A stretch of DNA of 29,615 bases from positions 1 through 29,615 of the IMG/VR virus record IMGVR_UViG_3300041016_000734. One strand, given 5' to 3'. Under the pieces are notes generated by a model that saw only the letters and a program-made list of their open reading frames with translations, was not told the origin of the DNA and did no database searches. Positions 1-29,615 of the stretch are shown here, one piece after another; the stretch's first letter is position 1; each line of letters starts with the position of its first letter. A program made the position numbers and the translations under genes. The stretch comes from a virus.

Positions 1-55
1 TTCATCTAATATGATGTTGGCTGGAAATCTACCTTCTGAATTACTAACTTGTATT
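1..55. repeat. 55-bp terminal direct repeat, left copy
   Basis: Bases 1-55 are identical to 29561-29615. The methyltransferase frame continues exactly through the join, so this is overlap from a circular assembly graph, with a unique genome length of 29,560 bp. The overlap equals a k-mer size commonly used by short-read assemblers, so I treat it as an assembly trace and not as a biological terminal repeat. Confidence 0.93.
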
Positions 56-714
56 TTTATAGTATCACTTCCAACTCGACAACCATCTATATTTATACCA
101 CCAGTTCCCCACTTAATAACATTATCAGCAATTGTCTTCTCACTTAAAGGCTTACGAGCAACACAGATAGGTTCATTTGCTGGTTTAAGAGCAGTTCCCC
201 AACCTTCATATTTAGATTGACCTTTTGTTACTGGTGTTTCCCATCCTTGTTTGTAACCATATTGTTGGTCTGAGTTTATTGTTTCATTCATAGGTTTATG
301 TATATCTGGGTTTCTTACTCTACCATCTAAAGCAAAATCATTCTTTGTTCCAACAACCTCACGCTCATTACCTTTAATCTTATCAACAGCCTTACCGATG
401 TTATGACTTTTCGGAAATCCCGAACCGTATAACCACATCACTTGGTCTCTAATCTCAAAACCAGCATCTTCTATATTTACAACCATTCTGTGATATGTTC
501 TTGTTCCACCGAATGATAATATATGTCCGCCTGGTTTTAGAACTCTATAAACTTCTTTCCAGAACTCAACTGATGGCACATCGTAGTCCCACTTCTTATT
601 CATAAATGATAAACCATATGGTGGGTCACTTACAATACTATCAATTGAATTGTCTGGTAGTTTTTTAAGGCTTTCCATATTGTCGCCTAACATTAATTTA
701 CTTTTACTTTTCAT
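1..714 (-). CDS. DNA N6-adenine/N4-cytosine methyltransferase, N-terminal part (continues at 29560)
   Basis: Residues 1-238 of a 406-residue methyltransferase whose remainder lies at 29560-29054, because the window ends are joined in the circular genome. The start at 714 follows the AAAGAATATG context. The catalytic motif DPPY is at residues 30-33. With the SAM-binding motif in the C-terminal part, this is the motif IV then motif I order of beta-class amino-methyltransferases. It would transfer methyl groups from S-adenosylmethionine to adenine N6 or cytosine N4 in DNA, probably to protect the phage genome from host restriction. No cognate restriction enzyme is beside it, so it looks like an orphan. 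It heads a transcription unit continuing into small and large terminase, behind a late-type promoter and a 51-base leader. The class is secure; the target sequence is unknown. Confidence 0.93.
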   Translation of the reverse strand, partial: MKSKSKLMLGDNMESLKKLPDNSIDSIVSDPPYGLSFMNKKWDYDVPSVEFWKEVYRVLKPGGHILSFGGTRTYHRMVVNIEDAGFEIRDQVMWLYGSGFPKSHNIGKAVDKIKGNEREVVGTKNDFALDGRVRNPDIHKPMNETINSDQQYGYKQGWETPVTKGQSKYEGWGTALKPANEPICVARKPLSEKTIADNVIKWGTGGINIDGCRVGSDTIKIQVSNSEGRFPANIILDE

Positions 715-762
715 ATTCTTTTACTTTTTTGTATATACATTCCGTATTTTACGCCGGTATTA

Positions 763-794
763 CACTATAATAGATTATATCACTATTTTTCCAA
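763..794 (-). promoter_or_regulatory. Late-type promoter for the methyltransferase-terminase unit
   Basis: On the minus strand this reads TTGGAAAAA (794-786), an 11-bp spacer, then TCTATTATA (774-766). It differs from the other five copies only at the third base of the upstream box. It lies directly after the last early gene (stop at 796). It has the longest leader of the set, about 51 bases to the start at 714. The leader contains a relatively GC-rich stretch with two similar pieces, AATACCGG and AATACGG, which could be an operator or an RNA control element. Confidence 0.7.
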
Positions 795-795
795 A

Positions 796-1047
796 TCAAT
801 TCTCAAATTTTTCAGCATTGTCACCATAATAATCTAAAATTGTTTGATAATAATTTGCTATTGAAGTGTGACATTTACAATTTATTTGATACATAACTGC
901 TTGTGGGTTAATATATTTTTTATATAGATGATATATACTATCCATATCTGCCTGTGTTGCCACGGCCACTCTAAATAGCCTTAAAATCTCATTCTTATCT
1001 TCTATACTAAACATTCTGTTTGGGTCTAATTGTTTTTTATTGCTCAT
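796..1047 (-). CDS. Hypothetical early protein with a CxCH motif
   Basis: An 83-residue soluble protein that I do not recognise. The C-terminal half carries C-x-C-H (INCKCHTSIANYYQ), which could bind a metal or simply be conserved in the family. The start at 1047 overlaps the end of the upstream gene by 11 bases, showing translational linkage in a tight run of five small genes starting at 2021. It is the last gene of the early block; the late-type promoter for the methyltransferase begins immediately after its stop. Early phage proteins of this size are often host-takeover factors, but nothing here identifies a target. Confidence 0.75.
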   Translation of the reverse strand: MSNKKQLDPNRMFSIEDKNEILRLFRVAVATQADMDSIYHLYKKYINPQAVMYQINCKCHTSIANYYQTILDYYGDNAEKFEN

Positions 1048-1255
1048 CTTCTTTTTTTTCTATTTTTTTACATATAAAATATGTTATACCATATGGATTT
1101 TCACATTCCATTGTCCACTCTGAGGCATCTAATAAATCAAATTCCTCTGGTGTCATATCGTTTATATCTTTTGGTTCTAAAGGTAGATAAAAATAACCTT
1201 CTGGTGTTTGGCTTGTTACATAATGTATCCACCACTTCTTAAAATCTTCTGTCAT
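1037..1255 (-). CDS. Hypothetical early protein, acidic
   Basis: A 72-residue acidic protein rich in aromatic residues (WW near residues 8-9; PEGYFYLPLEP further on). No family recognised, no signal peptide and no membrane segment. It overlaps its upstream neighbour by 4 bases and its downstream neighbour by 11 bases, so it belongs to the same polycistronic early unit. Confidence 0.75.
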   Translation of the reverse strand: MTEDFKKWWIHYVTSQTPEGYFYLPLEPKDINDMTPEEFDLLDASEWTMECENPYGITYFICKKIEKKEDEQ

Positions 1256-1548
1256 AATCCTAATTCTTTTATTTTTTTGTTTCTAATGCTACTTTTTGTT
1301 TCTTCTAATACAATACTTATGTGTATATCAAATTCTTTACCTAAACCAATATAATTCGTAATTGGATAGTGGAACCTGTTAGTGTTAAACTCAATTAAAT
1401 TATATTCGTTACCATCAAGTAGTAATGTATCTTTGTTAGTTCTTATCGCATCATACATACATTTATCTATTGTCATAAAAACATCAATATTATTATTGAC
1501 GGTGAAAAATGGTTTATCTCTATGAACATATGGTGTTAAATCTATCAT
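1252..1548 (-). CDS. Hypothetical early protein, RNKKI C-terminus
   Basis: A 98-residue unknown protein. Its C-terminal stretch IRNKKIKELGL closely resembles LRNKKIDELLK at the end of the gene just upstream (1545-1820), so the two may share a short C-terminal interaction segment or come from an old duplication. The rest of the two proteins does not look alike by eye. It overlaps neighbours by 4 bases on both sides, as expected for co-translation. Confidence 0.75.
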   Translation of the reverse strand: MIDLTPYVHRDKPFFTVNNNIDVFMTIDKCMYDAIRTNKDTLLLDGNEYNLIEFNTNRFHYPITNYIGLGKEFDIHISIVLEETKSSIRNKKIKELGL

Positions 1549-1820
1549 TTTAATAACTCATCTATTTTTTTATTTCTAAGTCCTGCGATTAAAATAGGTT
1601 CAGCTGCTTTGTCTAAACAACTTTTTAATATATCATCTACTACTGCGTCAGAAAAATATATCTTCATTGTGTAATATAAATTTGTAAGTATAGTTTCGTC
1701 GTCAGAAAAAGATATAATCTTAATCTTAAAGTTTCTTACTAATTCATCTAATGTGTTTTCTAATTCTATTGAAGGGTCAATCACTAATTGTTTCTTCATA
1801 AGTTCTCTTACATCTTTCAT
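1545..1820 (-). CDS. Hypothetical early protein, RNKKI C-terminus
   Basis: A 91-residue, probably alpha-helical protein without recognised domains. It ends in LRNKKIDELLK, similar to the C-terminus of the protein encoded directly downstream. It is the second gene of the unit starting at 2021, separated from the first by three bases and overlapping the next by four. Confidence 0.75.
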   Translation of the reverse strand: MKDVRELMKKQLVIDPSIELENTLDELVRNFKIKIISFSDDETILTNLYYTMKIYFSDAVVDDILKSCLDKAAEPILIAGLRNKKIDELLK

Positions 1821-1823
1821 ATC

Positions 1824-2021
1824 TTAATAACTATTTTGTGAAAATTCAACACATACATTAATAAAAACTTTATCTGTATTAATTCTCCAGTTAATTGTTG
1901 AATGATATATTTCTATATCATGATAAAACACCATAAATTCTGTATAATCTTTACCTTTAAGGTGTTTTAATTTAACTAAATAACTAAAACCATTTTGTAA
2001 ATAAACTTCTCTTTGTCCCAT
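1824..2021 (-). CDS. Hypothetical early protein, first gene of its unit
   Basis: A 65-residue, probably beta-rich protein with no recognised family. The start at 2021 is supported by the AAAGAATATG context and by an early-type 32-bp element (2040-2071) 18 bases upstream. It therefore heads the five-gene early unit running to 796. Confidence 0.7.
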   Translation of the reverse strand: MGQREVYLQNGFSYLVKLKHLKGKDYTEFMVFYHDIEIYHSTINWRINTDKVFINVCVEFSQNSY

Positions 2022-2039
2022 ATTCTTTTGTTTTTCTTT

Positions 2040-2071
2040 TATATATTAAGTTCTAAAAGTCATTTTTTTCT
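2040..2071 (-). promoter_or_regulatory. Early-type 32-bp element, copy 1
   Basis: On the minus strand this reads AGAAAAAAATGACTTTT, then AGAAC, then TTAATATATA. Three other copies (3389-3420, 4209-4240, 4505-4536) are nearly identical. Each sits about 18-24 bases before the start of a small early gene, the position of a promoter. It overlaps the stop codon of the 45-residue gene upstream. It lacks the TTTG-containing -7 box typical of Bacteroidota housekeeping promoters, so recognition by the main host sigma factor is uncertain. Confidence 0.65.
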
Positions 2072-2207
2072 ATTTTCCTTGTCCTTTATAACTTTTTTTA
2101 TAATTCTTTGAGTTTTTACTTTTAGAGTGTTTTGTCTTTGAGTGAATTCCTTTTCTTTTCTTTTTTGGTTTCACTAAATGAACTTTAATTGATGTTTGTT
2201 TTTTCAT
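2070..2207 (-). CDS. 45-residue lysine-rich basic protein
   Basis: A short frame of 45 codons starting at 2207 and ending in TAG at 2070-2072. The product is strongly basic: it has a KPKKKRKG cluster near residues 14-21 and many K/S/N residues up to a GQGK end. It fills an otherwise empty gap between 2223 and 2021. Its composition suggests a nucleic-acid-binding peptide. Very similar short Lys/Ser-rich proteins ending in a GQG-type tail are, as I recall, frequent in Bacteroidota phages, but this rests on memory and was not searched. Confidence 0.65.
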   Translation of the reverse strand: MKKQTSIKVHLVKPKKKRKGIHSKTKHSKSKNSKNYKKSYKGQGK

Positions 2208-2222
2208 AATGGTTTTTTATTT

Positions 2223-2492
2223 TTATCTTAATCTAACTCTATTCTCATAAAATCCGATTATCTTGTCATACCAGAAACCTATAAAGGCCACTCCTGATGC
2301 TATGAATATATCTCCTGTCCATATTAAAGTAGACCAGAAACTAACACACATTAAACAACTAAGTAGTAGTTTAATAAAATTGTATATTAATTTATTTGGT
2401 AGCATCTCTAATATAATTTGTAGTGGTTGAAATCTTGTAATCAACCAACTCAATATAAGCATTTTAATTCCAGAAAAAAGTATTGTTATCAT
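2223..2492 (-). CDS. Small membrane protein with a CxxCxxFW motif
   Basis: An 89-residue protein with three hydrophobic stretches, about residues 2-20, 36-59 and 61-75. Between them is C46-x2-C49-x2-F52-W53. This resembles small membrane proteins of the DUF1360 type, which carry a cysteine pair followed by FW; the function is unknown. It overlaps the sigma-like gene by 29 bases. A second possible start is Met11 at 2462, just after the upstream stop, so the start is uncertain. Being in the early block, it could alter host membranes, for example in superinfection exclusion. A holin role is less likely because holin-like genes lie in the late region. Confidence 0.72.
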   Translation of the reverse strand: MITILFSGIKMLILSWLITRFQPLQIILEMLPNKLIYNFIKLLLSCLMCVSFWSTLIWTGDIFIASGVAFIGFWYDKIIGFYENRVRLR

Positions 2493-2991
2493 TTTCTAAT
2501 TGTTTTTTTATTTCACTTTTAACCTTACCGATTGCGTAGTGAATACTTTTAATGTTTATTTTATACATATCACTTATCTCTCTCAATTTAAGTCCGTCAA
2601 CATAATAATGTCTAAATAATGTTTTGTTATACCAGTGTTGTTCATCAACTAAACTTAATACTTTGTCATATAATTCTAAAACTTTTTCACTTTTATCTTC
2701 TATATCAAATATCTCATCTGTATCTAATTGTAAATTAACTGAACCGTGTTGATAAAATAAACCTGTATCTGGTATTTTACCTTTTTTAATTCTACTACAT
2801 ATTGTGAAGCAAGTGTATTCTAAAAAATTATTATAATAAGCTTGTAGTAGTTTATTAAAATCCATTTTATATAATTGTGTTATTAAATCACTTCTTAATT
2901 CTTCCCAGTCATTTTTACCAACTGCTTTACAATATGATATAATTTCTCCATTGTTCCATATATAAAGTATTATATCATTTTTATTCTTCAT
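2464..2991 (-). CDS. Sigma-70-like RNA polymerase sigma factor (phage-encoded)
   Basis: A 175-residue protein with the two-part layout of a minimal sigma factor. Residues about 25-100 resemble region 2: W-x-E-L-R-S-D-L-I near 28-36, and an aromatic helix ending in ICSRIKKG. Residues about 125-165 form a region 4-like helix-turn-helix (LFRHYYVDGLKLREISDMY, then INIKSIHYAIGKV, then a basic helix). A linker with acidic residues joins them. Such a protein would redirect host RNA polymerase to phage promoters. It lies in an early unit behind the element at 3389-3420, while the late motif TTAGAAAAA-N11-TCTATTATA precedes the structural units. I infer it activates those. An alternative is a simple HTH transcription factor. 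Confidence 0.68.
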   Translation of the reverse strand: MKNKNDIILYIWNNGEIISYCKAVGKNDWEELRSDLITQLYKMDFNKLLQAYYNNFLEYTCFTICSRIKKGKIPDTGLFYQHGSVNLQLDTDEIFDIEDKSEKVLELYDKVLSLVDEQHWYNKTLFRHYYVDGLKLREISDMYKINIKSIHYAIGKVKSEIKKQLENDNNTFFWN

Positions 2992-3364
2992 TCATATCAC
3001 TTATATTTTGTTGAAAATATAAGTCATTAAAATTTCTTAAGTTAGTTGCTGCCTCATATTCTTCATGTTCCAAACAAACTAAAATCATATATTCTACTAC
3101 TGATAAAAAATATATATTTAGAAGTATTTGTAATTCACTATCTACTAATTCACATATATCTTCAATATGTTCATCAAATTTACTGGTTATTTTCATAATT
3201 GCTTTATCACTTAAAATTATATTAACAATAAATATAAATAATGTTTCGTGGCAGTATTCTATTGAATGCCATACTTGTTTGTGTTTTGGACTTTTTGTAT
3301 CTATCCAATCTGGTAGGTATCTAAGTCTACTATCTATTTCTTCTCTTACTTGTAATAGTCCCAT
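2981..3364 (-). CDS. Hypothetical early protein
   Basis: A 127-residue mostly helical protein with no recognised domain. It has hydrophobic stretches (LFIFIVNIILS near residue 42 and ILLNIYFLSVVEYMILVCL near residue 80) that look like buried helices but could be membrane-associated. It is the first gene behind the early element at 3389-3420, and its end overlaps the start of the sigma-like gene by 11 bases. It is therefore co-expressed with the sigma factor and could be a partner or anti-sigma protein, though no sequence evidence shows this. Confidence 0.72.
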   Translation of the reverse strand: MGLLQVREEIDSRLRYLPDWIDTKSPKHKQVWHSIEYCHETLFIFIVNIILSDKAIMKITSKFDEHIEDICELVDSELQILLNIYFLSVVEYMILVCLEHEEYEAATNLRNFNDLYFQQNISDMNEE

Positions 3365-3388
3365 AGTGATTAATTTTTTTTTATAAGA

Positions 3389-3420
3389 TATATATTAAGT
3401 TATAAAAGTCATTTTTTTCC
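3389..3420 (-). promoter_or_regulatory. Early-type 32-bp element, copy 2 (sigma-factor unit)
   Basis: The minus strand reads GGAAAAAAATGACTTTT, then ATAAC, then TTAATATATA. It differs from copy 1 at two positions. It contains the stop codon of the upstream zinc-finger gene and is 24 bases before the start at 3364, the first gene of the unit that includes the sigma-like factor. Confidence 0.65.
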
Positions 3421-3759
3421 ATTTTTATCTTTTAATTCTTCCCACATCCACATCAGTTCATCTTCCATAGAAAGTGTTGTGAATACTATACCATTCTGTC
3501 TTGTGAATATATCTACTAATCTTAAACAATCTACAAAGTCAAAGTATCCATGTTTTTTACTCATCTCATCAATAAAAGTCATCATTTCTTTTTTTGATGG
3601 CTTTTTATCTTCTGTCTTAAATTTATGTTTTCTATCTGGATTTTTAACTCCTAAGCAATATTTACAAATGTTAGTATGTTTTTCTCTACCATGTTTATCT
3701 CTTCTACAATAAAAGTATTTAAGTTCTCTTTGTTGTTCACATTTATTACATGTCTTCAT
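3409..3759 (-). CDS. Zinc-finger (two CxxC) early protein
   Basis: A 116-residue protein. The N-terminus has C4-x2-C7 and C32-x2-C35 flanking a basic loop, the treble-clef pattern seen at the start of many phage HNH/endonuclease VII-like proteins. No HNH catalytic signature follows: the remaining region, about 50-116, is helical and acidic. It is therefore more likely a zinc-binding adaptor or DNA-binding protein than a nuclease. Its start overlaps the end of the upstream small gene by 14 bases. Confidence 0.75.
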   Translation of the reverse strand: MKTCNKCEQQRELKYFYCRRDKHGREKHTNICKYCLGVKNPDRKHKFKTEDKKPSKKEMMTFIDEMSKKHGYFDFVDCLRLVDIFTRQNGIVFTTLSMEDELMWMWEELKDKNGKK

Positions 3760-3925
3760 TACTTAAATATAAATTTACTAATTCTGTCATTTGTTCTCTT
3801 ATATCTTCAACACTTCTTTTGTCACGAATGTCTATTGCTGTAAGCATGTAGTGGTTCAATTCAATAATTGCTTCCTTAATTTCTGATTTTGTAAGGTTTT
3901 CTCTGTTTTTTAATTCTGTTATCAT
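3746..3925 (-). CDS. Hypothetical early protein (59 aa)
   Basis: I place the start at 3925 (MITELKNREN) because it follows the AAAGAATATG context shared by seven genes here; an in-frame ATG at 3955 is less likely. The product is a small helical acidic protein of 59 residues and unknown function. It overlaps the zinc-finger gene downstream by 14 bases, implying coupled translation. Confidence 0.65.
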   Translation of the reverse strand: MITELKNRENLTKSEIKEAIIELNHYMLTAIDIRDKRSVEDIREQMTELVNLYLSNEDM

Positions 3926-3968
3926 ATTCTTTTTTCTCATTTTTTTATATTTCATTTTTTAGATGAAA

Positions 3969-4184
3969 TTATTTCCAGTAATAACTCCATTTTATATCTT
4001 CATCAACTTTCTTTAAGTATTTTACATCTTCAATTAATTCTGATACTGATATATCTTTATAGACATATTTGTTTCTTAAGTTGTTTAGTTGAACTTGTTG
4101 TGATTTGTAAAGTTTCTCAAAGAATGTTTCTTTTAAGTTATCAATAAAATTGATTAGTTCTTGTTTGTTTTTCTCTTTTACCAT
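3969..4184 (-). CDS. Hypothetical early protein (71 aa), coiled-coil-like
   Basis: The start at 4184 (MVKEKNKQEL) is chosen because AAAGAATATG precedes it; an in-frame ATG at 4208 would lie inside the presumed promoter. The product is highly charged, mostly helical and of unknown function. The early element at 4209-4240 is 24 bases upstream. Confidence 0.65.
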   Translation of the reverse strand: MVKEKNKQELINFIDNLKETFFEKLYKSQQVQLNNLRNKYVYKDISVSELIEDVKYLKKVDEDIKWSYYWK

Positions 4185-4208
4185 ATTCTTTTCTTTTTTT
4201 TTATACAT

Positions 4209-4240
4209 TATATATTATGTTCTAAAAGTCATTTTTTTCT
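4209..4240 (-). promoter_or_regulatory. Early-type 32-bp element, copy 3
   Basis: The minus strand reads AGAAAAAAATGACTTTT, AGAAC, then ATAATATATA. It differs from copy 1 by a single base. It is just beyond the stop of the upstream zinc-binding gene and 24 bases before the start at 4184. Confidence 0.65.
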
Positions 4241-4251
4241 ACTCCGGTTTT

Positions 4252-4485
4252 TTATGGTCTATTGTTTATTAAATTAAATAATGCCATAACCTCTGGACTA
4301 ATAGTTTGTTGTTGTGTTTGTATTAATAAATTCTTTATATGTTCTCTTTGTTTATTAATTTTATTGTCCTCCCTTTTACTATATTTTCTTTCACAGGTTT
4401 TACAATTTCTACTACAATACTTAGCATCTTTTCTCATTTCACTAATGTCTTTATTGCAGTTTCTATATTCACATTTTCTTTCCAT
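4252..4485 (-). CDS. Small zinc-ribbon-like protein
   Basis: A 77-residue protein with C5-x4-C10-x13-C24-x3-C28-x2-C31. The core ISEMRKDAKYCSRNC matches the widespread zinc-ribbon pattern in which R-x-D-x-K-Y-C-S-x2-C follows a first cysteine pair. A basic segment and a Gln-rich stretch follow. It probably binds nucleic acid or a protein partner. It lies directly downstream of the polymerase gene, with its own early element (4505-4536) and AAAGAATATG start. Confidence 0.75.
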   Translation of the reverse strand: MERKCEYRNCNKDISEMRKDAKYCSRNCKTCERKYSKREDNKINKQREHIKNLLIQTQQQTISPEVMALFNLINNRP

Positions 4486-4504
4486 ATTCTTTATTGTTTT
4501 TTAT

Positions 4505-4536
4505 TATATATTAACTTAAAAAAGTCATTTTTTTCT
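4505..4536 (-). promoter_or_regulatory. Early-type 32-bp element, copy 4
   Basis: The minus strand reads AGAAAAAAATGACTTTT, TTAAG, then TTAATATATA. It overlaps the 3' end of the polymerase gene, whose TGA stop is within the element's ATGAC. It is 19 bases before the start at 4485. The long A-tract and the TGACTTTT core are fully conserved with copies 1-3. Confidence 0.65.
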
Positions 4537-5544
4537 TTTTATTTCTTCTTTAACGAATACTAATTCTGAATACTTATCTCTACAAAATTCATATACTTTA
4601 TCAACATCCTCTTCTCTAATAACTAAACTATCATGAACCGTTAAACAGAAATCAACTGGTATATTATTAAGTAAATCATCTATGAATATACTTGCTTCTT
4701 TATATTGTAATAATCTACAAACATTTTTATAATTGTTTGTTTTATATTTTCTAAGAAATGTATTTGCTGTTGAGAATATATCTCTTATTGATGTTTTATC
4801 AACATCTAAGTATCCTGTTCCATTAATCCATGATGTAAATAGTTCTTTAGCATCATCTCTATCAGTTAATGCTGGTATTCTTGCTATAATATAATCGTAG
4901 AAATCAAGTCCATTATCAAAAATTTCATTTAATTTATCATCTTGTAATCCAATCTCTTTAAGGTGTAACCATAATAATCTTGGTTGACAAGTTTTAGCAT
5001 CAATAGTCCAATACTTACCACCAGATAATATATCTTTATACGAGTAACCATCTCCTATATTACCAGTTATATTGGTATGTAGTCGTCTTGAGAAATTATC
5101 TCTTTTAATATGTAAATCGTCAGGTTGAAATCCTAATTGTAATAATGAATAACGAGTTTTCATATACCATTTTTCATTATTATATAAATTACTATAATCT
5201 ATATCTATATTGTCTTCATATCCATCTTCTGTGTCTATCAAAAACTTATATCTTATACAATTACCATTTTCTGTATTATAGTATTTCTTTCTTCTTATAT
5301 TAAAAAGGTCTTTATCATCAAAATTAAATGATTGAAAGTCAATTATTTTATGTTCTAATAATAGTTTAGTAACAGAGTTGTATTGACCTGAAACTTTTTT
5401 TAGATAAGATGAAGGACAATCAAAGTATCCTTTACTTTTACCTCTTTTATATAGTATAGCATTATATACTTTTTTTATTCTTTCTTTAGCATCTTTTCTT
5501 TTTTGTAGTGATAATAGATAATCTAATTCTTTTGGTATAATCAT
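4525..5544 (-). CDS. TV-Pol-like DNA polymerase (superfamily A palm)
   Basis: A 339-residue protein whose C-terminal two thirds resemble the palm/fingers core of superfamily A polymerases, in the compact TV-Pol style known from mobile elements and some viruses. Motif A is IDAKTCQPRLL (181-191, catalytic Asp182), in which the QP replaces the usual DYSQIELR. A helix with K233 (RDDAKELFTSW) could serve as motif B. LQYKEAS (279-285) and LTVHDSLVI (301-309, Asp305) form the pre-C helix and motif C. An upstream R-R-L-H-T (153-157) fits the nucleotide-binding approach. No 3'-5' exonuclease, helicase or primase domain is attached. TV-Pols were predicted in the literature to prime and extend; applying this here is inference. 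It is the only replication enzyme recognised and is encoded beside the candidate origin. Confidence 0.68.
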   Translation of the reverse strand: MIIPKELDYLLSLQKRKDAKERIKKVYNAILYKRGKSKGYFDCPSSYLKKVSGQYNSVTKLLLEHKIIDFQSFNFDDKDLFNIRRKKYYNTENGNCIRYKFLIDTEDGYEDNIDIDYSNLYNNEKWYMKTRYSLLQLGFQPDDLHIKRDNFSRRLHTNITGNIGDGYSYKDILSGGKYWTIDAKTCQPRLLWLHLKEIGLQDDKLNEIFDNGLDFYDYIIARIPALTDRDDAKELFTSWINGTGYLDVDKTSIRDIFSTANTFLRKYKTNNYKNVCRLLQYKEASIFIDDLLNNIPVDFCLTVHDSLVIREEDVDKVYEFCRDKYSELVFVKEEIKRKK

Positions 5545-5605
5545 ATTCTTTTTTCTTTTTTATGTTGCTCACTTTTAAGTAAGTTTCTTATATTGTATAT
5601 ATAAA

Positions 5606-5671
5606 GTTTCTTACTTCCCCTTTTGATAAATATATAAAAAAAAGTAAAAAAACTTTATCAAAGTAAGAAAC
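5606..5671. repeat. Long imperfect inverted repeat
   Basis: The right arm TTTATCAAAGTAAGAAAC (5654-5671) is matched in inverse by GTTTCTTACTT (5606-5616) and TGATAAA (5624-5630), with seven additional bases between these two blocks in the left arm. The loop is 23 bases of A-rich sequence. A third GTTTCTTA copy is at 5583-5590. It may be an operator pair or a replication-initiator site. Confidence 0.6.
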
Positions 5672-5680
5672 AGATACATG

Positions 5681-5716
5681 ATATATATATTATATTATTA
5701 TATTATTATATTATTT
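5681..5716. repeat. AT-only tract with 8-bp tandem repeats
   Basis: 36 consecutive A/T bases, of which 5689-5715 is ATTATATT repeated three times plus a partial copy. Such tracts melt easily and are frequent in replication origins. Confidence 0.6.
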
Positions 5717-5760
5717 GTAACCACCACATCATCAACATTCACGAAAACTTTGCAATGGTG

Positions 5761-5781
5761 TATTGTCTCTCAAAGACAATA
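5761..5781. other. Perfect 8-bp hairpin/palindrome
   Basis: TATTGTCT, a five-base loop CTCAA, then AGACAATA. It is 31 bases before the late-type promoter box and has no T-tract on either side, so it is not a terminator. It is a possible operator or initiator-binding palindrome. Confidence 0.5.
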
Positions 5782-5812
5782 ATAAAAACACTTGTGATTT
5801 ATTATGATTAAT

Positions 5813-5841
5813 TTAGAAAAAGCCTTTGTTTATCTATTATA
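5813..5841 (+). promoter_or_regulatory. Late-type promoter for the plus-strand 328-aa gene
   Basis: TTAGAAAAA (5813-5821), 11-bp spacer, TCTATTATA (5833-5841), followed by TAAAAAAG and the start at 5859. It is the same motif found on the minus strand before five other units. Its use on the opposite strand confirms that it is an oriented promoter element and not a strand-specific compositional bias. Confidence 0.75.
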
Positions 5842-5858
5842 TAAAAAAGAAAAAGAAT

Positions 5859-6845
5859 ATGATTGTTAGAAATGATTGTGTCCAGGAGGATACTATAAGT
5901 GTTGAAGTAAATGGTTATTGCACACCTATAACTGAAATAATAAATCAAACACCTCAAATTGATTGTGATGAATTAATGGTCTGTGTTGGACCTCATCTTG
6001 TTTCATTAAATGACCTTATTATGAGAGTTTATGCGTATGTTCAGAGTGCTCAGTCTCAAAATCAAAATAATTTTAATCAATTATTTAATCAATATAACTC
6101 ACTTTACAATTTCTTTATGAAATGTTGTCATGAATTGATTGGTCGTCTTACTCGTATAGAAAAAAGAATAAATGGACTTATTGTTATTAGACAGGTGTTT
6201 ATTGAAAAAGCAACAATTCAACCAATAAGAAATACACCAATAAGAGAGGCTCAGTCAATTGTTATACAAAGACCACCTGTAGTTATTAGTGAAGAAAGGT
6301 ATGTTATAGACCAATCAATAACAAATGGATATATTGATAGTTATATTAGATATGATAATTACGGAAATAAAATACCTGACCCTTATGTATTTTGGTTAAA
6401 AAAAGAAGATGATTTTTTAAGAAAATTATGTCCTAAAGAAGTTCCTTACTCAAAAGGAAGTGCTCTTGCTAATGCTTGGATTGAAAAAATAAAAGCTGTC
6501 TTTGTTGAAAATAATATAGAATTTGACCCATCTATATTAACATATAAAAATATAGAAGTTAAATATTCTTTTTCTATTCCTAAATTAAGTGGTAGATGGG
6601 TTGTATCAGGTCAATCTGTTATTGACCTTAATGGAAATAATTTAACAAAAAGGCTTCCTATTGTTTATAATAAAGAAGTTAATGGACTTGTTCTTGAAAA
6701 AGTAACTAAATATAGAATTGACCCTAATCAGAGACCTGTTATTGGTTATGAACCTGTCCTTATGACTTATCAAGTTCTAAATAAAAAATTAAATACCCGA
6801 AGTTTGTTTGAGGCTGGTGTTAATCATTGGATAAAATATTCTTAA
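5859..6845 (+). CDS. Hypothetical protein, late-type promoter, opposite strand
   Basis: A 328-residue protein. I start it at 5859, after AAAGAATATG; an upstream in-frame TTG is unlikely because it lies within the promoter. The N-terminal 110 residues contain six cysteines and a Gln/Asn-rich, probably coiled-coil segment (QSAQSQNQNNFNQLFNQYN). Residues about 140-175 are Pro/Ile-rich. The rest appears globular, with many aromatics. No known family, signal peptide or membrane helix is evident. Its promoter belongs to the late class, so a structural or lysis-related role is more likely than replication, although it sits beside the early block. It is the largest gene here for which I can offer no function. 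Confidence 0.8.
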   Translation: MIVRNDCVQEDTISVEVNGYCTPITEIINQTPQIDCDELMVCVGPHLVSLNDLIMRVYAYVQSAQSQNQNNFNQLFNQYNSLYNFFMKCCHELIGRLTRIEKRINGLIVIRQVFIEKATIQPIRNTPIREAQSIVIQRPPVVISEERYVIDQSITNGYIDSYIRYDNYGNKIPDPYVFWLKKEDDFLRKLCPKEVPYSKGSALANAWIEKIKAVFVENNIEFDPSILTYKNIEVKYSFSIPKLSGRWVVSGQSVIDLNGNNLTKRLPIVYNKEVNGLVLEKVTKYRIDPNQRPVIGYEPVLMTYQVLNKKLNTRSLFEAGVNHWIKYS

Positions 6846-6948
6846 CTATCCACTTTAATTCTTTATTATACCTCTTTTTACTGATTTTACCGGTCTTATA
6901 TTGTTGTTGTAGTATTCTTCTATACTTAAGGATGCTTTCCTTCACCAT
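6820..6948 (-). CDS. Short minus-strand gene, 42 aa, basic
   Basis: A 42-codon frame from ATG at 6948 to TAA at 6820-6822. The product (MVKESILKYR at its start, then YKTGKISKKRYNKELKW) is basic and helical and resembles the short 'YKxGxISxxxYxxxL' segments of SHOCT-type domains. It fills the gap between two plus-strand genes and overlaps the 3' end of the 328-aa gene tail-to-tail by 26 bases. A degenerate copy of the early element lies 48 bases upstream in the correct orientation. Together these favour a real gene, though the length makes it uncertain. Confidence 0.55.
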   Translation of the reverse strand: MVKESILKYRRILQQQYKTGKISKKRYNKELKWIVKNILSND

Positions 6949-6995
6949 ATGTCTTTATATTAAAAAAAATTAAACCACCATAAACAATCCACCTT

Positions 6996-7016
6996 TTCTA
7001 AAAGTTGATTTTTTAC
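6996..7016 (-). promoter_or_regulatory. Degenerate early-type element upstream of the 42-aa gene
   Basis: The minus strand contains AAAAAATCAACTTTTAGAAA, matching the early element core (AAAAAATGACTTTTAGAAC) at most positions. The downstream TTAATATATA half is absent at the expected position, so it may be weak or only a remnant. It lies on the other side of the origin-like region from the four good copies. Confidence 0.4.
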
Positions 7017-7055
7017 ATTTATATATAAGTTATATAAAAAAAAAGATAAAAGTTT

Positions 7056-7565
7056 ATGGATTATTATGAAAAATTTAAGAAAGACCTAAAAGATGGTGAA
7101 TTGGGTGAAAGAGTATTTGCTTTCTACCTAAAAGAAACAAAGGATTTTGATATACTTGGTTTCAATAATGATTATAGATATGATATTATGGGTGAAATAT
7201 ATTGTAAGAGGATTACTTTTGAGGTTAAAACTGATAGATATGAATATTTTAAAGGTGTTAAAACAAATAATATGTTTATTGAAACAAGTTGTAATAATAA
7301 ACCTTCAGGTATTTCACGAACTGAAGCTGATGTGTTTGTTTATTTTCTACCTGATTTTGAGGAAGCCTATATGATTTCTGTTAAAAAACTTAAAGAGTTA
7401 TTATTAACTAATCAAGAGTATTTTAGATATACTACTCAGAGTGGTGATGAAGGAAAAGTTAAAGGTTATTTAATAAATAGATATGATTATAAACATCTAT
7501 TTAAGTTTTATCAAATACCTAAACTTAAATGTTGGAATAAAAAGATTTCTAATAGTGACATATAA
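7056..7565 (+). CDS. PD-(D/E)XK-type nuclease
   Basis: A 169-residue protein with the core of the PD-(D/E)XK nuclease fold. G-E-L-G-E (14-18) is in the first helix, Asp43 in YRYDIMG, and E56-V-K58 in TFEVKTDRY. NMFIETS follows, then a helix after SGISRTEADV and the strand FVYFLP. This D...ExK pattern cleaves DNA with divalent metal in resolvases, repair nucleases and some restriction enzymes. In a small phage it could resolve replication branches, degrade host DNA or process concatemers; the sequence does not decide. It is on the plus strand, follows an AT-rich promoter-like stretch (TATATAAG at 7021-7028) and ends directly at a bidirectional terminator. Confidence 0.72.
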   Translation: MDYYEKFKKDLKDGELGERVFAFYLKETKDFDILGFNNDYRYDIMGEIYCKRITFEVKTDRYEYFKGVKTNNMFIETSCNNKPSGISRTEADVFVYFLPDFEEAYMISVKKLKELLLTNQEYFRYTTQSGDEGKVKGYLINRYDYKHLFKFYQIPKLKCWNKKISNSDI

Positions 7566-7570
7566 GAATA

Positions 7571-7604
7571 AAAAAACCCGTCAAAAACATAAGACGGGTT
7601 TTTT
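7571..7604. terminator. Bidirectional intrinsic terminator
   Basis: AAAAAACCCGTC and GACGGGTTTTTT form a perfect 12-bp inverted repeat around a 10-base loop. Both strands therefore give a GC stem plus U-tract. It sits between the converging stops of the nuclease (7565) and the fibre-like gene (7606), so it closes both units. Confidence 0.92.
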
Positions 7605-7605
7605 A

Positions 7606-8130
7606 TTAAGAAATTTTTAAGAAACCACTACCATCTTTATATATTGTTCCAGCTTCAAGTCCTGATGCAGATGTTGGAAGTGACCTTATATTAATAATTG
7701 TAAGTGGTTCATCATCAATTGTTCCAGATATTGATAGTCCATTTGGTGTTATCGCCATATCTATGACATTACCAACATTAGATGACTGAAATTGTAAAGA
7801 TTGATATGATATTGTCATATTTGCATTTTCACTTGTATCTTCACTACTTGTAGATATAAATATTTCACCTGTTGAAACATTTATATCAGCTCCTAAAGAT
7901 GTAATACTATCAGATGAATTTATAGTTACACCTGAAGTAAGACTAATTGAACTACTAGTATCAAATGTCTCACCATCAGTTGAAGTTATAATTATGTCTG
8001 TTCTATCTTCAGTCGCACTAATATGTTGTGTTTGTTGTTGTAATGCTGATACTTCTCCTGTCTCATCAGCTTGTTGTATTAAACTCAACATTGCTTGTCT
8101 GTTTGTTGTTGTTATGTTATCACTACTCAT
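7606..8130 (-). CDS. Fibre-like virion protein (terminal gene of the portal/lysis unit)
   Basis: A 174-residue Ser/Thr-rich protein. The N-terminus is helical (residues about 10-40). Beta-repeat-like sequence follows, ending in LPTSASGLEAGTIYKDGSGF and a final LKIS. This C-terminal pattern (LPTS, G-L, G-T-x-Y/W, D-G, L-K-I-S) recurs at the ends of many phage fibre or appendage proteins. It is likely a virion surface or capsid appendage protein. Its position after the holin-like genes and before the terminator is unusual, so a separate function cannot be excluded. Confidence 0.68.
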   Translation of the reverse strand: MSSDNITTTNRQAMLSLIQQADETGEVSALQQQTQHISATEDRTDIIITSTDGETFDTSSSISLTSGVTINSSDSITSLGADINVSTGEIFISTSSEDTSENANMTISYQSLQFQSSNVGNVIDMAITPNGLSISGTIDDEPLTIINIRSLPTSASGLEAGTIYKDGSGFLKIS

Positions 8131-8209
8131 TTTTTAATAATTTATTTTTATGTTTATCTTTACGATTATATTTTTTTTTATTTTTATATATGTTTGGTCT
8201 CGTTGCCAT
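8123..8209 (-). CDS. 28-residue basic peptide
   Basis: A short frame from ATG at 8209 to TAG at 8123-8125. The product (MATRPNIYKN, then KKKYNRKDKHKNK) is very rich in Lys and Asn. It overlaps the start of the downstream fibre-like gene by 8 bases and fills most of an otherwise empty gap of about 100 bases. It is plausible as a translated leader or a small basic protein, but very short. Confidence 0.4.
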   Translation of the reverse strand: MATRPNIYKNKKKYNRKDKHKNKLLKNE

Positions 8210-8231
8210 TTTTATCTCTTGAATAGTAATC

Positions 8232-8426
8232 TCAATTGTTTTCATCTTTACTACCTAATCCAATTAAACTATCTTTACTTCTAAGAAACATAATTCCTAA
8301 AGCTAACCATCCTGATAAACTTTCAGCACTTGCCTTTCCAGTCCATAGCATTGCGCCACTGAAGATAATTATACTCATCCCTAATATCGTTGTTATAAAA
8401 CCTGTCTTTGTTAATCTCTCTTTCAT
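8232..8426 (-). CDS. Holin-like protein with two membrane segments
   Basis: A 64-residue protein with two hydrophobic segments (about 9-29, and 34-48 around SGWLALGIMFLRS) joined by a short turn, and charged ends (KER at the N-terminus, KDEN at the C-terminus). Small size, two spans and charged tails fit a class II holin, which makes membrane lesions at the end of infection. It is beside a single-span, coiled-coil membrane protein (8433-8696) in the late portal unit. No endolysin is adjacent. The role is inferred from topology and position only. Confidence 0.6.
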   Translation of the reverse strand: MKERLTKTGFITTILGMSIIIFSGAMLWTGKASAESLSGWLALGIMFLRSKDSLIGLGSKDENN

Positions 8427-8432
8427 ATATAA

Positions 8433-8696
8433 TTAATCTTTTTTTTTATTTAACTCTTTATTAAGTTCTTTTATCTCTTTTGTAAGGTCTTTAACACTCT
8501 CACATAATGTATCAAATTTCTCAGTCATGTGTTCATACTTATTAATATGGTCATTCTTTAAGATATTTAACTCATTTCGTGCTTCATAAGCTACATTTTT
8601 TACTTCTTTAAGTTCATCCATAGTTCTTTTTAAGAAGTATGATATTACACCTAACATCACTCCACCAATTAAAGTTAATAAATTAATCATTTCCAT
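8433..8696 (-). CDS. Single-span membrane protein with coiled coil (holin accessory/spanin-like)
   Basis: An 87-residue protein with one N-terminal membrane helix (residues about 4-22, NLLTLIGGVMLGVISYFL), followed by a long charged coiled coil to the C-terminus ending in repeated ELNKEL. This layout resembles XhlA-type holin partners and other phage lysis membrane proteins, without a recognised family match. It overlaps the end of the upstream 41-residue frame by 14 bases and ends 7 bases before the two-span holin candidate, suggesting a lysis pair. Confidence 0.62.
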   Translation of the reverse strand: MEMINLLTLIGGVMLGVISYFLKRTMDELKEVKNVAYEARNELNILKNDHINKYEHMTEKFDTLCESVKDLTKEIKELNKELNKKKD

Positions 8697-8808
8697 TTTT
8701 ATCTTTATCTTTTTTATCTTTATCTTCTTCTAATTTATCTTCTTTAATAATTTTAGATAATAATATAACATTTTTAGTTTTGTAGTTTCCTCTTTTCTTC
8801 TTATTCAT
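8683..8808 (-). CDS. 41-residue highly charged protein
   Basis: A short frame from ATG at 8808 to TAA at 8683-8685. It has a basic N-terminus (MNKKKRGNYK) and a C-terminus of nearly alternating Lys and Asp. It fills the 126-base gap between the connector gene and the membrane protein and overlaps the latter by 14 bases, consistent with translational coupling. Function unknown. Confidence 0.5.
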   Translation of the reverse strand: MNKKKRGNYKTKNVILLSKIIKEDKLEEDKDKKDKDKNGND

Positions 8809-8822
8809 ATGAATTATATTTT

Positions 8823-9392
8823 TTAATCACAGAACTCACATGGGTCTATGTTACCAAGTGGAGGTAGAGGTCCTTGAAACTTTCTACCTGATGTAGCTAT
8901 ACCTGAAAAATAATTTGATACATTTGGTCTAATCTCAAATGATAAATTATTCTGATAAAATTCAGGAAATTCAGCTGGATAATTTTTAATAAAATCTCTC
9001 ATTCTCTCATTATAGAATTCAGCATTATTTCTAACTTGTTGTCTAAGCCATTTTATATCATCAATACCCGATGGTTGTGAACTATCTGATGACTTTTGTG
9101 AAACTGCTTTATTTGTTAATTTGAAGTTAATAAATGGAAGTGAGTGATAAACAACCCATTCACATAATGCCGGTTGTATATATTGTATCATAAGGTCTTG
9201 ATAAAAACCTGTGTAATTTGGGCAGTCATTTATCATTCTTTGATATAAGTTTTGACCTAATACTGATTGTATATTAAGGTCTTGTGCTTTCCAGATGAAT
9301 TTTTGTATCAAATCAACATCAACATTGCTTTCAATAACACTCATCTTAAACACATAGTTGCTTGTTATGAATAATTTATAGTCCATTCCCAT
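8823..9392 (-). CDS. Head-tail connector protein (DUF6712-like)
   Basis: A 189-residue protein directly after the portal and overlapping it by 17 bases. Residues about 23-60 (VDLIQKFIWKAQDLNIQSVL, then GQNLYQRM) match the pattern of Bacteroidota phage head-completion proteins: an alpha-helical 'I-x-x-A-Q-x-x-x-I-x-x-x-L-G-x-x-L-Y' core. A long helical region with WVVYHSLPFINF follows. It probably docks below the portal ring. The first two residues are uncertain because a second ATG is at 9386. The C-terminus ends in CEFCD. Confidence 0.68.
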   Translation of the reverse strand: MGMDYKLFITSNYVFKMSVIESNVDVDLIQKFIWKAQDLNIQSVLGQNLYQRMINDCPNYTGFYQDLMIQYIQPALCEWVVYHSLPFINFKLTNKAVSQKSSDSSQPSGIDDIKWLRQQVRNNAEFYNERMRDFIKNYPAEFPEFYQNNLSFEIRPNVSNYFSGIATSGRKFQGPLPPLGNIDPCEFCD

Positions 9393-10500
9393 CGCCTTCA
9401 GTTATTTTTTCTATATCTAATTTATATTTATCTAATACTAATTTTGAAGATGAACCATTAAATCTTAGTAATTTATTATAAACTGCCTCTACTAATTGTT
9501 GTTTTGGATTTATATACATTGATTGGAACATCTCTAAACTTTCTAAAATGATTGATTTTTGTCCTAATTCACCTGGTGTATTAACACCAAATATACCTGG
9601 ATTTGTTACTGAATGTCCTGTTAAAATTCCTTGTGTAATTTCTTTGTTTAATTCAATAAATCTCTCATCTGTATCACCTAATTGAACCGGTGTAATCTCA
9701 GGAGCACTATCTTTTCCGTCAGAAAATAAGAACATCACCTTTCCTGCTTTTGTCGCACCTTCGTAATCTGATTGTAATTGTCTAATAACATTTCTCATTT
9801 CATCATCTGAAGGAACACCATTATTAAATGTTATAGTCATAGATGGTGCGAAGCCATTATCAACTTGATTTTTATGAAATAAAGAAATTGAATATTCTAA
9901 ATCAATATAATTTACACACGGTAGATATTCTGGTTGGCCGTAAACCTCAGCTCCTGGTCTATATTCTTTAACATAAAGTATTTGTGATGCTACTGGATTT
10001 TTTGGATTGTAAATTGGTTTCTTAACTGGTGTGTATTTTCTTGTATTTGACCAGTCATCTGAATAATAAATATATTTTTTACAATCAGATACTCTTATTT
10101 TATTTGCTGGTAGATAATTTAATTCTGCTATTTTACTTCTATCTTTTGAGTATATAATCTCAACAGCGAATGCTCCGAATAATTCTAAATCATAAGATGT
10201 TCTAAAAACTATATCATTTAATGATAGTTCATTATAAGGATTGGCTAGAAATTGATTTGCTATTCCATCTAATCCTTCTAAATTCCAACCATTACCTCCA
10301 ATCATCATTGCCTTTCTTTTAAGAATAGCGTTGTGTTTAGCACTTCTATTCATAAGTGAAATTAAATAATCAGGATATAAATTGTCCTCCCCATAAAATA
10401 TATAACCTGCTCTTGATGCTTTCTCTACATATTGAGGAGCATTAGATGTGTTAAAATTATGAATTACAAATTGTATTTTCTTTTTTTCTTCTTCTTCCAT
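9376..10500 (-). CDS. Phage portal protein
   Basis: A 374-residue portal, short compared with SPP1- or HK97-type portals. Characteristic sequence includes GEDNLYPDYLISLMNRSAKH (37-56), the conserved stretch where portals of Bacteroidota phages begin, then ILKRKAMMIGGNGW. A middle domain has beta strands and a stem/wing part (YLPCVNYIDLEYSISLFHKN near 193-212), and there is a C-terminal crown segment. It forms the dodecameric ring through which terminase packages DNA. It is in the unit behind the promoter at 11129-11157, after two small virion genes and before the connector, and not beside the terminase as usual. Confidence 0.82.
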   Translation of the reverse strand: MEEEEKKKIQFVIHNFNTSNAPQYVEKASRAGYIFYGEDNLYPDYLISLMNRSAKHNAILKRKAMMIGGNGWNLEGLDGIANQFLANPYNELSLNDIVFRTSYDLELFGAFAVEIIYSKDRSKIAELNYLPANKIRVSDCKKYIYYSDDWSNTRKYTPVKKPIYNPKNPVASQILYVKEYRPGAEVYGQPEYLPCVNYIDLEYSISLFHKNQVDNGFAPSMTITFNNGVPSDDEMRNVIRQLQSDYEGATKAGKVMFLFSDGKDSAPEITPVQLGDTDERFIELNKEITQGILTGHSVTNPGIFGVNTPGELGQKSIILESLEMFQSMYINPKQQLVEAVYNKLLRFNGSSSKLVLDKYKLDIEKITEGDGNGL

Positions 10501-10517
10501 TTATTTTATTTTCTTTT

Positions 10518-10919
10518 TTAATAATTCTCAAAAGCAGTAAATGTAAATCCTTCTGATGCAGTAAATGATATAAAAGGAGTTGATGTTCCTGTAACCATCA
10601 AAAGTCCTGTCTCAACTAAACCTAATGAATTTTGTATATTAAGGTCATATGGTGTCGCCATTTCATAAACTGAATAATGATATTCACCCGCTGTTATATC
10701 CATCACCACAGATGAAGTTAAACTAACTGCCGTTCCTATTGAAAGTGTAAAGCTATCATAATAAGGTGATGTTGAAAAGTTATCAGGAGAGATTGTAGTC
10801 GTAACTAAAGTATCTCTATTTGATAAAGTCCAAGTGTAATATGGATTAATTGGATTACTTACCTTCTCCGATAGAGTTACTACCACCCTCTGACTTTGTG
10901 TTGTTGATAGATATAACAT
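10518..10919 (-). CDS. Hypothetical beta-rich virion protein
   Basis: I start it at 10919 (MLYLSTTQSQR) because the longer frame to 10970 adds a lysine-rich stretch that is the other reading of the upstream gene. The 133-residue product is rich in Ser/Thr and beta strands. PYYTWTLSNRDT and AGEYHYSVYEM are reminiscent of immunoglobulin-like sandwich domains in phage decoration or tail proteins. It overlaps the 85-residue gene upstream by 65 bases in a different frame. It lies between a capsid-region promoter and the portal, so I infer a virion role; the exact position in the particle is unknown. Confidence 0.65.
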   Translation of the reverse strand: MLYLSTTQSQRVVVTLSEKVSNPINPYYTWTLSNRDTLVTTTISPDNFSTSPYYDSFTLSIGTAVSLTSSVVMDITAGEYHYSVYEMATPYDLNIQNSLGLVETGLLMVTGTSTPFISFTASEGFTFTAFENY

Positions 10920-11112
10920 CAGTTTCTTTATTTTTTTTACATTTACATTTTTTATCTTCAGATTTATCACATACTAAGTCAAAAAATTCTGGATATTTCT
11001 TATACATATATGGATATAGTCCAGTATCAATAAATTTACCTAATATATCTCTATTCTCAAATGGCACATATATAAGTTTATTAATAAGTTCTTTCTTAAG
11101 CTTTATACTCAT
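10855..11112 (-). CDS. Hypothetical small late protein (85 aa)
   Basis: First gene of the portal/lysis unit, with a late-type promoter 17 bases upstream. The N-terminal 45 residues look folded (VPFENRDILGKFIDTGLYPY, then MYKKYPEFFDLV). A basic Lys/Cys cluster, KKCKCKKNK, comes next, and a Ser/Gly-rich tail ends the protein. Its 3' end overlaps the next gene by 65 bases. The family is not recognised. The FIDTGLYPYMYKKYPEFF stretch recalls small proteins beside portal genes in other Bacteroidota phages, but I cannot name it. Confidence 0.68.
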   Translation of the reverse strand: MSIKLKKELINKLIYVPFENRDILGKFIDTGLYPYMYKKYPEFFDLVCDKSEDKKCKCKKNKETDVISINNTKSEGGSNSIGEGK

Positions 11113-11128
11113 AATAAAATCTTTTTTA

Positions 11129-11157
11129 TATAATAGACATTTTTGTATTTTTTCTAA
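11129..11157 (-). promoter_or_regulatory. Late-type promoter for the portal/lysis unit
   Basis: The minus strand reads TTAGAAAAA (11157-11149), 11-bp spacer, TCTATTATA (11137-11129), TAAAAAAG, then ATG at 11112. It begins 9 bases beyond the terminator of the capsid unit, so a new transcript starts as the previous one ends. Confidence 0.75.
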
Positions 11158-11165
11158 ACTTAAAT

Positions 11166-11194
11166 AAAAAAAAACCCCGTCAGAACGACAGGGT
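11166..11194 (-). terminator. Intrinsic terminator of the capsid/tube unit
   Basis: On the minus strand ACCCTGTC and GACGGGGT form an 8-bp stem (one U-G wobble) with a 5-base loop, followed by nine T. On the plus strand the wobble becomes an A-C mismatch with no T-tract, so it acts leftward only. It lies 50 bases beyond the stop of the probable tube gene. A second weak hairpin (AAAAAGG/CCTTTTT, 11197-11226) precedes it. Confidence 0.85.
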
Positions 11195-11244
11195 GAAAAA
11201 AGGATAAGAATATGAAAAACCTTTTTATACTTAATATATATGGT

Positions 11245-11760
11245 TTAAGCAATTACACTTAAAGCAGCGCCTGAAGTCACGATGTGTGCTGGTTCTGGCT
11301 CTTTTCCTAAGAAAGTAATAACAGCACCGTTAAGGTCACCATAAGCTTTTCCTACTCCAGGTGTTGATGCCGATACTCTTACCGGATTTTGTTTTCCCAT
11401 AAGGTGATATACACCTCTTTGGTCTTTGATAATAACTCTCCATTTTCCTTGACCTAACACTAAGATTTGGTTTCTTAAAGTAGCATCTAATCTATGAAGC
11501 GTTATGGATAAGGTCTCCTCGTAGAAAGAAGTTCCATTTTCCGTAGAAAAAACTCCATTTTCTGTATAAGAACCTGTTTCTATTTCCTGCTCAAATGTAT
11601 AGAATGATACGGTCGCTCCCGCGAACGCGTCAATAACATTTGATGCTGTGAAGGAGTATGTAAGGTCATCCCCATTATACTCGCCTATATATACGGTTTG
11701 CACTCCACCGATGTTATCTCTACATCCTAAAGTATATCCGCTTGTTAATACACAACTCAT
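11245..11760 (-). CDS. Probable major tail tube protein
   Basis: A 171-residue beta-rich protein immediately downstream of the major capsid gene and ended by its own terminator. The opening MSCVLTSGYTLGCRDNIGG, and the region around SFYEETLSITLHRLDATLRN, resemble small virion proteins of Bacteroidota phages. Size, position and strong expression signals make the tail tube the best guess. It is noticeably less AT-rich than most genes here, as is the capsid gene, which fits codon selection for high output. The alternative is a capsid decoration protein. It would be assembled around the tape measure in a helical tube. Confidence 0.55.
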   Translation of the reverse strand: MSCVLTSGYTLGCRDNIGGVQTVYIGEYNGDDLTYSFTASNVIDAFAGATVSFYTFEQEIETGSYTENGVFSTENGTSFYEETLSITLHRLDATLRNQILVLGQGKWRVIIKDQRGVYHLMGKQNPVRVSASTPGVGKAYGDLNGAVITFLGKEPEPAHIVTSGAALSVIA

Positions 11761-11775
11761 TTTTATATAATTTTT

Positions 11776-11822
11776 TTTTCTAAGTTTCTGGGCTACTCCT
11801 TAGCGTTTCACCCGTCCACTTT
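11776..11822 (-). other. Structured, relatively GC-rich spacer between capsid and tube genes
   Basis: The 77-base gap holds, on the minus strand, a GC-rich block (GGACGGGTGAAACGCTAAGG, then AGTAGCCCAG) and then TTAGAAAAA. Several competing small stems can be drawn: GCTA/TAGC around AGGAG, and CTAAG/CTTAG around a longer loop. TTAGAAAAA is the upstream box of the late promoter, but the TCTATTATA box is missing at the fixed distance. It may be an RNA processing or mRNA-stabilising element that sets capsid/tube ratios. Confidence 0.35.
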
Positions 11823-11837
11823 ATTTTTTTATCTCAA

Positions 11838-12791
11838 TTATGATGCTTTAATAACTACATACTGAGGAAATGCTACTTGAGCTCCAACTTTCAACTTAGC
11901 TCTAAAGTAAGTGATGTTGTCTCTGATGTCATACCAGAATTGGAAGCCATCACCATTTCTTGCCTCACCGAAGCTGTCTGTTCCGAAGAAGAAGTTAGAA
12001 GATGGTGTTAAAACCGCCTCGTTTCTTCCGTTAAGACCTCTTGTTGCTACAACTCTAACATTAGTGTTAGTGTAGTTCTCAAGAACCCAAGTGTGACCAG
12101 CAACTCCGTCATATCCGAAGAAGTAGTTATTGTTTCTTAATGTGTTCATTAATACTCTAAAGTTTGCGTGTGAAACGAAAAGTGTTAAATCATTTGCATC
12201 TAAAACATCATTTGGAATTAAAGCAATCATATCATCAACGATGTCTAATGAATTTGCTGTTGTGAATGCTCCTGAATAAGTTGTAGAAATTACAGAGTTT
12301 GTAGCTGATGTATTCTCTAAAATATGAAGAAGACCATTACAAAGTGCTAAGTTACCACCTCCGTAAGTTGAATTCACAGAACCTTTCCAGAAGATGTCTT
12401 CTACAAATTGTCCTACTTTTTCTACTTTGTTAGCAAGATATAATTGATTAAACGCTTCTGGAGCGAATTCATTATAACTTCCTTCTTTTGCTAATTGTCC
12501 TATCCAATACTGTTCAAATTCATCTACACAGATGCTTTCTTCTACTTTAATTGGACATACGGTTATATCTCTCTGTGTAAGAGTTGTTGAACCTGTTGGT
12601 GAGATTGTTCCACAGCCACCTGCAGCTGCAGTAAGAGTGTTGTTTAAGATGTTAATACTATCTGCGTATTTAATTCCAGTTTGAACTGAAATATAATCAA
12701 AAGTATTACCAACCAATACAGCCTCTTTCAATAAAATACCAGACAATTGGTCTGTATATTTTGTTAAACTTCCTAAATTTAATGTTGCCAT
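11838..12791 (-). CDS. Major capsid protein (HK97-like)
   Basis: A 317-residue protein following the scaffold gene. VCPIKVEESICVDEFEQYWI (about 83-102) and the segment AFNQLYLANKVEKVGQFVED fit the E-loop/spine part of HK97-fold capsid proteins of Bacteroidota phages. The C-terminal half (LFVSHANFRVLMNTL; later NITYFRAKLKVGAQVAFPQY) is the typical P/A-domain end with a final hydrophobic strand. It forms the icosahedral head. It is richer in G+C than the early genes, as expected for a highly expressed gene. No cross-linking residue assignment can be made by eye. Confidence 0.85.
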   Translation of the reverse strand: MATLNLGSLTKYTDQLSGILLKEAVLVGNTFDYISVQTGIKYADSINILNNTLTAAAGGCGTISPTGSTTLTQRDITVCPIKVEESICVDEFEQYWIGQLAKEGSYNEFAPEAFNQLYLANKVEKVGQFVEDIFWKGSVNSTYGGGNLALCNGLLHILENTSATNSVISTTYSGAFTTANSLDIVDDMIALIPNDVLDANDLTLFVSHANFRVLMNTLRNNNYFFGYDGVAGHTWVLENYTNTNVRVVATRGLNGRNEAVLTPSSNFFFGTDSFGEARNGDGFQFWYDIRDNITYFRAKLKVGAQVAFPQYVVIKAS

Positions 12792-12820
12792 TTTATATTA
12801 TTTTATTTTTTGTGGTTTAT

Positions 12821-13432
12821 TTACCTATTGTTTCTTCTTGCTTTCTCTCTGATAGCCATAATGTCTACAGCTCCAATAGAGTTTGCTTTTTCTTCTAATG
12901 ACTTAAATTCAGCCACTGCTGCTTCAATCTTAGATGTTGATGGTTGTTCAGCAATTTTAGAAAATTCTTGTTTCATTTTCTCATTTTCCTCTTCAACTTC
13001 ACCGAATTTTTTTGCCATTTCAGCAATCATTTCTTCACATTTAACAAGTCTTTCCATTACTTGTTTCATTTCTTCTGCTTTTGGCTCTTCTTTTTTGTCT
13101 TCAGCTGCCTCAACTTCAACATCATCAGTTTCTTCAACTTGGACATCATCAGTTTCTTCATCTTCCAATTCTGCGTCTGGTTCAACCATTGCTTTAATTT
13201 TACCAGCCTCTACAACTATCTTAACACCATCGTCAAATGTATATTCTCCATCTAAAAGAGGAACATTATTTCCTTCTTCGTCTCTCAAATATACTTCCGA
13301 ACCAATCATAAAGTTCTCATCTGGTGTAACAATTAATCTATCTGCAGATTTTTGTTCAGCGAATTTAGCCTCAGGTGATACTAACGATTTCAATTGTGTC
13401 TTGATTTTCTCAATTAACTCTTGTTTATTCAT
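12821..13432 (-). CDS. Scaffolding protein
   Basis: I choose the start at 13432 (MNKQELIEKI), which follows a late-type promoter; the longer frame to 13606 runs through the promoter and is not coding. The 203-residue product has a small beta-like domain near 40-85 (VTPDENFMIGSEVYLRDEEG, then LLDGEYTFDDG). A very acidic linker comes next (EDEETDDVQVEETDDVEVEA), and a coiled coil (about 115-160) and a basic C-terminus (REKARRNNR) end the protein. Acidic linker, coiled coil and basic tail directly upstream of the capsid gene are the hallmark of scaffolds, which guide capsid assembly and then leave. Confidence 0.82.
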   Translation of the reverse strand: MNKQELIEKIKTQLKSLVSPEAKFAEQKSADRLIVTPDENFMIGSEVYLRDEEGNNVPLLDGEYTFDDGVKIVVEAGKIKAMVEPDAELEDEETDDVQVEETDDVEVEAAEDKKEEPKAEEMKQVMERLVKCEEMIAEMAKKFGEVEEENEKMKQEFSKIAEQPSTSKIEAAVAEFKSLEEKANSIGAVDIMAIREKARRNNR

Positions 13433-13456
13433 TGTATTATTTATTTTTTTATATAC

Positions 13457-13485
13457 TATAATAGATATAGCATTGTTTTTTCTAA
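13457..13485 (-). promoter_or_regulatory. Late-type promoter for the scaffold/capsid/tube unit
   Basis: The minus strand reads TTAGAAAAA (13485-13477), 11-bp spacer, TCTATTATA (13465-13457). The TCTATTATA box is followed by GTATATAAAAAAAT in place of TAAAAAA. The start codon is 24 bases further, at 13432. Confidence 0.75.
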
Positions 13486-13508
13486 AATTCAACCTAACTT
13501 TTTTTACT

Positions 13509-14690
13509 TTATGTTCTTTTAGGATGTTTTTTAGGTAGTAAGTCATTATCATCAACATACTTTTTGTTTTCTGGTCTTCCGTTCTTAACAATATAAATAA
13601 AAGCATTTACTCTTGCTAAGGCCCATTGTTCTGCTGACTTAACTAAAGGTGAATGACTTACATTAAAAGCACCAACACCTCTTTGATAAACAGATTTTAA
13701 CATACCTACATCAACTCCATATCCTAATTTCTCTTTATATTTTTCATTAAAGTCATCTGCTTTTCCTTTTAGTATTTCTTCTACTCTTTCAGAAACTTTT
13801 GCTCCTCTTGATGATGATGCGTCACCTTTAGCAGAACCTTCACCTTTTGGATTTTTATTAGGTGTGTCTGATTTAGGTGCCTTAGGTGATTTTTTAACAC
13901 CACCTCTTGGTCCTATAACTGCTAATTCATCTTCATGATATAAATACTCACTATCTTCTGTGTGAGTAGCACCAGTCATTAATCTACCTGATGCGTCTTT
14001 ATGTGTAGGTCCTGTATATAATTTACCATCAGCTGTATAGTGAGGAACACCTTTTTCATATTTTCCTACTTCAGCAAAAATTTGTAGTAAATCTTCTAAT
14101 TCTAAATCATCTATTGTTACTTCTTTACTTAAACTAACTAATTGTTGTCCTAATAAACCTTCAATACTAAAACCAAACTTTTCATTACCTTTAACTTCTT
14201 CTAACCAGAAGTTAGTATCTTCAACCTTAACCATAATCATATAAGTTCCTACTGGAACCTCAAATCCATACATTCTTGATTTATCATATACTTCATTTTC
14301 AACAATCCAATCTTCCATAATAAAAGCATCTACCATTTGATTAGAATGGTCTATGTTAATCTTTCTGTTAGAACCATATTTGTTAAACTTTTCAACCATC
14401 TTTTCAATAGTTTCTTTTGTGAATACAACATAATACTGACCATACTTTTCATCTTCTCTGTATATTTTCATATTAGGAATTAAAGCCGGTCCAACTATAA
14501 TTTGTTTATCATCAGAAACTTCCTTAAAAGACATAACTGATTGTTCTCCATTAAACATCATACCTTTCATAGAAATTGCTGGCTCATCTACTAATGAAAT
14601 AAGTGATATACCAGTCTCATCATTATCATCAACAACGATTTCATAAACTGGTAGTTTACTCTTATCTATTTTTTCTAATTTTCCCTTCAT
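13509..14690 (-). CDS. XkdF-like prohead serine protease with C-terminal DUF5824-like domain
   Basis: I start it at 14690 (MKGKLEK...), since the extension to 14732 overlaps the tape-measure end; the product has 393 residues. The N-terminal half matches the XkdF family: LVDEPAIS (33-40), VGPALIP (66-72), then H115 in INIDHSN and S175 in KFGFSIEG as probable catalytic residues. The middle has two glycine-threonine-histidine repeats (KLYTGPTHK and RLMTGATHT), a motif often seen in phage head proteins, then a Pro/Ser/Lys-rich linker. The C-terminus (about 310-385) resembles DUF5824 (RGVGAFNVSHSP, EQWALARVNAFIYIV). It would mature the prohead by cleaving scaffold and capsid proteins. It lies just before the scaffold. 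Confidence 0.82.
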   Translation of the reverse strand: MKGKLEKIDKSKLPVYEIVVDDNDETGISLISLVDEPAISMKGMMFNGEQSVMSFKEVSDDKQIIVGPALIPNMKIYREDEKYGQYYVVFTKETIEKMVEKFNKYGSNRKINIDHSNQMVDAFIMEDWIVENEVYDKSRMYGFEVPVGTYMIMVKVEDTNFWLEEVKGNEKFGFSIEGLLGQQLVSLSKEVTIDDLELEDLLQIFAEVGKYEKGVPHYTADGKLYTGPTHKDASGRLMTGATHTEDSEYLYHEDELAVIGPRGGVKKSPKAPKSDTPNKNPKGEGSAKGDASSSRGAKVSERVEEILKGKADDFNEKYKEKLGYGVDVGMLKSVYQRGVGAFNVSHSPLVKSAEQWALARVNAFIYIVKNGRPENKKYVDDNDLLPKKHPKRT

Positions 14691-14706
14691 ATTTATAATA
14701 TATTTT

Positions 14707-17337
14707 TTAACCAATAACGGCTCTATTTTCAATAACTTTTACTTTGTTTTGTGTATTAGTTATATCTGTTTCTGTTACATATACTTTTGTTGCTCCAGCA
14801 CCGTTTCCGCCACCTTGTGCTGAACCTTGACCTAATCCGAAGAATTGTGTTGGTGAAAATGATGATGCTGCGGTTCCACCTTCTCCTCCTCCACCAGCTA
14901 CATCTGGTGTTGCTGGTGGTGTTGGTGCTGAACTACTCTCAAATTTAGATGCCGCAATTTTTGCTATGTTTGTAGCTGTTGTAATTGCAGCGAATGCGAG
15001 TGAAGCAATACCTGCTGGGTTTGGAATAGGTCCAATAGCAATAGGTGCTTGTGCTAATGATGTTGTGATTGATTTAAATCCATCAATAACTGCCATTCCT
15101 AATTGTAATGCTTTATTAACTTTAAATTGTTTTTTAGCAATTGCTTCTTCTTCTTTTGAACCTTTTTCAGCCTTATTTTTCTTAAACGCGAATAAAACAT
15201 CTGATATTCCCTGAACCGCAGTTGCTCCTTTTTGTGCCCATTCAGCCGCATCACTAAATTCTTTTATCTTAAGTAATCTTGTCTTCTCTGTAAGTTCTTT
15301 TGTTGCCTCAAAAGCTGTATCGTCAGCCTCTTTCTTCTTCTGTCTATACTCTTCTTCAATTGCTGCTATTTCAGCCTCTGAGAGTTCTTTATTATTCAAT
15401 TTAGCAAGTCTCTCAGCTTCTAAAGCTTCTAATTGTAAGTTCTTTATATTATCAATCTCAGCCGCTTCTTCAGCGAATGTTCCTTGTGTTCTTGCCGCAT
15501 CAAATTCTGCTTGTGAAAGTTTTGTATTTGCTACCGTAGTTGCACTATCTAATATCTTTTGATTGTTAGCAACTTCTAAATCAGTTAATTGTGTGTTAAT
15601 TTCTTTTATTTGATTTGATGCTTCTAATTCAATTTTAGTTCTTTCATCTGCTGTTAATTCTGCACTTGATAATTTTATATCTCTTTCAGCTTCAACCTGT
15701 TTAATTGTTGCATTTAATCTTTGTTCTTCTGTTGTAGCTCTTAATACTTCAATCTCTGCTTCTGTTAATTTAACTTTATTCGCAGCATCTAAAACATTTT
15801 TATTATATGTTTCATTTAATTTTGCTCTCTTATCTATATTCTCTTGTATAATAATAGTTAATTGTGCTTCAGATAATTCTAATGCCTTTCTATTTTTCTT
15901 TTGGAAGTCTTCAACTTTATTAATAGATACTATCTCAGCATCTAATCTTGCTTTTGAGCCTTCTTCTGTTGAAACAACTTTTGCCTTTTCACTATCAATT
16001 AAAGCTTTTAATTCTTTTCCCTTACCTGATTTATAATTATCATTGGCTTCTTTTGCTCTATCAGCATCTTCCTTAGCCTTTGCCGCCTGAACCTTTTTAG
16101 CCTCATTATTATAGAACTTTTCAATCTCAGCTTTTGCCGCCTCAAGGTCTTTTGTTGATGCTCCTAATTTTTTAGCCTTAACTATTTGTGCCTCTATATC
16201 AGCAAGTTCTTTTTCTTTATTAATTTCAAGAAGTTTCTTATTCTTCTCAAGTTCATCTGTTACATTTCTTAATTGTAAATCTCTTAATGTTTTTGCTGAT
16301 GTCTTATTCATTTGAACTATTGCCGCATTCTTAGCAATTTCATTTTCTCTAATTGCGGCATTGTTCTTCTTATAATCATCAAATCTTTTATCAAGTTCTT
16401 TCTGTTGTTCTTCTGTTAATTCACCACCTGCTTCTTCAATTGCTCTTAATGCATTAATTTCAGTGTTAAGTTGTTCTTGTGTAGCCATTAATGTATCTTG
16501 TTTAACATCAAAAACACTTTTCTCATTTGCTATTTGAATACCTGTCTTCTTTTCAATCGCAGCAATCTCTTCATCTGTTAATCCTTCTACTAAACCTAAT
16601 AACTTTTCTCTCTCAGCACCTTCATCTTGTATTGCCTTTTTAATATCTTCTCCATTTTTAAGTGTTTGTTCAGCATAGTCATTCTGTGCGTTTGTTGTTA
16701 AACCTAACCAGTCAGTTAAAGCCTTAAATGCGTCAACTACAAATCCAATTGATGCTTTAATAGCATCTAAAATTGGTTTAAGTAGTCCTAAACTATCTAA
16801 TAATTTAATAACTGCTACTACAATCAAAGTAATAATTGTTGCTAGTAAGAAAATTGGGTTTGTAAGTAATGCTTTTCCTAAAGACATGAATGTTGAACCT
16901 AAACCTTTAACGGCTCCACCAAGATTTCCTAATGCTCCACCAATACCACCAAATCCAGTAACTAATTTACCATCTACTACTGGTGTAAATGTGTTTAATA
17001 AACCTTCAGCACCAATTTTTGCCTTATCAAAATCTAAGTTTAATATACTTTCTTTTAATAAACCAAATGAACCAGTCAATCTTTCTACTGGTGTTCCTTC
17101 TAATGTTCTTGTTCTGTCTTGAATGTCACCAATAGCATCTCTTGTCTCAGCTAATTTCTGAGCAGCACTTGTTGATGCTTGTGATAATTTATCAAAGTTT
17201 TCACCAGATGCATCACCAACTTCTGATTGTAATTGTTGTATTTCAAGTAAAGCCTTTTTTAATTGACCTAATGATTTTGCTGCCTCTGCACTATCTACAG
17301 CGGCATCTATTCTCAATTTTATATCTTTCTCAGCCAT
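14707..17337 (-). CDS. Tail tape measure protein
   Basis: An 876-residue protein with a short helical N-terminus, Gly-rich loops (about 129-150), one strong membrane-like helix (about 160-180, NPIFLLATIITLIVVAVIKLL), a central part of about 500 residues that is nearly pure coiled coil (Ala/Glu/Lys-rich), and a more hydrophobic, Gly/Ala-rich C-terminus. This is the usual composition of a tape measure, which sets tail length and helps DNA passage. At roughly 0.15 nm per residue the tail would be about 130 nm. It sits after the fibre gene and before the protease, and not behind the frameshifted chaperone as in most siphophages. Confidence 0.9.
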   Translation of the reverse strand: MAEKDIKLRIDAAVDSAEAAKSLGQLKKALLEIQQLQSEVGDASGENFDKLSQASTSAAQKLAETRDAIGDIQDRTRTLEGTPVERLTGSFGLLKESILNLDFDKAKIGAEGLLNTFTPVVDGKLVTGFGGIGGALGNLGGAVKGLGSTFMSLGKALLTNPIFLLATIITLIVVAVIKLLDSLGLLKPILDAIKASIGFVVDAFKALTDWLGLTTNAQNDYAEQTLKNGEDIKKAIQDEGAEREKLLGLVEGLTDEEIAAIEKKTGIQIANEKSVFDVKQDTLMATQEQLNTEINALRAIEEAGGELTEEQQKELDKRFDDYKKNNAAIRENEIAKNAAIVQMNKTSAKTLRDLQLRNVTDELEKNKKLLEINKEKELADIEAQIVKAKKLGASTKDLEAAKAEIEKFYNNEAKKVQAAKAKEDADRAKEANDNYKSGKGKELKALIDSEKAKVVSTEEGSKARLDAEIVSINKVEDFQKKNRKALELSEAQLTIIIQENIDKRAKLNETYNKNVLDAANKVKLTEAEIEVLRATTEEQRLNATIKQVEAERDIKLSSAELTADERTKIELEASNQIKEINTQLTDLEVANNQKILDSATTVANTKLSQAEFDAARTQGTFAEEAAEIDNIKNLQLEALEAERLAKLNNKELSEAEIAAIEEEYRQKKKEADDTAFEATKELTEKTRLLKIKEFSDAAEWAQKGATAVQGISDVLFAFKKNKAEKGSKEEEAIAKKQFKVNKALQLGMAVIDGFKSITTSLAQAPIAIGPIPNPAGIASLAFAAITTATNIAKIAASKFESSSAPTPPATPDVAGGGGEGGTAASSFSPTQFFGLGQGSAQGGGNGAGATKVYVTETDITNTQNKVKVIENRAVIG

Positions 17338-17356
17338 CTATTATTAATTTATTTTA

Positions 17357-19654
17357 TTAGTCTGTTGTATTCATTTCAACATAAACTTCCCAGTCAATAT
17401 TTGTTGCTGCTTCACCAGTAACTCTAACTATAATTGTTGTTCCTGATATAGATATAGTTGATGTTGCTGTTGAAAAGTTTGTTTTTTCAACCTTATCTAA
17501 TGTTCCTACTAATGTAACGGTTGTTCCATCAAATAAATATAAACCAAACATCTCTGATAAATACGCTTTAGTGTAATCAGTTTTAACTCCAGTAACTCTA
17601 ACTTTATATGATTTTGGTCCTGAATTGACACATTGAAATGTATGTATGGTTGTAATAGTATTGTTCGCAGTTGATGCTCTCTCAAATGAAATATTATTTG
17701 ATATAATACCATTAGAAGTCATTGTGATTTTACCATTACCTATATCATTCCATGTTTGTGTAGATAAATTAATTTGCTTACCAACATTATCAACGATTAC
17801 TGCTTGAATTGATGAACCACCATCAGTTGATTGTATTTTAGCCTGTAAATTATCAACAATAACAGATGATTGAACACCGGTTGATGTTTCATCTACAAAT
17901 AATCTACCAATCATAGTTGATGAATTTACTGAAACATATACATTATCTAACGATACTTGATTTTTTGATTTAATACCAGTTTCATTGGTTGATAATCCTT
18001 GTGGGTCAATATATAAATTATCTACTTTTTGTCCAGTAGCATCATTAGAAGTTATAACAACATTAGTATCTGATAAATCAATTTGGCTATTATCACTTGT
18101 CGTGATATTTGATGAACCTAATTGAATTCCAGGTGAAACACCAGAAGCTATTGATAAATTATTATTATAACTTGAACCATCTGTATTATTTAGTTGAATT
18201 TGGCTTGGCATCACAATAAGAGTAGAATTAGTTGTGCCATCATCAGATAAAATACCTGAACCTCCAAGGACGGTTAAACCTTGTGGGTCTAAATAAAAAG
18301 TATCTGTTATTGTATTAACAACATCAGTCGCTGATGATATAATATTATCTGGTGTGTATATTGATTGTGCTATATTACCAGTTGTAATATCTTCTGATGA
18401 AATTCCTGTTTTTGTAGTATAAGTAGATGGGTCTACTGAAATAGTATCTATTCTCGTTAAAGAAACATCAGTCGCATATGATACAATATTATGTGGTGTG
18501 TATATTGATTGTGCTATATTACCACTTAATGTATCTTCTGATGTAATTCCAGTATTACCAGTATCTAAGGTAATCAAATCAACGTGATTATTTGGTATAT
18601 CATTTAAAGCTAGTGTAGTATATAGTGATGTTATATTAGTAGTGCTGTAAATATTAGCATCACCAGAAGTAATTTCAACTCCCTGTCCTACTCCGTTTAA
18701 GGTAATCAAATCAACGTGATTATTTGGTATATCATTTAAAGCTAGTGTAGTATATAGTGATGTTATATTAATAGTGCTGTAAATATTAGCATCACCAGAA
18801 GTAATTTCAACTCCCTGTCCTCCTCCGTTGTGTATATTAATTTGTGATGTTTCACCAGCTCCATCAACAGAAGCAAGTATAATATTATCTGGTGTATGTG
18901 TTGTTTGTGAATAAATACCAGTTGTAGTATTAATTGACGTAATACCAGTTCCACCTGTTAATCCTTGTGGGTCTAATTTAATAGTATCTGTTATGGTTGA
19001 AGCTACATCAGTCGCTGTTGATATAATATTATTTGGTGTGTGGTTTGTTGTTGTTGAATTACCAGTTGTTATATCATCTGATATAATACCAGTAATACCT
19101 ATTTGTGGATTGATATTAAAAGTATCTGTTATTCCTAATGCACTTTCATTAATGACGATAGTATAGGCATCAGGATTTGATTGTATTGTAGATAAGTTTG
19201 TTGTTGATAAATCTGTAATAGTTTGAACTGATGCGCCCGGGGAAATTTCTAATAGATGAGTAAATAATACATTTTCTGTATATATCCCAACCTCATTTGG
19301 TCTTGCTGTTGTTCCTAAACTAATACTTGCTGAACCACCGCCCTTAATTAAATCATCAACTGAAATAACAATATCATTACCACCAGTTGTATTACCAACC
19401 GATAATGTATCTGTTAAATTTTCAGCACCAGCTGTTCCACCTACAAACTCAAATTCTTTTATCTCATCATTAATTCTGATGTAAGCCTTTTTGCTATCTT
19501 CATTAACACCTATCTCACTTAAAGCAAGTTCTGTTCCATTTACATTCCATGTTCCATCTGTGAAATCTTCTGATGGTGGAACTGAAAAAGTTGCTGATGC
19601 TGAACCTGAAAGAGTATGATGTGAAAGTCTACTATATTGAGTAATTTTTGACAT
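17357..19654 (-). CDS. Repeat-rich tail fibre protein
   Basis: A 765-residue Thr/Ser/Asn-rich protein composed mainly of short beta-repeat units. Recurrent phrases include 'TPDNI', 'ATDV', 'ITDT' and 'DPQGL'. The N-terminus (about 1-140) begins SRLSHHTLSGSASATFSVPP and could dock to the tail tip. An exact 44-residue tandem duplication is in the middle, and the C-terminal about 110 residues (from FERASTANNTITTIHTFQCV) look like a globular receptor-binding end. This is likely the host-recognition fibre. It starts 21 bases after a late-type promoter and leads into the tape measure. Confidence 0.72.
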   Translation of the reverse strand: MSKITQYSRLSHHTLSGSASATFSVPPSEDFTDGTWNVNGTELALSEIGVNEDSKKAYIRINDEIKEFEFVGGTAGAENLTDTLSVGNTTGGNDIVISVDDLIKGGGSASISLGTTARPNEVGIYTENVLFTHLLEISPGASVQTITDLSTTNLSTIQSNPDAYTIVINESALGITDTFNINPQIGITGIISDDITTGNSTTTNHTPNNIISTATDVASTITDTIKLDPQGLTGGTGITSINTTTGIYSQTTHTPDNIILASVDGAGETSQINIHNGGGQGVEITSGDANIYSTINITSLYTTLALNDIPNNHVDLITLNGVGQGVEITSGDANIYSTTNITSLYTTLALNDIPNNHVDLITLDTGNTGITSEDTLSGNIAQSIYTPHNIVSYATDVSLTRIDTISVDPSTYTTKTGISSEDITTGNIAQSIYTPDNIISSATDVVNTITDTFYLDPQGLTVLGGSGILSDDGTTNSTLIVMPSQIQLNNTDGSSYNNNLSIASGVSPGIQLGSSNITTSDNSQIDLSDTNVVITSNDATGQKVDNLYIDPQGLSTNETGIKSKNQVSLDNVYVSVNSSTMIGRLFVDETSTGVQSSVIVDNLQAKIQSTDGGSSIQAVIVDNVGKQINLSTQTWNDIGNGKITMTSNGIISNNISFERASTANNTITTIHTFQCVNSGPKSYKVRVTGVKTDYTKAYLSEMFGLYLFDGTTVTLVGTLDKVEKTNFSTATSTISISGTTIIVRVTGEAATNIDWEVYVEMNTTD
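18567..18830 (-). repeat. 132-bp tandem duplication inside the fibre gene
   Basis: Two adjacent copies of 132 bp (18567-18698 and 18699-18830) differ at only three or four positions, mostly at the 3' edge (plus strand). The unit encodes 44 residues and keeps the reading frame, so the fibre shaft is lengthened by one module. Such high identity indicates a recent event. Confidence 0.9.
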
Positions 19655-19674
19655 TAATAATTTATATTTTTTTA

Positions 19675-19703
19675 TATAATAGATAAACTATCATTTTTTC
19701 TAA
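19675..19703 (-). promoter_or_regulatory. Late-type promoter for the fibre/tape-measure/protease unit
   Basis: The minus strand reads TTAGAAAAA (19703-19695), 11-bp spacer, TCTATTATA (19683-19675), TAAAAAAA, then ATG at 19654. The first base of the motif directly follows the stop codon of the 1108-residue gene. Confidence 0.75.
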
Positions 19704-22700
19704 TCATTCTTCAATATTATATCTACCACCTGAAATATAACTAACCGTATCATAAGAGCCTTGCTCTCTAACAGAATTTCTTGAAGCAGAAATATAATTT
19801 GGAACCTTAGATGAAAAAGGATTTAACACTTCATTTCTTGAAGCACTTACTTCATCTACTGATTGAATAATAATTGCGTTTATTAAAAATTCATTAGAAG
19901 TTTCTAAGATTTGATTATCACCTATAACAAATGAATTCTTAACATCAGGTGATATAGTATTGTTAGAACCTAATAAAAAGTTATTCTCACTTCCTGCTGA
20001 AACTTTATTATTATCACCTTGAATAAAGTTTTTATCTGATGAAACTATATTTGAACTACCTGAAACAATAACATTACTTGCGAATACTTGGTTGTCTCTA
20101 CCTGAAACAATAACATCTGATTTTGTTGTTAAGTTTGTTGTGTTTGTTTTTAAGGCTCCTGATAAAATACCTGGTTTTCCTAATGGTCTTCCAAGGACTA
20201 TATCTTTTCCTGATGCTATAACACCAGTTGTTGTAGATGGCTTTCCTGTTCCTGTTGATAAAACAGCAATAGTATCTTTTGCTCTTTGCGCAATTAATCT
20301 CTTAAATGGTCTTTGTATTGTAATATAAATTGATTTAATCAATTCAACTTTAACTAATGCCTCTTTTGTTGGGTCATAGTTAAGTATCTTATTAACTTTA
20401 TAATATTGATTGTTAATAAATATATTATCACTAAATCTAAAATCTGCTATATCAAATGGACTTAAATAAAAACTTGCTGTTATAATTCTACTATCTCTAT
20501 CAGAAATTTCATTTGTTGTATTCTCCCAGTATGATGTAAATAAGTTATTATTAGTAACCGTATCTTCTGGATAATATAATCCTGTTGTTTGACCCCAGTT
20601 TAAGTCATATGAAGGTTGTTGTGGATTATCAAAATGTCCTAAGTAAGGATATGCCTTATATCTAACACCCTCAAATTGCCATGTGTCATTGTCTGATGCT
20701 GTTGGTAGTAAACCATTTAGTGGTGTAATTGTTCCTGAAACTGCTGCTCCTGAACCTACTGATGAAAATGGTATATTAATAACAATTGTTCTTGTGTCTA
20801 CAATTTGTAATATTTTAAATTGACCTTGAAGCATTGGCTTTAACACACCACCATCTGATTGATTAATTGAAATCCAATCTCCAACTTGATAGTTTGGATG
20901 TATTAAATTTGTAAATCCTGTTGTTGTTAATTTAGTATATGCATTATATGGACCACCTGATTGAAATTGATAATCAGAATAAACCCATGTTGACTTTGTT
21001 GATGAATTAAACCTTGTTAAAATTCTTGGATTGTGTTCTGTTCTACTTAAAACATTATTCTCAACCTTAGCAATAACTGGAATAACAAATTGAACTGAAC
21101 CTTCTAATGGAATAAGTGGTGTTGGTGAAAATTGTATCTCTACTTTCTTTTGTCCTGTAATAAAATCATTATCAATAAAATATTGATACTCACCATATGC
21201 GAGGCCTCCTCTGTTGTTTTTGTAATCCTCGTTGTAAATGTCTTTGTCATCCTTATATCTAAAGTTTGTCTGTCTATTTTGAGTTTCTGCGAGTATCTGC
21301 TCTTCAATAGGCTCATTTATATTAAGTTTTCTCGTCCAATCTTTAACTCTACCAGCTGCATAGTAGGCATCTCTTGGTTCAATTATTAATGTTCTCTCAA
21401 TTTGTTTTGATGGTTCAACTATTAAGTTAAACATTTTAACAATTGAAGTAATAAAATCTTTTTGCTTGAAGTTTGTTGGAAGAACTTGTGTATAATCTAT
21501 TTCTTCATTAACTAATACATTATCTGTAAGTATATTAAAGAATTTATTACTTTGACTAAATGTTCCAACTTGACTACCATTTAGATATCTTGTCTTATAA
21601 GTAATACCTCCAGCAACTTCAGTTGGTGAAAGTAAGTTTGCGTTTCCTACTTGTTGTCTTAATGTCTTACTATTAATACCAAATTCAACTTCAACAAACA
21701 CTTTTTCACCTGGATATAATTTCTTTCTATTTGTTGTGCTATCATCTAATATATCAGTAGTAATTTGACCTGATACTCTCTTACCACCTAAACCAGATTG
21801 TAATCCAGGTATTTGTGATGTTAAGAATTTAAGAGGTGCTGTAGAACCATTTACGGGTATAACAACACCACCACTTACGGTAGCACCAGTAGCAGGATTT
21901 CTACTTCTTCTAAAACAAATAGAAGTTGAAGGAAGAGTTCCTCCTTGTTTATTTTTATTATAATTTGTTAGTAAGTTAAATGTAATATCAAAGTCACATA
22001 CAAATCTACCTGATACAAAATTAATAGGTGCTGTATATTCATACAAAGTAGTATTATATAAATTATCAGGGTCACCATCTGGTGGAGCTTCATTATTAAA
22101 AGGAACTCTTGTCTTTGTTAATTGAACTTGTCTATCTTGTGCTTGTTGTCCTAATATCTGATTTGTGTAAATATCTACAACATCAAAAAAGTCAGGTATA
22201 ATATAAATATCATTATTATAAATGCTAGGCCATGATGATGGGTCTGGTGATGGTATATTAGCTGAAAATGTAGCACTTTGTGTTCTACCAATTGAAAATT
22301 TATCAGAGATTGAATTAACATTTCTTACTATCTCTTTTTTATTAAACGGAATATATAAACTCTCAAATACTTCATCGTTTAAGAAATCAGATTGATATGA
22401 ATAACCAGCATCATTAAATATTTTATTCCAAATATATTTAACATTCGTTGATGGATACATTTGTGTTGTCTTAACTTGTGTATTATATGTTGTTGTCCAT
22501 CCATTTATACTTCCTAAGTTCCAATTATATCCATAATCAATAAGAGGATAGAAATAACCTTTATCCCATGATGCTGTCCATGATTGTCTAATGTTATTTG
22601 CTGTCCAGTTGTGATTTAATTCACTAAAATCTAAATCTGTTAAGAACTTTTCTCCAAGTTGCTTGAAAAAATTGTCATTATCTGCGTAGATTACTATCTC

Positions 22701-23030
22701 ATATTCTCTTTTATCTTCATCTTTATCTACAATAACCTTTCTTAGTTGTAAATGACCCTCAAAAATCATTGCTGTATCAACTAAAATCCATGCTCTTGTC
22801 TTTTTGTTTGGATTAAATGTTGCTGAAACACCTAAATCAGATATATCACCAAATATTTCTCTGTTGTTCTTTGTCTCAGGTAGTTTAATTGTCTTTGAGT
22901 AAGATGAATTAACCTTATCTATATCTATAATATCTGCTACATTATATGTTAAACTTATTGGCTCAGTATTATAAGTGTCTAACCATCTTCTTTCTCCATT
23001 AAGTTCAATTAAAAGCTCAAATCTTGTCAT
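19704..23030 (-). CDS. Tail-tip/baseplate hub protein with trimeric beta-roll C-terminus
   Basis: A 1108-residue protein, the largest here. The N-terminus (residues 1-120; LNGERRWLDTYNTEPISLTY, SYSKTIKLPETKNNREIF, and FEGHLQLRKVIVD) matches the large tail-tip proteins of Bacteroidota phages. It is likely to take the place of a hub/tail-associated protein. The middle is beta-rich. The last about 150 residues carry repeated 'VIVSGxxNxV', 'FIxGxxN' and 'FLLGSNN' units of the left-handed beta-roll type seen in trimeric autotransporter heads, ending in residues typical of a trimerisation tip. No peptidoglycan-degrading domain was spotted. Confidence 0.72.
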   Translation of the reverse strand: MTRFELLIELNGERRWLDTYNTEPISLTYNVADIIDIDKVNSSYSKTIKLPETKNNREIFGDISDLGVSATFNPNKKTRAWILVDTAMIFEGHLQLRKVIVDKDEDKREYEIVIYADNDNFFKQLGEKFLTDLDFSELNHNWTANNIRQSWTASWDKGYFYPLIDYGYNWNLGSINGWTTTYNTQVKTTQMYPSTNVKYIWNKIFNDAGYSYQSDFLNDEVFESLYIPFNKKEIVRNVNSISDKFSIGRTQSATFSANIPSPDPSSWPSIYNNDIYIIPDFFDVVDIYTNQILGQQAQDRQVQLTKTRVPFNNEAPPDGDPDNLYNTTLYEYTAPINFVSGRFVCDFDITFNLLTNYNKNKQGGTLPSTSICFRRSRNPATGATVSGGVVIPVNGSTAPLKFLTSQIPGLQSGLGGKRVSGQITTDILDDSTTNRKKLYPGEKVFVEVEFGINSKTLRQQVGNANLLSPTEVAGGITYKTRYLNGSQVGTFSQSNKFFNILTDNVLVNEEIDYTQVLPTNFKQKDFITSIVKMFNLIVEPSKQIERTLIIEPRDAYYAAGRVKDWTRKLNINEPIEEQILAETQNRQTNFRYKDDKDIYNEDYKNNRGGLAYGEYQYFIDNDFITGQKKVEIQFSPTPLIPLEGSVQFVIPVIAKVENNVLSRTEHNPRILTRFNSSTKSTWVYSDYQFQSGGPYNAYTKLTTTGFTNLIHPNYQVGDWISINQSDGGVLKPMLQGQFKILQIVDTRTIVINIPFSSVGSGAAVSGTITPLNGLLPTASDNDTWQFEGVRYKAYPYLGHFDNPQQPSYDLNWGQTTGLYYPEDTVTNNNLFTSYWENTTNEISDRDSRIITASFYLSPFDIADFRFSDNIFINNQYYKVNKILNYDPTKEALVKVELIKSIYITIQRPFKRLIAQRAKDTIAVLSTGTGKPSTTTGVIASGKDIVLGRPLGKPGILSGALKTNTTNLTTKSDVIVSGRDNQVFASNVIVSGSSNIVSSDKNFIQGDNNKVSAGSENNFLLGSNNTISPDVKNSFVIGDNQILETSNEFLINAIIIQSVDEVSASRNEVLNPFSSKVPNYISASRNSVREQGSYDTVSYISGGRYNIEE

Positions 23031-23067
23031 ATCTATTTATATTGTTTGTATCATGATGTTACATGTT

Positions 23068-24582
23068 TTAGTCATTCTGTAAGTTTAAGTTGTAAGCCAT
23101 CTTATATGAAAGGACAAAATTAAACATCTTATCTCTCATAGTAGTTTTTACTTCATAACTATTTTGTGTAACTATAATTGGTAGTTTATATGCTGTTGAT
23201 GATGATGAATAAAGTGTCTCATCATCGTTTCCAATAATATAAACTTCTGGTGAAGTCATTAACTCTTCTAACCATTTTGCTTCATTGTCTGTAATCCAAT
23301 TTGATTGAATAGTATATTGTTCTTCAGCCTTTGTTGCGAATATAGTTCTACCTCTATCTCCTACTTCATATTCCCAATCAAGTATTCTATTATATTCACT
23401 TCTTGTTATTGAAACTGATTTCTTAACATCTCTTGTGAATGTAAAGTAATCCCATCCACCTTGTCTGTTTAACCATAGAACTCTTATCCACTCGTTTGCT
23501 GAATAAGGTGAACACTCACTTCTTAATTTATATTTAAGTGTCTCTGATGCTGTCACACCATTTTGTAAATAAGTCACCGTATAATAGTCATAGTTTGTTG
23601 AACCCCAGTTTATACTAAATGAGTTTGATAAGTTCTGTGTTCCTACACCAATATCTAATCTTCTATATACATTGTTTGTTGGTAGGTTATATGAATATGT
23701 TGTTTGTTGAACACCTGCTGAATTAAACATTGCGAACCTAACTGATGCTGTTAATCCTGATGATGTTGCTACAATTAAAGAAACGGTCTCATATTCATTT
23801 GTTGTTGTATTTGGTCCGTAGTTTATTGATTTATATTGTGATGGATATTCTCTTAAAAACTTATTGTTATTAGTTAAACCTAAAATATACTCATTAAAGT
23901 TTTTTGTTCTTTCTCTATATTGTCTTGTTCCGTTATATGTATATCTTGTTGATGCTGTTGCGTTTAATCTAAATATATTTGTAATAACTCCACCATCAGT
24001 TCCGTTTGGTGTGTTAATTCCTGTCCATGGTTTGTCTATAACTGCGAAGTATGAATTTGGTATTGAAACAACTGATGCTGTTCCGTCATAAGCAACATTG
24101 ACTTGTTTGTTTGTTTTGTTAATTGTAATTATATCACCCGCTGTTAAACCATGTGGTGTTGAAAATGTTAAACCTACATTTGTAGCATTAAAATAAAAAA
24201 CATCATAATAATCTTGACTTGGATTATATTCATAACCATAGTTAATTGTATATTGAACTAAACCATCTGGAATTCCTGAGTTAGCACCACCTACAAAGTT
24301 ACTTGCCCATCCTGATTGAAATGGATTTACACTATAATCAAAAAATGATTTAAGTAATTGATGAGGTGAAAAAAGTGCGTATCCTCCTGGTGATGGCGGA
24401 ACTTTATATGTTGATAATGTTGAATAGTTTGTAGTTGCGAATGGTTCATTCTTTTTAAGTATTCTAAATAAATACTTAAAATCAGATACTGATGAAGAAC
24501 CACTATCTACTTTATACCATAGTTCTCTATTGACTGGTGCCCACTCATCTGGTTGTGTTACTATTGATACGGTTGCTGCCAT
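23068..24582 (-). CDS. Tail-tip structural protein (distal tail-like)
   Basis: A 504-residue beta-rich protein, Tyr/Asn/Thr-rich, located between the neck genes and the hub protein. Features include a lysine-poor N-terminus (VSIVTQPDEWAPVNRELWYK), a loop resembling 'LTFSTPHGLTAGDIITI' (147-163) that is common in phage tail-tip proteins, and a C-terminal domain (from about 350) beginning with the aromatic stretch EWIRVLWLNRQGGWDYFTFT and ending NFVLSYKMAYNLNLQ. I infer a distal-tail-like adaptor linking tube to hub; no named family was identified with confidence. Confidence 0.65.
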   Translation of the reverse strand: MAATVSIVTQPDEWAPVNRELWYKVDSGSSSVSDFKYLFRILKKNEPFATTNYSTLSTYKVPPSPGGYALFSPHQLLKSFFDYSVNPFQSGWASNFVGGANSGIPDGLVQYTINYGYEYNPSQDYYDVFYFNATNVGLTFSTPHGLTAGDIITINKTNKQVNVAYDGTASVVSIPNSYFAVIDKPWTGINTPNGTDGGVITNIFRLNATASTRYTYNGTRQYRERTKNFNEYILGLTNNNKFLREYPSQYKSINYGPNTTTNEYETVSLIVATSSGLTASVRFAMFNSAGVQQTTYSYNLPTNNVYRRLDIGVGTQNLSNSFSINWGSTNYDYYTVTYLQNGVTASETLKYKLRSECSPYSANEWIRVLWLNRQGGWDYFTFTRDVKKSVSITRSEYNRILDWEYEVGDRGRTIFATKAEEQYTIQSNWITDNEAKWLEELMTSPEVYIIGNDDETLYSSSSTAYKLPIIVTQNSYEVKTTMRDKMFNFVLSYKMAYNLNLQND

Positions 24583-24598
24583 TTATTTTTTTATTTTT

Positions 24599-25078
24599 TT
24601 ATTTACCATTTATAAGTATTTTATCAATCAAAGCATTTATATCTTCAATTGCTGCTTTTTCAATTAAAGTTTTCTTTTTAGAATAAACTTCATCAATTGT
24701 CTTTTGTATCACATTTGTTGGTTTAATACCATTTTTAGCAATACTTCTGGCTATTAAAAACTTAACACTTTGTCTTGATATAAATTTACCTTTCTTATCT
24801 CTTGGTGCTATTTTTCTGGCTATAACCCATCTATCTAATGATTTTAATGGTGGTTGTTTTGAACCTGCTTTTCTACCTTCATCAACATTAGTTAAATAAT
24901 CAGCCGCAAGTAATTCAATCATTATTCCGTTTGCTTTCTCAACTAATTTATAATCAACACTTCTTATAAGTGTTCCGGTTGCCTTCTTATCTGCCTTTAA
25001 CAGGTTTTTAACAAGTGTCTTAACTAAATCCTCACCGACCTTATCTAAAGTCTCTAACAGGTTCTTATTATCTTCCAT
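24599..25078 (-). CDS. HK97 gp10-like neck/tail-completion protein
   Basis: A 159-residue protein with the core of the HK97 gp10 family: an N-terminal helix, the ATGTLIRSVDYKLVE strand region (36-50), the signature AADYLTNVDEGRKAGSKQPP (58-77) containing Y-x-x-x-V-D-x-G and a proline turn, then a helical C-terminus. Such proteins complete the head or link it to the tail. Its start codon overlaps the stop of the upstream gene by one base, so translation is coupled. It sits among tail genes and not with the capsid. Confidence 0.75.
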   Translation of the reverse strand: MEDNKNLLETLDKVGEDLVKTLVKNLLKADKKATGTLIRSVDYKLVEKANGIMIELLAADYLTNVDEGRKAGSKQPPLKSLDRWVIARKIAPRDKKGKFISRQSVKFLIARSIAKNGIKPTNVIQKTIDEVYSKKKTLIEKAAIEDINALIDKILINGK

Positions 25079-25545
25079 TATTTTTTCTCTTTATCAATTT
25101 GTTTTAGTTTTCTTTGTGCCCATTCTACACCAGCATCACCACCCCATGCGAGCCACATCAATCTTCCACATCCATCTCCTAAATCTTTCTGACTATTCTG
25201 TCTGTGTCTCTCAAATGCTGCCATTCTCGCAATTGTTTCTCTTGATATAGGTTCTCCTTTTGCTAGTTGATTTGCTCTGGCTTTTCCTACTGGTGTTCCA
25301 CATGAACCCCAGCCATTTTCCTCAGCCCATCTCAAAGCTATTTTTGCGTTTTCTGATGCTGCCTTTGGATAATCTGAATAACTCTTAGCTAACTCTAAGT
25401 CTGATACTTCTTTTGGTTTAGGCGGTGTATTTGCGATGGCTTGTTTAATAGCATCTTGTCTTCCATTTGGTCCTGTATAACAAGTTCCCATATCACCCCA
25501 TTTCCAACCTCTCTTTCCGTTAATAATACATTGTTTTATTGGCAT
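25078..25545 (-). CDS. Phage head/tail-associated protein with a CG-rich helical domain
   Basis: A 155-residue protein. The N-terminus KQCIINGKRGWKWGDMGTCY (4-23) is the typical start of phage proteins carrying a small 'G-x-x-G-W-K-W-G-x-x-G' segment followed by TGPNGR. The rest (about 50-145; ENAKIALRWAEENGWGSCGT, then PVGKARANQLAKGEPIS, then CGRLMWLAWGGDAG) matches a domain common in prohead-protease-linked or head-associated phage proteins. In many phages that domain is fused to the protease; here it stands alone. Function unknown, with a virion or assembly role inferred. Confidence 0.6.
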   Translation of the reverse strand: MPIKQCIINGKRGWKWGDMGTCYTGPNGRQDAIKQAIANTPPKPKEVSDLELAKSYSDYPKAASENAKIALRWAEENGWGSCGTPVGKARANQLAKGEPISRETIARMAAFERHRQNSQKDLGDGCGRLMWLAWGGDAGVEWAQRKLKQIDKEKK

Positions 25546-25561
25546 AGTTATTAATTTATTT

Positions 25562-26596
25562 TTAATCTACTTGTGTTATTGTTAAAATAACACTTGGTAT
25601 AGCAGGTATAATTCCTGTAGCTACTTCAGTGTGTAATGAAACAGCATTATTTACATTACTTTGTATTAACCAAGGTATTTGTATGTATTCATCATTTGTT
25701 GTTGTCTCAATAAACCAGTTCCAAGCCGCAACTTCATATACTGAATTAGATGGAAAATCTACTCTTGAGGCTGAGTTAGTTATAGATGTTCCATTTTGTG
25801 AAAGCCATATATGTGTATGTGTAGATGAATTACCACTATTCTTAATCATCTGTGCTGAAAATTGTATATTATAAACACCTGGATTTTCAATATAAAATCT
25901 ATTACTTGCTGATGCGAATACTCCTGAATTCCATGTATCACTACTATTACAATTCATATATAAAAGAGTGCTAGCGGTTCCAGTTTGTGTTGTTGTATCA
26001 AAAAATGAACCATAGTATTTTACATCTGCTGGTCCTGTAGGTCCAGCCGGTCCTGTAGGTCCTGTTGCTCCAACTAATCTATATTCTGTTATATTGTTAT
26101 TTAATTGTGTTGTATAACCTACTATTGGTTCTATTGGTGAATTACAATAAGTATATCTAACAGGCATCTTTATTGTTATATCACATTGCCACCCATTAAC
26201 ATTATCATCTGTTGCTTCTACTACTGGTAGGAAGTTTATATCACTATCAATAGAAAGGTTCATATCTACATAAAATCTATGTTGTGATATTTCACTTATC
26301 ATTGTGTCTAAAATATAATGTGTATCTGATATGATTTCATTATAATTGTCCTCCCCGAAATTAATTTTATCCATGCAGTATATTGTGAATGTATATAAAT
26401 TAACTTTAAGACCATTATCACTCTTCTGTGTTGTTGTGCTATTATTTTCAATCCATATATAAGGAAACTTCATCTCACGAGATGCTCCTATATTATATGC
26501 TGGTCCATAACCGAAGTCATTTACCATCTCTTGTCTAATAGATAAATCTTGAAAGATTGATACTATTCTATTTATACTTAATGTGTCATTAGCCAT
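25562..26596 (-). CDS. Tail-completion-like domain fused to collagen repeat and C1q-like domain
   Basis: A 344-residue three-part protein. Residues 1-155 resemble a tail-terminator/neck-like protein (short N-terminal helix, FPYIWIENNST, and a strand-rich core ending KMPVRYTYCNSPIEP). Residues 176-190 are a short collagen-type GXY run (GATGPTGPAGPTGPA). Residues about 192-344 form a beta-sandwich similar to C1q/TNF-like trimers (YYGSFFDTTTQT, PGVYNIQFSAQMIK, SVILTITQVD). The collagen run and C1q-like head suggest that a trimeric surface decoration is attached to a neck or terminator component. Order in the unit (after the chaperone pair) agrees. The first domain's assignment is the least certain part. 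Confidence 0.65.
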   Translation of the reverse strand: MANDTLSINRIVSIFQDLSIRQEMVNDFGYGPAYNIGASREMKFPYIWIENNSTTTQKSDNGLKVNLYTFTIYCMDKINFGEDNYNEIISDTHYILDTMISEISQHRFYVDMNLSIDSDINFLPVVEATDDNVNGWQCDITIKMPVRYTYCNSPIEPIVGYTTQLNNNITEYRLVGATGPTGPAGPTGPADVKYYGSFFDTTTQTGTASTLLYMNCNSSDTWNSGVFASASNRFYIENPGVYNIQFSAQMIKNSGNSSTHTHIWLSQNGTSITNSASRVDFPSNSVYEVAAWNWFIETTTNDEYIQIPWLIQSNVNNAVSLHTEVATGIIPAIPSVILTITQVD

Positions 26597-26598
26597 GT

Positions 26599-26868
26599 CT
26601 ATCTATAACTATTTTTTCTTATTTCATTTTGTTGTTCGTGATACTTATCTCTTTCATACCAGTAAGATAATAAGTTCAAGCACTCTATATAATTTCTTTG
26701 ATAAACCTCATCGTGTTTTGTTATATCACCATTACTTAATCTATCTACCATTGCCAGCCATCCCCATCTTTTGTCTATACTTACTTGACCTAAAGCGAGG
26801 TTGTCTTCTTTTGAGCTCTTACTAAACAAACCTTTATATTGTTTGTATATTATTGCTTCCCACCTAAA
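26599..26868 (-). CDS. Tail assembly chaperone, -1 frameshift extension (GT part)
   Basis: This frame has no ATG before its folded part, so it is not an independent gene. Read from a -1 slip at the T-run of the upstream gene, it adds 89 residues (RWEAIIYKQYKGLFSKSSKE... at the join) to residues 1-184 of the first protein, giving a fused product of 273 residues. The extension is helical and contains WGWLAMVDRLSNGD and the aromatic stretch LNLLSYWYERDKYHEQ. In lambda, gpG and gpGT are produced the same way and bring tape measure and tube together. An internal TTG at 26829 is an unlikely start. Confidence 0.72.
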   Translation of the reverse strand, partial: FRWEAIIYKQYKGLFSKSSKEDNLALGQVSIDKRWGWLAMVDRLSNGDITKHDEVYQRNYIECLNLLSYWYERDKYHEQQNEIRKNSYR

Positions 26869-27419
26869 AAAAAACCTATTGGCCCCATAAGGTCCATAAC
26901 AGGTTGATTTAAGAATATCTCTTTCCTATAATCTATATTATTAGCTGTGAATTTATCTTGAACCCACTTCTCTTCTCCTGTCTCACCATCTTGAACCAAT
27001 TTACCTGGTCTTAATATAATTGCCAGTATGTAAGGTATTGCTTCTGATTGTGATTTTGCGTTCTCTTGAAATGTCTTCATAGAAATATACTCACCCATTG
27101 TCAGTTTATTTAAATCCTGAGGAAACACATATGTTGTTCCTTCAATCTCTAATGTCTTTACATTTGGCCATTCTGTGTGTTCTTGTAAGAAACCAAGTGA
27201 AGATGATATATCATTAACTACTTCTAAAGTTAATTCATCTAATTCACCATCTTCAGCATCACATATTGCCTCAATAATTTTAAGTAAATATAACTCACCT
27301 AAAAAGTATTCTGCTCTTTTCTCTTCAAGTTTTGCCACATTAACATATAGTTTAAGTGTCATCTCTTCCCAGCTTTCTGGAACTTGATACTCTTTTTCAT
27401 TTAACTTAAAAAATTTCAT
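26850..27419 (-). CDS. Tail assembly chaperone (G-like)
   Basis: A 189-residue acidic helical protein, first in its unit behind a late-type promoter. The body (WEEMTLKLYVNVAKLEEKRA; LNKLTMGEYISMKTFQENA; YILAIILRPG) fits the tail-chaperone families of Bacteroidota phages. It ends ...GPIGFFLGGKQ, and its penultimate codons are a homopolymer T-run that allows a -1 frameshift into the next frame. It would bind the tape measure during tail assembly and not be part of the finished virion. It lies about 9.5 kb from the tape-measure gene; usually the two are neighbours. Confidence 0.72.
   Translation of the reverse strand: MKFFKLNEKEYQVPESWEEMTLKLYVNVAKLEEKRAEYFLGELYLLKIIEAICDAEDGELDELTLEVVNDISSSLGFLQEHTEWPNVKTLEIEGTTYVFPQDLNKLTMGEYISMKTFQENAKSQSEAIPYILAIILRPGKLVQDGETGEEKWVQDKFTANNIDYRKEIFLNQPVMDLMGPIGFFLGGKQ
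26866..26874 (-). promoter_or_regulatory. Programmed -1 frameshift slippery site
   Basis: Nine T in a row on the minus strand give codons GGT TTT TTT TTA GGT at residues 182-186. A shift by one base backward gives TTT AGG TGG GAA and joins the reading frame that continues to 26599. T TTT TTT is a functional slippery type. The site is five codons before the zero-frame stop, a position typical of tail-chaperone frameshifts. Confidence 0.75.
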
Positions 27420-27440
27420 ATATTCTTTTTTGTTTTTTTA

Positions 27441-27469
27441 TATAATAGATAAACTATTATTTTTTCTAA
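27441..27469 (-). promoter_or_regulatory. Late-type promoter for the tail-chaperone/tail-tip unit
   Basis: The minus strand reads TTAGAAAAA (27469-27461), 11-bp spacer, TCTATTATA (27449-27441), TAAAAAAA, then ATG at 27419. It differs from the copy at 19675-19703 by one spacer base. It lies 6 bases beyond the large-terminase stop. Confidence 0.75.
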
Positions 27470-27474
27470 TACAA

Positions 27475-28647
27475 TTAGTAATGTATTCTAAAATAATTTG
27501 TATCTGTCTTTTTACCTTTCTTTTTCCACCAATGAATAGCATATCTAATCGCATCCATCGCATCATCATATACTTTAACTGGTTCATCTAACACAACATC
27601 ACCATTTGTTTTCCATTTATAAGAATTTATCTCTTTTACAACATTAACACTTTCTTTATTAATAAATAAACCTGATGATTTAACACTATCAATACCTTTC
27701 TTTACTTCTTTTATAGCAACCTTAGTATTAAAACCACCTCTTCTTATATCTTCAATCATTTCAGGTCTGGCACCATCACAAATAATCTCGGTCTTAGTAG
27801 ATATATTTAATTCTTTCATTTTTTTAACTAAATCATCAGCTGTCATATGACTTTGATAAATAATCTCTTTAACATAAACATCATTTTCAGTGAAAGAACA
27901 CTCAATTAAAGAAGTTGGATGGTTAAAACCAAAGTCAAGTCCATATATTACACTCTTTATCTCAGGTAGTGTTTCATAATACTTCCAATGTGTATAGATG
28001 GTTGTCTTACCAGAACCTTTCTCACCTAAAGCATATATTCTATAATAACTTTCATCATATTGAATTAGATTTTCTATCTCTTTTACTTGAGCATCACCTA
28101 AAAAAGGATTATCTTTGTAAGTAGAATGTATTAGAATAGTTTCTTTTCTTGTTATAAGGTCATACAACCAGTGAAAATTATCAGAAGGATTAAAGTCAAA
28201 TATAAGTTTATCAGTTGTTCTCATATTTAATTGTGTAAATTCCTCAAAGTTTAATTCATTGGCTTCATTTATCCAAAGTATATTTCTCTTTCTACCTCTT
28301 AACTTTTGTTCGTTATCAGCACCAAAGAATTCAACTGATGAACCATTCGGAAAGTTATACATATTTTCTGTCTTGTGGTGTAGTTTCTCATCATATAGTT
28401 CTAAGTCCTTCATAACCTCAAAAAAATCTCTCATAACCGTTCCTCTTAAAGTTGGAAAGGTTTTACGAATGATACTAACCATCTTACCAGGATTAGTTAA
28501 ACAATATACAATAACCATTTGACACAATGAATATGTTTTAGAACTTCTACTTCCACCTTGATTGACCAGAAATCTTATATCATCTCTTTTTAAGGCATCA
28601 AAGTTCCAATTAAATACTGGTGTCTGTTTTATCGTCAGTTCCGCCAT
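27475..28647 (-). CDS. Terminase large subunit
   Basis: A 390-residue packaging motor of the PBSX/Terminase_3 type. The ATPase part has a Walker A-like GGSRSSKTYS (31-40) and a Walker B-like ILWINEAN (123-130), with Asn before the Glu as in this family. A coupling segment FDFNPSDNFHW follows (150-160). The nuclease part has GLDFGFNHPTS (237-247, Asp239), ICDGARPEM, and the final acidic cluster YDDAMDAIRYA. It cuts and pumps DNA into the prohead with ATP. Its start overlaps the small subunit by 38 bases. The presence of both ATPase and RNase-H-like nuclease motifs argues that it is functional. Confidence 0.95.
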   Translation of the reverse strand: MAELTIKQTPVFNWNFDALKRDDIRFLVNQGGSRSSKTYSLCQMVIVYCLTNPGKMVSIIRKTFPTLRGTVMRDFFEVMKDLELYDEKLHHKTENMYNFPNGSSVEFFGADNEQKLRGRKRNILWINEANELNFEEFTQLNMRTTDKLIFDFNPSDNFHWLYDLITRKETILIHSTYKDNPFLGDAQVKEIENLIQYDESYYRIYALGEKGSGKTTIYTHWKYYETLPEIKSVIYGLDFGFNHPTSLIECSFTENDVYVKEIIYQSHMTADDLVKKMKELNISTKTEIICDGARPEMIEDIRRGGFNTKVAIKEVKKGIDSVKSSGLFINKESVNVVKEINSYKWKTNGDVVLDEPVKVYDDAMDAIRYAIHWWKKKGKKTDTNYFRIHY

Positions 28648-29044
28648 CTTTTAAGTCCTCCTTACTTTTTATCTGTATCAATTTGATTTCAGTTATTTCT
28701 TTTCCGTTAGATGTTATATCAATTTTATCAGGTGAATATAAACCCATAAGTTTATTTAACTCTTGTCTAATCTGTAAGGCTAACTTCATATCTTTTTTAC
28801 GAATAGCTACTTCATATAACTCTTCTAACTGACCTTTACTTTCTTCTAAATGAGCCTCAGCATTTCTATCCCATATCTCTTGTATTCTCTTTCTGGCTTC
28901 TCTAATGACTTCATAGGCATATGATTGACCATAACCTAAATCATTTTGTAAAAAGTCAAGAATGGTCTTATTAGAAGCACCATTCTCAACTCTCATCTTT
29001 ACTATACCATTTATTAAATCTTCTGTCTTAACTTGTTTTGGCAT
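28610..29044 (-). CDS. Terminase small subunit
   Basis: A 144-residue protein. The N-terminal half is a helix-turn-helix-like DNA-binding unit (KTEDLINGIVKMRVENGASN, KTILDFLQNDLGYGQSYAYE), the second half a helical oligomerisation part (LEELYEVAIRKKDMKLALQI) and an acidic C-terminal tail. It overlaps the large subunit by 38 bases and follows the methyltransferase by a nine-base gap. It would recognise packaging sites and load the large subunit. HTH-containing small terminases are the common form. Confidence 0.82.
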   Translation of the reverse strand: MPKQVKTEDLINGIVKMRVENGASNKTILDFLQNDLGYGQSYAYEVIREARKRIQEIWDRNAEAHLEESKGQLEELYEVAIRKKDMKLALQIRQELNKLMGLYSPDKIDITSNGKEITEIKLIQIKSKEDLKDGGTDDKTDTSI

Positions 29045-29053
29045 TTATCTTTA

Positions 29054-29615
29054 TTATTTTTTTAATAATTTTCTATAATCTTCATATGAGTTTATTCTTG
29101 CCTCAGCAATCTTAAAGTAATCTTTATCCATTTCCATACCGATAAATCTAAATCCTTCTAATAAGGCTGAGATGCCAGTTGAACCTGAACCCATAAACGG
29201 GTCTAAAACAATTCCACCTTCTGGTGTTATGAGGCGACATAAGTAAGTCATTAGGTTGATTGGTTTAAGTGTTGGATGGTTGTTTTTTGATGGTTGTAAA
29301 TCTTTACCTTCTAACTTATCTTTTTCCTCAAATCCATCTAACCCCAAGTTTCTTTCTTTCTTACTTACCTTCGTAACATAAAAGAAGCGTGAGGCACCAC
29401 CTTTATCAGCATAAGTATTATTACCAGTATATCCACCACCAAATACACATTGATTTGTTGAAGTATCATATTGTTTTCCAGTATAATCTTCTTTACCATA
29501 GTTTTTTTTCCAGTTATTACCAACCATACCACTTTGTTCGTCTAACAATTCAGCAGCAGTTTCATCTAATATGATGTTGGCTGGAAATCTACCTTCTGAA
29601 TTACTAACTTGTATT
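29054..29615 (-). CDS. DNA methyltransferase, C-terminal part (joins 1-714)
   Basis: The frame from 29615 to the stop at 29054 is the other end of the methyltransferase. In the circular sequence residue 239 starts at 29560. It includes the HPTLKP stretch (residues 333-338) and the SAM-binding motif DPFMGSGSTG (358-367), followed by a helix and strand ending in GMEMDKDYFKIAEARI. Bases 29561-29615 duplicate 1-55 and should be counted once. The arrangement DPPY ... DPFMGSGSTG identifies the beta class. Confidence 0.93.
   Translation of the reverse strand, partial: IQVSNSEGRFPANIILDETAAELLDEQSGMVGNNWKKNYGKEDYTGKQYDTSTNQCVFGGGYTGNNTYADKGGASRFFYVTKVSKKERNLGLDGFEEKDKLEGKDLQPSKNNHPTLKPINLMTYLCRLITPEGGIVLDPFMGSGSTGISALLEGFRFIGMEMDKDYFKIAEARINSYEDYRKLLKK
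29561..29615. repeat. 55-bp terminal direct repeat, right copy
   Basis: Identical to bases 1-55. It proves that the molecule is circular or circularly permuted. Confidence 0.93.

Follow-up and report, generated by a model that had tools for sequence, protein, structure and literature searches.

What reads the late genes of a small phage whose genome carries the same two-box motif at six gene junctions? The question is raised by a viral contig of 29,615 nucleotides, analysed here over its full length and referred to as the window. A 55-bp repeat found at both contig ends, together with a methyltransferase gene that crosses these ends, indicates that the window covers an entire circular genome, about 29.5 kb in length. 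The recognised gene products are the terminase large subunit (TerL; 27475-28647, minus strand; phrog_2, 1.1e-44), the portal protein (9376-10500, minus strand; phrog_11226, 6.7e-31), a protease and a DUF6712 protein. The gene at 11838-12791 (minus strand) probably encodes the major capsid protein, judging from its position and from the conservation of its product, which is 79-92% identical throughout the family of related phages. The original prediction held that six copies of the motif TTAGAAAAA-N11-TCTATTATA are late promoters, and our analysis supports this reading. We further propose, with a probability of roughly three in four, that these motifs would act as -35/-10 promoters read by the host core RNA polymerase in combination with a 175-aa phage sigma factor.

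A search of the window allowing up to three mismatches recovered exactly the six predicted sites, compared to 0.49 expected by chance, and none of 100 shuffles gave six matches. Five copies are on the minus strand (766-794, 11129-11157, 13457-13485, 19675-19703 and 27441-27469) and one is on the plus strand (5813-5841). These positions agree with the original prediction except for the first copy, which spans 766-794 and not 763-794. The predicted architecture also holds in the window: the downstream box is identical and the spacer is 11 bp in all six copies, and the sole deviating copy, at 766-794, is one base off in its upstream box (TTGGAAAAA). The TCTATTATA box alone is not enriched (40 observed versus 35.7 expected with up to one mismatch), so the signal lies in the pairing of the boxes at a fixed spacing. 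In this genome, a blind spaced-word search returned the motif as the top dyad genome-wide, and its submotifs again ranked at the top when the blind search was run upstream of genes.

The six copies are intergenic, on the same strand as and upstream of transcription units. Only 1025 of the 29587 29-bp positions in the window are wholly non-coding, and all six copies fall in non-coding sequence when gene 12821 is taken to start at the ATG at 13432, a start that matches its relatives. The distances from copy to start codon, in genome order, are 51, 17, 16, 24, 20 and 21 nt, and four of the copies lie within 25 nt of the stop codon of the upstream gene, both as originally described.

The units behind these copies comprise the genes for packaging, capsid, portal and tail and those on the plus strand, in line with the original prediction. 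Copy 1 (766-794, minus; TTGGAAAAA-N11-TCTATTATA) heads the packaging unit of methyltransferase, terminase small subunit (TerS) and TerL, and has orthologues in G016 and, directly before TerS, in G014. Copy 2 (5813-5841, plus) heads the plus-strand genes at 5859-6845 and 7056-7565 and has orthologous sites in G014, G016 and G025. Copy 3 (11129-11157, minus) precedes the unit running from 10855/10518 through portal to DUF6712, with orthologous sites in G014, G016, G017, G024, G027 and G029. Copy 4 (13457-13485, minus) precedes gene 12821 and the probable major capsid gene. Copy 5 (19675-19703, minus), orthologous sites of which were found in G014, G016, G017, G025, G027 and G029, heads the unit of 17357, 14707 and the protease. 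Copy 6 (27441-27469, minus) directly follows the TerL stop, heads gene 26850 and the tail genes, and is the most widely conserved site among the relatives.

These relatives are uncultured freshwater phage contigs with a terminase 52-100% identical or a portal 65-97% identical to that of the window. The family as a whole contains 67 distinct sites with the consensus TTAGAAAAa-N11..13-T[C/A]TATTAtA, nearly all of them immediately upstream of a gene and in its orientation. Both boxes are kept at the 67 sites, whereas the spacer sequence and the flanks diverge among relatives. The invariant columns in the 67-site count partly reflect the pattern used in the search, and conservation was therefore judged mainly from mismatch-tolerant searches. 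The junctions common to the window and its relatives are those between terminase and 26850, between 19704 and 17357, and before 12821, before 10855/10518, before 5859 and before the gene for the methyltransferase or TerS. That diverged relatives keep these boxes at matching junctions, upstream of the late units and in their direction, strongly supports the late promoter reading, in which the late timing is suggested by gene content. The predicted spacer of exactly 11 bp did not extend to the family. The clade of the window combines TCTATTATA with an 11-bp spacer in 33 of 33 sites, while other lineages carry TATATTATA instead, with spacers of 11, 12 or 13 bp; both forms occur in contig L032. 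When the boxes are read as -35 and -10 hexamers (TTAGAA-N16..18-TATTAT), the gap derived from the spacer counts is 16 bp at 48 sites, 17 bp at 15 and 18 bp at 4, and a gap of 16-18 bp is typical of promoters read by sigma factors. Other viral contigs matching the exact pattern mostly have one copy each. Blind searches recovered the motif in relatives as well as in the window, but de novo searches in L095, G018 and G020 yielded no motif above the level of shuffled sequences. In G027, the motif was found by profile and was missed by the blind upstream dyad search.

The motif sites coincide precisely with the borders between modules, and in one near-identical relative the gene that follows the shared promoter is a different one. 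Both observations could be expected if the motif were a conserved DNA or RNA element of gene junctions, such as an operator, a packaging signal, an mRNA processing site or an insertion site. We consider this highly improbable, as the motif has a fixed orientation and a distance to the start codon of mostly 15-25 nt, tolerates a change in spacing of 1-2 bp, and is present in six or seven copies per genome rather than one or two. The family motif does not contain any palindrome, and an Rfam search gave no match at the motif, nor any to terminators, riboswitches or other known RNAs.

The closest named phages are remote, the terminase being about 34% identical to those of Bacteroides phages, and a scan of bacterial genomes with the capsid protein gave no match. 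Terminase relatives in bacterial assemblies are dominated by Bacteroidota, mostly at 30-54% identity. The sequence upstream of translation starts in the window is A-rich, with Shine-Dalgarno-like bases in only 2 of 37 genes; A-rich leaders and scarce Shine-Dalgarno sequences have been described for Bacteroidota (PMC6847099). Taken together, the terminase relatives and the translation starts suggest that the host is most likely a member of the Bacteroidota.

Were the host from outside the Bacteroidota, TTAGAA-N16-TATTAT would resemble a weak promoter of the sigma70 type (3/6 and 5/6 bases), and the motifs might then be ordinary promoters of a host sigma factor, primary or ECF, reused by the phage. 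This appears very unlikely, not only because of the Bacteroidota-like translation starts. In Bacteroidota the host -7 element is TAnnTTTG (PMC7366714, PMC9723704), and the TATTATA box does not contain it. No exact copy of the motif occurs in 198 sampled Bacteroidota genomes (a phylum that includes Chishuiella), where few chance matches would be expected anyway. The motif is also absent, at up to one mismatch, from seven genomes carrying terminase relatives, and was not seen downstream of terminase in the bacterial-assembly relatives that were inspected. Moreover, TTAGAAAA is kept at the family sites and does not drift to TTGACA. The original view that this is not a promoter of host type is supported by the form of the box and by the Bacteroidota genomes sampled. 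The combined TTTG/TAnnTTTG host promoter motif is not enriched in the phage genome.

The candidate reader is encoded at 2464-2991 (minus strand) by a gene for a 175-aa sigma factor-like protein with a helical N-terminal domain, a linker and a sigma region 4. On its own, this protein gives weak matches to sigma families (Pfam; TIGR02937 sigma70-ECF), and it does not reach Pfam's curated cut-off. Across the family, Sigma70_r4_2 is matched in 8 of 10 members (best 9.8e-8), and hhalign against Bacteroidales ECF sigmas (loci L138-L143), which Pfam confirmed as such, gave Prob 97.8 and E 8.4e-13. An AlphaFold2 model showed two helical domains connected through a linker of low confidence. The C-terminal half of the protein is a sigma region 4, and its modelled structure matches region 4 of sigma-E with Z 9.5 (1.8 A over 69). 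Orthologues of the gene were found in every family genome whose sequence includes the early region, and a search of named phages gave no match. A phage RNA polymerase, single- or multi-subunit, was considered as the reader and rejected: the early genes encode at most 339 aa, and the large proteins scanned have no Pfam polymerase match.

The nature of the N-terminal domain bears on the choice between a sigma factor and a helper of the host holoenzyme. In the latter case, the motifs would still be late promoters and the 175-aa protein would be an activator or co-sigma that, much like late activators, combines a region-4-like DNA-binding domain with a helical domain of non-sigma type. It would use the upstream box as its operator and recruit the host holoenzyme carrying the primary sigma. 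Region 4 is indeed the only part detectable by sequence: profile searches, family members included, did not match the N-terminal domain to sigma region 2, and the Foldseek matches of this domain alone were below significance. However, searching the PDB with the full-length model retrieved leading matches that were nearly all sigma factors, many of them aligned over both domains. The N-terminal domain predicted alone (pLDDT 93.7) has ECF region 2 as its best VIA-align matches (SigL, Z 6.8, 2.8 A over 67; sigma-E, Z 5.3), suggesting that it is likely a sigma region 2. An activator model also has to account for a downstream box that does not have the TAnnTTTG element needed by the host sigma (PMC7366714, PMC9723704) and whose conservation is similar to that of the upstream box. 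We therefore regard this model as improbable.

The early minus-strand operon, from about 5544 down to 796, contains no copy of the motif; its first gene (4525-5544, minus) has no late motif upstream, and the sigma-like gene lies in the same operon. A search for early promoters turned up no more than a conserved region, free of the motif, that carries inverted repeats. With its gene in a motif-free operon, the phage sigma would be expected to be made early by the host polymerase. Under the sigma factor model, the host holoenzyme would first transcribe this operon, sigma gene included. The phage sigma would then associate with the host core RNA polymerase; TTAGAAAA would be bound by region 4 and T[C/A]TATTATA by the N-terminal domain. 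Transcription would begin some 6-8 nt past the boxes and, from six points of the circular genome, would cover the genes for packaging, capsid, portal and tail as well as those on the plus strand. From the sequence and the models we infer the binding, the timing, the transcription starts and the identity of the 175-aa protein as reader.

The two most diverged sigma homologues (22-26% identity; G018 and L095) differ in the recognition helix, and the motif was found in neither genome by profile or de novo searches. Sigma divergence together with absence of the motif would be consistent with co-evolution, although the independent events are few. The gene at 2981-3364 (minus strand), which overlaps the start of the sigma gene, encodes a conserved 127-aa protein that could possibly be a cofactor or an anti-sigma factor; the gene pair is kept in eight genomes. 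We give even odds to the broader view that these ~30-kb Bacteroidota phages harbor a new phage sigma lineage, with a core-binding N-terminal domain unrecognisable by sequence and perhaps a 127-aa partner, that co-evolves with its late promoter.

Little is known of transcription switching in Bacteroidota phages, whose hosts use unusual promoters, and a limited literature search found no described late promoter for such phages. If true, the late transcription switch of these ~30-kb phages would be the first defined for Bacteroidota phages, with both halves, the sigma candidate and the promoter, readable from sequence. The pair would provide an orthogonal promoter system for Bacteroidota hosts, and the lineages with TCTATTATA and an 11-bp spacer versus TATATTATA and 11-13 bp offer a natural series for following how sigma and promoter change together. 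The principle of a phage sigma acting on late promoters is already known; it is the sigma-promoter pair that is new.

In Bacillus phage SPO1 (gp33/gp34) and in T4 (gp55/gp33), a phage sigma factor, sometimes with a small partner, switches the host RNA polymerase to late promoters. The 127-aa gene that adjoins or overlaps the sigma gene of the window phage recalls these systems by description, but the late promoters of T4 lack a -35 box. Bacteroidota ECF sigmas, such as those of the Bacteroidales loci L138-L143, resemble the phage protein in size, two-domain layout and region 4 homology; the phage protein differs in having no region 2 detectable by sequence. The window motif also differs from the Flavobacterium ECF-type motif in not having its CGT -10 box (PMC9723704). 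In phiEco32, the phage sigma gp36 directs middle and late genes from a few promoter copies at fixed genome positions, a likeness to the window. However, gp36 has no region 4 and reads single-element tAATGTAtA promoters without a -35 box (PMC4331800, PMC8948821), whereas the window has two boxes and a region 4, and hhalign found no profile similarity between gp36 and the 175-aa protein (Prob 0.1). In Salmonella phage 7-11, the sigma factor gp47 reads bipartite late promoters, GTAAtg-(16)-aCTA, as proven experimentally (PMC8948821). This phage is larger, infects Enterobacteriaceae and has a different consensus. Likened by features, phage 7-11 and the window phage share a sigma or sigma-like protein with region 4 and a two-part promoter, proposed in the window, ahead of the late genes for structural proteins, and in phage 7-11, as proposed here, the host core RNA polymerase is used and the early genes are read by the host sigma.

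The start of the sigma gene (2464-2991, minus strand), whose sigma factor-like product is the proposed reader of the two-box late promoter, is overlapped or abutted in 8 genomes by a conserved gene encoding 127 amino acids (2981-3364 in the window, minus strand). Identity of the latter is low (14-74%), yet its pairing with the sigma gene is kept in all 8, and its product is a possible cofactor or anti-sigma factor. Inverted half-sites of the AAGTAAGAAAC type are repeated at 5578-5616 and about 5660-5672, upstream of the first gene of the early operon (4525-5544, minus strand). They are also kept in the related phage contig G016 and likely represent an operator, predicted to lie over the early promoter.

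The DNA methyltransferase gene runs over the contig ends (1-714 and 29054-29615, minus strand), where a 55-bp repeat shows that the window is a complete, circular genome. Immediately after the promoter of the methyltransferase/terminase unit, TAATACCGG[C/T]GTAA was observed at 751-762 (minus strand). The element occupies the same place in G014, G016, G017 and L006, relatives that have diverged elsewhere, and may serve as an operator or, in packaging, as a pac/cos site.

At a few sites (G014 12604-12632, G024 7744-7772 and G029 13730-13758), only 4 nt separate the downstream box from the next ATG, suggesting leaderless mRNAs or misassigned starts there. Near the end of contig L027, the plus-strand promoter is the same as the copy in the window region 5813-5860, spacer included, whereas the product of the gene that follows begins MSGVITQYSRM... 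in L027 and MIVRND... in the window, a gene swap directly downstream of this promoter.
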